Positions 1-64,000 of a stretch of DNA of 64,000 nt are shown piece after piece. Position 1 is the stretch's first letter. Each line of letters starts with the position of its first letter. Under the pieces are notes generated by a model, which had not been told where the DNA came from, made no database searches, and worked only from the letters and a program-made list of their open reading frames with translations. The position numbers and the translations under genes were made by a program. Source of the stretch: a virus. The stretch is from IMG/VR virus record IMGVR_UViG_3300030430_004991, positions 1 through 64,000 of that record. One strand, given 5' to 3'.

Positions 1-249
1 GAATACACGACGAACGATTGGGAATGCAACAGCAGCGAAACCTTCAACATCGCTGCCACCCATAGTGTTGGCTTCGCGAAGAAGTTCTTTTGCTTGGTTT
101 TCGAGCAAGCGAGCCATAGTTGACTTTTCGCGCTCGGTTTGAAGACCTTCAAGTAGACCGGTTTTCCCCCACTTGGAAAGAAGAGCAGAGCCTTCCTTCT
201 TCATGTCACGGTTTACGATGCCTTCTGTAAGTGTTTCAATTATAGACAT
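1..249 (-). CDS. 23: Major capsid protein, N-terminal part (T4 gp23-like), cut by window start
   Basis: The first 83 codons of a gp23-type capsid protein, which builds the icosahedral head lattice. The gene runs off the left edge. Translation from the ATG at 249 gives a helical, charged prosequence with a MARLLENQ block (about residues 45-52), then LLREA (56-60) and AFPIVRRVF (75-83). The MA-LLENQ and FPIVRR blocks are typical of gp23 of marine T4-like phages. A strong ribosome site (AAGGAGG) lies just upstream. The gene directly follows the scaffold gene, as in T4. In T4 the gp21 protease removes the N-terminal prosequence after an (L/I)-x-E site; here LRE at 57-59 sits at the expected distance before the VRR block. 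The identity is secure; the cleavage site is inferred. Confidence 0.93.
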   Translation of the reverse strand, partial: MSIIETLTEGIVNRDMKKEGSALLSKWGKTGLLEGLQTEREKSTMARLLENQAKELLREANTMGGSDVEGFAAVAFPIVRRVF

Positions 250-273
250 TATTTTAACCTCCTTAAATTATTG

Positions 274-1485
274 TTATTTAATGCCAGCAAGTTTTTTCAT
301 GTGTTCAGCAAATGTATGCTCAACTGTTTCGTTAACTTGCTTTCTACGTGGCAAAATTCCAGATAGATTTGATTTTCTTTGAACGGACTCGCTTAGGGTT
401 CTAGGAGATTTATTATCTCGACTAGAAGTTACCGTAGCACTCAGAGTCTCGCAAAGAGATTTTGCTTCTTCGGGACTTTTCGCCTTTGCGATGGCTTCAA
501 CAATTTTGGTTTTTTGTCGCTCATTCAGGGAGGCATCGCTTAAAGTTTTATTTGAATAAAGCAATCTAGCATTTGAGAGAAGTGTCTCGTTTACTTTTTG
601 AGATAACTTCTCAACAACATCTTTATATTGCTTATTCTTGTGTTTAAATCGTTTAATTGTTTCTTTGAGTTTTTCATTGTCTTTTTTAAGACCTTCATTC
701 TCTTCTTTAAATTGTGTAGACTGTTCGTGGGCTAGTTGCATCTCTCTTTGATACTGTAGTTTTCCCTCGTCTGTTTGGAAAGTTCCATCTTTAACAGCCT
801 TCATGTCAACAATTAATTCTTCTTCTAGAATTTCATTGTCATCTATTTCATTCATTAAATTCATAATCTCTTCAATAAGAGCATCTTCATCTTCGTCTTC
901 ACTCAAAGACTCTTGAAGATTGAGGTCTCCGAGAAGATCGTCTCCGCCTTCATCAGCAGTCTTATCATCTCCACCGAGTCCAAGATCAGCAGACAATTCA
1001 GAAGGTCCTTGTTGATCTGTTTCTGCTTCTGTTTCTAGCTTAAGATCTTCTAAGTCTAGTACATAAACAGGCTCCTCAACATCAATTGAAAACTGAACTT
1101 TTTGATCTGGGTCGTTTAGAGGAGACCCGGCAAATGGGGCCTCTATTGAAGACGATGAAGATTGGCTTCCTGCCATGTTTCCCTCTTCCTCTTGAAGAAG
1201 TTTTTCATCAATAGCTTCGGACAATTCAGATTCTGCAACTATAAAAGGCTTTTCACCTTCTCTTACAATTGTGGCTTGCCCATCTTCTACTTCATAGAGG
1301 GTATAATTTTTACCTTCATAAGAAACTTTTTGCTTTCTTGGGGTTTCTTCTCCCTCTAATAAAGTTTCAACTGCTTCTTTAATTTGAGGTGCAAACTTCT
1401 CTATAAGTGCTTGCTCAGCGTTTTTCAACGCCGCTTCACGTAGTGCCTGTGCATCTACGATTGCTTGTTCTAACATTGAAGACAT
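274..1485 (-). CDS. 22: Prohead core scaffolding protein (T4 gp22-like)
   Basis: A 403-residue, very acidic and helical protein immediately upstream of the capsid gene, the position of gene 22 in T4. It would form the internal core on which the capsid assembles and be degraded by the gp21 protease during maturation. The N-terminus is helical with MLEQA and ALREAAL motifs. The middle (about 130-225) is strongly Asp/Glu rich. A long coiled-coil stretch (about 230-310) is rich in Lys and Glu. The C-terminus ends in a short helix (HTFAEHMKKLAGIK), as scaffolds often do for capsid contact. Several (L/I)-x-E sites could serve the protease. AGGAG lies 9 bases before the ATG. A CTATTTA motif lies at 1516-1524 upstream. 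The assignment rests on position, composition and the ends. Confidence 0.82.
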   Translation of the reverse strand: MSSMLEQAIVDAQALREAALKNAEQALIEKFAPQIKEAVETLLEGEETPRKQKVSYEGKNYTLYEVEDGQATIVREGEKPFIVAESELSEAIDEKLLQEEEGNMAGSQSSSSSIEAPFAGSPLNDPDQKVQFSIDVEEPVYVLDLEDLKLETEAETDQQGPSELSADLGLGGDDKTADEGGDDLLGDLNLQESLSEDEDEDALIEEIMNLMNEIDDNEILEEELIVDMKAVKDGTFQTDEGKLQYQREMQLAHEQSTQFKEENEGLKKDNEKLKETIKRFKHKNKQYKDVVEKLSQKVNETLLSNARLLYSNKTLSDASLNERQKTKIVEAIAKAKSPEEAKSLCETLSATVTSSRDNKSPRTLSESVQRKSNLSGILPRRKQVNETVEHTFAEHMKKLAGIK

Positions 1486-1515
1486 TAAAGTTAACTCCTA
1501 ATAATACGTATCATC

Positions 1516-1524
1516 TCTAAATAG
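1516..1524 (-). promoter_or_regulatory. CTATTTA motif upstream of scaffold gene, candidate late promoter
   Basis: The sense strand reads CTATTTAGA about 30 bases before the scaffold start, in the 62-base gap after the preceding fibre gene. The same motif recurs in other gaps before virion genes. A late-promoter role is an inference from recurrence and from the gp55-like sigma factor encoded at 61621-62310. Confidence 0.4.
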
Positions 1525-1547
1525 TGGGAAAACAAAGAAAAAGACTA

Positions 1548-2411
1548 TTAGGTTACTTTATTAATAACAACCCATGCACCCGAGCTAGCACAGATAATTG
1601 TAACAGCGCCACCAGCAGTATCTATAACGTAAGTTGAGTTTCCACTTATGTCCGCTCCACCGGATGCAACAATTCCAATGTTACTAATGTTTGCTCTTCC
1701 TGCTGCATCAAATATTGTCAAAATTCTTCCAACATCATCAGAAGAAATTGATGGTAAATTGATTGTGCGCTGTGATGTGGTGTCCACTGCTAGATAATGA
1801 TGTGCGGACGTAACTGTGAACGGAGAACTTGAAACTACGTCAAGTTGCGCGATGTATCCACCATTTGTGCTAAGATTGCCGGCAATCGATGTGTTAGAAG
1901 ATCCGTCAAAAGTTATAGCAGGATTACCAGAGTTATCACGTACATCATTTCCCCTGATACGAATGTCTCCATCAATGTCCAATAAATGGCTTGGGCTCGT
2001 AGTACCGATTCCAACTTTTCCGCTTTCTTTAATTGTTACTGCTTGAACGCTAGATCCAACAGTAGGATTGACCCAAAATTGTATATCTTTTCCGTTAGTT
2101 TCGTTTTGCATAACAAGATTCTCAGCATTTGAAATACTAATGTTAGCGGTATCAACACCATCGGTTTCAAATACAATTTCTCTATAGTCTGATCCGCCTT
2201 TAGCTAATCTAAGGCCTTGTGTCTCTGAGCCAGATATATGCACCGGGACTGTTGTTGTTATAACACTATTGGCAACATGTAGTCTTGTTGAGCCACTTGT
2301 CTGAAAGGCGATCTCATCTTCTCCAAAATCAATTTTTGTATCTCTCTGTGTATCGTCTGCTGCCTTAATATCACCTTGAACAGTTGAGCCTTTTGAAAAA
2401 TTGTAAGCCAT
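1548..2411 (-). CDS. Tail fibre / virion adhesin-type protein
   Basis: A 287-residue protein starting MAYNFSKGS at 2411, chosen because AAAGGAG stands 6 bases before it; an upstream in-frame extension would run through a terminator hairpin. The sequence is rich in Ser, Thr, Gly and Asn, with short beta-type repeats. A VGIGTTSPSHLLDIDGDI segment (about 152-169) is typical of fibre proteins that precede peptidase-type chaperone domains, but no such chaperone domain follows. The last 85 residues form a module (RTINLPSISSDDVGRI..., IDTAGGAVTIICASSGAWVVI) resembling the C-termini of the next two proteins. It is probably a trimeric distal fibre or decoration part. No enzymatic motif was seen. The exact virion location is unknown. 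Confidence 0.7.
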   Translation of the reverse strand: MAYNFSKGSTVQGDIKAADDTQRDTKIDFGEDEIAFQTSGSTRLHVANSVITTTVPVHISGSETQGLRLAKGGSDYREIVFETDGVDTANISISNAENLVMQNETNGKDIQFWVNPTVGSSVQAVTIKESGKVGIGTTSPSHLLDIDGDIRIRGNDVRDNSGNPAITFDGSSNTSIAGNLSTNGGYIAQLDVVSSSPFTVTSAHHYLAVDTTSQRTINLPSISSDDVGRILTIFDAAGRANISNIGIVASGGADISGNSTYVIDTAGGAVTIICASSGAWVVINKVT

Positions 2412-2426
2412 AAAAAATCTCCTTTT

Positions 2427-2435
2427 TATAAATAG
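2427..2435 (-). promoter_or_regulatory. CTATTTATA motif before fibre gene, candidate late promoter
   Basis: The sense strand reads CTATTTATA between the end of a terminator hairpin and the AAAGGAG ribosome site of the fibre gene starting at 2411. The site lies right after a terminator, where a new transcript would be needed. The promoter role is inferred. Confidence 0.45.
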
Positions 2436-2461
2436 AAAAAGGGCCGAGCAAAGCCCGACCC
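2435..2461 (-). terminator. Intrinsic terminator between two fibre genes
   Basis: On the minus strand a GC-rich stem (GGGTCGGGC / GCTCGGCCC, nine pairs including two G-T) closes a TTT loop and is followed by TTTTT. It ends transcription coming from the fibre gene at 2487-4151. Confidence 0.82.
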
Positions 2462-2486
2462 CCAAGATAAAACTTGTGACTTTAGA

Positions 2487-4151
2487 TTAGAAGATTCTCC
2501 AATCATCAGCAGCTACGTAAACTAATTCAATCGCAGCATTATCAGATTCAAGAACAACTGAGGTTAGGTTTCCGTCAATTGTTTGAGAACCGGCACGCGC
2601 GATTGTAACAGCACCACTAGACACACCAGCAACTTTAACTCTTACTGAATCGCCTGCGCTCAATCCAGCAGAAGCAGGAAGAGTCAAAGTACGAGCAGCA
2701 GAAGTGTTTGCTGAAGCATAGTTAACACCTTTAGCAAGTGTAGCGTCTGCATCACCAAATGCAGTTACGGTAACAACACCAGAACCGATGTATGTCTTAA
2801 GACGAGAAAAATCAGTTCTTTTAATTGTTCCTGCATCGGAAATAATCATTTCGTCTGTGTCAGCAATAGCAGCACCGATGTCATCAAGACCAGAAACAAT
2901 GTTGTTATTAAGCATAGAGCCCTCAACAGCGTTTGCTTGAATAGTTGCAGCACCACCAGCAGCAACGGCAATATCACCAGAAACATTTCCGAAGATTGCA
3001 TCTTCAAGATTTGAGAAAGTAATTGCCTTAAGTGTACCGTCGTCAGAGAACAAGAATTCGTCTGCTTGAGCAACACCAGTGCCACCTAGATTGTCTTGTG
3101 CGGAGATAAGATCATCAGCAACCATTGAGCCTTCAACAGCGCCAGCAGCGATTGTCAAAGCACCATTGGAAGCAACAGTGGCATCACCACTAATCTTTGA
3201 GAAAGCCAATTCAGCAATCTTAACAACTTGTGTTTGCTTCATTGTACCATTATCATTGTGCAAGAAACCATCAGCGTCAGCAAGAGAATCTGTACCAACA
3301 GTAGCACCACCATCAAGCAAAGCAAATTCTGCAGCAGTAACTGCAATAGAAGCAGCAGAAGCAGCATCAGCGATAAGTGGAACATGTCCGGACAAATCAG
3401 GAAGAGTGATAGTACGATCTGCGGAAGGATCAGCAGAAGTCAATGAGATTTCATTTCCGTCTGGAGTAGCACCTTCAAACTGCACAGAAGAAGTTACAAC
3501 AAAACCTTGTTGAATTTCAACAGAAGAACCTTGAACGGTGAGGTTACCGGCAACAGTAACATCTCCAGCAAAAGTTGCATTTGCACTAGTGTTAAGAGTG
3601 ATAGCAGCGTTTGTTCCAACACTTTCACCAAGACCAATTTTAAGACTGTCGTCAGAGTCATCAAGACCAATGTAATAGTCTTGAGCATTACCGTCATAAA
3701 CAATCTTAGTATCTTCAGCACCAGCATCACCAATAACGAGAGTTGGAGTGGTACCAGCAATTACTACCCCATTAGCAGGAGCAGAGATTCGCAATTGGTC
3801 GCCTCCGTCTTCATCATATTCGATGCTAGCTTCTTGATTGTCACCGAAACCTAATGGAGTATCGTCTCCAAAAAGCATTGGCTTTGAAGCATGAATTATT
3901 TCTGAACCGTTTGAGGTTGCAAACCTCATGTAAACGTTTGACCCTTCTTTGATTTCCAAAGCGTTCGCTTGATTATCAGTAAGAACGATATCTAGTTCGT
4001 TATTGTCTGCGGAGATACTGTCGATTGCAATGTCTCCAACATTTGTAATGTTTTGATCAGCATTGCTTAGACCAGAGCTAAACGTTGCTGCTTGTTTGTG
4101 TGTAATAGAGCCGCTAAGAATTGCAGCCCCTACTTGAAATTTATAAGCCAT
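2487..4151 (-). CDS. Repetitive tail fibre protein
   Basis: A 554-residue Ala/Gly/Asp-rich protein starting MAYKFQVGA at 4151, with TTGGAGG 7-8 bases before it. Residues about 1-215 describe a fibre shaft. From about 255 to 450 there are recurring blocks of the type (I/D)A-x-AE-F and (D)EFLFSDDGTLK / DEMIISDAGTIKRTDFS, paired with SGD-AVA--GA-TI-A-AVEGSM repeats, which suggests a repeating beta-rich shaft. This pattern is common in phage fibres of marine viruses. The C-terminal module (about 475-554) ends in TIDGNLTSVVLES, AAIELVYV and DDWRIF and matches the ends of the neighbouring fibre proteins. No catalytic motif was seen. It probably recognises the host surface or forms part of the fibre network. 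Confidence 0.72.
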   Translation of the reverse strand: MAYKFQVGAAILSGSITHKQAATFSSGLSNADQNITNVGDIAIDSISADNNELDIVLTDNQANALEIKEGSNVYMRFATSNGSEIIHASKPMLFGDDTPLGFGDNQEASIEYDEDGGDQLRISAPANGVVIAGTTPTLVIGDAGAEDTKIVYDGNAQDYYIGLDDSDDSLKIGLGESVGTNAAITLNTSANATFAGDVTVAGNLTVQGSSVEIQQGFVVTSSVQFEGATPDGNEISLTSADPSADRTITLPDLSGHVPLIADAASAASIAVTAAEFALLDGGATVGTDSLADADGFLHNDNGTMKQTQVVKIAELAFSKISGDATVASNGALTIAAGAVEGSMVADDLISAQDNLGGTGVAQADEFLFSDDGTLKAITFSNLEDAIFGNVSGDIAVAAGGAATIQANAVEGSMLNNNIVSGLDDIGAAIADTDEMIISDAGTIKRTDFSRLKTYIGSGVVTVTAFGDADATLAKGVNYASANTSAARTLTLPASAGLSAGDSVRVKVAGVSSGAVTIARAGSQTIDGNLTSVVLESDNAAIELVYVAADDWRIF

Positions 4152-4177
4152 AAAAAAATCCTCCAAGAAAATATAGC

Positions 4178-4198
4178 AAAAAAAGACCACAAGGTCTT
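4178..4198 (-). terminator. Short intrinsic terminator before fibre gene
   Basis: The sense strand has AAGACC-TTGT-GGTCTT followed by a run of seven T. The hairpin lies between the stop of the 4234-5334 gene and the ribosome site of the 2487-4151 gene, and is preceded by a CTATTTATA motif. Confidence 0.7.
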
Positions 4199-4202
4199 CG
4201 TC

Positions 4203-4211
4203 TATAAATAG
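4203..4211 (-). promoter_or_regulatory. CTATTTATA motif upstream of terminator hairpin
   Basis: The sense strand has CTATTTATA about 50 bases before the start of the 2487-4151 fibre gene, identical in nine bases to the motif at 2427-2435. Here it precedes the hairpin, so a transcript starting a few bases downstream would begin near the left arm of the stem. The promoter role is inferred. Confidence 0.4.
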
Positions 4212-4233
4212 TCAATCATCTTTACAAAAGAAA

Positions 4234-5334
4234 CTAGTAAACAAAGAATTTTGAAGTACCATCTGAGTAAATATTGACAGCAGCATGTGGTGATTCTAAA
4301 ATAATAGAGGTAGAACCATCAATAGTTTCTCCTCCGGTTGTTAGTACTGTTATGTTATTTGTGTTTGCGTTCCCCGCTTCGTCCTTAATGGTAAAAAATT
4401 GACCCGCGCTATACCCAGATGCCGCTGGTAAACGTATTTCTATAGCAGAAGACGCAGAAACACCCATTATTCTAGCACTAGTTGAGGCTGTTATGGTCGT
4501 TGTCACAGCGGTTCTAGAATAATTTATACCACCGGGAATTGTTACTGTTACATTGTTACTAGAATTTGTTGCAGTTACACCTGCTCCTACAAAGTCAAAG
4601 GAAGTAACAGCAGTGGTTATGTTGGAGCCTTCGTCTTTGACAATTGTGCTGCCAACACCTTCAAGTTTTTCATCTAAGTATTTTCCAACATACAAATAAG
4701 CAGATGCTGTAACTGGAATTTTAGATGCTTGATAATCCTGTATGAAGATGATTCCAGAGTAGTAATCAAACTGCCAGTCAATTGCATCTGTGGATGAAAT
4801 TTTATTTGCTGGATTTGTTGGATCTCCAGTGTATAACTCTACAAAGTATCTGTTATTACCACTGGATCCAGGAAGACCAGCGTCTGTTGTAAATGGTGGT
4901 ACTAATTGAAGCCCACCACGAGACAAGTAAATTCTTTTATCGTTGATAAAGTTTCCACTTCCTTTATTTGGATTTGATGATGTTGTTTGGTAATTTGATG
5001 GTAGTTTTAAATAATAAGCGTGATCACCAGCACTTTGTGACTCATCCCCACCGTCTGCGTCAGCAGCATCTGCATCGTAAAAACCATCTGAAATCGCAAC
5101 ACAATCAAAATAGACCCTTTCAACTGTTGCAGGTGCACCGGCAGATGCTGAATAGAGTGTAAAAAAATCAGTACCTGGCTCTCTAGGTATTGATTCTGCA
5201 AAGACACCACCCCCTGGCACTGAGACATTTGAAGGAAATGCTTCTTCGGCATCAGTAAGAGATGGGCGAACCTGTGTTTTGCCAAGTAATTTCTTCGCAG
5301 CGAAGTTAGTAAATGTTACATTTGTTTTTGCCAT
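4234..5334 (-). CDS. Virion fibre-type protein with shared C-terminal module
   Basis: A 366-residue protein starting MAKTNVTFTNFAAKKLLG at 5334. The start overlaps the stop of the upstream gene (TAATG) and has AGGTGG in the upstream coding end. Residues about 50-160 are a beta-rich segment. Residues about 160-220 contain a DAIDWQFDYYSGIIFIQDY stretch, a pattern seen in many marine myovirus structural proteins where a domain ends just before a fibre region. From about 285 the protein carries the same C-terminal module as the two downstream fibres (IRLPAASGYSAGQFFTIKDEAG, then ETIDGSTSIILES, then FFVY). It is probably a fibre or fibre-connector subunit. The precise role is unknown. Confidence 0.68.
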   Translation of the reverse strand: MAKTNVTFTNFAAKKLLGKTQVRPSLTDAEEAFPSNVSVPGGGVFAESIPREPGTDFFTLYSASAGAPATVERVYFDCVAISDGFYDADAADADGGDESQSAGDHAYYLKLPSNYQTTSSNPNKGSGNFINDKRIYLSRGGLQLVPPFTTDAGLPGSSGNNRYFVELYTGDPTNPANKISSTDAIDWQFDYYSGIIFIQDYQASKIPVTASAYLYVGKYLDEKLEGVGSTIVKDEGSNITTAVTSFDFVGAGVTATNSSNNVTVTIPGGINYSRTAVTTTITASTSARIMGVSASSAIEIRLPAASGYSAGQFFTIKDEAGNANTNNITVLTTGGETIDGSTSIILESPHAAVNIYSDGTSKFFVY

Positions 5335-8300
5335 TAGTACGCCACCTGTATTCTGGACAAGTATCCTGTCCAATCTTTATGAGCAGAAATTTTTACAATA
5401 AAATATTGATTTTGTTTTATTCTTCTTGTTCCTAAAGTTAAGGACACAGCTAATCCGTTGGTATCAATCGATTGATCTTCACCAGAAAAACTTCCTGCTC
5501 TAATTCCGGCACCATCATTATTTGGTTGATTACCAGAGTCAAAAATTCTTGCAACATCTGCCCATCCAGTTGATTGATCGTCTGCTCCAGAAAAGTTAGG
5601 ATCAAATGGAACTTTTAGCTCAACAAAACAATTTTTATTTGCTCCAAGAGATGCAGCATAGGTTCCAGATTTACCCACAAGATTAGCGTCTCCATACAAT
5701 GTTATTGTAAAACTAGCAACAGTTGATGCTCCGGTATATCTATACAGTCTATAGAAAGTTCTTGTATTGTTTGTTAGGGTTGAATAGTTTGGGTTTCCTG
5801 CTGGGGCTTGTAAGCCGGTAGAACCCTCGGCATTGTTTCTAGTATCTCCAGCCTTTCCAATTTGAAACGGGGAGATTGCAAACCCATTTACAGACACCAT
5901 ACCATCATCATGTGATCCACCATTATTCATGGCTGTCTGAGAGTTCCAAGTATTTCCAGCGTCGATTGCTGCAGCCTGATTGTCGTAGTTTCCAGAAACA
6001 ATTCTGTAGTCTTCTGTATTGAAATATTCATTATTAGTAAGAGTAGTACTACCAATAGATCCGGAATATTTCATAAATGATGTTTTAGAAGCAGTTGATG
6101 TAGTCTTGTTTGTTTTAAAAGGATGCTTTAATGTAGAAGCAACAGAGACATCATGATCTGTAAAAATACCTAGTCCGCCGCTTATTGATGTTAGGTTATC
6201 AAATAAAACAGTTCCTGTTACTTCTATTGTTGTTGTTTCACAATTTGCATTATTATTTAAAGCCGGCATCGATGCTTGACTAACTGCGGAATCAAATGTC
6301 GTAAGGCCACTACCGACTGCTCTTATGTTTGCAATGGAAGAATTTGTTGTTGTCCCAAAAGAAATAGCATCCGATGCATTACTGTATACATTACTATAAA
6401 AATTTGAACCAGAATATGAAAAACTAGCAGAGGGCCTTGAGGCAAAATATTTTATTCCTGATTGATAGTAAATGTCATTATGGTTAAAATCAGATAGAAC
6501 AGGAGAAGACACAGCGGTATTATCCACAGCACCAGAGGCATCAACAACCCATTCAACATAATTTGTTGTTGCGTCCGAGTTTGTTCTATGAATTAATCTC
6601 GCATAGTTCCAACCGGCTCTTTGGTTACCTGATGATACTTCGTAAGTACCGGTTCTGTATGGCTTCAAATAATCAGGTACACCATCTGATGTTGTAGAAA
6701 AGTCAACTGCCGATACACTAAGTCGCGAACTACTTCCATTAACAGTGTTAATAGCAGAGAGTGTGCTAGATAAATCGATACTGTGTACCTCTGATCCATT
6801 AACTTCTAGAATTAAAGAACCAGAATAGGCATTAAAAAATGCTTTAGCAGGAAAATCATTTCCGCCATCCGCCGCAATTGCATCGTTTATTTCGCCATCA
6901 ATTGTAGTGACCGCAGAAAAAATACCTCTTCTGTCTCCACTAACAGTATAATCACCATTTGAATTAATAGTAGACATAGAACCTACACCAGACCCAGCAA
7001 CATTACTGTAACCAGAAATCGCGTTCGAAGACCCAAAAGATAACTTAGCCGATGTACCGGTATCATTCGCATCAATGTCTGAGAGTGCCTGAGGGGTAGC
7101 CGCAGTTTCGGCGGAGGCCCCAAGTTGAAAGTCTAATTGTGAAACATACCCGGCCATGTTATTGGTTTCTATTTTTATCAAAAAATATTCATCGTCCGCA
7201 ATACTAGCGGTACCAAAAGTAATAACATGAACAGAGTTAAAGGTGTTAATTCTATTGCTATTTGCTGTTGCTGTTGAAACATAACAGCCATCACCGTCGC
7301 CTACTGAGCCATAAGCAAAATTTTCTGAAATGTTCATCCACCCGGTCTTACCTGGTATTTTTGCTAGAAAGTGTGCATCGTTAGAGTCAAAAGGAACAGA
7401 GTCTTCATTAAACTTAAATCCGTTTTTTTGAGATGTTATTTTGGCACTATAGATTGTAGCGCCTGATGTGTTTTGAATCTTTCGAAAATAAGTTCTAATC
7501 CCAGTTTGACCAGAATAGTTCGGTTGCCCACTAGCAACATTTGCTAATGTAGAAAAATTACCATTGTTTGGTACATCACCATCTCTCGGGTTATAAAGTC
7601 TTCTATTATAGATTAACATACCATCATCATGTCCAGCCTTTCCAGAAGATGTCATGTGAGCAGTTGAGTCCCATGTCCCTGATGAAACTGCTCCTTGTGT
7701 GTCATAAGACCCGGAAGAAATCCTAAAATCTTCATCTTCAAATGTCTCAGAAAGATTTGAGTTAGGGCTACTTGTATCTGCGTCGATCAACATACCTGTT
7801 ATTGTAGTAGATCCAGCAGTTGATAGATTAGATTTTAAAGGATGTGTAGCATTTAAACTCATTCCTATTGTTCCATTTAAAAGGTAGGTTCCGTTATAAT
7901 TTACACTAGCAGTGATACCTAGAGTCTTTGTGTTGTCTTCTGATCCTCCAATGTTTGGAACAGACTGTGCTGATGGAGTTGTTGAGTTTGTTGGTGTAAA
8001 AGTTATGGTATTGCTATCCGAAGGAAAAACATTTTTATACATGTTTAGGATATCTGCTTTGTAATTTGCTGTTAAATCAGTGTTGTATTTAACACCAGAA
8101 ACATATTTTGATCCAACAAGAGAAACATCTTCTATTCTATTGTTTGTAACAGACAGTGCTGCGGCTGCGCCGGCCGGATCATTAATCCATACAATTCCAT
8201 TGACATAATTATAGGTTGAACCAATTTGATGGTATACAATGGCAATGTTACTACCAGATGCTTGATCTGCAACAGCCACCTTAAAGCCTGCGGTACGATG

Positions 8301-9617
8301 CTTAAAAATGTACCATTCTGAATTGTTTCCATCAAACGAAGAGGCTGTTACTGAAAGATTTATAAACCCAGACCCAGACGAATTTAGGCTAGTGGCTGAT
8401 CCGGTGGCAGGGTTTCCTGTGCCAACGTTTGTTGATAAATCCAAAGAATGTATAGTCGCACCATTAAGTGTCAGCACCAATGATCCTGTTTCGGCATTTC
8501 CAAAAGCACCAGAGGCAAAAGCTACATATCCATTAGTTATACTTGGGCCAACATCATAATTAAGTGTTCCTGTTATTTCTTGATTATTGTATATCCCTAG
8601 TTGAAAATGTGTACCGTTTCCAAAAACATTTGTTTTTGCGTTAGTGATCTCCGCAGATGTGGCCGGCTGAAAAGTAGAGTTTTGCGAGACACCTGAAAAA
8701 ATAGTTGCCAAGGCATTCGATTCATTAGTGTATGTTAAGCCTGCTGAATAGTGAGTATAGCCGCTTATAGCATTGCTGCTATCAAAAGAAAGTTTCGCAG
8801 AAACACCATTAGTTTCATCCGCCCGTGCTGATCTTAGACTTGGAGCAGGACTTGGAGCTAAAATCTTAAGTACTTCATTAAAGCGATCAACAGCAGTTCC
8901 AACAGGAGTATTGCTGGCAAAATCTGTGAAGAGACCGTCAGTATAGCTTCCATCTTCTGGGTCTCCAATGTTACCATCACTTGAGCCGGCTGCTGCAATT
9001 TGAGATGTTTGCGTTGATGTCAACGATGAAGTTAAAATAATTCTACCGGAAGAGTCCAAAGCCAAATAACTGTTTGCGTCTAGTCTGTCTCCTGCTTGCA
9101 AGCCTGATAGATATAGAGGATGGGTTGAAGCACTAACAAACAAACTACCTGTTATCAAAGCACCACCAGTAGACGCAGTTAAAGCAGCAACAGAAATTTG
9201 ATTTGTTGTTGTATTGCCGTTTGTTGTAACCTCTGCTAGTGTTGAAGAGAGGCCACTTAGGTTTGATCCGTCTCCATAAAAAGCAGAGGCTGAGATGTTC
9301 AACGAAGAACTTAGGGCACCTGCAACATTTACAGTTCCTGTGAAGGAATGAATGTCATCAGCAGTATCTCCGATTTGTGTTGATCCTGTAGATGAAAGAT
9401 TAATAACATTTTTGTTTGTAACGTTTGTTGTGAATTCGTTTACAAATAAAGTTCCGGAGATCTGCATGTTTCCGGAAAGTATTAATTCATTGGTGCTAAC
9501 GTCGTATGTGAAATTAGAATTACCATTAAATTCATCACCATTTTTAACTTGTACTGATTTATTAGGACCTTGCGGTAAATTAGATCCGCTTACATATGCC
9601 CATCCAAATTCCGCCAT
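5334..9617 (-). CDS. Giant tail fibre / adhesin with duplicated module
   Basis: A 1427-residue protein, the largest of the left-hand fibre block. Residues about 1-250 are an N-terminal shaft (DEFNGNSNFTYD, then SASAFYGDGSNLSGLS, a common fibre segment). Two tandem copies of a roughly 580-residue module follow (about 262-842 and 848-1427). They share, in order, SAKLSF-SSNAISGY, GSL-L--NG--(I/V)HS(I/L)DLS, (T/K)HP(L/F)K(S/T)N, a DF/YRI-SG-YD motif, HDDGM and G-PNYS, then R(T)(Y/F)(F)R. The composition is Ser, Thr, Asn and Gly rich with almost no Cys. No enzyme motif or intramolecular chaperone domain was recognised. It starts at a TAATG overlap with the 9617-10756 gene. It probably binds receptors at the tip of a long fibre, by inference from size, repeats and context. 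Confidence 0.75.
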   Translation of the reverse strand: MAEFGWAYVSGSNLPQGPNKSVQVKNGDEFNGNSNFTYDVSTNELILSGNMQISGTLFVNEFTTNVTNKNVINLSSTGSTQIGDTADDIHSFTGTVNVAGALSSSLNISASAFYGDGSNLSGLSSTLAEVTTNGNTTTNQISVAALTASTGGALITGSLFVSASTHPLYLSGLQAGDRLDANSYLALDSSGRIILTSSLTSTQTSQIAAAGSSDGNIGDPEDGSYTDGLFTDFASNTPVGTAVDRFNEVLKILAPSPAPSLRSARADETNGVSAKLSFDSSNAISGYTHYSAGLTYTNESNALATIFSGVSQNSTFQPATSAEITNAKTNVFGNGTHFQLGIYNNQEITGTLNYDVGPSITNGYVAFASGAFGNAETGSLVLTLNGATIHSLDLSTNVGTGNPATGSATSLNSSGSGFINLSVTASSFDGNNSEWYIFKHRTAGFKVAVADQASGSNIAIVYHQIGSTYNYVNGIVWINDPAGAAAALSVTNNRIEDVSLVGSKYVSGVKYNTDLTANYKADILNMYKNVFPSDSNTITFTPTNSTTPSAQSVPNIGGSEDNTKTLGITASVNYNGTYLLNGTIGMSLNATHPLKSNLSTAGSTTITGMLIDADTSSPNSNLSETFEDEDFRISSGSYDTQGAVSSGTWDSTAHMTSSGKAGHDDGMLIYNRRLYNPRDGDVPNNGNFSTLANVASGQPNYSGQTGIRTYFRKIQNTSGATIYSAKITSQKNGFKFNEDSVPFDSNDAHFLAKIPGKTGWMNISENFAYGSVGDGDGCYVSTATANSNRINTFNSVHVITFGTASIADDEYFLIKIETNNMAGYVSQLDFQLGASAETAATPQALSDIDANDTGTSAKLSFGSSNAISGYSNVAGSGVGSMSTINSNGDYTVSGDRRGIFSAVTTIDGEINDAIAADGGNDFPAKAFFNAYSGSLILEVNGSEVHSIDLSSTLSAINTVNGSSSRLSVSAVDFSTTSDGVPDYLKPYRTGTYEVSSGNQRAGWNYARLIHRTNSDATTNYVEWVVDASGAVDNTAVSSPVLSDFNHNDIYYQSGIKYFASRPSASFSYSGSNFYSNVYSNASDAISFGTTTNSSIANIRAVGSGLTTFDSAVSQASMPALNNNANCETTTIEVTGTVLFDNLTSISGGLGIFTDHDVSVASTLKHPFKTNKTTSTASKTSFMKYSGSIGSTTLTNNEYFNTEDYRIVSGNYDNQAAAIDAGNTWNSQTAMNNGGSHDDGMVSVNGFAISPFQIGKAGDTRNNAEGSTGLQAPAGNPNYSTLTNNTRTFYRLYRYTGASTVASFTITLYGDANLVGKSGTYAASLGANKNCFVELKVPFDPNFSGADDQSTGWADVARIFDSGNQPNNDGAGIRAGSFSGEDQSIDTNGLAVSLTLGTRRIKQNQYFIVKISAHKDWTGYLSRIQVAY

Positions 9618-10756
9618 TATTCATCTACTCCCGACCCTGTATGCTCATACATTCTTGCTGCTGGAATGTTCGTTAGATCTGCATGAATGGAAAAATCACA
9701 ATCTCCATTCACAGCAGATAAATAAATTTCTTTTGTTTTCACATTCATTTTAATCTCTTCATTTTGGTCATCGAGTGTCCAATAGTGTTTTTTGTTTGCA
9801 ACATTTGGAAGAGAACCGGTTGATCGATAGTGAATCCGCAGTTCTCCACCGGAGCCAGCCTGGCCAGCGAATGGAGAGTCAGAAGAAATCTCTATGATTT
9901 CACCCGAACCAGAACCATCGAGTGTCCATGGGCCAAATACTGTTCCATGGTTTGTAAGTGTGTCTATTGCAGGGGAACGCAATCCGGCGCTTTCGGTTGG
10001 CTTCATCCACGCTAATTTGGAAATACCTGCTGGACTAAATCTCGGGTCATCGTATGATGCACTGGCTTGGTAGAGATCATTAACTTGTGAGTCGCTGAGT
10101 GCGTTATCCCAAATAATTGCATCTCTGAATTTGTATTCCCCTTCGACATTCTGTGAGCCACCCAATTGAAAAGGCGCAGCCATGTGATCACCTTCTGTGG
10201 TAAAAGGACCAGTGTCTGTGCCGACAGACACACCATTTATAAATAATTCCAATCGATTGTTAGCCAAAACACCAGCAATGTGTATCCAGCCATCAGTTGG
10301 AAAAATCACAGCAGATAATCTAGATTGAGCAGTTCCAGAATTGTCTTTTGTAACGATTTGTATTTTTTTATCTTTTTCGCGCAAAGAAAACTTAGCAGTA
10401 TCAGCAGGATTACTAGCGTGGCCAAAAACCATACCATTATCAGATGCAGTTGTTTGCCCAGAACCACTAATCCAGACAGATAAAGTAATAGAATCTCCAT
10501 CGGTTGGATTCCATGCACTTGAGGTATCATTGATAAGATAACTTAGGTCTCCGTTTGAAGCAGACAAATGAAGACTGTTTAAGTTTTCCCCAGCAGCAGA
10601 GTCTAATTTAACTGTTACATTGTTTGTAACTCTTGGAAAAGTAATTTGTTTCTCAGTATCTTCTTCTACTGCTGAAGATGTAACATACGGAGACCCCGCG
10701 ACTAAGTACGAGCCAACATTGTGAAGACCGGCTGTATATTTAAACTTATCACTCAT
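9617..10756 (-). CDS. LamG-domain virion protein built on a small paralogue scaffold
   Basis: A 379-residue protein. The N-terminal 55 residues (AGLHNVGSYLVAGSPYVTSS, then ITFPRVTNNVTV) and the last 60 residues (KTKEIYLSAVNGDCDFSIHA, then LTNIPAARMYEHTGSGV) match the ends of the two small proteins just upstream. Between them, at about 60-230, lies a concanavalin-like LamG/jelly-roll domain with the usual pattern SITLSVWISG, DGWIHIAGVL, LELFINGVSVGTDTG and FRDAIIWDNALSDSQVNDLY. Such domains often bind glycans on the cell surface. The protein is therefore probably a surface-exposed fibre or head decoration with carbohydrate-binding ability. It is coupled by TAATG to the giant fibre gene and lies in a four-gene run. 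Confidence 0.78.
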   Translation of the reverse strand: MSDKFKYTAGLHNVGSYLVAGSPYVTSSAVEEDTEKQITFPRVTNNVTVKLDSAAGENLNSLHLSASNGDLSYLINDTSSAWNPTDGDSITLSVWISGSGQTTASDNGMVFGHASNPADTAKFSLREKDKKIQIVTKDNSGTAQSRLSAVIFPTDGWIHIAGVLANNRLELFINGVSVGTDTGPFTTEGDHMAAPFQLGGSQNVEGEYKFRDAIIWDNALSDSQVNDLYQASASYDDPRFSPAGISKLAWMKPTESAGLRSPAIDTLTNHGTVFGPWTLDGSGSGEIIEISSDSPFAGQAGSGGELRIHYRSTGSLPNVANKKHYWTLDDQNEEIKMNVKTKEIYLSAVNGDCDFSIHADLTNIPAARMYEHTGSGVDE

Positions 10757-10758
10757 TA

Positions 10759-11130
10759 TTACTCCGTTACGCCTGAACCTGTCAAGCTATACATGTAACT
10801 TGAGGTAATTCCTGTTAGTGAAGCGTAAAGTGTATAAGTAGCAGTCACTCCTTGAGATGCACTTAGAATTATTTTATCGGACTTAACAGGAAATGTTTGT
10901 TGGTTCCCTGCTGTTATTAAGAATTTATTTGATGTAGCGCTCCCAGTATGAAAATAAACATAAAGAGAACCAGCGCCATGTCTATTTAGCACTGTCACTT
11001 CTTTTGTTACATGCGGAAAAGTAATAATCTCAGACTCACTGGTTAAAGAACCTGTTGCTCCGAAAGGTCTACCGGAGGCAATGTATGCTCCGGCGTGATA
11101 CAACCCTGGATTGTAAATATTATTAGCCAT
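10759..11130 (-). CDS. Small virion protein, paralogue of neighbours
   Basis: A 123-residue protein with NPGLYHAGAYIASGRPF at the N-terminus, ITFPHVTKEVTV in the middle, KSDKIILSAS, and LTGITSSYMYSLTGSGVTE at the end. It aligns over its whole length with the protein at 11130-11486 and with the two ends of the LamG protein at 9617-10756. The fold is likely a small beta sandwich. Its N-terminal partner and function are unknown; head decoration or a fibre tip are possible. It starts at a TAATG overlap with the upstream paralogue. Confidence 0.68.
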   Translation of the reverse strand: MANNIYNPGLYHAGAYIASGRPFGATGSLTSESEIITFPHVTKEVTVLNRHGAGSLYVYFHTGSATSNKFLITAGNQQTFPVKSDKIILSASQGVTATYTLYASLTGITSSYMYSLTGSGVTE

Positions 11131-11486
11131 TATACTCCCTCCAAGCCAGTCAATGAAAACATTCTAGCAGCCGGAATGTTTGTTAGTTCCGCAAACAACT
11201 GAAACCCTGTTTGTGTTGAGGCAGAAACATAAAGTTCTTTACATTTGACATCCATGCTTAATTTTTTATCTGCCGGAAGTATCAATTTTACACTTGGCGA
11301 GGAAAGAAAATAAAAATGTAGATCGTTTGAAGACCCTGTGTTGTGTATTATAATGTTTTTTGTTACGTTTGGAAAACTTACTGTTTTAACTTCTTCTGTT
11401 ACTGTTGATGCTGTAAGATAAGGTTTTCCTGCAACTTGATAGGATCCGACATTATTTAAACCTACTGTATATTGAAAACTTGACAT
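11130..11486 (-). CDS. Small virion protein, paralogue of neighbours
   Basis: A 118-residue protein (VGLNNVGSYQVAGKPYLTAS, then VSFPNVTKNIIIHN, then CKELYVSAS and LTNIPAARMFSLTG). It is closer to the ends of the LamG protein (NNVGSY/HNVGSY and the identical LTNIPAARM) than to its immediate neighbour. It is therefore the likely ungapped ancestor type of the scaffold into which the LamG domain was inserted. No function is known; a virion beta-sandwich protein is the best guess. Confidence 0.68.
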   Translation of the reverse strand: MSSFQYTVGLNNVGSYQVAGKPYLTASTVTEEVKTVSFPNVTKNIIIHNTGSSNDLHFYFLSSPSVKLILPADKKLSMDVKCKELYVSASTQTGFQLFAELTNIPAARMFSLTGLEGV

Positions 11487-11506
11487 ATTTTCTCCAAAAA
11501 ACTAAA

Positions 11507-11722
11507 TTAACTAGTTGAATTCTTCTCTTTTTGTTCTTTTTTCTTTCGTCGAGCGATTGCACGTTGCTTTGCTCTACGCCGAACATCAGAAGGCTTCTTG
11601 TGGTGCCTTCTATCTTTGACCTCTTCTAGGAGTCCAAGTTTCTTTATTTTTCTTGTAAAACGCCTGATTAGTCTTTCTCCACTCTCATTTCTGCGGGGCT
11701 TGACCTTGTGATTTGTAGCCAT
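11507..11722 (-). CDS. rpsU: Phage-encoded ribosomal protein bS21
   Basis: A 71-residue, very basic protein starting MATNHKVKPRRNESGE at 11722, with AGGAAAG upstream and a TGATG overlap with the preceding gene. Residues 12-50 match the bS21 core: ESGERLIRRFTRKIKKLG, then LLEEVKDRRHHKKPSDVRRR, the family pattern of a helix ending in a Gly and the E(V/L)-x-RR-x(2-3)-KP-x(3)-R block. The Lys/Arg-rich tail is also typical. bS21 binds the small ribosomal subunit near the anti-Shine-Dalgarno region and helps initiation. Phage copies are known from aquatic viruses and are thought to replace the host protein and bias translation. It sits among late head genes rather than early genes, which suggests a role late in infection. 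Confidence 0.9.
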   Translation of the reverse strand: MATNHKVKPRRNESGERLIRRFTRKIKKLGLLEEVKDRRHHKKPSDVRRRAKQRAIARRKKKEQKEKNSTS

Positions 11723-12138
11723 CAATTCTTTCCTGATAATTTTTGCCAAATCTTTGCTGAGTGTCCGGAAAAAATAGAAGAAATATCAACACCGGGATCA
11801 CTCGGAGCGACACCGGACAGAGGGTCTTGCCCTTGGCCTGATGTTGGTGCTGGCGCGGGCGATGTCCCCTCAAAAAGATTAACACCATTATAAGCGTCTT
11901 TTCCAATAGAATCTAATAGTTTTTTCTTTCTTTGTTTTACTTCTTTCAATTTTTTCTCTTGTATAGCAAAGTCTTGCTTGGGTTGTTGTGTTTGCGTCTC
12001 AAAAATTTGCTGAGACCCTGAGGTCCCTTTCATAACTTCACTAATGATAGTAGAGAGAGCACCTTCTTCAAAGATTACTTCTTTAACGCACTCTTTAATT
12101 AGCGGCTTTAAAATTTTCTTTAGTTCGTTTTTTTTCAT
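11722..12138 (-). CDS. Small prohead-core-type protein, function unknown
   Basis: A 138-residue protein with a basic helical N-terminus (MKKNELKKILKPLIKECVKE) followed by a Gln/Lys-rich helix (about 55-75), then a Pro/Ala/Gly-rich low-complexity linker (about 92-118) and a short helix ending IWQKLSGKN. The N-terminus belongs to a group of similar N-termini in this window with an I-K-E near residue 14-16, which would suit the prohead protease. It lies between the bS21 and GNAT-like genes, close to the protease gene. It overlaps the upstream gene by ATGA. It may be an internal head protein. No known family was recognised. Confidence 0.6.
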   Translation of the reverse strand: MKKNELKKILKPLIKECVKEVIFEEGALSTIISEVMKGTSGSQQIFETQTQQPKQDFAIQEKKLKEVKQRKKKLLDSIGKDAYNGVNLFEGTSPAPAPTSGQGQDPLSGVAPSDPGVDISSIFSGHSAKIWQKLSGKN

Positions 12139-12704
12139 TTAATCCTCAAATAAATATTATTTTTTTCTGGCGGGTAAGTGTAGATTTTTTGGTCTCCGTC
12201 TAGAATAGCTAGTTCTTTAAACTGTGGTTTTTCTTTTTGATCAACTTCCACGGTTTTATATTCTTGTCCAGTTTTTACATCCACAGCTACTACTCTACCC
12301 TTGTATCTTCTTGCTAAACTTGCCCATAATCCACGAGCAGCCCCTGTCTGACTATCGCCAGAATATAGTGGACCATGATTTGATATCAGGTAATCATAGA
12401 ATTTTTTACTAAAACCTTGCCTTTCTTTTTCTTGTTTTATTGAAAGCGTTGACACTTTATGACCATCTTCAAATTTAACTAAAGATACATACCCAATAGC
12501 ATCTCCCTCAGAATAAAAAATAATTTTTGTATGATCTCCACTGGGAGCAACTTTTACCATCATATCTTGAAATGGTTTTTTTTCATCCGTCACTTTATCT
12601 GCTTCACCAGCAGCCCAATTAACATCTACCCTGCCGCTGCCGACATCTCCTCTCGCTTCAATTTCATTGACAAATCTATTCCAGTTTTCAAATATCTTAT
12701 CCAT
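12135..12704 (-). CDS. GNAT-fold acetyltransferase-like protein
   Basis: A 189-residue protein. After a helical N-terminus (MDKIFENWNRFVNE) and a linker, residues about 58-135 show a GNAT-like layout: a beta hairpin (KIIFYSEGDAIGYVSLVKF), a beta strand followed by the acetyl-CoA turn (STLSIKQEKERQGFSKKFYDYLI, where the usual R/Q-x-x-G-x-G/A is QGFS-like), then LYSGDSQTGAARGLWASLARRY. The last block resembles the SD-x-Q-(T/S)...W-x-x-L segment of phage and bacterial GNAT proteins. The substrate is unknown; modification of a virion or host protein is possible. It is coupled to the prohead protease gene by a TGATG junction. The family call is from motifs only. Confidence 0.55.
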   Translation of the reverse strand: MDKIFENWNRFVNEIEARGDVGSGRVDVNWAAGEADKVTDEKKPFQDMMVKVAPSGDHTKIIFYSEGDAIGYVSLVKFEDGHKVSTLSIKQEKERQGFSKKFYDYLISNHGPLYSGDSQTGAARGLWASLARRYKGRVVAVDVKTGQEYKTVEVDQKEKPQFKELAILDGDQKIYTYPPEKNNIYLRIK

Positions 12705-13318
12705 CAGTCTTCCAAGATTTTTTTAAATAAATCATCAACGATGTTTTGCTTGGCTTCGTTAATTTTATTCTCGTACATCTTACCTTGTTGCTTAGGATAA
12801 ACATAAGCGTTTGGCGTAGAGGGCTCTGAGACAATGTCAAAGCAAATAAGTTCAAAGTCTTCTTGTACAACAATTCCTCCGCCCATTGATTCTTTAACGG
12901 AGCCAAGTCCACGAGAAGAGATGCCTAATTTGACACCAGCGTTAATCAGGTCCTTAAGAATACGACCAGAAGGAGTGTCAAGAACTTTAATTTTGCCCAT
13001 GACATCTTTGCCTTCCCACCAACAATCTGTGACAATGTGAGACACATTTTTTAAATTAATAACAGAATCATCAGGATGGTCAAGTTCTCCGCATGCACGA
13101 TTATCAGCAACTAATTTTTTGTAGTTGTCCATCTCTCTTTTCAAAACTTCATACGGATAAGATCTTCCATTACCATTCTTTTTATCAGCGGTTTGAATAC
13201 GGCCTGATAGATAAATAACACCATTATCCATCTCTCTTTTTTCTCGTTCGTTAAGAAGGTCTCGACAGATACCGTCTTTACACAGTTCATTAAACTCAGT
13301 TAGCAGAATTTTTTTCAT
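12704..13318 (-). CDS. 21: Prohead core protease (T4 gp21-like)
   Basis: A 204-residue serine protease of the T4 gp21 family, which cleaves scaffold, capsid and core proteins after (L/I)-x-E during head maturation. The conserved features are a beta-rich start (VIYLSGRIQTADKKNGNGR, about 34-52), GELDHP (78-82, catalytic His at 81) and GISSRGLGS (132-140, catalytic Ser). These are the two family signatures. The N-terminus (MKKILLTEFNEL) holds an L-T-E site that could be used in self-processing. The C-terminal helix (NKINEAKQNIVDDLFKK) is typical of the part removed on activation. The gene lies between the portal and scaffold genes as in T4, but the fibre block separates it from the scaffold. 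Confidence 0.92.
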   Translation of the reverse strand: MKKILLTEFNELCKDGICRDLLNEREKREMDNGVIYLSGRIQTADKKNGNGRSYPYEVLKREMDNYKKLVADNRACGELDHPDDSVINLKNVSHIVTDCWWEGKDVMGKIKVLDTPSGRILKDLINAGVKLGISSRGLGSVKESMGGGIVVQEDFELICFDIVSEPSTPNAYVYPKQQGKMYENKINEAKQNIVDDLFKKILED

Positions 13319-13502
13319 TGTGTTTCCTTACCTCTTCTAAAAGTTTATCTATCATAGAATTTAATTTTACATCCGATGTTTTTTCGGCAGCATTTTCTAG
13401 TGCTCTTTCTAAATCAAATAGCGGATCTGATGCTGGTATGTCTTGCATTTCATCATATTCTTCTTTGATTAATTGTTTGAGTCTTTTCGCAGTTAATCTC
13501 AT
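13296..13502 (-). CDS. Small head-core-type protein, function unknown
   Basis: A 68-residue, all-helical charged protein (MRLTAKRLKQLIKEEYDEM at the start; LFDLERALENAAEKTSD and LNSMIDKLLEEVRKH later). GGAG stands 7 bases before the ATG. The N-terminus is nearly the same as that of the protein at 20907-21257, with I-K-E at residues 12-14 in both. It overlaps the prohead protease gene by 23 bases. A small internal core protein comparable to T4 gp67/gp68 is a reasonable guess from size, charge and position between portal and protease, but no homology was recognised. Confidence 0.6.
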   Translation of the reverse strand: MRLTAKRLKQLIKEEYDEMQDIPASDPLFDLERALENAAEKTSDVKLNSMIDKLLEEVRKHNEKNSAN

Positions 13503-13539
13503 TTTTTTTCTCCAATTGTGCGGTCTCTCTCCGCTCGCG

Positions 13540-13593
13540 TCAGGAACCTGAACAGCAACGACGAACAGGTTGTAACATCCATTTTTTAGTCAT
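13540..13593 (-). CDS. Possible 17-residue peptide gene
   Basis: An open frame MTKKWMLQPVRRCCSGS starts at 13593, where the ATG overlaps the stop of the membrane-protein gene, with GGAGAT 4 bases before it. It lies in the one GC-richer gap of the head module. It has a basic start and a CC pair. Overlapping short frames exist in the same gap, so this may be chance; only the ribosome site and coupling favour it. Confidence 0.2.
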   Translation of the reverse strand: MTKKWMLQPVRRCCSGS

Positions 13594-13903
13594 TTTTATC
13601 TCCAGTTCTAAATCCAAAATCATCAACAATCATTGATAGAATGTAACTTGTACCCGCTGAGATACAGCCGCAAACAAATGCATTGATAAATGAATATTCA
13701 AATGTAAATAGTTCCGTAAAACCATTTATCGCCCACATAAACACGCCGGTCCAAAACCCCATACAAAGTGGGCAATGAAATAACGTGTTCCATTTTTTTG
13801 TGTAATCTTTCTTTGGTCTCAAATCCTCAAAAATTTTTCCATAAACGAGAATAAAAGTCATACCGTAACATGCTAAAATAAAATATAATAAATTCACTAT
13901 CAC
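13586..13903 (-). CDS. Small integral membrane protein with HCPLCMGFW motif
   Basis: A 105-residue protein with three likely membrane segments (about 2-22, 46-68 and 74-93). Between the first and second lies HCPLCMGFWTG (about 43-53), the C-x-x-C-x-x-FW-x-G pattern of the DUF1360-type small membrane proteins found in bacteria and phages. The two Cys could bind metal or form a disulphide. The last 12 residues are charged. Function is unknown; effects on the host envelope or superinfection are possible but unsupported. It lies between head genes and may ride along with them. Confidence 0.68.
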   Translation of the reverse strand: MIVNLLYFILACYGMTFILVYGKIFEDLRPKKDYTKKWNTLFHCPLCMGFWTGVFMWAINGFTELFTFEYSFINAFVCGCISAGTSYILSMIVDDFGFRTGDKND

Positions 13904-13905
13904 CT

Positions 13906-14514
13906 CTAGTAAGTGTAACGACCATAAAGGTAAGGCGCAAACATGTTGTTGGTAACAATAGAACCTTTATCGGCCGCCTGCGGGACTTCGCCAAGTTCAG
14001 TAGAGTGCTCTCTGTCCGGTTGTAGTAATGTGTCATCCATCATTTGATCATATGCTTCCATACCTTTCATCATTGGAGTTTCTTCTTTGAACCACTGTGC
14101 GATGTTAACCAAAGCACTTTTTACAGGGTTAAATTTTTTTGACTCTAAAATTTGCGCTTCCATGGAGCCGTAAATGTTACCACCTTGAATTGAGTCATAC
14201 GCTACAATTCCCTTTTTTTTAAGAAATTCAAACATTCTAGACTCTGCGCCGTACACATTATCTGTTAACATTTCTTTAGCAAATGCTACAATTTTTTTCT
14301 TTTCTTGCATTAATACTATGTCAATGTCTTTATGATCAAAAATCATAATGTTTCCATCTAATGATTCCCTAGCATTCAATTCAAAAACATGAGTTTTTAC
14401 GTTGGACTGCATTACTTTTATTGAAACTGTTGGTTTTACATCAACTGATACATCTTTGTCGTCTGATGTTATCACTTCTGTTTCACCTGCCTTTACTAAA
14501 TTAATTCGAACCAT
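13906..14514 (-). CDS. Conserved-type head-region protein, function unknown
   Basis: A 202-residue protein starting MVRINLVKAGETEV. The first 75 residues look like a beta-rich domain. A helical part follows (VLMQEKKKIVAFAKEMLTDN, then SRMFEFLKKKGI), with GGNIYGSMEA at about 112-121. The C-terminus (NNMFAPYLYGRYTY) is aromatic and may be an exposed interaction tail. It lies between portal and prohead protease genes, where T4 has core genes 67 and 68. No family was recognised. A head-assembly role is inferred from position only. Confidence 0.55.
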   Translation of the reverse strand: MVRINLVKAGETEVITSDDKDVSVDVKPTVSIKVMQSNVKTHVFELNARESLDGNIMIFDHKDIDIVLMQEKKKIVAFAKEMLTDNVYGAESRMFEFLKKKGIVAYDSIQGGNIYGSMEAQILESKKFNPVKSALVNIAQWFKEETPMMKGMEAYDQMMDDTLLQPDREHSTELGEVPQAADKGSIVTNNMFAPYLYGRYTY

Positions 14515-15321
14515 CTAAACTTCCTCCAATAAATCTTGTATGTAGAAAAGTTTTTTAACCATTTTTTCAGTCAATGGTTGTTCCTTGAAACTTTTCAATA
14601 CCCCCAATACTTCTGTGAGTTTTTTATGATTATTATCTGTTTGATTTTTGCTAATTAGCTTTTCTTGTATTGTTTCTTTTAGGTGGCTTAGTTCTTCATT
14701 GACAAAAACTTTTAGCCCCATGCCATTATCAGAAAAAGATGTAATGTATTTTGTTAGAAGAAGTTTTTGATTTTCTTTGAGGCAGTTTTTGTATGTGTCG
14801 TTAAACTTACTTACAAAAGTTTTATATGTCAAATTGTCAATGTGCTTCATTTGTTTTTTGCTGGTTTCTGATGGAATTAGCAGTGCTTTAACTTTTGTTT
14901 CTACTATCAATCGATTTTTAGCAGTAGATTTGTTGTCTTGAAACCATGAGCCAACTGTTGCAATATCTTTGTAATTTGAAACAAAATTATTAAAAACATC
15001 ACTGCCCAATTGTTGATTAATTTGAGAAATTAATTTGGTCTGGGCGTTAAAAATAGACTTACGATCCAAAGAGTTATAATCTTTTTTTGTTTCAAACAAA
15101 AAACGATCAGTAAAATCTTTTGTCATTTTATCCTTATTTTCTAAAATTGATTTGTACAAACTAAGGTCTTTATACAGTGGAGACCCCTTGCAGAAGTTTT
15201 CTTTAATAATCTTTGTAATTTTTTGTTTTCTATCGCCAAGTTGTCTTACAACGGCTTTTGTTAATTCTTTTACTAAAGATTCGTAAAGAAAAGCGGTATT
15301 TCTTTTCTTATTGTGTTTCAT
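14515..15321 (-). CDS. Lys-rich helical protein next to portal, function unknown
   Basis: A 268-residue, Lys-rich and almost wholly helical protein (MKHNKKRNTAFLYESLVKEL at the start; KLTEVLGVLKSFKEQPLTEK and KLFYIQDLLEE at the end). The gene starts 14 bases inside the portal gene and ends one base before the next gene. No enzyme motif is visible. The composition and coupling suggest a core or portal-associated protein; this is inference. No known family was recognised. Confidence 0.58.
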   Translation of the reverse strand: MKHNKKRNTAFLYESLVKELTKAVVRQLGDRKQKITKIIKENFCKGSPLYKDLSLYKSILENKDKMTKDFTDRFLFETKKDYNSLDRKSIFNAQTKLISQINQQLGSDVFNNFVSNYKDIATVGSWFQDNKSTAKNRLIVETKVKALLIPSETSKKQMKHIDNLTYKTFVSKFNDTYKNCLKENQKLLLTKYITSFSDNGMGLKVFVNEELSHLKETIQEKLISKNQTDNNHKKLTEVLGVLKSFKEQPLTEKMVKKLFYIQDLLEEV

Positions 15322-17272
15322 CTTCTTTCACCTTTTTTAATAAACTTTCAATTAAGGTATCAACCTGCTTTGATGTATTAAATAGTTTCTGTTCTTCGTT
15401 ATCGTTTATACTTTCTGTTACACCACGAGCGAGAGAGTCTAGTCCACCAAACCCTGATTTTCCATGGAATGTAGTTCTGTACGTGTTTCCATATTCACCT
15501 GTGGCTTGATTTTTTATGTTTTTGCTTCTTCCGCCTTTAGAATAAGAGGTCTGGTGTCTTTTGTATTTTCCTCTTTTATATTTTGGCTCATCGTCTTTTT
15601 TAGCCGGTGGCTCAGCCAGAATGACATCATCTTTTTCATCACCCCCTTCGGCACCAGGGCTCTTGTCCCCAGCAGCCTTGTCTCCGGCATCACCACCTAA
15701 ATCTAATCCTCCACCAGCATCACCACCAGCGCCTAAGTCTCCAAGGCCTCCAGCGTCACCACCTGTGCCTAGGTCTCCAAGACCACCACCGCCACCTCCA
15801 GCATCGGCTCCACCTTGAGCAGCGGCCTCTAGGTTAGCAGAGAATTTTTTATCGTAGAACATTTCTCGCTGCATGCGTATGAACTCTTCTTCGGATAATC
15901 CAAATAAATGTTCTGCTACCCAGCGTTTTGAGAAATAACCATCTGTTGCATTTCCAGCAACAGAGAATTTTTTATCCCAATGTTCGAGTTCTTGTAATTC
16001 TGCAATTTTTGAAGGATTGTTCAGCCCTAAGTCAAAAGACAATAAATCTTCATTTCGAAAGCCCATTGTAAAAAGATGGATGATACCAATCTTTTCAAGT
16101 TCGGCAATAACAACCCTTTGTAGTCTTTGAATTGTTCTAGCAAATCTAATGTCTTTTTGTGCCAACGTTGTTTTATCTTCTGTGGCACCATCACCCATTG
16201 TAAGGTAGGATTGTGGTATCTTAAGAGCAGAAAATAATTTGTCCCTCAAATATTTAACATCTTCAATTGTTGCAGTCATAGCACCACCGGGTAGGTTTAC
16301 AATATCAGTGTTTGACGTACCACGAATAGGAATGTAATAATCTTCTTCAATTGACAGAGGATTGTAACGAAGATCAAGTCGTCCTGTTTTAGGATCGGTA
16401 ACTTGATGTCGCTTCATTTGTGTCATTACTTTTTGCATGTATTGCTCCACATCTTGTGGTGGAATGTTTCCAACATCAATTTTGAATACACGCCTCTCAG
16501 GTGCTCGAACAATACGATAGGCCATCATAGCATCTTCTAGAAGTGTAAGTTGTCTCCAGATTCTGCGTGCCGGTTCTAGAACAGAAGTTCCGTATGGGGC
16601 ATGCTTATCGTTGCCAAGAATGCGAAAATGAGCCATTTGCCAATTTTCCAATGTCATACCAGCAGAGTTCCACTGATATTGCACATAATTTGGATTTGAA
16701 TCATCTTCGCCTTCCAATCTTTCAATCTCTTGCGGAGGAAGACCAATACATGCTCTAATACCAGTGGCCTCTTCGATATCTAAGTAAAGAAATAAATCTC
16801 CGTATTTACACATAGTTCGGCACCACCCAAAAAGATTGTGATTAATGTTGAGAACATTATGGTACAAATCATTTAGAATAGTTTTTATTTCGTCGTTCGG
16901 ACACTTAATTCTTAACATCGGCTGTAGTGCGGAGTGCGTTGTCATTTCGTCTGCGTAAATATCTAACGATGACGCGCATTCCGGTGTATATTCCATTTGA
17001 TCAAAATCAATATAGCGCTCTGCTCTATTTCTATTAGAGATCATGTTAATAGCCATGATGTTCATGGGGTTGTATTCTTGTTTTTTAAATTGTTTACCAC
17101 TAGCAGATGTAAATCTAGAGGAATACATGTCTAGTTGTCGTCTTCTAAGTTGACGACCTTGTTGTGTCCTTCTTTGTGTTATAGGTCCTGAAAATAATCT
17201 TGTTAAAGATCTAAAAAGACTATTCTCTGGATTATAGGGATTCTTTCCCAAATTTCTTTTTTTCTTAGCCAT
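15308..17272 (-). CDS. 20: Portal vertex protein (T4 gp20-like) with Gly-rich extension
   Basis: A 654-residue portal protein, the dodecameric ring at one head vertex through which DNA enters and to which the neck attaches. The core (about 60-480) carries gp20 features: YTPECASSLDIYADEMTT (about 94-111), FGWCRTMCKYGDLFLYLDI, HFRILGNDKHAPYGTSVLEPARRIWRQLTLLEDAMMAYRIVRAPERRVF (about 215-263), and a stretch with YNPLSIEEDYYIPIRG and LPGG. From about 490 to 545 there is a low-complexity run of GGGLGDLG/GGDAGG-type repeats. A basic segment (KYKRGKYKRHQTSY) and an acidic-basic helix at the end follow. This C-terminal extension is unusual for gp20 and probably flexible. The gene lies directly downstream of the terminase gene. 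Confidence 0.93.
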   Translation of the reverse strand: MAKKKRNLGKNPYNPENSLFRSLTRLFSGPITQRRTQQGRQLRRRQLDMYSSRFTSASGKQFKKQEYNPMNIMAINMISNRNRAERYIDFDQMEYTPECASSLDIYADEMTTHSALQPMLRIKCPNDEIKTILNDLYHNVLNINHNLFGWCRTMCKYGDLFLYLDIEEATGIRACIGLPPQEIERLEGEDDSNPNYVQYQWNSAGMTLENWQMAHFRILGNDKHAPYGTSVLEPARRIWRQLTLLEDAMMAYRIVRAPERRVFKIDVGNIPPQDVEQYMQKVMTQMKRHQVTDPKTGRLDLRYNPLSIEEDYYIPIRGTSNTDIVNLPGGAMTATIEDVKYLRDKLFSALKIPQSYLTMGDGATEDKTTLAQKDIRFARTIQRLQRVVIAELEKIGIIHLFTMGFRNEDLLSFDLGLNNPSKIAELQELEHWDKKFSVAGNATDGYFSKRWVAEHLFGLSEEEFIRMQREMFYDKKFSANLEAAAQGGADAGGGGGGLGDLGTGGDAGGLGDLGAGGDAGGGLDLGGDAGDKAAGDKSPGAEGGDEKDDVILAEPPAKKDDEPKYKRGKYKRHQTSYSKGGRSKNIKNQATGEYGNTYRTTFHGKSGFGGLDSLARGVTESINDNEEQKLFNTSKQVDTLIESLLKKVKEDETQ

Positions 17273-17275
17273 TTA

Positions 17276-18859
17276 TTATCCTTTGAAAATCCAAGCAAAG
17301 TTTCTAGCAATTTTTAACTCTTCTTTATATTTAGTTTCGAAATCAGCATTATACCCATCTTGACCTTTTATGGTAGTGTTCAAAACATTTTTTTTCATGT
17401 ACATACCATCAATCATTGCTTTTCTGTATTGTAAGTCTTTTTCTGACACTTCAAGTGCTGTATCTCTTACCCAGCACATAATAGATAAACACATGACGAT
17501 GTCATCATGATAAGATCTCATTGCTTGTGGTTTTCCGTTGTTCCAAATAAAAGTCCTAAACTCATCAAATGCTCTTGCTGAAGGTATTTTTATTATTCTG
17601 TTGCGAATAAATTCTTCTAGTTTTGCTACAATTAAAGGCCTAGTTTTTGTTGATGTTGTAAACCCACCAATAGCATTATTCATAAACTCGCCTTGTGCTG
17701 GATCTACAAATTCATGCGTTCCCTTCGCAGAATAATAAAGGTTGTCATATCCTAAATCTTTTAGCTTTTCAAATACAGAAATACCAATTCCATTATTTTC
17801 AACAACAAGAAGACATTTTCCATATTCCATTCCAGCAGAATGTAACATTTGAGCATACATATCTAAGGAAGGCTTACCTTGATACTCTGCTACGATTTCC
17901 ATTCTATTCACATTGAGTACATGAAAAACAGAGTTGTCAGCGCCATCGCCTCTAGCAACATCGGCAACAAGTAAATAAGAAGTTCCCTCCTGGTACTTTT
18001 CCCATATCCAAAAATTTCTATCATATCCTGTCCTATACGTTGGTTCTTTGATTTGTTCTTGAAGCCAAGCAATATCATCTGGATGAATAACAGTATCACC
18101 TGAGGTGTTAAAATTGCACTCAAGTTCTTGCGCTATTTGTCTTCGAGACATGTTCTTAGTTTCTTTTTCAAACCACTGTTGATCTCTTTCGGGATGAACA
18201 TCCCACGGTAAATTAACCGGTTTAAAGTCTGATTCTCCATTTGCAGCCGCTATGTATGTTTTGTGAAACCAGTTTCCCACACCATTTGGAGTAGATAGTG
18301 CAATACAGCGACCACCAGTGGATAGTGTAGGATAGAGACCTGTCCATAGATCATCAAGTCCGTCAATGTGAGCGGCCTCATCTATAATCAACAAAGACAG
18401 TGCTTCCGAACGACCAGCATCTCCAGATGTTGATGCTGCTTTGATTTGTGATCCATTGGAGAGTTCAAAAGAGGTTCTATTATCAACTTTAATTTTTGCA
18501 ACTCTCATCCATTCTGGCAGATACTGCATTATGTTTTTTACTTTCTTTACAAGGTTTGCTGCGGTTTGAAATTTTGTGGCGATCACAAGTATGTTTTTAT
18601 CTCTGTGAAACAACATAAACCAAACAGCATAAGCGGCTGAGATCGTAGAAATACCTAGCTGCCTTGCTTTAAGAATCACAGTAAAACGAAAATCATTAAA
18701 ATCATTTATCAAATCATCTTGATAAGGATAGGTTTTAAACGGTATCAACCCATGCATGGGGTGGGAAATCCGACAATAATTATTTATAAAGTATTGTGGG
18801 TTTTTACCAGATTTAACAATTTCTTTTACAATTTCTTTCTTAGAAAGAGAGAAAGCCAT
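17276..18859 (-). CDS. 17: Large terminase subunit (T4 gp17-like)
   Basis: A 527-residue DNA-packaging motor. The N-terminal ATPase has a Walker A-type loop KARQLGIST (64-72), Walker B LLIIDEAA (157-163) and coupling motif ALSTPNG (187-193). The C-terminal RNase H-like nuclease shows LLVADVARGDGADNS with the first metal Asp at 300, VVENNG (second acid at about 354) and HDDIV (about 451-455). The length is slightly below T4 gp17. It would dock on the portal encoded immediately downstream. It starts at a TAATG overlap with the 18859-19422 gene. In T4, genes 18 and 19 lie between 17 and 20; here they do not. Confidence 0.96.
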   Translation of the reverse strand: MAFSLSKKEIVKEIVKSGKNPQYFINNYCRISHPMHGLIPFKTYPYQDDLINDFNDFRFTVILKARQLGISTISAAYAVWFMLFHRDKNILVIATKFQTAANLVKKVKNIMQYLPEWMRVAKIKVDNRTSFELSNGSQIKAASTSGDAGRSEALSLLIIDEAAHIDGLDDLWTGLYPTLSTGGRCIALSTPNGVGNWFHKTYIAAANGESDFKPVNLPWDVHPERDQQWFEKETKNMSRRQIAQELECNFNTSGDTVIHPDDIAWLQEQIKEPTYRTGYDRNFWIWEKYQEGTSYLLVADVARGDGADNSVFHVLNVNRMEIVAEYQGKPSLDMYAQMLHSAGMEYGKCLLVVENNGIGISVFEKLKDLGYDNLYYSAKGTHEFVDPAQGEFMNNAIGGFTTSTKTRPLIVAKLEEFIRNRIIKIPSARAFDEFRTFIWNNGKPQAMRSYHDDIVMCLSIMCWVRDTALEVSEKDLQYRKAMIDGMYMKKNVLNTTIKGQDGYNADFETKYKEELKIARNFAWIFKG

Positions 18860-19422
18860 TATTTTTTCTCGTTGTCACCTTTCTTGATGAACTCATTTTG
18901 TGGTCGCTTTGCTGCTTTAACTTGCTCTAAAAATTTTCTAGTAATAGCACGACTGCTTTCAACAGCAGGGTCCATAATCGGCTCTTCTTTTACTTTGCTA
19001 ATTTTATAATGCTGGTATGCCTGCACAAACGACCTGACTCTGGAGACAGATTGTACTAGAATTTTTGGCTCTCCGCTAGCGGTAAGAGTAATTGAGTTGC
19101 CGGTTACTGCCTTGTATTCTTTTTGAAGAAATTTTTTAATTTGATTAAGTTGACGCACCATTTCGCCCTCGAAATCTTTTGATTGATGTACATCACGCAG
19201 CCTGATGTCGGATTGATAATTAATGCAAATTTTGTTTCCATAAAATTTAACAGAGAAGCCATCATTAACTCTGCTATCCATAATTGGACACCCTTCTTCT
19301 CTTTTAAGACCAACTTTACGAACTTGACCATCTAGAGAAAACCTCTCATCATGTCCACCATCGTAAGCGTTTGCTGCCGCTTGTGACAGCCCTTGTATAA
19401 TTTGTAATGTTGTTTCAGCCAT
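18859..19422 (-). CDS. Protein of unknown function upstream of terminase
   Basis: A 187-residue protein. The middle (about 50-85) is beta-rich (GFSVKFYGNKICINYQSDIR). A helical part follows (about 84-105), then KILVQSVSRVRSFVQAYQHYKI and a charged C-terminal tail. It occupies the place of the T4 small terminase gene 16, coupled one base before the large subunit. However, no clear coiled-coil core or DNA-binding motif of gp16 was seen, so the small-terminase role is only a positional guess. A virion protein is equally possible. Confidence 0.5.
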   Translation of the reverse strand: MAETTLQIIQGLSQAAANAYDGGHDERFSLDGQVRKVGLKREEGCPIMDSRVNDGFSVKFYGNKICINYQSDIRLRDVHQSKDFEGEMVRQLNQIKKFLQKEYKAVTGNSITLTASGEPKILVQSVSRVRSFVQAYQHYKISKVKEEPIMDPAVESSRAITRKFLEQVKAAKRPQNEFIKKGDNEKK

Positions 19423-19792
19423 TTTTAGGTCTCCATCCTTTTTTCCATCGTTCTTCGCGTCCTTCTACATATTGAATGTAACATTTTTCACAACAGTCAA
19501 ACTTTGACATATAAACATCATCATTGGACTTGAAAGAGTAAACATTGCATACAGGACAAGAACGTTTAGAATTCTTCGTAATTAGTTTCTTTGGGATAAA
19601 AACTCCATTTATCTCTTCCTCATCGTTTACACCAGATTCTTCGTATTTGTAGAATCCTTTGAGTTCTTCTAAATATTCTTTTTCTTTTTCATCGTTCCAA
19701 CCCTTTTTTGGGTGCTGGATTGTTTCTGCGCCGTATTTTTCTGTTATGGCTTTCTCAACCTTTACGGCATAATTTGGATCTTTACTTTTCAT
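19415..19792 (-). CDS. Zinc-ribbon-like small protein
   Basis: A 125-residue protein. A charged helical N-terminus (KVEKAITEKYGAETIQHPKK) leads to a short metal-binding-like region with CPVC (about 82-85) and CCEKCY (about 102-107), four to five Cys in a zinc-ribbon spacing. The C-terminus is WKKGWRPKNG. It overlaps both neighbours by about 10 bases. A nucleic-acid or protein-binding role is plausible; nothing more specific can be said. Confidence 0.55.
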   Translation of the reverse strand: MKSKDPNYAVKVEKAITEKYGAETIQHPKKGWNDEKEKEYLEELKGFYKYEESGVNDEEEINGVFIPKKLITKNSKRSCPVCNVYSFKSNDDVYMSKFDCCEKCYIQYVEGREERWKKGWRPKNG

Positions 19793-20195
19793 ATTTTCTT
19801 TGCCATTCTTTTGAAATTTTGTCCTCTTTTATTGGCCCACCCTTAGCCCAAGTTCTACATGCTCTGGCGGAGTGGCACTTAAAATGATGCATCCAACAAT
19901 AACCTAATCTTCCTTCTCCATCAGAAGTAGGTCCAGGCATACACTCATCCATTCTAGGTGATATGTCAAACGCCGTACAGTTTCCACACAGAGATTTTTT
20001 TGCAGCCTCTTCTGTTGTGTTCCAATACTCCGCAATGTCTTTCCAGTAATCACCGGGCTCATCAACATTAAGTGGGCCGTACTGAATGTGTTCTGCTTTT
20101 ATAGAGGCGTCACGATTTTTTGTATTTAATTTTAAATCTTGTGTCGCCTCAGGGCAAATCATTTTTTTAAGTCTTTTTAAAATTCTTATTTTCAT
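19782..20195 (-). CDS. Cys-rich small protein, possible metal or Fe-S binding
   Basis: A 137-residue protein. After a basic N-terminus (MKIRILKRLKKMI) the region about 69-118 holds CGNCTAFD, a single Cys in MDEC, GYCWMHHFKCHS and RACRTWAKGGPI. That is six Cys and three His in a compact area, with conserved-looking aromatic residues. The spacing (C-x2-C ... C ... C-x6-C-x5-C) suggests a bound metal or small iron-sulphur cluster. The substrate or partner is unknown. The MKIRILK start is shared with two other proteins of this window. It overlaps the upstream gene by ATGA. Confidence 0.55.
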   Translation of the reverse strand: MKIRILKRLKKMICPEATQDLKLNTKNRDASIKAEHIQYGPLNVDEPGDYWKDIAEYWNTTEEAAKKSLCGNCTAFDISPRMDECMPGPTSDGEGRLGYCWMHHFKCHSARACRTWAKGGPIKEDKISKEWQRKYEK

Positions 20196-20584
20196 TGAGT
20201 TAATCCCGGCTTGACAGCATACATGATCCCAACTGAAATTCCCGCACCGGCAATAAATCCACCAATGAGCGGCCAGATGTTATTCTGGGGCCTCAGTTCA
20301 TCTATGTGTTCATCTTGTAATCTAATTAGTTCGTTAAGTTTCTCAATCTCCGCGTCTGTTTTGGACTTCAAGACATCATAGCGATATTTCTCTAAAATTT
20401 TGTTCTCATTAACTTTAAACTCAACAAGCGCATCACATGTTAAATCTTTTGTTACACTATCTTCAACAAGGATTCTCATCGCTGCTTCGTTCAATAGGCG
20501 ACCATTCCATGGAACAGTTTCACCTGTTTTCATATCTTTGTATTTTGGCTCTTCCGCAAACAGAAGAGAAATTAAAAATATCAT
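20192..20584 (-). CDS. Exported protein with C-terminal membrane anchor, spanin-like layout
   Basis: A 130-residue protein. The first 11 residues (MIFLISLLFAE) look like a short signal peptide. The middle (about 55-95) is a charged helix likely to form a coiled coil (KTDAEIEKLNELIRLQDEHI). A hydrophobic segment rich in Gly and Ile (about 103-123) would span the membrane close to the C-terminus. This signal-coil-anchor layout recalls unimolecular spanins, but there is no lipobox Cys. It is coupled by ATGA to a protein with the inverse layout (20581-20910), so together they may disrupt the outer membrane at lysis. That role is inferred from topology and context. Confidence 0.45.
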   Translation of the reverse strand: MIFLISLLFAEEPKYKDMKTGETVPWNGRLLNEAAMRILVEDSVTKDLTCDALVEFKVNENKILEKYRYDVLKSKTDAEIEKLNELIRLQDEHIDELRPQNNIWPLIGGFIAGAGISVGIMYAVKPGLTQ

Positions 20585-20910
20585 TCTTCCCTCTCAATGC
20601 CTTTTGATTTTAAGAAATCCTCGGTCTTAACCTTCTTCGAGTCTCTTAAAAACTTATGCTTTTTTTCCTCGAAATTTAGAACGTTTTCAGCAATAGAAGC
20701 GTCTTTGGTTTCCACGAGGTCTTCCAAGTCCTCCACAAGTTCTTCGCGTTGTTTTTCTTCTAAATCTTTCCATTTTTCATAAAATTTTACTTTCTGTTTC
20801 TTTGCGTCTTTTGAGCGTCCAAGCAAATAGAAAGCAATGACAGTAATGATCATTAAGATCCACTGCCAATACTTTATTACAAAATTTACGGTTTTTGCCC
20901 ACCAAGTCAT
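20581..20910 (-). CDS. N-anchored coiled-coil protein, inner-membrane spanin-like
   Basis: A 109-residue protein with one membrane segment near the N-terminus (about 14-31: KYWQWILMIITVIAFYLLG) followed by a highly charged helix (about 35-95) rich in Lys and Glu. This is the layout of an i-spanin (Rz-like): cytoplasmic N-terminus, one membrane span, periplasmic coiled coil. No sequence motif confirms it. It lies between genes for a holin-like protein and a second membrane protein and is coupled to both sides by ATGA overlaps. Confidence 0.45.
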   Translation of the reverse strand: MTWWAKTVNFVIKYWQWILMIITVIAFYLLGRSKDAKKQKVKFYEKWKDLEEKQREELVEDLEDLVETKDASIAENVLNFEEKKHKFLRDSKKVKTEDFLKSKGIEREE

Positions 20911-21257
20911 TGGTTTTCCGCATTCTCAATTTTCTGCAGAACCATAGCTTTAACGTCTTCGTCAAAATCACTTAAATTATCGCTGACATCCTCGACACTA
21001 GAAATGTCCCTTAAATCGATTTCTGCGATCGAGCCCCCGGCTTCTATGTATAGGATACCGTAGTCACCATAAACGTCCGCGAGATTTTCCAAACTGGCGA
21101 CACCAGTTTCACTCTTGGTATATTTTAATGCTGCTTCAATACTGTCCTCGTCTTGTTCGTCTTGTGAAATCACATCAACATGGACACCATCCGATTCTGT
21201 TAGTCTTGTCAATTCTTCTTTGATTAATTTTTTTAATAATTTTGTTGTTAATTTCAT
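20907..21257 (-). CDS. Small acidic protein with prohead-type N-terminus
   Basis: A 116-residue protein starting MKLTTKLLKKLIKEELTRL at 21257, with AAGGA 7 bases upstream. The rest is acidic (ISQDEQDEDSIEAALKYTK, then DLRDISSVEDVSDNLSDFDEDVK). A short beta region lies at about 62-80. The start is nearly identical in pattern to the protein at 13296-13502, with an I-K-E site at residues 12-14. It may be an internal head protein cut by the gp21 protease. No family was recognised. Confidence 0.58.
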   Translation of the reverse strand: MKLTTKLLKKLIKEELTRLTESDGVHVDVISQDEQDEDSIEAALKYTKSETGVASLENLADVYGDYGILYIEAGGSIAEIDLRDISSVEDVSDNLSDFDEDVKAMVLQKIENAENQ

Positions 21258-21261
21258 TTTT

Positions 21262-21525
21262 TTATCCTTTCCAAACTTTAGCAACGTCAATAACTGACTG
21301 TCCACCAATGTACATGGCAGCAATCATCGCCCAAGTGTCAGGATCGAGTCCGGACCAGATGAGCAAAGCAGTTGCACTAGCAAAAACAAGAAGTTTACGA
21401 GATACGGCTTTTCCAAGAGCCTCATCAACTACTCCTAGCTTTTGTTCTTTGCAACATTCGCAATGTTCGCAGCAATCACACTTGTGGTCATGCTCGCAAT
21501 TTTCCTCACAATTTTCATTATGCAT
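21262..21525 (-). CDS. Holin-like membrane protein with Cys/His-rich N-terminus
   Basis: An 87-residue protein. Residues 1-30 hold seven Cys and three His (CEENCEHDHKCDCCEHCECC), a dense metal-binding-like cluster. Two hydrophobic segments follow (about 42-57 VSRKLLVFASATALLIWSGL and 62-80 WAMIAAMYIGGQSVIDVA). The second matches the W-x(4-6)-YxGGQ-x-x-D pattern of small phage holin-like proteins. A holin would open the inner membrane at lysis timing. The unusual N-terminus could sense metal or redox state or stabilise the protein. It overlaps the exonuclease gene end by 8 bases and has GGAG upstream. Confidence 0.55.
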   Translation of the reverse strand: MHNENCEENCEHDHKCDCCEHCECCKEQKLGVVDEALGKAVSRKLLVFASATALLIWSGLDPDTWAMIAAMYIGGQSVIDVAKVWKG

Positions 21526-23593
21526 TTCTGTTCTCCTTTAAAATTTTAATTTTTATTCTTTTTCTATTTTCTTGAACACTAAAGCTATTGCCTGGTGTTC
21601 CTATATTGGTTTGATACCAATTTATAACATCTTGTTCCGTGAAGTTTAAAAACTTGTAAAATTTATTGATCTTCTCAGGAGTAGCTACAGTACCTTCTAA
21701 GTTTTCTTTTTCCTTTAAAGCAGCGTCTATAAGTTTTTTTGCTGCTTCTTTATCAATGTTATTCTGTCTAAGATAGTTAAATTCTAAATCTTGCACGAAT
21801 TTGTCGACTATTTTTTTTCTAATTTCTCCAGCGCCCTTTGTCTTTTCAAACCCTATGGCCGCAGGAGTTCCAATACCAGCGTGTGTTTTTAGACTTTTTG
21901 TCTTTTTGCCAAGAAATACAGGGCTATTTTTAACAATTCTGTACGTGCGAATAATTTGTTTGTTGTCCATCATTTCAACAAAGTCATAAGTTTTTTCATA
22001 GATTTCATAAAATTTTTGCATTGCCGGTATAAAAACAGCGGCTAATTTTTCACAATCATCATCTGCTGTGTGTGTTTGTTTTGGAGCATTTTCGATAAAT
22101 GCTTTCATCAGAGTCTCTAGTTTTCCTTTTGATTTTCCAGATTTTTTTAAATTTTTTAAAATTACCCTTACTTCATCAATTTGAGGCTTGATCTTTATAG
22201 TGTTGTGTTCACCGATCTCTATAAAATCTTCTATAGCTTTTTTTAGTTTTTTTGTTCTCTCTTCATCTGGTTGTTGTGTATCTAGTATTTCTTGCATCTC
22301 TTTAATTCGAAAATGTGTACGATATGCTAATCCATAAAAATACACTAGTGTTTTAAAATATTTTATCATCAATGAGAATAAAAATCTCGTATCATACACA
22401 TAAGAGTTACGAAAATTTTGTGTATTGTTAATCCCGTGAAACTCACATCTTGCAATTACAAAAGGATTGTCAAAAGAAATTATGTTTTGACCAACTAATA
22501 CATAGTCACCATTTGGTTGTGATTGATTCGTTGATGGCGCTCCTTGTTGATCAATAAACTTCATCATGCCCTCAAGCGCTTCTTTCTCTGAGACAGTGCC
22601 TTCGTAACCTTTATTACGATATTTTTTTAACGGAAATTCATCATAATTTGTAAATACTTTATTTTCTTCTGTGGTTTGTTTGAGAAAAAGAATAATTTTT
22701 TCAACAGTACTTTTTACAAAGTCATTCCCTCTATTGTTATAGTATGTTGAAATGCCGCCATCAACAGTATCCTCATTGAAAATATTGTGATAAAAAAAGA
22801 TCAAATCTTCTTTAGATGGATTTGTGTTCTCAATTATTTTTTTTAATCTTTCTTTCGGAAGGAGAGGTCCTTCTTCGCCTTGTCCGTCTTTATCTTTTTC
22901 AATCTTTTCGCTTTCTTCTTCGTCTTTATCTTTTTCAATCTTTTCGCTTTCTTCTTCGTCTTTATCTTTTTCAATCTTTTCGCTTTCTTCTTCTTCAAAA
23001 TCAATTACTGATATATATTTCTCTACGAATTTTTTAAACGCACTAGCAGTGCCTTTTTTGCCAAGTAGAGCCTTTTTTTTGTTTTTTAGGTTATAGTGAA
23101 GAAAAATATGAAAAAATAATCCTAAAATTGATTTTACATCATCTCTATTTTTAGCGGGTATTTCAAGTTGATCGTCTCGTATAAATTCTTTAAATTCGGT
23201 ATATTCATTTTCTGGTGTTTGGTCTAAAATTTTAGCTCTTTTTTCTTTGGCTTTTTTGGATCTATCACTATATTCATCTGTTATGTCGGCCTTTGCGACA
23301 TAGTAATCATTTGGGTTTTCTGCGCTAATTGTGCTTGGGTCACCGTTTGGAGAATATTTTAAAATAGCGATTTGGTGAATCATGTCTGAAATTTGTCCGA
23401 ATTCTCCTCTTTTTCTTCGAAGACCTGTTGTTTCAAGGTCGTAAAACAAAAGATCTTTGTTAAATAAACTCTCTAATACTTCTTTTTCTTTAATTAAAAG
23501 ACCTAAGTTTCCAAAAAGTTCTTCTACTGGTAGAAGACTTGTCGGAGATTTTCCGGTCCTCTCTGATAATTGTTTTTTGATTCTAATTTTCAT
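21518..23593 (-). CDS. DEDD-family 3'-5' exonuclease-like protein
   Basis: A 691-residue protein with a DnaQ-like exonuclease fold. The first motif DLETTG is at 52-57 (Asp and Glu metal ligands). The middle motif is in the region YVLVGQNIISFDNPFVIARC (about 365-385). The last motif is HTADDDCEKLA, giving the general base His and the final Asp of a DEDDh enzyme. The domain is interrupted by long charged insertions, including three perfect 12-residue repeats (EEESEKIEKDKD). The basic N-terminus MKIRIKKQLSERTG and an I-K-E site near 34-36 recall head-targeted proteins of this window. The substrate may be DNA ends in replication or recombination, next to the SbcCD gene. Its ribosome site is buried in a hairpin. 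Confidence 0.72.
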   Translation of the reverse strand: MKIRIKKQLSERTGKSPTSLLPVEELFGNLGLLIKEKEVLESLFNKDLLFYDLETTGLRRKRGEFGQISDMIHQIAILKYSPNGDPSTISAENPNDYYVAKADITDEYSDRSKKAKEKRAKILDQTPENEYTEFKEFIRDDQLEIPAKNRDDVKSILGLFFHIFLHYNLKNKKKALLGKKGTASAFKKFVEKYISVIDFEEEESEKIEKDKDEEESEKIEKDKDEEESEKIEKDKDGQGEEGPLLPKERLKKIIENTNPSKEDLIFFYHNIFNEDTVDGGISTYYNNRGNDFVKSTVEKIILFLKQTTEENKVFTNYDEFPLKKYRNKGYEGTVSEKEALEGMMKFIDQQGAPSTNQSQPNGDYVLVGQNIISFDNPFVIARCEFHGINNTQNFRNSYVYDTRFLFSLMIKYFKTLVYFYGLAYRTHFRIKEMQEILDTQQPDEERTKKLKKAIEDFIEIGEHNTIKIKPQIDEVRVILKNLKKSGKSKGKLETLMKAFIENAPKQTHTADDDCEKLAAVFIPAMQKFYEIYEKTYDFVEMMDNKQIIRTYRIVKNSPVFLGKKTKSLKTHAGIGTPAAIGFEKTKGAGEIRKKIVDKFVQDLEFNYLRQNNIDKEAAKKLIDAALKEKENLEGTVATPEKINKFYKFLNFTEQDVINWYQTNIGTPGNSFSVQENRKRIKIKILKENRNA
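22886..22993 (-). repeat. Three tandem 36-bp coding repeats
   Basis: Three direct copies of a 36-base unit, perfect to the eye, lie in frame inside the exonuclease gene and encode (EEESEKIEKDKD)3. The unit is a multiple of three, so copy-number change would keep the frame. The charged repeat probably forms an exposed helical linker. Confidence 0.9.
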
Positions 23594-23596
23594 AAT

Positions 23597-23630
23597 AAAA
23601 AATCCTATTTAGCTTTTACACTAAATAGGA
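23597..23630 (-). terminator. Terminator hairpin that also hides a ribosome binding site
   Basis: The sense strand has a perfect 10-base inverted repeat (TCCTATTTAG / CTAAATAGGA) with an 8-base loop, followed by six T. It would end transcripts from the SbcCD gene. The right arm contains AGGA, the only plausible ribosome site of the exonuclease gene, 9 bases before its ATG. The left arm contains the CTATTTA motif seen before other genes. Confidence 0.85.
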
Positions 23631-23639
23631 CGTTATTTG

Positions 23640-26600
23640 TTAAATGTTTACCTTGGCATAGCCATCAATTTTATCAATGTCTATCGTCATGTCCACCACA
23701 TCTTTTAGATGATCAAGGTGAGAGATAATCAAAACTGTTTTGAATTGGTTCTTTATCATCTGCAATAGTCTTGTGAACCCTTCCATGTGTTCTTGATCTA
23801 ATGCCGTTGCCGGTTCGTCAAGAATAAACAGTTCGGACTTTGGAAGATTGGTTATCGCAATCATCGCAAGACGTATGGCCATCGAAGCAATTGTCTTTTC
23901 TGCTCCTGATCCCATGGACAACGGACGAGCCGCATAGTTGGGATGTTTGATGGAGAGTTCAAGTTTGTTGTCATGATTCTCAAAGAACACTTCAAAGTCA
24001 ACAATGTTGGCTAAGATCTTTGCGATCTCTTGATTGATAATCGGTAGCTTTTGCTGAATGATCTCGTATGAAATACCATTAGCATGCATGCAAGTCGTGT
24101 AGATGTCGAAAGCACGATACTCGTTCATAACATCTTTGTATTCATTCTTCTCGTTGTAAAGACCACGAATAACTTCTTTCATTGCCGCTTCTTCCACAAG
24201 ATACTCTTGAGAAAGTTTATTGCATTCCTTCAGTGTTACCTTGTTCTCTTTAATTTTCTTTATAAGAGCCTTTTGGTCTCCGTACAAAGATTCCTTATTC
24301 TCGATAGCTTCACGATTATCTTCATATTCTTTAGCTTTCGCTTCGAGAGCATCAATCTCGTTAGTTAACAAAGCAATGGTTGCTTCGTTTTTCTGAATAG
24401 ACATTTTTTGTCTTTCCATGTTAATCTCACAAGAGTCAATCTCAGATCTAAGATCATTAAACTTTTGGATGTTATTTTGAATTGTTTTAATGTCATACTC
24501 TTCAAGTTTAACTGTCGCTTGATGGAGAGACTCGGCGAGATCATCTAACAAATTCATGTTATAGGGCAGATCTGCTTTTGCTTTCTCTGCTTGTTTCACA
24601 AACTCATTGTCACAACAGAACTCACAGTTTGGATCATACTTGTGATTATGAAGCATCGCTGCTGTTTTGTCTAAGTTTTTTAACACGGTCTTCTGGTGCT
24701 TCACTTGTTGCTCAAAGGCTTTGACAAGTTCTTCTTGGTGCTTTGCTTCTTTTAGCAGAGACATTAGGCGATCATATTGTTTACTGTCGACCTGTTCACA
24801 TGTTTGTTCATAAAACTTTTCTAGTCTCTCAACATGTTCTTGTGAATGTAAATTCTGTGAGAGCAGTTTAGTTTTCTTTGTTTTCTTAAACGCTATCTCT
24901 TTGGAAACTTGATTGATGTCAATAATCTCCGCAGGAATTGCGTCGATTGTTTTCTTAACCTCCGCAAGTTCAAGTTCAAACTTTTCTATAGAACAAGTCA
25001 GTTTTTCACATTTATTAACCTGCTCGTCGATGTCCATTCGAATGTCCTCTAGTGTTTCTGTTTTTTTGCGTATTTGTTCGTCAAACTTCTTGCTCTCCAT
25101 GCGCTTAATTACACCACGAAGATCAGCAGCATCCTTACGAGCCAATTTATACTTTTGATCAAAGATCTGCAGGTCTAGAAATTTAGCGATAATTTCTTTT
25201 CGTTTAGTAGAGCCCTCTCGCAAGAAAGACATAGAGTCTAGTTGAGATGCCATTGACGTTAAAAAGAAGTCATCAATTGTACCGAAGTGCTTACGAATGT
25301 TAGCATCGGTTTCGTTTCTGGTTGTACCATTCTTTGACTCAAAGATACCAGCAGTTGTTTTAGAAAAATCTAGATCTACTTTGGATTCTATTGTTTCTTT
25401 CCCTTTTAGTTTCTTTGTGTACTTATTAAGGTTTCGAGTAATCTCGAAAGCGTCATGACCTGCTTCAAGTTTTATTTTACACTTGGCATACTGTTTGTTT
25501 TGGTTGATGATGTGAACATTCTTTCGCTCTCCTTTCGAAGTTGTATTATAAATGTTAAATAACACACTGTCGATAATAGAAGACTTTCCTGAATAATTTT
25601 TACCAAAGATTCCGACAAGTCCGGATAATTTTTCAAAATTAATCTTATTCTTCTCGCCGTAGTTGAAGAGGTTATCCCACTCAATCTCTTTAATTTTCCA
25701 AACAACATTACGTGATACCTCCTCTGATTCTTCAACAATTTGATTGTATTTTTTATTTAACTCTAAAATCTTATCCATAACGCCATCGTCCATGTCAAGT
25801 TCGCTGCAATACTGTTTTATGTATTTTTCTTGAACAGAAAGATCTCGCAGGTTCTCATTCAAAACTGCTTTACCTATCAAAGATGTAGACGAAGAGTTGG
25901 TGGTGCCATTGTTAATAAAAGAAACAGAATAGGGTTGCCATTTCTTTTGGCAATAATCACACGCTGCTCTTAATTTCATAGGCGAAATGTTAGAAGAGGC
26001 ACGTATTCTAAGACGACAGCCCTTTGGCACTATTGTGTTGGGTACTTGTCCTTCCGGTGTTAAGTCTATTGTCACGAACGGTCTGGGGTTTAGTACTGAG
26101 ACATGCTGACAATCCCAATCGTATTTATCTCGTATGTTCCACATGAGAAAACCTTTGTTAATTGACTCGCCAAAGTTTTGTTGAATCGTAGAGCCAGCAT
26201 ATCTTACTCGTCCTTTGAGATCCATTTTCTGTTGCTTGTGAATGTCACCCAGCATGCTAAAGTCAAAATCGCTGAAAATATCAATAGAATCTTCGCCTTC
26301 TTCAATAGTGTAACCTTGTGAGGTTTGGCATCCGTGAATAGACCCGTGATACAAGCCGATATTAATACACTCTCTGTTAGTCGGTTTAACCCAGTTTTCT
26401 CTATCAAAGACCGATAGAACGTTGAGAGTGATCTTTTCATTTATTTTTGTTTCTCCGGAATTTTTAAGAAGATGAATATTTTTGTGACCCAATGCATCTA
26501 CAATCGGAGAAATTGCATCCTGCCTAGTGTCGTTCTTAAGATTACCATCATGGTTTCCTAGTATAATATAAGTAGGAGCAATGTCTCCCAAGTTATGCAA

Positions 26601-26789
26601 AAAACTTGCACACATTTGGAAAAATTCCGGTGATAATTGCGTTTTAGTGTGTGCGATGTCACCGGTGTGTACGATAATGTCGGGAGACATTTGCCGCAGT
26701 TTTTTATAAAGATCTTCGAACGCTAGTTTGTATTCGTAGTGATACTTTAAATTTCTAATGTGTGTATCTGATATATGTGCTATTTTCAT
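23640..26789 (-). CDS. Single-chain Mre11-Rad50 (SbcD-SbcC, T4 gp47-gp46) nuclease
   Basis: A 1049-residue fusion of the two subunits that are separate in T4 (gp47, gp46) and bacteria (SbcD, SbcC). Residues 1-345 are the phosphodiesterase: DTH (8-10), GDIAH (43-47), GNHD (78-81), YHGS (147-150), GDIH (181-184). From about 365 the Rad50 part begins: Walker A GKNYSGKS (396-403), a long coiled coil, zinc hook CEFC (722-725), second coiled coil, signature LSMGSGAEK (957-965), and Walker B FILDEPATALD (988-998). The complex resects DNA ends for recombination-dependent replication. The order Mre11 then Rad50 keeps the natural operon order. There is no sign of frameshift. A terminator follows and a SprT-like gene precedes, both in the same transcript. 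Confidence 0.95.
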   Translation of the reverse strand: MKIAHISDTHIRNLKYHYEYKLAFEDLYKKLRQMSPDIIVHTGDIAHTKTQLSPEFFQMCASFLHNLGDIAPTYIILGNHDGNLKNDTRQDAISPIVDALGHKNIHLLKNSGETKINEKITLNVLSVFDRENWVKPTNRECINIGLYHGSIHGCQTSQGYTIEEGEDSIDIFSDFDFSMLGDIHKQQKMDLKGRVRYAGSTIQQNFGESINKGFLMWNIRDKYDWDCQHVSVLNPRPFVTIDLTPEGQVPNTIVPKGCRLRIRASSNISPMKLRAACDYCQKKWQPYSVSFINNGTTNSSSTSLIGKAVLNENLRDLSVQEKYIKQYCSELDMDDGVMDKILELNKKYNQIVEESEEVSRNVVWKIKEIEWDNLFNYGEKNKINFEKLSGLVGIFGKNYSGKSSIIDSVLFNIYNTTSKGERKNVHIINQNKQYAKCKIKLEAGHDAFEITRNLNKYTKKLKGKETIESKVDLDFSKTTAGIFESKNGTTRNETDANIRKHFGTIDDFFLTSMASQLDSMSFLREGSTKRKEIIAKFLDLQIFDQKYKLARKDAADLRGVIKRMESKKFDEQIRKKTETLEDIRMDIDEQVNKCEKLTCSIEKFELELAEVKKTIDAIPAEIIDINQVSKEIAFKKTKKTKLLSQNLHSQEHVERLEKFYEQTCEQVDSKQYDRLMSLLKEAKHQEELVKAFEQQVKHQKTVLKNLDKTAAMLHNHKYDPNCEFCCDNEFVKQAEKAKADLPYNMNLLDDLAESLHQATVKLEEYDIKTIQNNIQKFNDLRSEIDSCEINMERQKMSIQKNEATIALLTNEIDALEAKAKEYEDNREAIENKESLYGDQKALIKKIKENKVTLKECNKLSQEYLVEEAAMKEVIRGLYNEKNEYKDVMNEYRAFDIYTTCMHANGISYEIIQQKLPIINQEIAKILANIVDFEVFFENHDNKLELSIKHPNYAARPLSMGSGAEKTIASMAIRLAMIAITNLPKSELFILDEPATALDQEHMEGFTRLLQMIKNQFKTVLIISHLDHLKDVVDMTIDIDKIDGYAKVNI

Positions 26790-26797
26790 GTTACCTC

Positions 26798-27148
26798 CTA
26801 ATAGTTTCTAGTTTTATAGCGACCACGGCCACTGTGGATTTTGCCAACAAAGCCAACTCGCTTCATTTCTTCTTTCCACTCTTTGCCGTGGTTGTGATAA
26901 GGTCTTTCCTCATAAAAAACTTCAACAGCGTGATGGCACATCTCGTGCAACAAAATGTTGAGTTTTTGGTAGTGCGTCAGTTTTTTGTCTATTTCTATGT
27001 AAGACTCTGTCCCTTCTTCTTCATCAGGGTAATGATAAAGACCTTCCGCACGCTCAGCGCTTAAGTCTCTTATTTTTACAGGGATCTTTGTTAGTTTTCC
27101 ATCCCAATATTTTTTATTAAATTCATTAAACTTATTTGTCCAGTACAT
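26798..27148 (-). CDS. SprT-like zinc metallopeptidase
   Basis: A 116-residue protein of the SprT type. The active site HEMCHH (68-73) contains HExxH, and the third zinc ligand is probably His87 in HGKEW. The N-terminal part (WTNKFNEFNKKYWDGKL) matches the start of SprT/Spartan catalytic domains. SprT-like proteins in eukaryotes (Spartan) cut DNA-protein crosslinks; this phage copy could clear proteins from DNA ends before the SbcCD nuclease, as both genes share one transcript. GGAGG precedes the ATG by 5 bases. A sigma70-like promoter lies just upstream (27178-27206). Confidence 0.82.
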   Translation of the reverse strand: MYWTNKFNEFNKKYWDGKLTKIPVKIRDLSAERAEGLYHYPDEEEGTESYIEIDKKLTHYQKLNILLHEMCHHAVEVFYEERPYHNHGKEWKEEMKRVGFVGKIHSGRGRYKTRNY

Positions 27149-27177
27149 GTTTCCTCCTCAAGAATCTGTATACATAT

Positions 27178-27206
27178 ATAATATCACGTTATCTTCGACT
27201 TGTCAA
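27178..27206 (-). promoter_or_regulatory. Sigma70-like promoter for SprT-SbcCD operon
   Basis: The minus strand reads TTGACA, 17 bases, TATTAT, with TG one base before the -10 (extended -10) and a CGTG block shared with two nearby promoters. It stands 30 bases before the SprT-like gene, in the divergent gap to the only plus-strand gene. Confidence 0.85.
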
Positions 27207-27216
27207 GTATTTTTTT

Positions 27217-27225
27217 CTATTTATT
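27217..27225 (+). promoter_or_regulatory. CTATTTATT motif before the plus-strand gene
   Basis: On the plus strand CTATTTATTTATAA lies about 30 bases before the GTG of the small membrane-protein gene, in the same orientation relative to the gene as the motifs before minus-strand virion genes. The promoter role is inferred. Confidence 0.35.
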
Positions 27226-27251
27226 TATAACAAGACTTGGGAGGGTTAGAT

Positions 27252-27428
27252 GTGGAATATGTCGTTTTTGGTATTATTGTTATTGTTGCTGGTGGTCTTG
27301 CCGGTTATGAATTGATAGAGGGTATTATTGCGGGTATTAAGTTAGATGGAGATGATGAAGAAATTTTTGCTCCAATTGCAGTCTTCTCTTTGTTAGTTTT
27401 TTTTGCCGGCTTATCATATTTTGGCTAA
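27252..27428 (+). CDS. Small two-span membrane protein, only plus-strand gene
   Basis: A 58-residue protein read from the GTG at 27252, with GGAGGG 6 bases upstream. Two hydrophobic segments (about 3-24 and 41-57) are separated by a short acidic loop (KLDGDDEEIF). The second segment ends in FFAGLSYFG at the C-terminus. It has no known family. The gene runs against all its neighbours and its 3' end overlaps the end of the primase gene by 15 bases. Small membrane proteins in phage early regions often act on the host envelope, but nothing specific supports that here. Coding status is likely, given the ribosome site and composition, but not certain. Confidence 0.55.
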   Translation: MEYVVFGIIVIVAGGLAGYELIEGIIAGIKLDGDDEEIFAPIAVFSLLVFFAGLSYFG

Positions 27429-28349
27429 TTGGTTGTAAAAATTAATTTCATCTAAATCTGGCTCTATCGCTTGAGACATTCTAGATAGAAACTGTTTGCG
27501 TGTCATAGACCCTACATCTTCAACATTCGAAGTATCAATAATCTTGACATCGACATCGTATTTGAATAGGGACTTTATCATGTAGTCTTGCTTCTTCTTA
27601 GCATCTTCATCTAAAGCAAGATACACTGGGGAATCATTAAGAACAATCGCTTGAAATAGCTTACTCTCTTCGCGCAATGTTGAGCCAAGAATAGGAATTG
27701 CATTTTGTCCGGCGATAATTGCATCGAACAAACCTTCCACCAAGACAACCGGTTCATCCCAATCTACAAACAATTCATTAAACACAACGTTTTTACTTAT
27801 TGGAGGATTCAAGTACTTCATTCTGTGTCCTACATAAGAACGAGCAATAAAATAGTTGAGATTACCTGAGTTATTAAATGACGGCACAATTATTCTTCCG
27901 CGATAGCGTCCCTCAGGACAATACCCAATCTTCCACATAAGTATTTCTTTCTTGGTGATTCCTCTTTCGTATAGGTATTCCAAAGGCGCCTTAGAAGTCT
28001 TTGGCAGTCTTTTGTTACACAAAGACACGAAATGCGGTGGTAGTTCCGTAACTTGTTCGATTTCTTCATCATTCATCTCCATAAACATTTGGTCAAATTC
28101 AGAAAGATCTAGACGGCCATCGAGTTCTAGCCATTTTTGTTTTTGTTGATAAGTACCAAACTTTCGTACAAGTCTGTAAATATTTTTACCGCGCGTATCA
28201 CAAACCCAACATTTAAATGCATTAACACCAAAATTGATTGACATTTTCTTTTTATGATGTCCACAAAATGGACATTCAAATAAAAATTCACTTGATGATT
28301 GCCTATAGCCACCAAGAATGTCTCGTATAATTCTTAATTTTTCTTCCAT
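27414..28349 (-). CDS. DNA primase, DnaG/T4 gp61-like
   Basis: A 311-residue primase that makes RNA primers for lagging-strand synthesis. The N-terminal zinc finger has CPFC (26-29) and CWVC (47-50). The RNA polymerase core includes RYRGRIIVPSFN (about 148-159), then the TOPRIM motifs VVLVEGLFDAI (201-211, catalytic Glu at 205) and YLALDEDA (243-250). The protein is shorter than bacterial DnaG and lacks a helicase-binding extension, as in T4 gp61. It has its own promoter at 28370-28398 and GGAGGAAA before the ATG. Its end overlaps the convergent plus-strand gene. Confidence 0.93.
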   Translation of the reverse strand: MEEKLRIIRDILGGYRQSSSEFLFECPFCGHHKKKMSINFGVNAFKCWVCDTRGKNIYRLVRKFGTYQQKQKWLELDGRLDLSEFDQMFMEMNDEEIEQVTELPPHFVSLCNKRLPKTSKAPLEYLYERGITKKEILMWKIGYCPEGRYRGRIIVPSFNNSGNLNYFIARSYVGHRMKYLNPPISKNVVFNELFVDWDEPVVLVEGLFDAIIAGQNAIPILGSTLREESKLFQAIVLNDSPVYLALDEDAKKKQDYMIKSLFKYDVDVKIIDTSNVEDVGSMTRKQFLSRMSQAIEPDLDEINFYNQLAKI

Positions 28350-28369
28350 GTTTCCTCCGTCTCAAATAC

Positions 28370-28398
28370 ATATTATCACGGAGTCTAAAAATTGTCAA
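28370..28398 (-). promoter_or_regulatory. Sigma70-like promoter for primase
   Basis: The minus strand reads TTGACA, 17 bases, TAATAT, with CGTG and TG directly before the -10. The -35 overlaps the end of the resolvase gene: its TGA stop is part of TTGACA. The -10 is weaker than in the two neighbouring promoters. Confidence 0.75.
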
Positions 28399-28910
28399 AT
28401 ATTTATTTTGGAAAATCCAGCCAATGCCACAACAATCGCATCTGCCATGTCATCTGTCCCGGGTTTAGGGTTTCCATGCCTAGTTAACTCTACTATAAAA
28501 TGTTTTGGATATTTATTTTCAACCCATTCAATAATTTTCTTTTTAGTATCTTCGCCACGCTTAATTTTGAGACCAACAAGGCCCCTAGCTTTATTCGCCG
28601 CGATAAGTTCTGGGTTACGGCCAAATACTCTACGAACTGCAAAAGAACACATGCCATTAAATCTCTGGAGTTTTGCCATGGTACCAGCAGTTGTTTTACC
28701 ACCACCAAACATTGTGAAAGGTTCTTCTACGAAAACGTTTTTAATTTTATACTCTTTACTAATACCTTTTAAGAATTGGAAAAAAATTTCTGCTCTGTCT
28801 TCTAACTGCAGGGGCTTAAACTTCATTACATTGTGTTCAATTAAATTCTTATCATAATCTAAAATACAATAACCTATTTTACTTGTGCTAACATCTAAAC
28901 CTAAAATCAT
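28395..28910 (-). CDS. RuvC-like Holliday junction resolvase
   Basis: A 171-residue RNase H-fold nuclease. GLDVST (4-9) gives the first Asp, VFVEEP (59-64) the Glu, and DDMADAIVVA (153-162) the last acids; these are the RuvC catalytic motifs. It would cut recombination intermediates before packaging. T4 uses the unrelated endonuclease VII (gp49), so this phage uses a different solution. A strong sigma70-like promoter lies 17 bases upstream. It is the first gene of the replication and recombination block. Confidence 0.88.
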   Translation of the reverse strand: MILGLDVSTSKIGYCILDYDKNLIEHNVMKFKPLQLEDRAEIFFQFLKGISKEYKIKNVFVEEPFTMFGGGKTTAGTMAKLQRFNGMCSFAVRRVFGRNPELIAANKARGLVGLKIKRGEDTKKKIIEWVENKYPKHFIVELTRHGNPKPGTDDMADAIVVALAGFSKINI

Positions 28911-28926
28911 AAAAAACCTCTAATTT

Positions 28927-28955
28927 ATTATAACACGTTTTTATAGATTTGTCAA
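28927..28955 (-). promoter_or_regulatory. Consensus sigma70 promoter for resolvase gene
   Basis: The minus strand has a perfect TTGACA, 17-base spacer and perfect TATAAT, with TG one base before the -10 and CGTG as in the other two promoters. It lies directly after the stop of the 28959-29369 gene. It is likely to be strong and read by host RNA polymerase. Confidence 0.93.
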
Positions 28956-28958
28956 GTA

Positions 28959-29369
28959 TTATTTTGGGGGAACGTAAGGTTTTTCTTTCTGCACTAAACT
29001 TTCGGCCCATTTTAAATCCTCTGGTGATGCTTTTTTAAGAAAATCATCAATTGCCTTCAATAAATTTTGGGCATCTAAGTTTAATCTATCGGGTTTTTCA
29101 TTCTCAGGTGTTTTTGACACGATTTCCAAATCTTCTAGGGCCTTTGAGTATCCTATCGCTTTATCAATGTCTTTGGTTTTTTTTACTCTATTTTTTGCAA
29201 AAGCGTGTGCTACTTCAACTGTTTTAGCGTCATACCCCTCAACTCCGGCTTGTGCTGGTCTCCCAAGCATTCCGCCCATAGCCAAGCCACCAGCCAAAGC
29301 AATGTCTTTTAAGGACTCTTCTATTTTTTTTATAGTTTCCTTGTTTTCCTTTAAAATTCTTATTTTCAT
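28959..29369 (-). CDS. Small protein with MKIRILK start, function unknown
   Basis: A 136-residue protein. The first 25 residues form a basic helix (MKIRILKENKETIKKIEE). A Gly/Ala/Met-rich stretch follows (about 25-43: DIALAGGLAMGGMLGRPAQAG), which could be a membrane or signal segment. The remainder is helical and ends KPYVPPK. The start matches the N-termini of the proteins at 19782-20195 and 21518-23593. It may be an internal head protein. No family was recognised. It is the last gene of the right-hand virion block before the promoter of the replication genes. Confidence 0.55.
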   Translation of the reverse strand: MKIRILKENKETIKKIEESLKDIALAGGLAMGGMLGRPAQAGVEGYDAKTVEVAHAFAKNRVKKTKDIDKAIGYSKALEDLEIVSKTPENEKPDRLNLDAQNLLKAIDDFLKKASPEDLKWAESLVQKEKPYVPPK

Positions 29370-29384
29370 TTTTTCTCCTACTAA

Positions 29385-30530
29385 CTAAATATCAAGTTTT
29401 AATTTAAAAGTATATTGCTTTTCCTCTGTCTTCCTAACGGGTGTTGCAACTTTTGCAATCCCAATAAGATTTTTGTCTGCGTCGTAAAGAGCAATTTTTG
29501 AAATATAAGTGGTCTTAATAAAATCAGGCTCTTTGTCTAAAAATTGAGAGTGTACAATATTTTTAATTTTCTTAGGTTGTTCAATGTATTGGACAGAGCC
29601 GGAAGTAACCCCTTGAACTTCTGAGGAGTCCAAGTACGTTGGGTTATTGGAATGATTCAATTGTCCATAGGGTGCCGTTGCTAACATTGTTAAGACTTGT
29701 GTGTGTGTCGTACCCTTATAATCGATAGCATAAGAAGCCGAAAGAGTTGTTGTTGCAATTGTGTTACCGTCATTTGCTCCATAGTTAAAGTGAATCCACT
29801 TAGAGTTTCCATTTGCATCTGTTTGAATTGTATTGCTATCTAGTGACCAAGAACCCGTAAGAACAAAAAATCCCTCTCTGTACAGACAAACACCCGCAAC
29901 AGAACCAGAACCAGTTGAGCCTTCGGGACCAACTTGAACCAACTCTCCGTTATAGTTTTTATCCTGTAGTTCTCCGACTAATGTACCAGTTACGTAATAT
30001 TTCAAAGAAATCGATCCTTTTTTAATTTTTGATCCATAAGTAATCGATGGAATTGAAATTAAGTTAACAATTTGAGAATTTTTGTCTCCTAAACTTGATG
30101 AGTATTGGTAGTGTGCCGAGTGTATACTATACTCATCTAAAGTGTTTTTTAATGCTAAAAGTTTTGATCTTGTAGCGGTATTATAATAGTATCTGGAGAT
30201 GCTGGCAGATAGATTGTAGGCGCCTGTGTCTGTCTCTCCAAAGAGGAGTGATGTGTTATACGAAGACTTACTTCTTGTTTTAAACGTTACTCTTTCGCCA
30301 TTTTTTACAATAAAAGGGTGAATTAAGTTACCTGTTGGGCGATCAATGTTATATTCATAAAGAGAGACAAAGCCTTTAGGGACACCAATTATGTTATCGG
30401 TGTTTGCACCAGATAGATGTGGCGTGCTGTTTATGTAAATCGAACCACTTTGTGTATAGAATCTATACTCTGGATATGCTTCTACCGTATTGATAAATAA
30501 ATCGTCTTCTTCAAATTTATAATAAGACAT
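29385..30530 (-). CDS. Virion structural protein, paralogue of next gene
   Basis: A 381-residue beta-rich protein (Ser, Thr, Tyr, Asn rich). The C-terminal 85 residues carry SNNPTYLDSSEVQ, TTYISKIALYDADKNLIGIAK and a final FKLKLDI. They align with the end of the protein at 30539-31639 (NPTYLSG, YITTVGLYNDNNELLATAK, VRVRLDY). These C-terminal motifs recur in structural proteins of large marine phages. The N-terminal half (about 1-180) is less similar. It is probably a tail- or baseplate-associated component. The exact place is unknown. Confidence 0.65.
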   Translation of the reverse strand: MSYYKFEEDDLFINTVEAYPEYRFYTQSGSIYINSTPHLSGANTDNIIGVPKGFVSLYEYNIDRPTGNLIHPFIVKNGERVTFKTRSKSSYNTSLLFGETDTGAYNLSASISRYYYNTATRSKLLALKNTLDEYSIHSAHYQYSSSLGDKNSQIVNLISIPSITYGSKIKKGSISLKYYVTGTLVGELQDKNYNGELVQVGPEGSTGSGSVAGVCLYREGFFVLTGSWSLDSNTIQTDANGNSKWIHFNYGANDGNTIATTTLSASYAIDYKGTTHTQVLTMLATAPYGQLNHSNNPTYLDSSEVQGVTSGSVQYIEQPKKIKNIVHSQFLDKEPDFIKTTYISKIALYDADKNLIGIAKVATPVRKTEEKQYTFKLKLDI

Positions 30531-30538
30531 GAGGCCCC

Positions 30539-31639
30539 CTAGTAGTCGAGGCGCACTCTGACTGTGAACTCTGTGTCTGATGACTTTTTAAGTGGCTCAC
30601 TGAGTTTAGCAGTTGCCAAAAGTTCGTTGTTATCATTGTAAAGCCCAACTGTTGTAATGTACGATACTGGAAGGTCAGAAGATTGAGTTTTCACTCTAAT
30701 CTTGCTTCCGGAAAGGTAAGTTGGATTTGTTGAATAGTTGTATTCATTGTGATTAATACGGCAGAAATATACTGTAGAGTTTAATTCCACTGTATTGTTG
30801 AACTGAAGGTTGTAGATTCTAGTCCTTAGATTGTCAGCAAAGCTATCGATTGTTGAGCCGGTTAGTACAGCGTTCAACGGCTCTGATGTTGATGAAGGTC
30901 CACTCATAGAAACATTGTGGAACGAATTATTTAGAATTCCACCAGCGGACGCTTGGTTAAAAATTGAACCAGAAATTACCGCGACACCGGCTTGATAAAA
31001 CAAGAGACCAACAGGATAGCGTTGATTGGCGGTAAGCATAGCACTAGATCCAGCAGATGCTGTGGCGTAAAGAATTCCATACTCACCAACTGGGGAGTTC
31101 ACAAAATAGCCGTCTGATCCACTAAAATCTGTTATTTTAATTCTATCAGTAAAAACTGCTCCATTCTCAGCATACGCTGGGGTAACCCCGAGTTCCAGTT
31201 CAAAAGTTCCTTTTTTGATTTCATCTTTCGAAAGAAGTCGGGAGTAGTTCATAAAGAAAACATTATCAAGTTTTGTGCCACCTACTATGATGTCACCGTC
31301 TTCATCAAATCGCTGAATAGATCCAGTGTGATCGTAACCAACAAGAACTTGAGCCATTTGATTATAAATGTTTAATTTTTTGGATGCTTGGTTTGCTACC
31401 GTCAGACTTGATTCGGCACCGATACCAACTGTGATGTCAAAAATGTGGTTTGCGGAAGAACTTAGGTAGGGATAGTCGTATACCGATTGAAACATACCAT
31501 GAGCATAATTCTTGATGTTCTCGGTACCATAGGTTCCAGAAACAATCGTACCAGTTAAAGGAATTGCTTCGTGAAGAAGTGTCCTTGTGTTTGCGACATC
31601 TTTTCCGATGTCTAATGATTTGTAAAAACTTTCAGCCAT
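30539..31639 (-). CDS. Virion structural protein, paralogue of preceding-coordinate gene
   Basis: A 366-residue protein starting MAESFYKSLDIGKD. Recognisable blocks are FFMNYSRLLSKDEIKKGTFE (about 128-147), YGILYATASAG, and the C-terminal NPTYLSG / YITTVGLYNDNNELLA / VRVRLDY module shared with the protein at 29385-30530. The paired genes point to duplication of a structural subunit. A role in the neck, baseplate or fibre attachment is possible; no T4 counterpart was recognised. Confidence 0.65.
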   Translation of the reverse strand: MAESFYKSLDIGKDVANTRTLLHEAIPLTGTIVSGTYGTENIKNYAHGMFQSVYDYPYLSSSANHIFDITVGIGAESSLTVANQASKKLNIYNQMAQVLVGYDHTGSIQRFDEDGDIIVGGTKLDNVFFMNYSRLLSKDEIKKGTFELELGVTPAYAENGAVFTDRIKITDFSGSDGYFVNSPVGEYGILYATASAGSSAMLTANQRYPVGLLFYQAGVAVISGSIFNQASAGGILNNSFHNVSMSGPSSTSEPLNAVLTGSTIDSFADNLRTRIYNLQFNNTVELNSTVYFCRINHNEYNYSTNPTYLSGSKIRVKTQSSDLPVSYITTVGLYNDNNELLATAKLSEPLKKSSDTEFTVRVRLDY

Positions 31640-31649
31640 TATTTTCTCT

Positions 31650-32567
31650 CTATGAAATTATTGATTTAACGAAACGAACAGGGATGTCAACAGAATATCC
31701 AGTTTTCATCCCTGTGACTCTCACAACGGAGTCGATGTGCCTAACAGATTTGCCCTCTAAAGTTGATGTTCCACCCAATTCTGTGAAAAGGAAAGTGCTG
31801 GTGTTCAGATCAATCGAGGATCCAATTTTAAACTCTAGCCGAGTTCCGCGAGGACCGGCAATTGTTTGACTTTCTGCATTTCTGTCGTTTGTAATTTGTG
31901 TTACAAGTCCTACATCGACAGTATAAAAAGCTATGTTGTCATCGTCGATGTAATCCTCAGGCACCATCTCACCATCTTTAGTTGCTATCTTACCTAGACG
32001 GTTATCGATTTGTATAATATAAGAATCTTCAATCAAATCCGGATCTAAAGTTTGTTTTGGAGACACTTCTACTGAATCAACTCCTTGATCCAAGCGAATG
32101 TAATTATCTCCATCTAGAGACTCCCCAAAGATTACACCAATAACAGGTTCTCCGTTATTGTATCCTACCGCGTATAAATTTGCATTATTAGTTGATCCCT
32201 CTGTTTCTGCGTCGACAGCGACCACGAAGGTGCCCAAACTGTGCATTTTAGTATTGGTTCCCAATTGATTAATCTTAACCACAGGTAGGTACAGCAAATT
32301 TGTTGAAGAATATGAAACTAGTTTTGATTTCACAGACCCAGCATTGTCAGTAAATGCCTCTAAAACAGGAGTTTGAAGTATTTCAACATCATAGTAAGCA
32401 GACCCACTAGGATGCGTTGGATTGTATAATGTATAATTGATTTCATCATCTGCTAGTGCAAATTTTGTAATCTGAAAAGATCCATCTCCTTTAGCCAGAA
32501 GTTTTCTTCCGTGATCTGTTAGAACAGCGTCTAAAATAATATCACCGCTATTGTCTAGAAAGCCCAT
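31650..32567 (-). CDS. Virion structural protein with LTxHGR module
   Basis: A 305-residue protein starting MGFLDNSGDIILDAVLTDHGRKL. The N-terminal 45 residues carry the LT-x-HGR-x-L-x-KG ... F-L-DD pattern that also opens the protein at 37299-38243; the motif is common in marine myovirus structural proteins. Residues about 60-130 are a beta-rich domain. The C-terminus (about 215-305) has a GPRGTRLEFKIGSS region and a VRVTGM...VPVRFVKS end. A connector or fibre-base role is possible. A CTATTTA motif and AGGAG precede the gene. Confidence 0.62.
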   Translation of the reverse strand: MGFLDNSGDIILDAVLTDHGRKLLAKGDGSFQITKFALADDEINYTLYNPTHPSGSAYYDVEILQTPVLEAFTDNAGSVKSKLVSYSSTNLLYLPVVKINQLGTNTKMHSLGTFVVAVDAETEGSTNNANLYAVGYNNGEPVIGVIFGESLDGDNYIRLDQGVDSVEVSPKQTLDPDLIEDSYIIQIDNRLGKIATKDGEMVPEDYIDDDNIAFYTVDVGLVTQITNDRNAESQTIAGPRGTRLEFKIGSSIDLNTSTFLFTELGGTSTLEGKSVRHIDSVVRVTGMKTGYSVDIPVRFVKSIIS

Positions 32568-32590
32568 GTATTTCTCCTATTATTATTCAT

Positions 32591-32599
32591 AGTAAATAG
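32591..32599 (-). promoter_or_regulatory. CTATTTACT motif, candidate late promoter
   Basis: The sense strand has CTATTTACT about 25 bases before the start of the virion gene at 32567, in a 38-base gap. It is the only sizeable gap in this part of the virion block. The promoter role is inferred. Confidence 0.4.
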
Positions 32600-32605
32600 T
32601 TTGTC

Positions 32606-34501
32606 TTAAATATTGTCCTTAATTAAATTAAACTTTACATTTAAATCAACGATTTTTCCTGTGTCTTTCGATTTAACTCTTATTTTAAATTTTTTGCCCC
32701 ACACTTTATCTGTTGCTGTCCCCAGAGTTAGATCATTTATTTTTTTCTTAAATGTTTGCATGTTCTCGATAGCTTCAGTTCTATCATTAAAAACTCTCTG
32801 CTGAAATGCTGGTTGAATTTGGAGCAAATTTTTAAATTTTTTATCATGTAGCATGTTTTCTGTTTCCAAAGCAATAACTTTGGAAATTACTTTAGATTTC
32901 TGTGCGTCTTTTATCAACTCAACTTCGTAGATTGGGGTTGGATTAGAAGGGACGCCCACGACATTTAATGCTCTAAAAATATAATAATACTTTTTATTTG
33001 GAATCACATTGTCTTTGAACACTATGGATGTTGAATTGATCTTGTTTTTAACATCCAAAGTTTTCATGTTTGCGAAATCTTCATATGATTTTGGCTTTTC
33101 TGGTGATCGAAATACTTCGAAAAGCCCATGTTGCATTTCGTATTCGAAGTCTATGTTCCCATCCAAGTCAGTTTTTACATCCGCTATCAAAGAAGCATCT
33201 TCTTCGGTTATTGGTATAAATTTAGCATTCATAGAAGAGTTATCTAGATCTAGATAAATTTTTACATAATTTTGTGCATTTGATTCGTTCATAAATTGTA
33301 CAAAAGGAGGAAGTTGAACTTTAGGCATGACTTTTATAAACTCTTCACCAAAATTGGCCAATGCTATTTTATAAGAGGGCCTAGATACAAAAGTAGCATG
33401 AACAGCGTCGTCTTTTTCTACTACTTCTGCCACTTCTGTCTGAATACCGTAGATTATGGTGTAAGCGACAAACTGGTAGCGATAGATGCTACCGTGTTTT
33501 ATTTGGTAATCAAAGTACTCTTTTAAATCCGTATCGAACATCCAAAAACTTTGTATCGGGGTTGTGCTACTTCCCAAAAACTTGTCGACCCTAAAAAAGA
33601 TAAATTCAGTATGACACTCTTCGTTTTGCAACACTTGAGCGAACGTTTTAATTAATTTTTTATTGTTTTTATGAAAAAAATTCTTAAGCAACACTCGATT
33701 GAAATTAGTGGAGATCTGATTTTGTGTTTTTTTATTTGGCCCTAAAATAATTTTATTATCAGTATTTGTTTCCAAGCGACCACTATCAATAATACCTAAA
33801 AGATCATGTAGTGTAAAAGTCGTTTGGTCATCTGAATTATTGACATTAAAATTTACGTCAATTGTATCAGTGTCAGAAATTATTCCGCCAAAAATCTCTT
33901 GTAAAAAATTTAGACGTCTCAAAACATCTCTAAGAAAATTTACAGATCCCTGCGTGTTTATTTGAAAATTATTATAGTAGCAAAATTCATTCAAAAACTT
34001 TTTTGACCGACTGGTCTCATATTGATCTCCAAACAAAATGTTTCTCATTTTTGCTTCTTCTCTTGTGGTTTTTAAATTTATAGATTGTTGCATGTTTGCA
34101 ACATCCATAATATACTTTTTTGTTATAGTGTCAGTCTTTAAACTTTTTAAAAAGTTAAACTGTTCATTTTCTGGATTGGTGTTCTCAATGTAATAAAGAG
34201 GCAAAGATAACTCTCCAACTTCTCTTATTAAATTTTCATACTGATTTGATGAATAATTATAAGTATTGTTTATTGTATAGCCTAAATGTAAAGTTGTATT
34301 ATGGTAATTTTTCAAACCATAGTTCTGTAAAAGCGCCACTACTTGAGTTTTTTGTTGTTTGCTTTGAGGTGAAAAACTTACTAATTCCACAACACTATCT
34401 CGATCTAAGATTTTTTTCTCAGATTTGTAGCTGATCTTTGTTTCTTTTACAAAGTTGAAAAAATCATTCTCTGCGGTATTTTTTAAATTAATTTTTGACA
34501 T
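32606..34501 (-). CDS. Virion structural protein, function unknown
   Basis: A 631-residue protein. The N-terminal half is mostly helical and charged, with an Asn/Gln/Tyr-rich region (about 60-100). Residues about 415-530 look like a fibronectin-type segment (LFEVFRSPEKP, then IPNKKYYYIFRALNVVGVPSNP), as in proteins that present beta domains on a virion. The C-terminus is basic (KFKIRVKSKDTGKIVDLNVKF). It is coupled by TGATG to the 934-residue protein upstream. No T4 homologue was recognised; a baseplate or neck role is inferred from the block. Confidence 0.6.
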   Translation of the reverse strand: MSKINLKNTAENDFFNFVKETKISYKSEKKILDRDSVVELVSFSPQSKQQKTQVVALLQNYGLKNYHNTTLHLGYTINNTYNYSSNQYENLIREVGELSLPLYYIENTNPENEQFNFLKSLKTDTITKKYIMDVANMQQSINLKTTREEAKMRNILFGDQYETSRSKKFLNEFCYYNNFQINTQGSVNFLRDVLRRLNFLQEIFGGIISDTDTIDVNFNVNNSDDQTTFTLHDLLGIIDSGRLETNTDNKIILGPNKKTQNQISTNFNRVLLKNFFHKNNKKLIKTFAQVLQNEECHTEFIFFRVDKFLGSSTTPIQSFWMFDTDLKEYFDYQIKHGSIYRYQFVAYTIIYGIQTEVAEVVEKDDAVHATFVSRPSYKIALANFGEEFIKVMPKVQLPPFVQFMNESNAQNYVKIYLDLDNSSMNAKFIPITEEDASLIADVKTDLDGNIDFEYEMQHGLFEVFRSPEKPKSYEDFANMKTLDVKNKINSTSIVFKDNVIPNKKYYYIFRALNVVGVPSNPTPIYEVELIKDAQKSKVISKVIALETENMLHDKKFKNLLQIQPAFQQRVFNDRTEAIENMQTFKKKINDLTLGTATDKVWGKKFKIRVKSKDTGKIVDLNVKFNLIKDNI

Positions 34502-37299
34502 CAGTAAGATCCTGGTGAAGTGTTTTGTCTGGATCCTCGATTAGGAGGACTTGAAGTAATTTGTTCAGTGGTTGCTTCATTATTCATTACCTGTGCTTGT
34601 TGTATCATTGGGTTGTTTTTTTGCACCACAGTATTTGAGTTCATAAACTCAAACGAAATTTCTTGTATAATATAAATAGGCAGTTCTTGTGGTGCTGCTG
34701 TAGTGTCCGTTCTAACACTTATGTCTTTATCGGACATTATAAAAAACGAATCAACAACAGAAACCTTTTTTTCGTCTGTTATTTTGAATATGTTATTTGT
34801 ATACGCCTGTAGAAAGCAAACAACCGGCTTAGATAAGGTCTCGAAATTGTTTAGCGACATCTCCTTGTAAATTGGCTTATTTAAGAGAACATTTTTCTGA
34901 CTATCCATTAAGAACCCATCGATATAAATTAATTTTTGAACCGAAAAATTATTCATTTCGTAGTAGTTTTTTGTTTTAGGGTTAGCCAATAAATCAGTAC
35001 CAGAAGAAATATAATTCGTTTTTGCGGCTGCTGATTGGCCATGTATCACAGCCTTCAGTTGATTGGGTAATTTTTGAGCCTCTGGGCCGGAAAGTTTTTT
35101 GGTATCTCCTAAGACAGCGGTAAAAGTTCTATTGTTTTGAAAACCAGAGAAAAAATCATGAAATTTTTCACTTGCAGCGGACTCGGTTTCAATGACATTG
35201 TAAGAGTCCGCCACTTCTGCGTAGGTTACAAATTGTTGATTTTCGCCTATTATCTCAGACGAATCTATAAATTGTGTATCTGATGTCTGCTGTTCAGTCG
35301 TAGCTTGTTCTACAGTGACACCTGTTTCCTCAGTTGTTGACGCACCAGAAGAAGTATCTCCCATTGGACGGATACCGAGTATTGTATTGTACAAACCATA
35401 CGGGGCTGTTGAATCAAGTCCAATTTTAAACAATTTTCTAGAGGTTTTTACATTAATTGGTGACCAATAAGTTGTCATGTAAGTGCTGGTATCGTTTAAT
35501 CCAAGATTTGTACTTTCGTCTAAATCAGGACTATCTATGCTTGGCTGTTGACTGAAGTTTTTATTCATTTGTTTAACGGCTTTTTCTCTTAAAAAACTTT
35601 TGCTGATGATTTTCATTTCTGCTAAAGTCGTAGAGTCCATGTAGCCAAAACCAATAGCATTCGAAGATGGCTGTACTATCCTGCTAAAGGTTTTAGAAAT
35701 TAAAATTCTAGCTGTTGTTTCACTTTTTGATGTGATGCTAACTTTTTGCCCGCCGGAAAAAGATTTGTAAGGATTATATTCCAAGAAAAATAAAAACTCT
35801 GAAAGTAAATCTTCATAATTTTTTTCAAATTGTTTCATGGATAGCATGGTGGCTGTTACGGGATTGATTAAAGTAAACATTTGCTCTGAAAGTTTTTGTT
35901 TTTCTGTATCTGAAATATCGTAAATGTAAGAATAATTTTCAACATACGTATCTATTACATCTTGTACGCCCTCAGTGTCTTCTACGGTGTATTTGCCTCT
36001 AGAAAATAAACCAACTAGTATTTTTAAATTTGATCTTGTTTGTTTTAAAACTGCAATAGTCTCAACTAAAAATTTGTAAGTTGGATCAGTAAATTGAAAA
36101 TCTACTTTGTATTGATAATCTCCAGGCGTAGTATCTGTTAATTCATAATCATTAAATTGAAATGTTCTAATTTCATTGCCGTATTCAAAAAATAACTCTT
36201 TAATCATAGCTATTTTTTTGTAATCACTTAATTCTTCTAAAAAAATCTCACCTTCTCTACGTGTTACATTATCCCTATTTGAACGAAGTTCCGGAACTAT
36301 CAAGTCAAATGGGCCGTTTCTTTCAAACCTTGTTGTATTGCGAAGAATAACACTATCACCTGTTTTTATAATGTTTTTTTTAGAAAAAACAGTTTGAGTT
36401 TGTTGTCTATTGTTGCGCTTAATTATTTTTACTCTTTGTCTTTGCACTGTCATCAAGTTAATCTTAAACGCCCCCAACAATCTTTGAAAAATTGACTTAC
36501 TTGCTCTATTTAAAAAGGAGCCAAATTTTGTATTACTTAGTAAAACTGTTTTGGTGTTCAACATAAAAAGTGCATTTATGTCAGTGTTTGAATTGTAGGA
36601 CACTAATAAATCACTAATAAAATTTTTTGTTTCTTGGTTTTTGTGTCTTCTTCTATTGTCAATAGCCCTATAATCTTTTAATTTAGTGTTTTGCACAGTT
36701 ATCTTATCCAGAGGCGAGTGGGCTTCATCAGTATGATAAGAGCCCACCATAAAATTGCCATTATGTGCATGCACAGGGCCAGGCCAAAATTCACCATTTG
36801 GTAAGAGAAAAGCCATTGTAGTATTTACAAGTTTAAAGTCTTTAAAAACTCTTTCTGATTTTATCGGTCCACTGTATGGTTTATCCAACGGAAGACCGTA
36901 ATTTTCTCCTAGTTTTTGTTTTTCAATAACACAAAAACAGTACAAATTTAAATGTTTAGTGTCTTTAGGTATGATTTTTTCAAAATGTAACTTAAAAACA
37001 AAATTATCATGCGACATCGATGGTCCGGGTAGAGATTTTGAATCATAATTAAGGTCACTTAGAGCAATGTTACCTATGTTTATTTCTTCACTAACACTCT
37101 CATCTAATGAAAAAAATAAGCCAACTTTCATCATTTTTGTTAACATCTCTGATGTATCATACCACATTGGGTTTTCTTTAGAATCATACACACACACTTT
37201 TACTGTTATTTTCATAGTTTTTGCATCATGATCAAAAACCTCTATTTCTTTAATAAATGCATTTGGTAAATTTTCAAATCCTACTAAATCTCTAGACAT
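34501..37299 (-). CDS. Large virion structural protein, function unknown
   Basis: A 932-residue protein from the ATG at 37299 (MSRDLVGFENLPNAFIKEIE). This start has GGAGG 7 bases before it and overlaps the upstream stop as TAATG; an ATG two codons earlier sits almost on the ribosome site. Residues about 1-150 are beta-rich. A conspicuous segment (about 172-215) reads GEFWPGPVHAHNGNFMVGSY, then HTDEAHSPLDKITVQN, rich in His and aromatic residues and possibly metal-binding. A Thr/Gln/Glu-rich linker is near 660-685. The C-terminal part has a PIYIIQEISFEFMNSN strand and a low-complexity tail ending PGSY. It is probably part of the baseplate or tail-end structure. Confidence 0.6.
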   Translation of the reverse strand: MSRDLVGFENLPNAFIKEIEVFDHDAKTMKITVKVCVYDSKENPMWYDTSEMLTKMMKVGLFFSLDESVSEEINIGNIALSDLNYDSKSLPGPSMSHDNFVFKLHFEKIIPKDTKHLNLYCFCVIEKQKLGENYGLPLDKPYSGPIKSERVFKDFKLVNTTMAFLLPNGEFWPGPVHAHNGNFMVGSYHTDEAHSPLDKITVQNTKLKDYRAIDNRRRHKNQETKNFISDLLVSYNSNTDINALFMLNTKTVLLSNTKFGSFLNRASKSIFQRLLGAFKINLMTVQRQRVKIIKRNNRQQTQTVFSKKNIIKTGDSVILRNTTRFERNGPFDLIVPELRSNRDNVTRREGEIFLEELSDYKKIAMIKELFFEYGNEIRTFQFNDYELTDTTPGDYQYKVDFQFTDPTYKFLVETIAVLKQTRSNLKILVGLFSRGKYTVEDTEGVQDVIDTYVENYSYIYDISDTEKQKLSEQMFTLINPVTATMLSMKQFEKNYEDLLSEFLFFLEYNPYKSFSGGQKVSITSKSETTARILISKTFSRIVQPSSNAIGFGYMDSTTLAEMKIISKSFLREKAVKQMNKNFSQQPSIDSPDLDESTNLGLNDTSTYMTTYWSPINVKTSRKLFKIGLDSTAPYGLYNTILGIRPMGDTSSGASTTEETGVTVEQATTEQQTSDTQFIDSSEIIGENQQFVTYAEVADSYNVIETESAASEKFHDFFSGFQNNRTFTAVLGDTKKLSGPEAQKLPNQLKAVIHGQSAAAKTNYISSGTDLLANPKTKNYYEMNNFSVQKLIYIDGFLMDSQKNVLLNKPIYKEMSLNNFETLSKPVVCFLQAYTNNIFKITDEKKVSVVDSFFIMSDKDISVRTDTTAAPQELPIYIIQEISFEFMNSNTVVQKNNPMIQQAQVMNNEATTEQITSSPPNRGSRQNTSPGSY

Positions 37300-38243
37300 T
37301 AACATTCCTCCAGGTCATCTTGAGAAACACGAGACCCATAAATATTGATGTCTAGACCATCGCGATCAGGGCACCTAACCTCTAAGTCCAAAAAGATATC
37401 TTTAGCTTTTAGTCTCCTAAGGCCAGTGCAAATATCTTCTTCTGGTACTTTTTTGTCTGTGTTTAAGTTTAAATAGTACTCTACGTTATGTTGTGAAACT
37501 GGTGTTGTTGTGACTTGTGGTGTATCAATGTCATCTACAACCAGCATGTTGTTGATAACTTGTGTTTCTTGTGTGTGGAAAGTAAGTTTTCTATCTATTT
37601 GTATTTCGTCCTGTTCAAACAAATAAACTTCAAGTTCGTATGAATCTTTATGAAAAAACCCGTTCCTTTCAAAGATGTTGAGCAAAACTTGTTCTTTTTC
37701 TATCTTTACGAAAGATCCATCTGCTTTTATAACTGAAGGTAGTTCGGTGTTAAACAAAAGACCAGTGTTGCTGAAATCTAAATCGCTTTGATTCCCAACT
37801 GACATCGTATAGTTAATTTCTAATTCAAGTTGCGGAATTTGTTGCGCTGTCGTTGTTGATCCTGTTAGTGATTTTGATGAACTTTCGATTTCTCCCAAGA
37901 GAGCCGTGATGTTCCAACCAGAGGCTCTAGTCTCCGAGGTGTTGTTAGAGCCGATTGTTTGTTGCAAAAAAGTGACTTGTTCAACTTTATTATCTTCATT
38001 TCTTAAACTACTTTCAACTCCTTTGTAATTTGTTTGTGGCTTCATGTAAGGAGTTTCAGATAAAATTCTACTTTTAGTTTGTGAATTGTTTTCACTAACA
38101 CCCCCTTGAGCACTATCATAAAGAATGTCATCATCTAAAAAAGTATAATATACTGGCTTTAGTTTCCCTTTGGAAAGCATTTTTCTTCCGTGTGGTGTTA
38201 ATTCAATTTTTAACACATCTTCTTTTTTATTAAAAAATGTCAT
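37299..38243 (-). CDS. Virion structural protein with LTPHGR module
   Basis: A 314-residue protein starting MTFFNKKEDVLKIELTPHGR. The N-terminal block (about 14-42: LTPHGRKMLSKGKLKPVYY then TFLDDDILYD) matches the start of the protein at 31650-32567. The middle is Ser/Thr/Gln rich and the last third is beta-rich with Cys near the end (ICTGLRRL, VRCPDRDG, DLEEC). GGAGG stands 7 bases before the ATG, adjacent to the stop of the upstream gene (TAAATG). It is probably a small structural partner of the large virion proteins on either side. Confidence 0.62.
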   Translation of the reverse strand: MTFFNKKEDVLKIELTPHGRKMLSKGKLKPVYYTFLDDDILYDSAQGGVSENNSQTKSRILSETPYMKPQTNYKGVESSLRNEDNKVEQVTFLQQTIGSNNTSETRASGWNITALLGEIESSSKSLTGSTTTAQQIPQLELEINYTMSVGNQSDLDFSNTGLLFNTELPSVIKADGSFVKIEKEQVLLNIFERNGFFHKDSYELEVYLFEQDEIQIDRKLTFHTQETQVINNMLVVDDIDTPQVTTTPVSQHNVEYYLNLNTDKKVPEEDICTGLRRLKAKDIFLDLEVRCPDRDGLDINIYGSRVSQDDLEEC

Positions 38244-41200
38244 TTAGTAGCCTCCGGTATTTTCTGTATCTGTGCTAGATGCTTGTGTCGTTGCCGGAGT
38301 ATTAGGAGATGTTCCTATTTGAGTTGACGCCGGATCAAGCCTTCCTGATCTGATGGCTTCGTTTGTTGTTCTGAGTCTTGCTGTGACGTCGCCAATTGGC
38401 TCTGGTTTGTTAGAGCGAACTATTGGAGTTCTCACAACAGACTTTTCTGCTCTTTCTGAAAATTCAACTTCGCTTTCAATCTTTGCTAATTCAACTAGAG
38501 AAAAGAAGTCGTAAGGCCAATTATAAGAAAGATCCGTGTTAAGGCCTTCAGAGGTAACTTGTGGTTGGTTTTGCTGCTGTTGGTCCCTAGCTATCTCGGC
38601 AACATTTGGGTAAGGATTCTGGTAAGTACCGGCACTGTTATCAACACTCATCAATGCTGGTCCAAAATCATCAACTTGTCGTCCTATTAATTTATTATAG
38701 TAGTTAGTCTCGGCTCTTTGCTTGACTTTAAACACCATCCATTGGACTCTGTCTGGTAGTTCGTTGCCGATTGCGTTAACATTTAATGTTACATTCGTAC
38801 CATCATTGCCCAAAACAGCCCCGCCACCAAGAAGTTCATGGGCCAATAATTCATGAGAAATCGTTGATTCGGCAGTTTCAAATGTTTGTCCTATTTGCGG
38901 ATACAGATTTTGCCAAATGTTTGCCAAATCTTGTTTTTTAAGAACATGAGAAAACTCAAAAATGTACATTGCAAACGGATCAATCGAATTATATTTTACA
39001 AAATCCATAGATGGAGGGAACACGTATTTTTTCATTCTGGCCACCATTCTTTCGATTGTTGCACCAACAAGGGCTCTTTCTTGCGAGGTTCTTTGTGCTC
39101 TTTCTATGTCTTCTCTTTTTAGTCTAAAGAACTTTCTTTCTCCGTCTTGTTCCACAAAAGGAACAGCAACAACCGCTTCGCTGATTGTTTTTTCACTAGC
39201 AACTTGCCCTAATTTCACTGCTTCTGTTGAAAAGCCGCATAAATTAACGAGCGAACCAGTTGTTTCGGAGTCTTGACTCAACCAGTTATCAATCCAATCA
39301 GGAGGTACATCATCGACCTGTAGAAAGACACCTTTTGTTGGATCTTCTTCAATGTTTCCGTATTGGTGCCACATTCCGCGCGGTACTGATTGTGACGCAT
39401 TACTGGGCAACGTAACACTGTCGGATGCCGATAAATGATTAAAATTTAACATTGGGGTTTCAAATTTTGTTTGAATTACCCACTGAGAGGGTACATCGCT
39501 TGGATCAGAGCCGGCATCTCCTGCTGTTGTCTGCCTAAACATGTTGACAGATGCATTTAGGTGCATCGCTAGACCCATTTTCAACGTATTGTAAAAATCA
39601 TCCGGCCTATAGCTGTACGACGCTGTCACAATTGGAAAAATACCACCATTAAGTAGAACTGATTTGGCATAAGTATCAACATCAGTCGCCTCTGCATATC
39701 TCCATTGCTTTATGGTGGATTGCTGTATTATTTCTGAGATACTGTGTTTTTTCGTGTCTGAGGCGGTGAACATAACATCACACCAGGCCTCACCATAATA
39801 GTATGGCGGAGTAAAAAGATAATTTTCTCCATTTTCTGACCATCCTGCGCTGCCACCAGAGCCGCTGCTTGCTCGGGCAGGAGGCCCAAAAGCAGTTGGG
39901 CGAGAGTACATTGTAAATGTTTCTGTGCTTGCAGATGGATACTGTGGCGGATTATAAAATCCAGAAGATCCAGATATTATTGGTAGTTTAGCGGTGTTTT
40001 TGCTTTTGTACATTTTGATTCTCATCATGTATGTTTTTCCAGCCTCCGCGTAGCCAACGTTTGGATCGTTAGAAGGCTTTGAGATAATTGTCGACATATT
40101 TTTTGATTTCATAAAAAATTCAGTTGTTTCTGCTATAAAGTTATGGGCCATTAATTTATATAAATTATTTCCATTACCATCCCACACAACAGACCCAGAA
40201 TTATTGGCATAACGATGAGGTTCGTTGCAATAAAATTCACGAAGCGCTAAATATCTTTCCGGTTCGAGTAGTGCTTCAAACGGAATTCTTCTATGAAAGA
40301 AGCCATTTGCGTTTATATAAAAATTTCCATCGCTTGAAGTAATATTATTCGCAGCGAATGATAAGTTTTCATCTTTTAGTGGGTAATCACATGCAATACC
40401 GGATTTTATTGTATTAAATAAAACACCAGGTGCAAACATTGGTACCATAAGATTTTGAAAAAGAGCAGGGGATGAAGAAGCACTTCCATATACGTCTTCG
40501 GAACCCGAGACTGCTACAAAGTCTTTATATGAACTATAAAACTGCTTTGCAAGTTCCACAGATCGTTGTGCCGGATAAAAACCGTCGTACGGTAACAACT
40601 TTTTAATCGCTTTACACTTAAGAGTTATTGACGTTGGCGGCACAAAACCATCATGATCTTTTTTAATAACTTCAAAATGTTTCATGAATTCAGAGTTTGA
40701 GTAAATTTTGTAAAAATCTGTTTTTGATGAGTCTGTTGTGTCGGATAGAGCACCAGTTAAGGAGAACAAGTTTGTTATTTCCTCTGTTATTCCTTTTGAT
40801 TGGTATGTCTCAACGTGGTCGCTAATTCTAAATTCCGGAATGATTGAATAATCTTTACCGTATTGACGAACACCTTGTATATAATTGTCGTATGTATCGT
40901 AAAATGGATTGAGACCGGATTGAGAGCCGGCCTCCCATTTTGCTTCTCCCCCGGGGATACCGACACCGTCTTTACTATCTGAACCCATGTTGCCCATTGT
41001 GGTGCCCGTGTTGATGCCCTCAATGTTCATTCCATTCGGAGAAACAACTGAGGAGGAGATTGTAATTGTATGCTTTCTGTTGTACACCGGTGCTACTCTC
41101 ACGAGACCATCAAGTGCACCATATCTTAGATTGAGAGCCATCGAATCCTCGCCAAAAGAGTACTGGTTTTGTAGAATTCCATAGTCAACTTGATCTCTTC

Positions 41201-42128
41201 GGGGTAGAGAATCATTTCTATTGTAACCATACACGTTGCCCCACCGATTGGCGGTCGACGTGCCCGTATCCCATTTACTGTATGCGTCTAATGGCCATAC
41301 GCTTTGAGTGACATGGGATCCGAATCCATTATCATCTACTTCTTCTGTTCTGTTTTGTCTATCGTCTCTCCACGGAAAGGAAAATGTTGTTCTTTGTCTG
41401 ACATAGTTTTTGTAGGCATAAATCTTCGATGGGTAAACACACTCTCTATACTTGAAATACTCAAAAGAATCAATTGGAGATCCGTCTTGATTAAGACCGC
41501 CATTCAAATAAAAGCCGGAGATTGTTGAATATTGTCTAGATCTTCGAAGCCTCTTGTTATAGTACTTGTTGACCTCTTCGTTATTAAAGAAGTTTGTCTC
41601 ACTACCATAAGCACCAACAACTTCAAACCTTTGAAGTGTGCCTGTTACATCAAAAGTTCCGGCTCCAACAAGAAATGGTTTACTATGTGAGTATACGGGA
41701 GTTTCTGTGAATTTTTGAATTGCTCCGTATCTTCCTCTAATCGTATTTTGTCTTCCCTTATTATTGATAACAATTTCTGGGCCTGGTTCTGTTACGAAAG
41801 TAAAAACATTGTTTTGAATTTGTTTTCTTGTTAAAGGGTTCTGTCCTATTCTTATCTGTTTGAACGAATTATAACCGTATGGGCCATTTCTACGAAGCAT
41901 GAGAGCAGGAAAGAATGATGCTGTATTTGGAAGGTTATGAGAAAAAAGATAGTTTTTTAAATATGCCATTTGAAATGGTTGTAAGAAATTAATTGTATTT
42001 TGAGAAACACTAATGCTATCACCACCGCCTTGCGATACAATTTCAAACCCCCCTTGTTCTTCAGCATCCCAACCAACGGGTTCATAAATAAATGTGTTTA
42101 ATCCAACAAAGTCTACATAATACGCCAT
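38244..42128 (-). CDS. Large virion protein (1294 residues), function unknown
   Basis: Read from the ATG at 42128 (MAYYVDFVGLNTFIYEP), with GGAG 6 bases upstream. Tyr, Asn, Ser and Pro are abundant, which is typical of exposed virion proteins. Clear blocks are QMAYLKNYLFSHNLPNTASFFPALMLRRNGPYGYNSFKQIR (about 57-97), a TITISSSVVSPNGMNIEG region, HRRIPFEALLEPERYLALREFYCNEPHRY (about 610-640) and a helical part near 1020-1090 (EDIERAQRTSQERALVGATIERMVARMKKYV). The C-terminus is Thr/Ala/Asn rich and disordered. The gene follows the 2158-residue protein. A wedge, fibre-ring or whisker-like role is possible; it has no T4 match. Confidence 0.6.
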   Translation of the reverse strand: MAYYVDFVGLNTFIYEPVGWDAEEQGGFEIVSQGGGDSISVSQNTINFLQPFQMAYLKNYLFSHNLPNTASFFPALMLRRNGPYGYNSFKQIRIGQNPLTRKQIQNNVFTFVTEPGPEIVINNKGRQNTIRGRYGAIQKFTETPVYSHSKPFLVGAGTFDVTGTLQRFEVVGAYGSETNFFNNEEVNKYYNKRLRRSRQYSTISGFYLNGGLNQDGSPIDSFEYFKYRECVYPSKIYAYKNYVRQRTTFSFPWRDDRQNRTEEVDDNGFGSHVTQSVWPLDAYSKWDTGTSTANRWGNVYGYNRNDSLPRRDQVDYGILQNQYSFGEDSMALNLRYGALDGLVRVAPVYNRKHTITISSSVVSPNGMNIEGINTGTTMGNMGSDSKDGVGIPGGEAKWEAGSQSGLNPFYDTYDNYIQGVRQYGKDYSIIPEFRISDHVETYQSKGITEEITNLFSLTGALSDTTDSSKTDFYKIYSNSEFMKHFEVIKKDHDGFVPPTSITLKCKAIKKLLPYDGFYPAQRSVELAKQFYSSYKDFVAVSGSEDVYGSASSSPALFQNLMVPMFAPGVLFNTIKSGIACDYPLKDENLSFAANNITSSDGNFYINANGFFHRRIPFEALLEPERYLALREFYCNEPHRYANNSGSVVWDGNGNNLYKLMAHNFIAETTEFFMKSKNMSTIISKPSNDPNVGYAEAGKTYMMRIKMYKSKNTAKLPIISGSSGFYNPPQYPSASTETFTMYSRPTAFGPPARASSGSGGSAGWSENGENYLFTPPYYYGEAWCDVMFTASDTKKHSISEIIQQSTIKQWRYAEATDVDTYAKSVLLNGGIFPIVTASYSYRPDDFYNTLKMGLAMHLNASVNMFRQTTAGDAGSDPSDVPSQWVIQTKFETPMLNFNHLSASDSVTLPSNASQSVPRGMWHQYGNIEEDPTKGVFLQVDDVPPDWIDNWLSQDSETTGSLVNLCGFSTEAVKLGQVASEKTISEAVVAVPFVEQDGERKFFRLKREDIERAQRTSQERALVGATIERMVARMKKYVFPPSMDFVKYNSIDPFAMYIFEFSHVLKKQDLANIWQNLYPQIGQTFETAESTISHELLAHELLGGGAVLGNDGTNVTLNVNAIGNELPDRVQWMVFKVKQRAETNYYNKLIGRQVDDFGPALMSVDNSAGTYQNPYPNVAEIARDQQQQNQPQVTSEGLNTDLSYNWPYDFFSLVELAKIESEVEFSERAEKSVVRTPIVRSNKPEPIGDVTARLRTTNEAIRSGRLDPASTQIGTSPNTPATTQASSTDTENTGGY

Positions 42129-42129
42129 T

Positions 42130-45100
42130 CTATACTCCAAAAATCTCTGAGGCTGTTGGGAAAGTTATTGCTGGAACAAATCCGCTATCGCCGTCTATAA
42201 CGACTGAGGAACTTAAAATCCCTGTTGGGTCTGCGTATCCGTACATTCTTTGCTTTCCGCTTGTTATACTATAATTACTTCCTAATGTAGAAGTTATCCA
42301 CTTATATTGAAAGTCTGATCTTGGTATGGGAGAACTAATGTACATGTTGTCGTATCTCTTAACAAAAACAGGTGCTAGTACTGTTGAAGTATCACTTGGT
42401 CTTTTACTTTCATTTCTCTGTTGCTTATGGAATGAGGGATCTGGGTTTGCTTGCTCCAACGGCTCTGAGCCTAGTTCGGAGGCGTATCGAGGATCAATTC
42501 CAAATTTTCCGGAATGACGAGATAGAAGCGCTTTAAGACCATCTCTAGCGCTTCTATGATCGTTGACTCGGATTGTACCGGCTTCTCCTGAGCCTCCAAA
42601 ATTGTAGAAGTCAGAGCCATCTGCGGATGCAGATACTCGAACAGCAATTCCTCGAACTGACATATTTCTGTAGTTAAGATTATTGTAAACAGAAAATTCT
42701 TGTGAGTATGCGTCTAGGAAACCATAGCTTAATGTATCTATTGAACCTGGTGCAGAAAAGCGAGAAGATATAATGGTTTTAGTTACGCTGCTTGTGATTT
42801 TAGTTGTTGTATTTAAATATCCAGTTTCAAACTGATCTGGAGTAAATGGTGTAACTATTAAATTACTAAAATCAGTTCTGGTTTCTGTTGCTGCGACAGT
42901 GACATTACTTCCTGTATATTGAACTAAGGAAAAGAATCCTAGTGTAGTTGATGGTGGGAATGGAACCTCTCTATACGATACCTGCCAACTAGTGAAAGAA
43001 GATGACAACGAAGAAGACAGTTCATTGAAAAATACCGTATTTGATTTGGCGGGACCAAAGGGATTATTGCCTGTAGTAAAGAAAAAATCTTGATCATAAT
43101 TGGAGTCAATTTGTAGGTCGTTATTTCCAGTCCCAAAACTAGAAGAAATAGTATAAGTAGGGGAACCATGTGTTGTTAGAGCATTACCACTAGAATAACT
43201 CCCCAAAGTCGCCCAATAATCTTCATATCCATATTTATACCAATCGATTATCTGCGAGGAACTTGGATGTGTTTTTGGATTATTCCAATTTCCGTTTGCA
43301 TACAATATGTTTATATCTTCTTGTGTAAGTAGTTTGTTCCATACCACAACATCTTGAAAGCCCATTTCTTGATCTAACCGCAGATGTAATCTATCAATAC
43401 TGGGTGCCGTTCCGCCCGGGGCACCATAGCCGGTTCCGGAAATCTCGGTACCATTTTTCCAAACTCTGGGAACGAAAGAAGGTTTTGTTAAGTCTTGAGT
43501 GTTAAAGTGAATTACAAAATGCTGCCACTGATCCGACTCCGATCCGATGTCCGTGGAAAATGTAGCGGTGCCAAAACCACCACCAGTATTAAAATAAATT
43601 ACTTGAATTTTTGTTTGAGTAAATAATACCCTATGTCTATCATTTGCACCAGCCATCCACAAAATTTTTGACTCACAGCCGGCGCCAACATCACCAGTAT
43701 ACAGCCAAAATGATAACGAAACTGTATTGGTAAAGCCGCTGTAGGCGTTATTATTAGCTCTATTTGAATTAGTAAAAGTAGGATTTTGTGGTGCACGGAA
43801 TGCTAGTCCTAAAGATCCTGTTCTAAGAATCAAATTGGCGGTTGGAAAAGCTATTGCATTGTGTGGATCGTTTACTTCAGTAAGATGTGTTACGCCTCCG
43901 CCTGTTATTTCTAGACTTGTTCCTGAGTCTGCGGTTATATCTGATACTTCGTCTAGAAAAAACTTTATAGAGGCATTGGTTTCCGGAAACAGGACTTCTG
44001 GTCTGTCGTTTAGAATGTTTGAATCACCGATTCCAAATACATTTCCAGATGGTGTGTTTGTTATGCCAATCAAAGTTTGATAGTTAGTTGTTGCTGGTAA
44101 TATCTCTCCGATCTCAGAAGGAACAAACGTATGAGTGTTAACATACTTTCTAAAGAATAAATTATTTTGCTGCTTATTGGTTCCAGCGCTTATAATTTCG
44201 TAATTTTTGTAGTAATTTCCATGATTAATACTTGATGTAGTAGTTTGTATGTTAGAGATGTTAAACGCGCGTTTTGTTCGGCCATCTCTATACAATACAG
44301 CAGATTTTTTGGCAGCATCGGGGTACTTATTGGTTGCTCTTGTTACGCCGTATTGCGGATCGACAATACCAAAAGCACCGTCAGAATCGCCACCATCATT
44401 TTCAACAAACCTCAGGAGCCACCCTTCTGCTCTCGTATATTGATTGTGAAGGTTGTTTGGAGTTGGGCCACCAATGTCATCATCATTTAATGTTGGATCA
44501 AACCGGTTTAGGTCAATGTGTCTAGATTGGTGACCGCCGACCCATTGATTAGTAAACGGACCTTGTAATGGTACATCATTTGAAAAATCGGTCGTGTCAG
44601 AATGAATATTTGTAACATAAGCACCTGATCTGTATCCGCTAGCGAAACTAGAATTGTAACCACCGATAGTGCCTGAGAAGATATCAAAAGGTAAATTGTG
44701 TGCACCCTTGAGCGCATAGTTGTAAGACGCACTATCATTTATGGGAGCAAAAGTGCCTCCGTTTCCACCACCAGCGAATTTACCAACAAACACTGTTGTA
44801 TTAAATTTTTTCTTTTCATTGGGTACCTCAACATCACTACATGTATTTGCTGGTAGTTCTATCCCCTGTCCTGGTCCGGCACCCACTATAAGAACATTAA
44901 CAGGGATACCCAAGGATGTTAGTCTGGAGCCACGATTTACAGCGTTCCAAATGTAGTCTCTGTTTTTTTGAAGATTATAGTTGATACCGGGATGTATAGT
45001 TTGACTGATTGTAGAGCCAACTCGATAAGTGTTTGTAAATCTTCTTATAGCATAAGTTGAGCCAAAATAAGATGTTCTATCTTGATTACCTAAAACTGTA

Positions 45101-48100
45101 GGTTGAGCATTGTTGTCATTAACAATAACTTTTCTTATACTTTCTCGGGCTTCTTGCGTTCTTTCTTTTCTTTCTTTTTGCCAAACACAATTGTTGTTGT
45201 CACCACCTTCTATTGGTGCATGTCCAAATTGCCATTTATATTTAAGTTCCCCAACGCCTTTTACTCTACCCTCTGTAGCAGTATGTATTGACGTCAGCGG
45301 AAATTTACTTTGATATTTGTTTCTTTCAAAAATGTGCGACTCAACGACATCTGAGATACCTTTTGAAAATCTTACACTCACTGGAAAAAGTTGGGACACC
45401 ATAAAAGAAACTGATGAATCAATCCACTTAAAATACTCACTAAATCTGTCGAAATCAGGATCTGCTTCGACATCTTCAAAGAATAGTCTTCTAACTAGAT
45501 CAAGTTTTTTATAGTTAATTCTGTACCTGTCAATCGCCTCGCCCATAAGATTTGACATTTCTTGAATTGTTGAAAGGCTTCTTAGCATCTCTTCTGAGAT
45601 CACTTGATACATGCTTTTTTCTAGAGAGTAGAAATTATCTGAGACATCCTCGTCTTCGATAAAGAATTCTTGCTCTTCGCCCTCGATGGTAACTCTATCA
45701 GAAGAGTAAGAAATTTCCGGTAATTCTTTCTTGGAAGAATAAACAATTTCATTATCTACCACACTCGTGCTAGAATTTGGAAACCCAAAGCCCTTAGCTC
45801 GATGCTCTCTTCTGATAATCTTATCCATCCACCCGTATCTATTGTCTAAAGATCCACTAGACGCATCAATCACAATGAATTCACCGGAACCATCTGATGT
45901 CGTTACGGTTTCAAAGTCCCAATCCGCTGTTAATAGTTCGTATGACGGAACTTCAACTTGAGACAAGTCTTTACCAAAAATAGTTGATGCCCTAGAGGCT
46001 TTTTTATTTCCTTTTCCTCCAACATCCAAGTTATGAAGTTTTATTGTTTCATCAGAGAGATAATCGTACCAAAGATTAAAGCGTCCTATTTTCAAGTCGG
46101 TTTGCTCTAAAACACTTCCTGTGAAGTTTGTTCTGTGTGCGCCAATGAAAAATCTTTTTGCATTTGACAAGTAAGATGAACCATTTGCGTAGTTTAAACT
46201 TTGCGTTAAAGAAAACTCATTTTTAACAGTATCAAAAGCATGATTTACTCCATAGAATTCCAACTGATAGGTTCTGTTTGATGCTGTAATTACATTACCA
46301 GCGATTGGATAATCAACCGGTTTTACACTAACTGCTAAATTCCAGAGTTCATTCGAATAGATTTCTTTGTAAAATGGTGTCTCAAGACTAAAAGTTCCAG
46401 CGTAATCCTTTAAAACAAATTTAGCAGTTGAAGATTCTAGCTCATCTCTAACCAAATAAACTTGAAAATTTGCTGTATCTGGGGAGGCCCAGGTGTAGTC
46501 AGCACTACTTTCTAGTGCTTGATGCATTCCGAAAACAGAAGCAGATTGAAACGGTGTAACAAAATAACCATCAGCAGGAAATTTAATTTTACTTGGTATC
46601 ATAATTGACACTTCGCTAGTGAATGCATTATATTGTTCTAGTTTTTCTGCGCCGGAACCTGAGATGTAAGTTAAGGAATGATTCGTGGAAGATGTTTGAA
46701 ATAATGTAGCATCTAAATGTGTTTCTCTATTAAAGTTTATAAACTTTTTATTGCTTACTGTATGTTTAAATGCATCGGTAAAATAGTGTTTACCATGGTC
46801 TGTGTAGATGTTTAATTTTACAATTTCATCATCTATACCAAAACACCTTAGCATGTTTCTTATAGAACTCTCCGTTCCTTTTTGTTTAAAAATATCTTCT
46901 AAATTGTTGTATATGTTCGTGTAGATCTGATTTTTTATATCTACAATTTTCTCTTCGTATTGTACTTGGTTTAAGTCTCTATCCCCAAAAGCCTCTAGTA
47001 CATTTGCATCTATAAAAAGATCCGGCACCACTAATCCTTTTTCTTCTAGAAGACGATCTGCGAAAGGAAGTGGTTTATAGCTAGAACTAGGATAGACTTT
47101 GTTTTTTAAACTTGGTAGAGCAGTAATTTGTGAGTGTAATGTATCAAAATAACTCGCTATTATTTGAAATAAGTACTTTGTTGCCTTCCCGGAAACTTGG
47201 TCTTCTTCTCTTATCCATTGCGGGATTTTAGTGTAAAGTAAAGCGGGGTTTTCAACATCATGTTTTTTACCCGCGCTAGCCAGTTCTGTTTTTAAAGCAG
47301 CAACATCCGGGTGGGCACTATAAATAATTGGATCTTTTGGTTCACTTGCAAGAAGACCAGACTCTACAAAAGCAGAGCTAGTTAATCTTGCGCCGTCACT
47401 ATAGCCAGTCCAAGTTCCATTTGCGAGACGACCTGAGTAATCTAGGACGACGGAATCAATCGCAGTATTCCCTACGATGCCTTCATTAAATTTGTAATAA
47501 ATGCCCAAAAGAGTATTGGCATCATCGGTATTTGTGCCACCACCAACATGTCGATACCAATTGTTGTAAATTTCTTCTGAGGATCTTCGTGTCTTCCAGT
47601 ATCGAAAATCATCTAAACTTGCACTTAACGTGCCGGCAGCAACAAGATTGACACCATGAAAAACATTTCCTGATGGCGCTGTTTGTAGAGCGCCGATGTA
47701 ACCATTAATTAATCCTCGAATTTCATCAATGCCTGCAGATCCTAGGGATTTGCTTTCATTTAAATCTCCATCTATGTAAAGTCTTGATGTGGTTCCCGTT
47801 GAAGCCGATACAAATGATAAGGCATAGTGATGCCAATCCGCTAACGATGAAGTTGTAACTGTTGCTGTTCCGATTGCTTCCTCATAGAAACCAGTTGTCC
47901 CAGATTGCATTGTTACGATAAAAGTATCAGTCCCTGTTGCTGTACCAGAAAGAGCCAAAGTAAAACGACCATAGTTTGCTGATGATGATAGTTCACCATT
48001 CCACAAGTCTACAATAATTTCTTTTTCTGTTCTAGAGTTGTCAAATGCTTCTTTTTTTAACCAAAATTCTGTCGTTAGTCCTTGTGGTATGTTCATCCTT

Positions 48101-48606
48101 AGGCTACTAACTCTTCGCTTAGCTGCATCATAAACAACAGATTTATCAAATGTTTGCTGCAATGGTTTTGTTGTCATGTTGTCTGCTACATGAAGACCGC
48201 CTCGCACGTAAATGTACTCTGGGGTGGGGTTGGTACCAAAGCCTTGCGTCTTTGTTCCGCCTGCTGAAGGTCCAGAAATTTTGATGTGACCATTTGTCTT
48301 AGGGTATCTTTGCTCAAAAATGTATTTATCTAGATAAGATGATGACAATTCAAATTGAAGTTTTTCATTTTCTGATCCATCGTACGGATAGTTGTCATAA
48401 ATTCTTTCGATCGAATTGTTATAATATTCTTCTGCGGATCCAAACTTCGCAAAATTTGAGGCACTAGAAAAATCAATGAAAGGATAGAATGTTTCATTAC
48501 GCTTGTTTGTAGTAAGTGCTAGATCTTTCGACTCTATGTGCTTACTACCAGAAATTGCACTTTCAAACGTTTTTGTTTTGTTGTTAAATAAACTTTTAAT
48601 ACTCAT
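42130..48606 (-). CDS. Giant virion protein with two LamG domains (2158 residues)
   Basis: The second largest gene of the window. A LamG-type concanavalin fold lies at about 170-350 (TTEFWLKKEAFDN, IIVDLWNGE, DWHHYALSFVSAS, RLYIDGDLNESKSLG, DFRYWKTRRSSEEIY). A second is at about 1620-1760 (VSLSFWLYTGDVG, WQHFVIHFNT, VWKNGTEISG, FQDVVVWNKLLTQEDI). Between them, about 465-640 is a helical domain with IPQWIREED, YLFQIIASYFDTLHSQI and DIFKQKGTESSIRNMLRCFGI, a pattern of phage tail baseplate proteins. It lies directly after gene 6, the position of wedge gene 7 in T4, so a wedge or tail-fibre-network role is inferred. The LamG domains suggest surface glycan binding. It overlaps the neighbouring 504-residue gene by 11 bases. 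Confidence 0.68.
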   Translation of the reverse strand: MSIKSLFNNKTKTFESAISGSKHIESKDLALTTNKRNETFYPFIDFSSASNFAKFGSAEEYYNNSIERIYDNYPYDGSENEKLQFELSSSYLDKYIFEQRYPKTNGHIKISGPSAGGTKTQGFGTNPTPEYIYVRGGLHVADNMTTKPLQQTFDKSVVYDAAKRRVSSLRMNIPQGLTTEFWLKKEAFDNSRTEKEIIVDLWNGELSSSANYGRFTLALSGTATGTDTFIVTMQSGTTGFYEEAIGTATVTTSSLADWHHYALSFVSASTGTTSRLYIDGDLNESKSLGSAGIDEIRGLINGYIGALQTAPSGNVFHGVNLVAAGTLSASLDDFRYWKTRRSSEEIYNNWYRHVGGGTNTDDANTLLGIYYKFNEGIVGNTAIDSVVLDYSGRLANGTWTGYSDGARLTSSAFVESGLLASEPKDPIIYSAHPDVAALKTELASAGKKHDVENPALLYTKIPQWIREEDQVSGKATKYLFQIIASYFDTLHSQITALPSLKNKVYPSSSYKPLPFADRLLEEKGLVVPDLFIDANVLEAFGDRDLNQVQYEEKIVDIKNQIYTNIYNNLEDIFKQKGTESSIRNMLRCFGIDDEIVKLNIYTDHGKHYFTDAFKHTVSNKKFINFNRETHLDATLFQTSSTNHSLTYISGSGAEKLEQYNAFTSEVSIMIPSKIKFPADGYFVTPFQSASVFGMHQALESSADYTWASPDTANFQVYLVRDELESSTAKFVLKDYAGTFSLETPFYKEIYSNELWNLAVSVKPVDYPIAGNVITASNRTYQLEFYGVNHAFDTVKNEFSLTQSLNYANGSSYLSNAKRFFIGAHRTNFTGSVLEQTDLKIGRFNLWYDYLSDETIKLHNLDVGGKGNKKASRASTIFGKDLSQVEVPSYELLTADWDFETVTTSDGSGEFIVIDASSGSLDNRYGWMDKIIRREHRAKGFGFPNSSTSVVDNEIVYSSKKELPEISYSSDRVTIEGEEQEFFIEDEDVSDNFYSLEKSMYQVISEEMLRSLSTIQEMSNLMGEAIDRYRINYKKLDLVRRLFFEDVEADPDFDRFSEYFKWIDSSVSFMVSQLFPVSVRFSKGISDVVESHIFERNKYQSKFPLTSIHTATEGRVKGVGELKYKWQFGHAPIEGGDNNNCVWQKERKERTQEARESIRKVIVNDNNAQPTVLGNQDRTSYFGSTYAIRRFTNTYRVGSTISQTIHPGINYNLQKNRDYIWNAVNRGSRLTSLGIPVNVLIVGAGPGQGIELPANTCSDVEVPNEKKKFNTTVFVGKFAGGGNGGTFAPINDSASYNYALKGAHNLPFDIFSGTIGGYNSSFASGYRSGAYVTNIHSDTTDFSNDVPLQGPFTNQWVGGHQSRHIDLNRFDPTLNDDDIGGPTPNNLHNQYTRAEGWLLRFVENDGGDSDGAFGIVDPQYGVTRATNKYPDAAKKSAVLYRDGRTKRAFNISNIQTTTSSINHGNYYKNYEIISAGTNKQQNNLFFRKYVNTHTFVPSEIGEILPATTNYQTLIGITNTPSGNVFGIGDSNILNDRPEVLFPETNASIKFFLDEVSDITADSGTSLEITGGGVTHLTEVNDPHNAIAFPTANLILRTGSLGLAFRAPQNPTFTNSNRANNNAYSGFTNTVSLSFWLYTGDVGAGCESKILWMAGANDRHRVLFTQTKIQVIYFNTGGGFGTATFSTDIGSESDQWQHFVIHFNTQDLTKPSFVPRVWKNGTEISGTGYGAPGGTAPSIDRLHLRLDQEMGFQDVVVWNKLLTQEDINILYANGNWNNPKTHPSSSQIIDWYKYGYEDYWATLGSYSSGNALTTHGSPTYTISSSFGTGNNDLQIDSNYDQDFFFTTGNNPFGPAKSNTVFFNELSSSLSSSFTSWQVSYREVPFPPSTTLGFFSLVQYTGSNVTVAATETRTDFSNLIVTPFTPDQFETGYLNTTTKITSSVTKTIISSRFSAPGSIDTLSYGFLDAYSQEFSVYNNLNYRNMSVRGIAVRVSASADGSDFYNFGGSGEAGTIRVNDHRSARDGLKALLSRHSGKFGIDPRYASELGSEPLEQANPDPSFHKQQRNESKRPSDTSTVLAPVFVKRYDNMYISSPIPRSDFQYKWITSTLGSNYSITSGKQRMYGYADPTGILSSSVVIDGDSGFVPAITFPTASEIFGV

Positions 48607-50110
48607 CTTGCTCTACTCTGATTTTGAATGTATACGGCTGTTCTCTATAAGAAGAAAGCGAGTCTTCATAAAAAGAAAGTTTCATTTCGTATGTATATCC
48701 TTCTTCTAATAAATCCATATCTAAATCAAAGTAATTACCATCAGAATCATAAGATAGCATTGTTTCTGCTGTTGAGCCAGTTCCATAGGGAATAACGATT
48801 TTTTTATCTGATGCTCTTGTGATTTGATAAGACGCACTTTCTATCAGTAGATTTTCTGGTGCTGTTTTCGCCGTAGTATAAACATTAGGCGACCAATTTT
48901 TTTCTCTCACAAAAAGTCTGAACCTTTCAGTTTGACCTCTACTGTATTTTGGCTTAAGATTTTTAATGCTTACAACATATTTTGTGTTTGGATTGTAGTT
49001 TGAAAATGAGTGCTCTTTTGGTATTATTACTGATCCTGTGTGTAATTCGCTCCCACTCATGGTCCAAACGTCAACTAGATAGGGGTATGTCGCCGTTACT
49101 GCGCTTGCTGTCACAGAAAAAGTTGCTTTATAAATACCCCTGGACTCTCGTGAAGCGCTTAGAAAATTCACCGCAGTGTTAGAAGAATCTCGAAAATAAC
49201 GCGCAGTACCTTCGGGCACAGACCCTGAGGAGTAATAAAGATTTAAAACCGGTATTGCGCTGGAATCTCCTGAAATGTCGCGAAGATTTCCACGAATGTA
49301 GTTATACAAGTAAAGTGTATTTAAGTTTTCAACTGCTGGTGCCAAAGAAGAACTGAGATAAAAATTTGCCCTATTATCTTTCCTAGTCGAATCCCAACGA
49401 GCCTCCAACACAGGACGGCTAAAGTAAAACTCTGATGATCTTGCGAAAAACTTCTTTGTGTAGTAAGAAAATTGGGCCCCCTCTGGGTTTGAAGACGACG
49501 AGGCTTCGTATGATGCTGAAAGGTGCACTCCGAAGCCATAGTTTTCTTTTGTACCAAGTATCCATTGTTCGACCAAAGTTGTTACATTTACTTCTAAATC
49601 TTCATCTCCCTCGTCAAAAGAAGCAGAATAAATTGGAGAATCATGGTAATCACCACCAGCGCTTGTCCAACGACCATCATCAGCACTAGAAGATTGTCTT
49701 GCTTGGATCCAGTTTGATCCTATTCCGTTATAAGTTATGTCAGAGTAGTTTTCCATGTCTAAGCCGTTACCTTCTTGCCATGAAGATGATACTGCCAACA
49801 CGTCTAATTTGTAATTTTTTGGAAGAGTGTGAGGGTGCCTAGCATTAAACATTTTGAGGAAAAACGAGACTTTTCCAGATTGTGGTATTAACTCTGCTTC
49901 TCTGTCTGCTTTAATCTCTTCAATTACAGGGAATTGAAGTATAATTCTTGCCAACTCGGTTGAAGTTGCGCTTTCTTGTGCGTAAATTGAAAAAGTTTCC
50001 AATATGTCGGCTTGACCCATGTTGGAGCCAGTTGCACGAACTACTAAGTTGTCTTGGAATGCATTGGTGATTGTATTATCAGCATTCGCGAAATATCTTT
50101 TTATGGCCAT
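48596..50110 (-). CDS. Virion protein with DNRLRE-like domain
   Basis: A 504-residue protein (MAIKRYFANADNTITNAF). The first 250 residues resemble a DNRLRE-type beta sandwich: an N-terminal strand with ADNTITN and the repeated pattern of L-x-F strands, then VSSSWQEGNG (about 107-116), NVTTLVEQWI (about 174-183) and ENYGFGVHLSASYE. Such domains are found in adhesive surface proteins. The C-terminal half is beta-rich with a YTYEMKLSFYED strand at the end. It is coupled to gene 6 by TGATG-type overlap. A fibre or baseplate accessory role is inferred. Confidence 0.6.
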   Translation of the reverse strand: MAIKRYFANADNTITNAFQDNLVVRATGSNMGQADILETFSIYAQESATSTELARIILQFPVIEEIKADREAELIPQSGKVSFFLKMFNARHPHTLPKNYKLDVLAVSSSWQEGNGLDMENYSDITYNGIGSNWIQARQSSSADDGRWTSAGGDYHDSPIYSASFDEGDEDLEVNVTTLVEQWILGTKENYGFGVHLSASYEASSSSNPEGAQFSYYTKKFFARSSEFYFSRPVLEARWDSTRKDNRANFYLSSSLAPAVENLNTLYLYNYIRGNLRDISGDSSAIPVLNLYYSSGSVPEGTARYFRDSSNTAVNFLSASRESRGIYKATFSVTASAVTATYPYLVDVWTMSGSELHTGSVIIPKEHSFSNYNPNTKYVVSIKNLKPKYSRGQTERFRLFVREKNWSPNVYTTAKTAPENLLIESASYQITRASDKKIVIPYGTGSTAETMLSYDSDGNYFDLDMDLLEEGYTYEMKLSFYEDSLSSYREQPYTFKIRVEQDEY

Positions 50111-51909
50111 TACTTTGCTATTCCTTTAATGTCGTTGTCTGGAAATTTTAGTTCCAAGATTGAATTATTTGGTGTATGATAAAAAGTACCATCTTTAGAT
50201 AAAATTTTATCCATATCTAGAGAAACGTCCGAGTATACGCCACCTGTTTTGTTTTCAATTTTTACTTTTCTAACATCTAGAACGCCATCAACTCTATTCA
50301 AAATAGAATAAATTCTGGTTATATATAATGGCTCTCCGATATAAAATTTGTCAGCATATAGCTGCTTTACCTCTTCTATACACTCAACCAATACAGCATC
50401 TTTAGAAAACTTTTTATCTACCATGACAGTAAATTCAATCTGTAAATTTATTACTTTTGGATCATAAATTTCAATTTGATCATTTAAAGACCTGTACTGA
50501 TTAAGATAATTTTTTATGTTATTTTTTGTAACAGAATTAGTTTTAGTTAAGTTTCCTTCATTATCTTGAGAAATTAAATATAGAGAAATTTTTCTGTTGC
50601 TCGATGAAGGATCATTAACTATATTTGCGCGCGATACCGCACCAAATTTTCGAGGCATGCTGTAGACTAGAGACTCATAGTCTTGTTTAGTAACTGCTCT
50701 GCCTTGAGATGCATAGTTGGATTTTGCTCTCTGCTTTAATTCTTCTACCGATATGTCGACATCTATAGATGTTATTGGGTCTTCATTGTTTACCTCTAAA
50801 GAGTTTTCTACAAAACTCCTTTGTGAATCTGTTAAAACAGAGATGTCTTTAAAGATCATGTTGCGCGCATTTACTTGGTTAATAGAATTAGCTGGTACAT
50901 TTGTAGTCTCTGGTGCATTTGATCTATAGATTATTGTAAGTTCTGTGTTGTGCGGAGAAATTCCTAGCTTATTTGTTGTTATTAGCTTAGATGGATCAAA
51001 TGATTTTTTACTGATGTAATCTTTACCTTGCATTTTTAGTGCGACACGAGATGGGTCAGTTATTCCGTCATTGTCAGTGTTCTCTGATCCAAATCCGAAT
51101 TGTAAAAATGTACCGGTGTCATCTTGTTCTAAAACAAATCTTCGAGCAGTTGCAAATGGCTTAAGTATTGATCTTACACCATCGACTGCGGCATTTTGAT
51201 TTGTTGTATCTACAAAAACTACTTCTTGTGACAAATGTTCTACTTCATAGTAACGATTACCTTCACTGTCATAAACAGAAATGATTTCTGATATGTTGGG
51301 CGCACCGACACGGATTTTTTTAAATTTTTCAAATACTGAATTTGTTAGGTCGACAGTGGCCAATTGAAGTATTCCTGATTGGACTTGTCCGTAATTTCTA
51401 ACAGCAAAATAAGTTGTTGCACCTGTCGTGGAATTAAAACGTGCCGCCACAATGTCCGATGTCGCATCAGAAAAATTTACATCTTCAGATAGTATAAAAC
51501 TACCTCCGTCGGATGTTGTAAATGTTGCCCCCTCTTTTAAAATTGGCAAATAAGAATCATCAGGCGCTGTTCCTTCAGAATTTGCTGGGCATAGTATGAA
51601 CAGCGAAACAATGCCATAAGAAGAAGGTGTTCCAGCAAATTTATAGCCCATAGCTCTAGCATGCTTACGAACATTTTCAAACTCTAGACTGGTGTCTAGA
51701 AAACTTTCATTGACATGATAATCCAGATAATAAGATAAAATATCTCCGGAATAGGCAACTGTGTCCAAAACTAGAGATCCAAAAGAGGCCTCAGAAAAAT
51801 CTCGGTATGCATTTGGATAATACCTTTTTGCATATTGCACCAAATCTTCTTTGATGCTTTCAAACTCTCTACTTGTGTATTTTATGGCAACATTTTTATT
51901 TTTTGGCAT
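50110..51909 (-). CDS. 6: Baseplate wedge protein (T4 gp6-like, baseplate_J family)
   Basis: A 599-residue wedge protein. The N-terminus (IKYTSREFESIKEDLVQYAKRYYPNAYRDFSEASFGSLVLDTVAYSGDILSYYLDYHVNESFLDTS, residues about 9-74) is the gp6/J signature, with the conserved DF-EAS-G and LDT-AY-GD-LSYY-D blocks. The RAMGYKF motif follows (86-92). The middle and end hold the J domain: QRAKSNYASQGRAVTKQDYESLVYSMP (about 397-423) and later YIGEPLYITRIYSILNRVDGV. It builds the ring of wedges in the contractile baseplate. The gene follows the gp25 gene, separated by a short hairpin. AGGA precedes the ATG. Confidence 0.93.
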   Translation of the reverse strand: MPKNKNVAIKYTSREFESIKEDLVQYAKRYYPNAYRDFSEASFGSLVLDTVAYSGDILSYYLDYHVNESFLDTSLEFENVRKHARAMGYKFAGTPSSYGIVSLFILCPANSEGTAPDDSYLPILKEGATFTTSDGGSFILSEDVNFSDATSDIVAARFNSTTGATTYFAVRNYGQVQSGILQLATVDLTNSVFEKFKKIRVGAPNISEIISVYDSEGNRYYEVEHLSQEVVFVDTTNQNAAVDGVRSILKPFATARRFVLEQDDTGTFLQFGFGSENTDNDGITDPSRVALKMQGKDYISKKSFDPSKLITTNKLGISPHNTELTIIYRSNAPETTNVPANSINQVNARNMIFKDISVLTDSQRSFVENSLEVNNEDPITSIDVDISVEELKQRAKSNYASQGRAVTKQDYESLVYSMPRKFGAVSRANIVNDPSSSNRKISLYLISQDNEGNLTKTNSVTKNNIKNYLNQYRSLNDQIEIYDPKVINLQIEFTVMVDKKFSKDAVLVECIEEVKQLYADKFYIGEPLYITRIYSILNRVDGVLDVRKVKIENKTGGVYSDVSLDMDKILSKDGTFYHTPNNSILELKFPDNDIKGIAK

Positions 51910-51922
51910 TTTTAATCCTCAC

Positions 51923-51939
51923 AACTACAGTAAGTAGTT
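51923..51939 (-). promoter_or_regulatory. Small inverted repeat before gene 6
   Basis: The sense strand has AACTAC-TTACT-GTAGTT, six perfect pairs with a 5-base loop, in the 48-base gap between the gp25 and gp6 genes and just before GAGGA. There is no T run, so it is not a standard terminator. It may be an RNA stability or translation element. Confidence 0.5.
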
Positions 51940-51957
51940 TTCTTTCTGAATTTGAGT

Positions 51958-52380
51958 TTATACCGGTAAATTCTCTAATGTCTCAGACAATGTTAAATCA
52001 AAAGTAGACGCGATAGCAGAATCATTGATAAAATAACTTATTTTAATTTGCATAACAGACTCATCTTTACTAAAATTAATTTCTAAATTACTAATCGTTA
52101 TGTAGCGCAAAAACGTAGATATCTGAGAAATAATGTTTTCTCTTATTGGCGGCAAAGTCGATGTTCCTAGTTGTATTTGCGATTTCAACTCAAATAAATA
52201 TCTGGATAATCCGACACCAAAATCAGGCAAAGTTATTCTTTCCCCCGGTCTTGTCAACAAAATCATTTTAAGATTTTGATCTACAACTTTTGTTATATCT
52301 GCTACAGCATGAATTCGATAAGAGCCTGTCTCTTCGTCTATCTCTAATGGAATAATTGGTGCTATTACTTCTGTTGGCAT
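51958..52380 (-). CDS. 25: Baseplate wedge protein (T4 gp25-like)
   Basis: A 140-residue protein from the ATG at 52380 (MPTEVIAPIIPLEIDEETG), chosen because AGGAGGAAAG lies 5 bases before it. The core motif LKMILLTRPGERITLPDFGVGLSRYLFE (about 38-65) is the gp25 family signature, including the E-R and P-FG-GL-x-YLFE blocks. The protein initiates sheath contraction coupling in the baseplate. It is followed by gp6 and preceded by the 2223-residue protein, giving a compact wedge cluster. Confidence 0.93.
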   Translation of the reverse strand: MPTEVIAPIIPLEIDEETGSYRIHAVADITKVVDQNLKMILLTRPGERITLPDFGVGLSRYLFELKSQIQLGTSTLPPIRENIISQISTFLRYITISNLEINFSKDESVMQIKISYFINDSAIASTFDLTLSETLENLPV

Positions 52381-52381
52381 T

Positions 52382-55300
52382 TTACTTTCCTCCTGTATTA
52401 AATAACTTGCCAAAATTATTTGTACACTCATTGCCATCTTTATCGAAAGGATTTTGTCTAACGATTCTTCTTCTCAGGCCCCACGAAAACTCTCCAAAAT
52501 TTATAAACGAAATTGCATTTAGTGCTCTTCTCTGTAATGCTTTGAGTATGTCTTCGTTACCAGATTCTTCATTTGGCGGGTCTCTGTCATCATTTCTATA
52601 AAAAGAAACAAAAAGGCTTCTGGATTGTGCTTTAGAGTCAGCAAAGATTTTTGAAATTTCATTTGAAGGAAAATCTGTTTCGCCTGGGGTTTCTCTCTCA
52701 TCCGGAAAAGACCCTAGAGACGGTATAAGATTTATATAAGAATAGATCATGTACAAAGATGGTATTTTTTTTATCTGGAGTACATTGTCCATCAAATGTA
52801 CAAAATTTTCTGTTTTTGTCATTTTATCAACATAGCATTTTAATTCTTGGTCTAAATTGTTATTAGAATTAAGTAATTCTTCAATTGTTACATCTAGTAT
52901 GTCTTCTTCGAAAGAACAAATAGGAAAGCTAAACTTAGAACTTTGCAAAACTTTTGTACCAGATTCTGTTTCAAAAGCCGCAGGAAGTTGAATAAAAGAT
53001 CTTTTTTCCATTGGGATGTTACTTGTTCCCACAGGTAAAGTAAAACCCTTCGGAGGAATAAAACACAAACGAACACCAAATTTTATACCTATGCTTCCTT
53101 CGTAAGATAATTCATCCTCCGTTAGAACAGCATCGCCGAAATAGTCTGAGATGTTTTTGTCAATGTTTAAAAGAAATCGATTATCATTCAGAAAACTTTT
53201 TAACTCACTAATGCTGACTAGTCCGTTGACTTTTGCTACGTTTATTAAATTATTATCTTTTTTAGGGCTACATACTACAAATTTTTCCAAATAAAAACCG
53301 CCATGTTCAGATAATCGATCGAATCTTTTATCCGAGATCTCAGTTCCGTTTAGTGCATGATTCATGTCAGCCTTCGCGCATTCTACAAGGTCTCCATAGG
53401 GTAATGAACCCACACCACCACCTATTGGCACCTCGGCATCGTAAACACCGGCGTTTATTTGCTTGCCCAACATCATATAAGAACCACCAATAAAAAACTT
53501 TTTAATGTCATAAATCCATGGACGCGGTTCTAATTCATCTCTCATTTTTTTGGTGTAAACGTCTAGTTCTTCTTTTACTACATATTTTAACAACTTTTTG
53601 ATGCTAGATTTTATAGAGTTTAAAGCATCAATTTTTACTGCAAATCTAGCTTGCTCTAGACTGATTGGGATTATTGAAAATACCACACTTTCTAGAACAT
53701 TAAGCAAATCAAAACCTCCAGACCCTATTATAGTTGTGCCTCTCTGGATAGCGGCAAATTTATCCAAATCTGATTGGGAAAACTTAATTATTGCACCAAA
53801 CCCTCTTGTGTATAAATTGTAATTAAAAACATCACGTCCGTATAATAAAGGGTATGATTCTTGCAACATGTTGCACTCATCAAGTATTTGCTCTATTTCT
53901 AAATTACTTTCCATTTGATTATTTTTGACTCTCCGGCTTACTGTCTGGACCACTTGCTCTAGGAACAGCAGCGCATAGACAGTTCCCTCATAAGTTGATG
54001 CAAAAAGAGAAGTTTCGTTTGAAATACCTCTATACACTTTTTCTGTTATGTAATTCAGCAGCAAATTGTCATAATTTCTATCAACATCTAAATGTACGTT
54101 TGCAAAAATAGGAAATGATCGTATCAAAAAATCAGATAAGTAAACTCGTATTGTAGCCCGTACGATACCCTCTAAAGTAGCTAAAGTATCGGGGCTTGAT
54201 ATTTTATCGAACGGTAATTCTACTGTGCATGTTGGACTGTACGGTAACAATTCGTGCGGTTGAATACTTTGTTTATTTCTGTCGATCTCCTTTAACAGTG
54301 TATCTAGCATTAAAAAATTAGAATTTTTAGGATCACAGCCAGTAGGATTTGGCACTACTATTTTAGAAAAAGCCATCCAGCCCGTGTGCTTTGGTTCTGC
54401 TATATAAATTTTTGGTTCCAAAAACGTACCACCGTGTCTAGTAGGATCTAGAAAGTGCACTCTAGGGTTATTAGTTTTACTTCTTCCTAAAACCCCATCT
54501 TCTTCATCATAAAAATCTTCGTAAGGTTCCTCGCCGTTCGGGCCAACATAAACCAAATCAGAATCCTGCTCTACTGGGATGTTGGCGTTACCAAACAAAA
54601 ATCCTTCTGAGGGCACGCCTACTTGCCTCTCGGTGAATCTTTTAGGCAATCTATTGTAAATTTCTGTATTCATACCCTCAAAAAATGATGTAAAAGTTTC
54701 TGGTTGAAATTCTACATCAAACTCTGACCATATTGACTCTACCATCTTGCCTAATGTTGCTGGGCCGAACGCTAAAGAACTATCCTCAACTTGATAATCT
54801 TGTGGTATTTGTAAAAAGTTATTATTTGTAAAGTTTATGTGATCCCACAAATCTTGAAATAAAGTTTGCCCATCGGGTAAAAGAGTTTCATTAAGAATAA
54901 TTGTGCTGGTAAAATTATTTATAATTTTTCTACCAAATCTTGTCGTGTTAAATTTTTCATTATCATATGATAATACTGTGGGAAATCCGACCTTATAGCT
55001 TATTTCTTGAGATTCTATAAATTGTTTTAGCTGTATTGCGACTGTCGTAGGGAGTTCTAGCTCTACTCCCAACTGGCCAAAAATTAAACGAAAGAAGAAA
55101 TTGTTCTCAATTAACATATGCTTGGTTAGATTGAAGAATTTTTTATTAGACAAAATTTCTAACAATACACCCGGTGGATTGAATGGATTAAAAAAATTGT
55201 CTTCTACAGTATCATCAATAAATGCTTTTTCTAGACGCTTAAAGATACCAGTTATTGCATTTGAAATTACTATTTGTTTATTTTCTGGGTAGTCGTCAAA

Positions 55301-58300
55301 ACTCGGTATAATGCGTTGATCCTTACAATCTGGATCTTTGGGACCAAAAGCATCATTAATAGCTTTATCTAAACCAGGACCATTTAAAAGCAAATTAGCT
55401 GCGTCTGCTAGATTAGTTTTATTTCTCTCGTCTTGTTTTCTAACAAATTCTCTCCCAATCTCTGGATCTGAGAAGGCAGCAATTCTGTTTTGATCCCACA
55501 AATCTTTTGCTTCTTTTGTCAAACAAATACTTAGGTCAACCGGAAAATCATCTAATGGACTATCCAGTTCATCTATAATGTTGTTTCTCTGTTCTGCGGT
55601 TAAAAAGTTGCCCATTGTTTGAAAAAACTGATCGGTAGACTCTGTGTCTGAAAAAAGTTCAGAAAATTCGGGTAAGGTGTTTTTAACTAAAAAAGAAATG
55701 TTACCTAAAAAAGCAGGGCTTGGTGAACCTACCATGGCTTGTTTAATCTCTTTTTGTGTGGCACTAACTGACAATAGATTTGCTAAATCTCTATAGCTGG
55801 CGTCACTTTTGCCTCGTGCGCCACCCGCTTGCAAAACATTTCTATTGACTTTATCCCTGTCGTCATCTGCTTTTGCATCTGGACAGAGGAGATTAGAAAC
55901 AAAAGCGTCGAAACCACCATCTTGTATCGCTGCAATACCAGCCCGTGTGACATTGCCAATTGCTTGACATAGATCTACATTTAACAATTCTGTTGTTTTA
56001 ATTATAAGAGCAACTATTACTCTAGAAGCCAGTTCTCTTAGTGCTACGTACATCGCGTCACCTAGTTGTTCAAGCCAATTAAAGTTGAGTTCCAGTTCTC
56101 TAAGTTCTGGCATAGCGATTCTGGTTTCTTCACTACCACATGGATCGGCTGTTAAGGTGGAAAGAAAAGAGTCTATGGGCGGATAGACTAACGGATCTTT
56201 TCCACATTCAAATCTTGAAATAATTTTTCCTAATAAATTTGCTCCCGGTATGTTCTCAATTGCTCTTTGCAACTCTACAACCGATGCGGTTTTCATTATT
56301 TCATCAATGTAGGCTTGAGTTAGCGCGCTTTGTACATTCCCTAGCGCTTTTCCTAGGGTGCCAGGCCTGATTTCGTCTTCAGGTGTAATACTGACAATTG
56401 CGGTTTTTCTTTTTTGTCGGTCGATGACCTCTTGTTGTTCAGTGGGTGTTAAATTTTTAAAATTTTGATACTGCTGTATTTCATCTGCTGTTGCGTCTGC
56501 TTCAAATTTCTTTTTTTCAAGTTTCCTCAGTTCTATGATTAGCTTGCTAACTTCTTGTTCTACTGTTTTAGAAAAACTATCTGTTCCAGCATCTAGGTCT
56601 GCTAAAGATTTTTTTTCGTTATTTATAGATTGTTGAAACGTTACATTATTATCCCTAGCTCTTTCGATTTGGAAAGATGTATCTTCAATTGACTCTTTGA
56701 CATTTCTAAGTTGCGTTTCCACGGTATTAATTTGTTCGCCCAATTCCCTACCTTGTCTTTCAATTATTTCATTAACTGCTGTTTCGTCGTCACTTATGTT
56801 GTCTGCTTGTTGAACGTAAAAATCAAACTGCCTTTGTAAATCAACTAGTTGTGAAGTTAAAGTCATTTGTGAAGAAAATAAAGATCTTTTTTTCTGTTCT
56901 TCACTGATTATAAAATCTAAATTAGTTTGAAGATCTGCTTCTAGCACGGCTATCTTATCTAATAGTTTTTTTCTGTATGCTAGCTTAAACTCTCCACTTT
57001 TCAATTCTTGTATTCTTTTTTTGATTTCTTCTATTTTTGCTTCAGTTGACATCGATGTGAACTCTGCTGATAGTCTGTCTCCCATAGTTCCCGGACTGTC
57101 TTTGTTCTGTTCAATGTTTTTAACTGTTTGTCTGTCTACTGCTTCTCCCAAAGAACCAGAATCCCATCCAGCCTCCCATGGATAAGGCATGTCTTTAAAT
57201 TCACTTCTTACTTTTGCTTCTATTTCTTGTCTCTTGTTTGCTGGTAGTGTTTCTAGGATTATCTCCAGCGCTGCTTCTCCGCTAGAAGTGATGATTTGCT
57301 TTATAAGTGTGTAATACACTTCGTCCAAAGTCAAAGCAGCAGATAAACACTTAATTGCTCCTTCCAAATTAGCTTGCAGATCACAGGGGTTGAAATTTTT
57401 TATAAACTCAGCTATAGCATTTGGTGCAGAGGTTAACCCTTTTTGTAAATTAGTTCCCATTTTCTTTAAAGAACCAATAGGATCATCCCAAACTTTTTTG
57501 CCGTTTTCCATGGCGTTACCAAATCCATTCACAACTGTTTCTGTTGCTTTTTCTGCTTGTCTTTCTCTAGTATTCCAAGCGTCTATTAATTCATCTAATT
57601 GTTGTACATTTTCACCAGTAAAGAAATCTTTTATTTCTTTATTTTCTTTTATCATTTGTTCTTTGGTTTTACATGCGTTACTATTGTATCGATATTCTAT
57701 GGACTTAAATAGACTCATCGCTTCGTTCAAAATAAAATCTGCGATGTCATTAAAGTTAACGCTTAAGCAACTATCTTCTTGAAAGTTACGAGAACTACCA
57801 TAGTTAACTGCTAGTTTCGGAAATGTTTTGCCTACAATAAAATCTAGCCATGGTGGTGTTTTATTACTCTCTAAGGCTGTTCTTATGTTGTTTATATCAG
57901 AAAAATAACCCATCATTGTTTGATTATTTCTGGCGTATTGCTTGAAAGAATCTAGTCCTTTTTTACAACTAACATACGGACAATTATTTTTTCTAGCTCT
58001 TACACTTTTCACTGCGAATGGTTTATTTTCATCACTTTTATCAAAAGAAACTTCTACTTCAAAAGCAATATTGTGTGATTTTGTTCCTGTGTCTAGAAAG
58101 CCTCGCAAATCAAAATCGTTCTTATTTAATAGCGCATCAAGTTGTCGCACAAATTTTTCAATTCTTTCTTCTGCGTAAAATTTTATATAAAAAGGATTAC
58201 CAGATTTTTCAAAATAAATAGAACCGTTTTCTTCTCTGTAGAAATACGATTGGAACGTTTTAAATGAATTCATCGCAGATTGAAATCTTTGTATTGCATC

Positions 58301-59053
58301 CATAAACTCAGGAGGTTTTATAACGATTTTGTCTTTTGAAGTATCCATAGAGCCTAGATCTGGTGCATTGGGCACTTCGTTGAATTTATTTGCAGGTATC
58401 CCTACATGCACGATCATAATCTTAGAAGGCGTTATAAACGTATAATCTTTAACTCTAGCAAATAGCTCTAATGCCTTTGCGTTTTTTATGTCAGGCAACA
58501 TGGTTAAAATCTCTTCATCCACCTCGTCAGTATTAAAGGATTGCGGGATTGCAGCCTCAGTTAATTGATCTTGTCTTTTAACGTACTGTTCGTAGTCCAA
58601 ACCAAAAATACCTTTACATGTTTGTCCTGCGGATCGTGGAGGAGAGGCGCAGACTATTTCATCTGTATCTAACTTATCATAAAATCGTAGTATTTTACGA
58701 ACTGCTGGTCTTATGTAAGACTTTAATAGTGTTTTAAAAGGATAAGGAGAGTCGGATAAATTAACAAAACTGTTTCTTTTTGTGCCTTCTGGTACCACGG
58801 TAGAAGCCACCAATCTCTGTGTGTCGTCATAGTACACATCAGCGTCGATGTTTATCATTACTTTTACTTGATATTCGCACTGCTTTTCATTTAAATATGG
58901 GTCTTCTGATTGAGTCCAATCTGGTTCGATGTAGTTTGGATTTGGTATACACGTAGGACAAATCTTATCTGGTTCTTTTAATTCTTCTAAGATTTCTTCT
59001 GGTGTTTTAAAACAAGCATCTTCTTGTAATTGTTTAAATTTTGATTCTGACAT
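52382..59053 (-). CDS. Giant virion protein (2223 residues), probable baseplate or tail part
   Basis: The largest gene of the window. The N-terminus has CPTC (about 32-35) and many scattered Cys (near 95, 140-170, 360). Residues about 665-870 are a long coiled coil (MSTEAKIEEIKKRIQELK, then repeated heptads), and further helices extend to about 930. From about 960 it is mixed alpha/beta, with a DPCGSEETRIAMPELRELELNFNWLEQLGDAMYVA segment. The C-terminal third is beta-rich. It sits one base from gp25 and four genes from the late sigma factor. There is no tape-measure-like hydrophobic helix. No family was recognised; a baseplate hub or wedge-associated role is inferred from the neighbours. Confidence 0.62.
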   Translation of the reverse strand: MSESKFKQLQEDACFKTPEEILEELKEPDKICPTCIPNPNYIEPDWTQSEDPYLNEKQCEYQVKVMINIDADVYYDDTQRLVASTVVPEGTKRNSFVNLSDSPYPFKTLLKSYIRPAVRKILRFYDKLDTDEIVCASPPRSAGQTCKGIFGLDYEQYVKRQDQLTEAAIPQSFNTDEVDEEILTMLPDIKNAKALELFARVKDYTFITPSKIMIVHVGIPANKFNEVPNAPDLGSMDTSKDKIVIKPPEFMDAIQRFQSAMNSFKTFQSYFYREENGSIYFEKSGNPFYIKFYAEERIEKFVRQLDALLNKNDFDLRGFLDTGTKSHNIAFEVEVSFDKSDENKPFAVKSVRARKNNCPYVSCKKGLDSFKQYARNNQTMMGYFSDINNIRTALESNKTPPWLDFIVGKTFPKLAVNYGSSRNFQEDSCLSVNFNDIADFILNEAMSLFKSIEYRYNSNACKTKEQMIKENKEIKDFFTGENVQQLDELIDAWNTRERQAEKATETVVNGFGNAMENGKKVWDDPIGSLKKMGTNLQKGLTSAPNAIAEFIKNFNPCDLQANLEGAIKCLSAALTLDEVYYTLIKQIITSSGEAALEIILETLPANKRQEIEAKVRSEFKDMPYPWEAGWDSGSLGEAVDRQTVKNIEQNKDSPGTMGDRLSAEFTSMSTEAKIEEIKKRIQELKSGEFKLAYRKKLLDKIAVLEADLQTNLDFIISEEQKKRSLFSSQMTLTSQLVDLQRQFDFYVQQADNISDDETAVNEIIERQGRELGEQINTVETQLRNVKESIEDTSFQIERARDNNVTFQQSINNEKKSLADLDAGTDSFSKTVEQEVSKLIIELRKLEKKKFEADATADEIQQYQNFKNLTPTEQQEVIDRQKRKTAIVSITPEDEIRPGTLGKALGNVQSALTQAYIDEIMKTASVVELQRAIENIPGANLLGKIISRFECGKDPLVYPPIDSFLSTLTADPCGSEETRIAMPELRELELNFNWLEQLGDAMYVALRELASRVIVALIIKTTELLNVDLCQAIGNVTRAGIAAIQDGGFDAFVSNLLCPDAKADDDRDKVNRNVLQAGGARGKSDASYRDLANLLSVSATQKEIKQAMVGSPSPAFLGNISFLVKNTLPEFSELFSDTESTDQFFQTMGNFLTAEQRNNIIDELDSPLDDFPVDLSICLTKEAKDLWDQNRIAAFSDPEIGREFVRKQDERNKTNLADAANLLLNGPGLDKAINDAFGPKDPDCKDQRIIPSFDDYPENKQIVISNAITGIFKRLEKAFIDDTVEDNFFNPFNPPGVLLEILSNKKFFNLTKHMLIENNFFFRLIFGQLGVELELPTTVAIQLKQFIESQEISYKVGFPTVLSYDNEKFNTTRFGRKIINNFTSTIILNETLLPDGQTLFQDLWDHINFTNNNFLQIPQDYQVEDSSLAFGPATLGKMVESIWSEFDVEFQPETFTSFFEGMNTEIYNRLPKRFTERQVGVPSEGFLFGNANIPVEQDSDLVYVGPNGEEPYEDFYDEEDGVLGRSKTNNPRVHFLDPTRHGGTFLEPKIYIAEPKHTGWMAFSKIVVPNPTGCDPKNSNFLMLDTLLKEIDRNKQSIQPHELLPYSPTCTVELPFDKISSPDTLATLEGIVRATIRVYLSDFLIRSFPIFANVHLDVDRNYDNLLLNYITEKVYRGISNETSLFASTYEGTVYALLFLEQVVQTVSRRVKNNQMESNLEIEQILDECNMLQESYPLLYGRDVFNYNLYTRGFGAIIKFSQSDLDKFAAIQRGTTIIGSGGFDLLNVLESVVFSIIPISLEQARFAVKIDALNSIKSSIKKLLKYVVKEELDVYTKKMRDELEPRPWIYDIKKFFIGGSYMMLGKQINAGVYDAEVPIGGGVGSLPYGDLVECAKADMNHALNGTEISDKRFDRLSEHGGFYLEKFVVCSPKKDNNLINVAKVNGLVSISELKSFLNDNRFLLNIDKNISDYFGDAVLTEDELSYEGSIGIKFGVRLCFIPPKGFTLPVGTSNIPMEKRSFIQLPAAFETESGTKVLQSSKFSFPICSFEEDILDVTIEELLNSNNNLDQELKCYVDKMTKTENFVHLMDNVLQIKKIPSLYMIYSYINLIPSLGSFPDERETPGETDFPSNEISKIFADSKAQSRSLFVSFYRNDDRDPPNEESGNEDILKALQRRALNAISFINFGEFSWGLRRRIVRQNPFDKDGNECTNNFGKLFNTGGK

Positions 59054-59061
59054 TTTTTACC

Positions 59062-59985
59062 TCACGTTGTAAATACAGAGTCGCTTAAAATATGGTTTGC
59101 GCCAGGCACAAGATCACTATCTAATGCATTTATATCATCAAAAAAAGTGTTCAAAGTTTCGTTTATTGTATTCGCCATTTCTTCTATGTTCTGTTTCATT
59201 ATTGGAGTAGTTCCAATTGCTGCTCCGGGTAACACAGAAACTATTCCACTTAATATTAACATGTTTGTGTTTAGCCCGTTTAGCATGTTAAATATTTTTC
59301 TTTGTGTTTTATTTTTTTTCTTTAAATAATCAGTAAGTTTGTAGCCCAGCACTAATGGATGTAATTTTTGATTTCCGACTTGCAGTTCTATTACTTGTCC
59401 TTTCAAACGTTGTCCGAGACAATTTGTCTCTCCAATTGATGCATCAAAGCCGTCAAAATTTCCTCGCCCTGCGTAGATTCTAACTTTTTCTCTACCTACT
59501 ATTCTTACTTGATCTGCCTTTAAAGCAACAGCAGATTTACGAGAAGAATCCGGTCCGCCAGATGGCTTTAGTCCAAAATATCTATCAATATTTTCACATC
59601 TTTGTGTTATGTAAATTCTCGCAGCATCAGAATGAAACATAGGTCCAACTAATTCAATCCCCTTTAATGGATCGACATTGTTTTTTTTATTGTGTTCTAT
59701 AATAATTTGACCTCGACCAACTACCAAATCAATCATTCCGCATTGAAGGCCCCCTTTGCCGCCAATTCCAGAGACCCATGTTGCATTTCTGTCTCTGCCT
59801 AGAATGATAGATGAGTTATGATTGCCATCAATTTTTGTTTCGCAAGGCGCTTTATTAAATTCAGGTGTTCTTTCTTCAACATTGGCACAAAAAAAAGACG
59901 ATACGCCATTTTCAACTTGTCGCCTTGTATATTCATCTGTTACGTTTGCAATATTAAAAAGTTTTTTTGTAGATTCTATGCTCAT
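59062..59985 (-). CDS. Virion protein, possible baseplate spike part
   Basis: A 307-residue protein. The middle (about 90-175) is Gly-rich with beta strands (LVVGRGQIIIEHNKKN, then ALKADQVRIVGREKVRIYAG, then GQVIELQVGNQKL). The KADQVRI-G-EKVRI-AG block resembles the beta-helix or OB-type spike segments of baseplate hub proteins. A hydrophobic helix (about 240-265) and a helical C-terminus follow. It lies between the 2223-residue protein and the M15-peptidase protein. A spike or hub role is inferred; no motif proves it. Confidence 0.5.
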   Translation of the reverse strand: MSIESTKKLFNIANVTDEYTRRQVENGVSSFFCANVEERTPEFNKAPCETKIDGNHNSSIILGRDRNATWVSGIGGKGGLQCGMIDLVVGRGQIIIEHNKKNNVDPLKGIELVGPMFHSDAARIYITQRCENIDRYFGLKPSGGPDSSRKSAVALKADQVRIVGREKVRIYAGRGNFDGFDASIGETNCLGQRLKGQVIELQVGNQKLHPLVLGYKLTDYLKKKNKTQRKIFNMLNGLNTNMLILSGIVSVLPGAAIGTTPIMKQNIEEMANTINETLNTFFDDINALDSDLVPGANHILSDSVFTT

Positions 59986-60004
59986 TTTTTCCTCAAGTTA
60001 TTTT

Positions 60005-61315
60005 TTATACTTTTTTATAAATCTTCCAGGTGTCTATCCACTCAAAGTGCCACCACTCTTCTAGTCCTTTCCCATCTCTCGCCCAAGGTGGAGAATGAAA
60101 TCCGTATTTTGGACCATTAACCATAATCCAATTGAAAGTTTCAGAAGCATATCCTGATTTTCCATTGTACCTTGTATTAAAATCAAACGCCAATGCCCAG
60201 CCATGAGGCGAGCGACCAGGTGTTGCAGCCTCTATTTTTTTGAGTCTTGCTTTTTCCCTTATTTCTGCTTTTTGTTTGTCTGTCATTCCGGGCTTAATAG
60301 TTGCTAAAATCTCCCTACTGGCTGCGATTCTTTTATTTTTTGTGCCTATTTGTCTATTGAAAGTTCTGTACGAATCAGTTAGGTCCATTTTAAATTTAAA
60401 ATGACTTTCAAAAGCCATGGCCATTCTCTGAAAATCTCTGGCTGTGTCTATTATAAAAATGCCTCTTTCAAAATTCACTCCGGGGTGGAGTATATCAGAC
60501 GGGATTTGACCTAGAATTTCTTTTGGGAGCAAGCCATTTTTAATTACCTTGCCTTTAAAAGCCTCTACCATTCCATTGTAAACTCTCGTTATAGGGCTGT
60601 TTATTTTTCCATCGATTGTTTTATATGTCTTGATGTTTTCCTCTATAGATTTTTCAACATATTCGGTTACTTGAGTATCTAAATCAAATGGCCCAAGTTG
60701 AATTCCAGGTGGTGGTGGTTCATAGGGTTGGTATTTGTCTCTTTTAAACGCTTTTTGGGCCGCAGAGGCTTTTGTTGCATTTGAGGAAGCATAGCTTGCT
60801 AAACTTCCGCCACCGCCGGTCTCTACCTCAACACCCAAACAGCCTATGTTAAAATCTCGTGCCAAACCAATAGTGCTCGGCCTATATGTTAACCCTCTAA
60901 GTCTTCCATCGGATTGTGGGCCCGATCTATAGAAACACTCTACAATGTGTCCATAACCAATAGGATCAACTCCTTCTAGATTTCCACCTAAAAAAGGATA
61001 ACTGGAATCTGGATAGGCAACAGGGTGAAGCGCAAGACATGTCTTGATCTGATTAGAATCCGTGAAGCTACACGGCTCAGGTATCATAAAATCATGTAAA
61101 TCCAAAGGTCTCACTCTTATAATTTTTGACTCAGGTTTATTACTGCTAACAGAGAGTGTTTCTGGCAATACAACTGCTCGGAAAGAAGACTTTCCAGCAA
61201 ATTTATTAAATAAAGTTTGCTCTACGGCTTTAGAATCCAATTCTTTTTGGAATGAAGAATAAGCAGCAGGAGAAGAAATTCTGTTTCTGATTCTATCGAA
61301 AAGATTTCTGTACAC
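60005..61315 (-). CDS. Virion-type protein with C-terminal M15 (VanY-like) peptidase
   Basis: A 436-residue protein. Residues 1-160 form a virion-like N-terminal domain (KIIRVRPLDLHDFMIPEPC at about 64-82, GYGHIVECFYRSGP at about 120-133, an OB-fold-like hub pattern). A proline-rich linker follows (about 195-210). The C-terminal 150 residues are an M15 D-Ala-D-Ala peptidase: DSYRT (314-318), SPHGWALAFDFN (369-380, zinc ligands His371 and Asp378) and EWWHFEW (420-426, zinc His423 and catalytic Glu). It likely cuts peptidoglycan cross-links. It replaces or complements the T4 gp5 lysozyme as a tail-tip murein enzyme, or serves as endolysin. The tail-tip role is favoured by its N-terminal extension and neighbours. 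Confidence 0.8.
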   Translation of the reverse strand: MYRNLFDRIRNRISSPAAYSSFQKELDSKAVEQTLFNKFAGKSSFRAVVLPETLSVSSNKPESKIIRVRPLDLHDFMIPEPCSFTDSNQIKTCLALHPVAYPDSSYPFLGGNLEGVDPIGYGHIVECFYRSGPQSDGRLRGLTYRPSTIGLARDFNIGCLGVEVETGGGGSLASYASSNATKASAAQKAFKRDKYQPYEPPPPGIQLGPFDLDTQVTEYVEKSIEENIKTYKTIDGKINSPITRVYNGMVEAFKGKVIKNGLLPKEILGQIPSDILHPGVNFERGIFIIDTARDFQRMAMAFESHFKFKMDLTDSYRTFNRQIGTKNKRIAASREILATIKPGMTDKQKAEIREKARLKKIEAATPGRSPHGWALAFDFNTRYNGKSGYASETFNWIMVNGPKYGFHSPPWARDGKGLEEWWHFEWIDTWKIYKKV

Positions 61316-61603
61316 TTAGTCGTCCTCTTTTTTTATCATAGAGTAAATGTCTTCCATGTCATTTTCTGTCAAACCATCAGACTTTTCATTCTTTGACATG
61401 AGAGCGGCGATTTTTACAATTTGCTCGTTTGATCTCTGTAGTGTTTCGACATACTTTGCCAAAGTTAGCCCTATTTGTTGATGCCTAGCTTCATCTTTTG
61501 CAACGAACTTAATAGCATCATCTAGAAGTTCGCGTGTTATTTTGCGGTCTTCTCTAATGTTATCTAGTGCTTCTTTGAGGTGTTCTTCTACTTTTTTACT
61601 CAT
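61316..61603 (-). CDS. Small helical protein, function unknown
   Basis: A 95-residue, all-helical charged protein (MSKKVEEHLKEALDNIREDR, then LTLAKYVETLQRSNEQIVKI). It ends in DMEDIYSMIKKEDD. It lies between the M15-peptidase gene and the late sigma factor. No family was recognised. It may be a small structural or regulatory protein. Confidence 0.6.
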   Translation of the reverse strand: MSKKVEEHLKEALDNIREDRKITRELLDDAIKFVAKDEARHQQIGLTLAKYVETLQRSNEQIVKIAALMSKNEKSDGLTENDMEDIYSMIKKEDD

Positions 61604-61620
61604 ACTATAATTAGATTTAT

Positions 61621-62310
61621 TTAGATTTTTGCATTATACCAGTCATCTCTAAATAATTTGTATTTTTTTCTAAACTTATTTAATTGAGTGACAATCTGCT
61701 TGGTGTTCATACCGGTTATCTCACGAAGATAAAGATAGATAGCTTTTTTATTAAAAATTTCAATCTCTTCAACAGAGTTTAACACTATTCTAATTGCTTC
61801 ATAAACTTTTTTTTCGTTTTCATTCATGTCATTTGTGCCCCATCCGTCCATCTCTGTTGTAAGATGTTGCCAGAATTCTTTCTTCTCTCTGTCTTTGTGA
61901 TAAGGATTGTAATACACAATTTGCTCGAAACTTAGTTCTTTCAATGCATCTTCATAATCTACTTCTCTTTTTGCCCTCTTGGTTCTTTGTTTTACTTTGT
62001 GTATAAACCAGTTCTTAGTTATCACACTAAAATAGGAAAAGGCTTTTGATCCCTTATTGGGATCGTATTTTGCTAGTATAGTAGTAAGCCAAATTTTGCA
62101 ATCTTCTCTGAGTTCGTCAATGTTGGGCAAAGTTGTAAATTTGTATGTAAAAACAATCTTATCAACCATTTCACTAAAAGCAGGTTGAATTAATTTTATG
62201 TAAAGGTCTGTTTTTTCTTTTCGGCACTCTGATGTCGCGTACTTAACTATCGCGTCTTCGTGTACCTGCGTAAAATACATCCTTTTGTTGGGGTTCCGGC
62301 GTCTCGGCAT
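61621..62310 (-). CDS. 55: Late sigma factor (T4 gp55-like)
   Basis: A 229-residue sigma-like protein, read from the ATG at 62310 (MPRRRNPNKRMYFTQ) with AGAGGAAA 6 bases upstream. The core (about 95-140) reads YDPNKGSKAFSYFSVITKNWF, then IHKVKQRTKRAKREVDYED, the region-2-like segment of the gp55 family that contacts RNA polymerase and the promoter -10. The C-terminal part is helical (ITGMNTKQIVTQLNKFRKKYKLFRDDWYNAKI). In T4 gp55 directs polymerase to late promoters together with gp33 and the sliding clamp. It overlaps the upstream gene by 68 bases, typical of phage packing. Confidence 0.85.
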   Translation of the reverse strand: MPRRRNPNKRMYFTQVHEDAIVKYATSECRKEKTDLYIKLIQPAFSEMVDKIVFTYKFTTLPNIDELREDCKIWLTTILAKYDPNKGSKAFSYFSVITKNWFIHKVKQRTKRAKREVDYEDALKELSFEQIVYYNPYHKDREKKEFWQHLTTEMDGWGTNDMNENEKKVYEAIRIVLNSVEEIEIFNKKAIYLYLREITGMNTKQIVTQLNKFRKKYKLFRDDWYNAKI

Positions 62311-62632
62311 TTGTGTTTTCCTCTTGTTGTGGCACATCTTCTTCTTCAAATTCTTCTAGAAAAAATTCTGGATCTTCATAATCCTCTAAAATGTTACCAA
62401 TAGACACGGTGTGGTCTATCAGAAACTTTAAAGTTTCATCTCCGTAAAACATTTCCATGGAATAAACAGATTTTAAATGCGCTCGATAATTAGCAATGAT
62501 TTCAGACACATCCCCTATATTATCGTATATAAAAGCAAGTTTTGTTGTGAGTTGACGAGAATACCAATACATAAGTCCGTTAAAAATTAACGAAATTGCT
62601 AATGCTATTGATATTATTACTATACTACTCAT
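62243..62632 (-). CDS. N-anchored membrane protein with acidic tail
   Basis: A 129-residue protein from the ATG at 62632. One membrane segment lies at about 3-24 (IVIISIALAISLIFNGLMYW), followed by a helix and a strongly acidic, Gln/Pro-rich C-terminal tail (DYEDPEFFLEEFEEEDVPQQ). Genes of this kind are often found beside the late sigma gene in marine T4-like phages. Function is unknown. The coding end overlaps the sigma gene by 68 bases. Confidence 0.62.
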   Translation of the reverse strand: MSSIVIISIALAISLIFNGLMYWYSRQLTTKLAFIYDNIGDVSEIIANYRAHLKSVYSMEMFYGDETLKFLIDHTVSIGNILEDYEDPEFFLEEFEEEDVPQQEENTNAETPEPQQKDVFYAGTRRRDS

Positions 62633-62879
62633 CGTATTCAATCCTTGTTTTTTTCTCTTGTCTTAAGATTTCTTTGTTTTCTTCGATGTATTCTTTCACC
62701 AAAGAACCAGTTTCCCTTTCGCCTTGTTCTTGTTTTCTCACAATAGTAGTGAGTTGAGGTATTCGGGTCAAAACTCCCTCACTACCGCAAACTTTACAGT
62801 CTTCAAGGCGTTCTGTCATACCGTGCCTTACCTCATACTCGTTCGCACAAACAGAGCATTTATAACAGTATTTTGGCAC
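62625..62879 (-). CDS. FmdB-type zinc-ribbon protein
   Basis: An 84-residue protein. The N-terminal 40 residues are a zinc ribbon with CYKCSVC (5-11) and CKVCGS (28-33), matching the FmdB/regulatory-protein family pattern (Y-x-C-x2-C-x(13-17)-C-x2-CG). The C-terminal half is a charged helix. In bacteria such proteins are linked to regulation; here a nucleic-acid or polymerase contact near the late sigma gene is possible. Confidence 0.75.
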   Translation of the reverse strand: MPKYCYKCSVCANEYEVRHGMTERLEDCKVCGSEGVLTRIPQLTTIVRKQEQGERETGSLVKEYIEENKEILRQEKKTRIEYDE

Positions 62880-63085
62880 TATAGTGGCCCTTCTAGAACA
62901 GGACCCTTCACACTATTTTTTACTTCCACTTTTGGAGGATTCATTACAACCAATTGTCCGGAATCGTCAACTTGAATTTGAAATTCCTGGAGAACGGGCA
63001 CAATGTCGGTTTGCTCCATAAGTGATTTTTGTAATGCCATCATGATTGCTCCAACGGCTTGATTTGATAATTTATGATCTTTCAT
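62879..63085 (-). CDS. Small conserved-type protein, function unknown
   Basis: A 68-residue protein. The helical N-terminal part reads LSNQAVGAIMMALQKSLMEQ and DIVPVLQEFQIQVD, followed by VVMNPPKVEVKN. It is coupled by one base to the zinc-ribbon gene. GGAGACAAAAA precedes the ATG. Its position next to the zinc-ribbon, membrane-protein and late-sigma genes resembles the arrangement in marine T4-like phages. No function is known. Confidence 0.58.
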   Translation of the reverse strand: MKDHKLSNQAVGAIMMALQKSLMEQTDIVPVLQEFQIQVDDSGQLVVMNPPKVEVKNSVKGPVLEGPL

Positions 63086-63309
63086 TTTTTGTCTCCTGTT
63101 TTTAAATCAAAATTCTTTAAGTATCCTAACATAGCACAATCTCTAGAGATTCTTGTTGCCAACTCAAACACACTAGTGTTAATTGAATAATTACCGGTGA
63201 CACCTTTCTTGTCAATTGTCTCGGAGATACTATCACATTCTTCTCTTATTTTTTCTATGTTTAATTGTAAATCTTTCAATAAATACATTTGCAGGTCTAT
63301 TTTTTTCAT
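63082..63309 (-). CDS. Small helical protein, function unknown
   Basis: A 75-residue protein with a long helix (LKDLQLNIEKIREECDSISE, about 11-30) and a second helix (FELATRISRDCAMLGYLKNF). It overlaps the upstream dehydrogenase gene by ATGA and the downstream gene by 4 bases. No family was recognised. Confidence 0.55.
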   Translation of the reverse strand: MKKIDLQMYLLKDLQLNIEKIREECDSISETIDKKGVTGNYSINTSVFELATRISRDCAMLGYLKNFDLKTGDKK

Positions 63310-64000
63310 TTGTCGCCACTCTTCTTGGAAGTAGCACCTTCAATTTCATTCCAGTCTAGATTTTTTCGTACTTCTAGGTTTTTTTCCCATGCTGCCCTCA
63401 TTACTTTCGGATCTACACCAAGATTTAAACTTTTTTTAATTAATGCATTTAAATCTTTAGGGAAGCATTTACCTCCGAAACCCATGTTTCCATCATGACC
63501 CGGAACATCAATGTGTGAATTACCTATTCTTCCATCTGATATAAAACCATCGAGGGCTGTGTTCCAGTCCGTTTCAAGAGCATCGCAAATCTGTTTCATC
63601 TCGTTCATGAATGAAATTTTTGTTGCAAAAAAACAATTACACATATACTTTATAAGTTCTGCTGTTTTTGAATCGGTTTTTATAATTTTAGTGTAGGGAA
63701 ACCTATTTCTATAGAGTGTCTCCAAAATTTTAAGATTCTCTTCTTTTCCTCCTAAAATTATTCTAGAAGTATTTATAAAATCTAGGCGAGACCTTCTTTG
63801 TGTAAGAAATTCCGGATTAAACACAAAACGTAATGACGGAAATTTATTTTCTAGTGAAACAGTTGTACCAGGTACAACTGTGGATTTTATAACAAAAACC
63901 TTGCTTTTCAAATTCAATTGAAGAGATAAAATCTCTTCAAAACATCCATAAATAATTGAAAGATCGCACTCTCCGTTTTCTTGCATTGGAGTTGGCAAAC
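63306..64000 (-). CDS. ugd: UDP-glucose/GDP-mannose 6-dehydrogenase family, cut by window end
   Basis: 231 residues of a UDP-sugar dehydrogenase; the N-terminal Rossmann part lies beyond the window. The visible part starts in LPTPMQENGECDLS, followed by STVVPGTT (about 40-47), FNPEFLTQRRSRLDF (about 60-74), then AELIKYMCNCFFATKISFMNE (about 114-134) and the active-site block GFGGKCFPKDLNALI (about 172-186) with the catalytic Cys. It oxidises a nucleotide sugar to a uronate. The C-terminal NAD-sugar domain seems short and ends soon after, so the enzyme may be a compact phage form. In a phage it may serve glycan synthesis for host-surface change or DNA/virion glycosylation. Confidence 0.9.
   Translation of the reverse strand, partial: LPTPMQENGECDLSIIYGCFEEILSLQLNLKSKVFVIKSTVVPGTTVSLENKFPSLRFVFNPEFLTQRRSRLDFINTSRIILGGKEENLKILETLYRNRFPYTKIIKTDSKTAELIKYMCNCFFATKISFMNEMKQICDALETDWNTALDGFISDGRIGNSHIDVPGHDGNMGFGGKCFPKDLNALIKKSLNLGVDPKVMRAAWEKNLEVRKNLDWNEIEGATSKKSGDK

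Follow-up and report, generated by a model that had tools for sequence, protein, structure and literature searches.

Why do proteins with unrelated bodies in an uncultured marine T4-like phage begin with the same short basic peptide? The window, a stretch of 64,000 nucleotides, encodes two proteins with such a start, and the original prediction read the I-K-E at their residues 12-14 as part of a T4-like capsid-targeting sequence (CTS) that is cut by the prohead protease. The two sequences were confirmed, and the protease is indeed encoded in the window, as listed with the other features in Table 1.

Table 1. Features of the window discussed in the text
Position	Strand	Feature	N-terminal start or tag	Remarks
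1..249	-	gp23-like major capsid protein, N-terminal part (cut by record end)		alignment A5
11722..12138	-	conserved 138-aa gene	LKPLIKECVKEVIFEE	LIKE at residues 13-16
12135..12704	-	189-aa protein, type B tag	MDKIFENWNRFVNE	N-terminal WxxF[LIVM]xE
12704..13318	-	S77 prohead protease, T4 gp21 family		Pfam PF03420 E 3.2e-32; PHROG 207 E 8.8e-60
13296..13502	-	68-aa protein, type A tag	MRLTAKRLKQLIKEEYDEM	full evidence sequence MRLTAKRLKQLIKEE
19782..20195	-	Cys-containing protein	MKIRILKR	rejected as tagged
20907..21257	-	116-aa protein, type A tag	MKLTTKLLKKLIKEELTRL	evidence sequence MKLTTKLLKKLIKEELTRLTE
21518..23593	-	DnaQ-type exonuclease	MKIRIKKQLSERTGK (MKIRIKKQ)	Pfam RNase_T E 2.8e-8
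28959..29369	-	136-aa protein	MKIRILKE	not accepted as type A tag

The shared start, here called the type A tag, has the consensus MK[IL]TKxxLKxIIKEELxxV[LM]xE and covers about 22 residues at the extreme N-terminus. In 13296-13502, which has the ribosome site GGAG, these residues are encoded at 13437-13502, with I-K-E at 12-14 and no second (L/I)-x-E at 20-22. In 20907-21257 they are encoded at 21192-21257, and I-K-E at 12-14 is followed by L-T-E at 19-21; the ATG at 21257 comes with a GGA-type ribosome site of its own, an alternative TTG start at 21323 appears in the ORF list, and no family match to the body was identified in Pfam and PHROG searches.

The IKEE tag is real, far beyond chance. 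In 80 relatives, chosen by the prohead protease alone, the pattern [LIVM]xx[LIVM][LIVM][KR]E[ED] was matched 98 times, and 76 of the 98 matches begin exactly at residue 8. Type A starts were found in 75/1154 proteins of the relatives versus 0/1666 proteins of control viral contigs of equal GC (p ~2e-30), and the type B tag described below was absent from the same controls. Furthermore, the pattern matched 20 of 24 large records, always on one strand, whereas the reversed pattern gave 0 matches in the 24. A chance likeness of AT-rich, lysine-rich starts could at most apply to the MKIRI starts considered at the end of this article; for types A and B it is refuted by the controls and the empty reversed pattern, and we give it practically no credence. 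A search of related phages for the tag on unrelated proteins, as suggested in the original prediction, recovered 323 distinct tagged proteins, the bodies of which form 259 unrelated clusters. The core motif by itself is enriched only 2-3 times at N-termini (immuto, T4, this genome). A tblastn search with the consensus tag against isolated phages gave a single weak match, and the closest isolates carry tag variants only; in Flavobacterium phage immuto, whose host is Flavobacterium sp. LMO8, the starts of QQO92331, QQO92332, QQO92334, QQO92346, QQO92349 and QQO92350 are type A-like or of the FDLKKFLVE type. A text search of 5.39 million open-access papers found no report of the core strings.

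We also considered the possibility that the shared start is a functionless by-product of the duplication or shuffling of gene starts, as might be suspected from the frequent adjacency of tagged genes and from the 18 matches in one record. However, 32% of the codons differ at identical tag residues, which indicates that selection acts on the peptide, and the upstream DNA is no more alike within a contig (0.28) than between contigs (0.26). The tag is also kept across distant contigs. The codon and upstream comparisons largely refute this explanation, which we regard as very improbable.

Conservation of type A spans residues 1 to 22 and ceases at the second (L/I/V/M)-x-E. The motif [LIVM]xE is located at residues 20-22 in 113/253 cases, and within residues 16-32 in 209/253 as compared to 57/253 at 46-62. 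The I-K-E at residues 12-14 represents the first (L/I)-x-E, which is a pattern match, as are the second and the FLxE of type B, and E14 is present in 311 of 320 tags, with an anchor that disregards residues 13-16. The original prediction placed the cut after I-K-E14, but a cut after residue 22 appears more likely, because conservation ends there. The tag is also an amphipathic helix, judged by its regular hydrophobic spacing, its mean helical moment (0.38 versus 0.25 for the bodies) and its charge, which shifts from +3.9 (residues 2-13) to -3.1 (residues 14-24). It may be asked whether the tag is an uncut helix that docks on the prohead core or another part of the virion, with (L/I)-x-E merely reflecting the helix register. 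Amphipathic regular spacing alone would fix the distances from Leu/Ile to Glu, and the start of 11722-12138 is vertically conserved, as though functional in the mature protein. Yet the conservation breaks off abruptly, after Glu22 for type A and after the FLxE glutamate for type B, and [LI]xE at 20-22 is observed 83 times against a column-independent expectation of 55, so that we consider an uncut helix unlikely.

The type B tag is shorter, about 14 residues with the pattern MKLLxENWRKFLxE (W-x-x-F-L-x-E), and its conservation ends at the Glu of FLxE. In the window it is encoded at 12663-12704, as residues 1-14 of 12135-12704, a case that was absent from the original prediction. The body of this protein is probably a GNAT acetyltransferase, to judge from an hhalign comparison with the tagged GNAT family (E 1e-7 when the tag is included; 1.2e-4 and 56% probability when it is left out). 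Homologous kinases and GNATs carry either type A or type B, and on this sequence evidence we take the two to be interchangeable on their cargo. The spacing of type B equals that of residues 4/7/8/10 in the proven CTS of T4 IPIII (hydrophobic, hydrophobic, L/I, E), with W8, F11, V12 and E14 in 12135-12704 and L8, I/L11, I12 and E14 in type A. Residue roles in IPIII during T4 capsid targeting have been mapped by amber scanning (PMC9026906).

The tagged genes are linked to the prohead protease. They lie mostly upstream of the protease gene, with 95/710 genes at ≤10 kb upstream, 8 at ≤2 kb downstream and 0/217 beyond that. The S77 protease was found in 19 of 25 tag contigs longer than 70 kb versus 2 of 12 controls; the remaining 6 of the 25, which may be fragments, were without it. 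A homologue of 13296-13502 (L013:9792-9998) is likewise located immediately upstream of the protease. The protease in the window has an L-T-E of its own at residues 6-8, and the major capsid protein shows LLRE/AN in place of the IVSE/AN and LISE/AN of isolates. Yet another explanation is that the tag works outside the virion, as a helix for assembly or localisation that recruits early or late proteins to, for example, a replication, membrane or host complex. Exonuclease, kinase and acetyltransferase cargos would also be sensible within the infected cell, but the clustering of tagged genes around the protease, the S77 association and the exchange with a tag that is spaced like the T4 CTS speak against it, and we find it even less likely than the uncut helix.

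We conclude that type A is probably a capsid-targeting propeptide for head cargo cut by the protease, and that type B would have the same role. A T4-like targeting tag, as first proposed, is thus the best reading of the IKEE start, given the unrelated bodies, the (L/I)-x-E end, the proximity to the protease and the exchange with type B, although details of the proposal were not upheld. From the sequences we infer docking, cleavage, packaging and injection. The basic-then-acidic helix would dock the cargo on the core of the prohead while the head is being assembled, and the S77 protease would cut after (L/I/V)-x-E, most likely at Glu22 and possibly also at Glu14. The mature cargo would remain in the head and probably enter the host along with the DNA. 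The shorter type B tag would do the same job, interchangeably with type A. In the window, 13296-13502 and 20907-21257 would be loaded by type A and 12135-12704 by type B; 11722-12138 has a permanent tag-like start.

In T4, a short N-terminal peptide ending in (L/I)-x-E is likewise found on head-internal proteins of differing bodies, together with an S77 protease, and the hydrophobic spacing of IPIII recurs in type B as well as in each half of type A. Only the pattern is shared, the peptide being too short for a homology test. Whereas T4 has a 10-residue tag on few internal proteins, there are here two tags and hundreds of cargos, and type A is longer, resembling two tandem copies of the T4 core motif. 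Among 54 T4 genes, the core motif within 26 residues selects only IPIII, gp2, gp68 and gp24. In phage P1, an N-terminal signal of DarB (>9, <=30 residues) suffices to bring a reporter into the capsid, and this cargo reaches the host (PMC9024508), but the N-termini of the Dar proteins are without consensus (PMC9024508), in contrast to the one consensus across hundreds of proteins here. In the giant phages phiKZ, SPN3US and 201phi2-1, N-terminal propeptides of head and ejection proteins are cleaved off after x-x-E by a protease related to gp21, and two of those in SPN3US measure 20 and 24 residues (PMC10052503). Most giant-phage propeptides are however longer than 100 residues, with the motif S/A-x-E in phiKZ (PMC9026906), as compared to about 22 and 14 residues for the tags here. 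We found no report of a single short tag across hundreds of unrelated proteins.

The gene at 11722-12138 probably encodes a head-core protein. It adjoins the protease in nearly all relatives, and its start fits the tag with a two-residue shift, with E24 invariant among 32 members (alignment A2). An AlphaFold model suggests an N-terminal helix at residues 3-39, at low confidence (pTM 0.25). The LIKE noted in the original prediction is present, but use of a mobile tag was ruled out, since this is a single gene conserved in nearly all relatives, and the tag-like start is explained by its vertical conservation.

The tagged bodies include exonucleases, acetyltransferases and nucleotide or polynucleotide kinases, and also a zeta-toxin-like kinase, an L,D-transpeptidase and a FliG-C domain, the last with one confirmed case only among whole records (L094). 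We lean towards the hypothesis that modular, interchangeable tags, derived from or mimicking the 11722 family, load many accessory proteins for delivery to the host, which would give a large group of uncultured marine T4-like phages an open-ended injected proteome of tag-marked proteins. To our knowledge, the proteins that phages inject with their DNA are known mainly from a few models, because they have no fold in common. Should the tag be a capsid-targeting sequence, the first 22 residues would suffice to predict packaged proteins in a large group of uncultured marine phages, now mostly hypothetical proteins, and if it serves as an address label, proteins probably carried into hosts could be listed from sequence alone. 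It would also be a compact label, interchangeable in nature, with which proteins could be loaded into phage heads.

Three further proteins, at 19782, 21518 and 28959, were originally grouped with the tagged ones. Their MKIRI starts are present, but MKIRI as the same tag was not supported: it matches neither type A nor type B, is rare in relatives and has an alternating basic/hydrophobic pattern that is not helical. Such starts occur in 8/2631 proteins of relatives versus 0/1666 controls, marginally above chance (p = 0.03), and 6 of the 8 have (L/I)-x-E in residues 5-16, where 22% would be expected; the 7/7 test on these starts was designed after the data were seen. At most, a weak third class of tags is possible but unproven. 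Homologues of 19782-20195 (L035, L051, L135, L152, L188) have a variable start, mostly without (L/I)-x-E, and 28959-29369 has no homologue among the relatives. The exonuclease, proposed as a tagged and injected enzyme, lacks the canonical type A tag at its N-terminus, and a protein scan found no relatives of it. Direct comparison with tagged exonucleases did, however, show that it is related to those of L006, L061, L067 and L188, and the tagged exonuclease in L006 lies upstream of the protease at a distance of about 9 kb, the same as in the window.

The basic N-terminus with an I-K-E site, which the original prediction had read as perhaps a T4-like capsid-targeting sequence, is a real tag, and all of the sequences cited for it were found in the window. 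The source record, 79,297 bases long, is a fragment of a T4-type virus. Besides the features in the table, the window contains terminase and portal genes, and the terminase places Flavobacterium phage immuto and Microcystis phage Mel-JY01 as the nearest isolates, at 44-46% identity. For the tagged gene ending at 20907, the ATG at 21257, which has a GGA-type ribosome site, is the better start.

Features of the window and of related contigs
Location	Strand	Feature
Window:1-249		gp23-like capsid protein, start only
Window:11507-11722	-	71-aa protein, ribosomal protein bS21-like
Window:11722-12138		Putative head-core protein
Window:12135-12704		Type B tag (MDKIFENWNRFVNE), probable GNAT enzyme
Window:12704-13318		S77 (T4 gp21-family) prohead protease, Pfam PF03420 E 3e-32
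Window:13296-13502		Type A tag
Window:13586-13903	-	Small membrane-like protein (FILACYGMTFILVYGKIFEDLRPKKDYTKKWNTLFHCPLC)
Window:20907-21257	-	Type A tag
Window:21518-23593		DnaQ-type exonuclease
L094:117-491		Type A tag, FliG C-terminal domain, Pfam E 1.8e-8
L120:69-1523		485 aa, N-terminal tag and two more tag-like copies
L173:3090-3686		Type B tag, guanylate-kinase-like
L177:8194-9843		Type B tag, zeta-toxin-like kinase
L187:6258-7055	-	Type A tag, YkuD L,D-transpeptidase motif

Eighty viral contigs were retrieved by the protease alone, with genes called by a simple ORF script and started at the first ATG. The motif of this tag (type A), [LIVM]xx[LIVM][LIVM][KR]E[ED], matched 98 times in these contigs and the window, and 76 of the matches begin exactly at residue 8. 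Among 1154 proteins of the protease-selected relatives, 75 carry type A and 22 a second tag, type B; neither was found among 1666 proteins from a control set of 120 viral contigs with the same GC. Further contigs (L082-L199) were picked by the DNA pattern of the tag, which means that type A counts from them do not serve as independent evidence, and the statistics that matter rest on the protease-selected set. Together, the two sets yield 323 different proteins that begin with the tag, and the bodies of these (residue 27 on) form 259 blastp clusters at E < 1e-3, 221 of them singletons, although distant homologues may be split by this method. Thus, one start serves hundreds of proteins without detectable similarity. 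Large records contain up to 18 copies each, all on one strand, and gave no match to the reversed pattern. A search of 257 Gb of bacterial and archaeal genomes matched just 4 contigs, each from a metagenome-assembled genome, and the two such genomes with several matches also contain an S77 protease; in practice, the tag is virus-specific.

Along most of positions 2-16, type A has an information content of about 2-4 bits; it stays raised to residue 22, which is Glu in 52%, and is near background from residue 23. E14 is nearly invariant (311 of 320, with an anchor that ignores residues 13-16), and 113 of 253 cluster representatives have [LIVM]-x-E at 20-22, versus 75.6 expected under column independence. 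The protease thus has two candidate sites, one following E14 and the other E22. An [LIVM]-x-E lies within residues 16-32 in 209 of the 253, compared to 57 at 46-62. Of the two sites we favor E22, given where conservation ends and given a kinase-family alignment in which both Glu of ESWRRFLKE line up with E14 and E22. When tags of the same contig are compared, 32% of codons differ at positions with identical residues, and the DNA upstream of tagged genes (-60 to -21) is about as alike within contigs (0.28) as between them (0.26). By these comparisons, selection has kept the peptide rather than the DNA sequence.

Type B (W-x-x-[FY]-[LIVM]-x-E) was detected by comparing tagged bodies with untagged relatives, where the same cargo had a different start. 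P-loop kinases begin with MKITNKQLRQIIKEELNRVLRE in L063 and with MKTKLIIESWRRFLKEE, MIMESWRRFLKEE or MKLLLEGWRKYLNE in L002, L006 and L181, and the GNAT acetyltransferase of L095 carries type A, with MKLIMENWRKFLTE-like starts on the ten others aligned. In 2628 proteins, the type B pattern has 50 matches within the first 20 residues, compared to 10 at other positions. It is present on up to 42 body clusters, and conservation likewise drops after the Glu. As judged from these alignments, type B is a second tag exchangeable with type A on the same cargo. In the window, it starts the protein encoded directly downstream of the protease, whose body probably belongs to the GNAT family (hhalign E 1e-7 including the tag; 1.2e-4 and 56% probability excluding it). 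In the isolated phage immuto (L200, MW353177), a third start, M..(F)DLKKFLVENKLTxNSxLLKE, was observed on at least four proteins (positions 1803-2318 and 103762-118887), alongside type A-like starts MKKSQLRQIIKEAL.

The T4 internal protein IPIII starts with MKTYQEFIAEA, where amber scanning mapped targeting chiefly to residues 4 and 7 and assigned processing to 8 and 10; gp21 cleaves after L/I-x-E (PMC9026906). Type B and each half of type A share with it the spacing hydrophobic-x-x-hydrophobic-L/I-x-E. Applied as a positive control to the first 26 residues encoded by each of 54 genes (44 kb of T4), this core motif selected four, IPIII, gp2, gp68 and gp24, all head or DNA-end proteins and three of them described as gp21 substrates. 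At the position where the isolates read IVSE/AN and LISE/AN, the capsid protein of the window's lineage reads LLRE/AN, and the same protease specificity is therefore expected. Most likely, the tags work as the capsid-targeting sequence of T4 does, but in a new and greatly expanded form.

The genomic setting is consistent with this function. Tagged genes are found mainly upstream of the protease gene, where they make up 95 of 710 within 10 kb; downstream, there are 8 within 2 kb and none among 217 farther on. Of 25 tag contigs longer than 70 kb, 19 yielded an S77 protease, versus 2 of 12 control contigs (p = 0.001). The family of the 11722-12138 gene adjoins or lies near the protease in nearly all relatives; most members start with LKPLIKECIKEVIFEE, which fits the tag at a two-residue shift, and E24 is invariant across 32 aligned members. 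We infer that its product belongs to the head core and that the tag is modelled on it. The bS21-like gene immediately downstream is kept in about 65 relatives, and RpsU is annotated close to the protease in Mel-JY01 as well. The small membrane-like protein recurs immediately upstream of the protease in many relatives. In L197 (113,597 bases), a dense cargo island with eighteen tag matches in 20 kb (about 18.6-38.7 kb) follows shortly after the S77 gene, which lies at 15.0 kb.

The exonuclease had been proposed to be packaged and injected. Its relatives include the tagged exonucleases of L006, L061, L067 and L188 (27% over 230 aa to that of L006, E 1e-8 in a pairwise test), and in L006 the gene sits some 9 kb upstream of the protease, as it does in the window. 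The canonical tag is absent from the window's exonuclease and from the larger homologues of L196 and L138. Packaging is thus plausible for the relatives and no more than possible for this phage. The MKIRI starts, previously grouped with the tag, are possibly a third class, and at most a weak one.

Few of 131 longer tagged proteins match Pfam, with hits to RNase_T, AAA_33 kinase, GNAT, YkuD, LRR and FliG_C, and type B cargo adds guanylate-kinase-like and zeta-toxin-like proteins. Most tagged proteins have no family match, which might fit injected accessory proteins. The FliG-like protein is perhaps an injected motor-switch mimic. The extra copies in the L120 protein (GFNEDITKEDIQKxxQEE) are internal and C-terminal, so that it bears tag-like sequence at both ends, and T4 Alt is processed at both ends (PMC9026906). 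The L187 protein could act on the host cell wall; one member of alignment A1 matches YkuD with a Pfam E of 2.6e-20.
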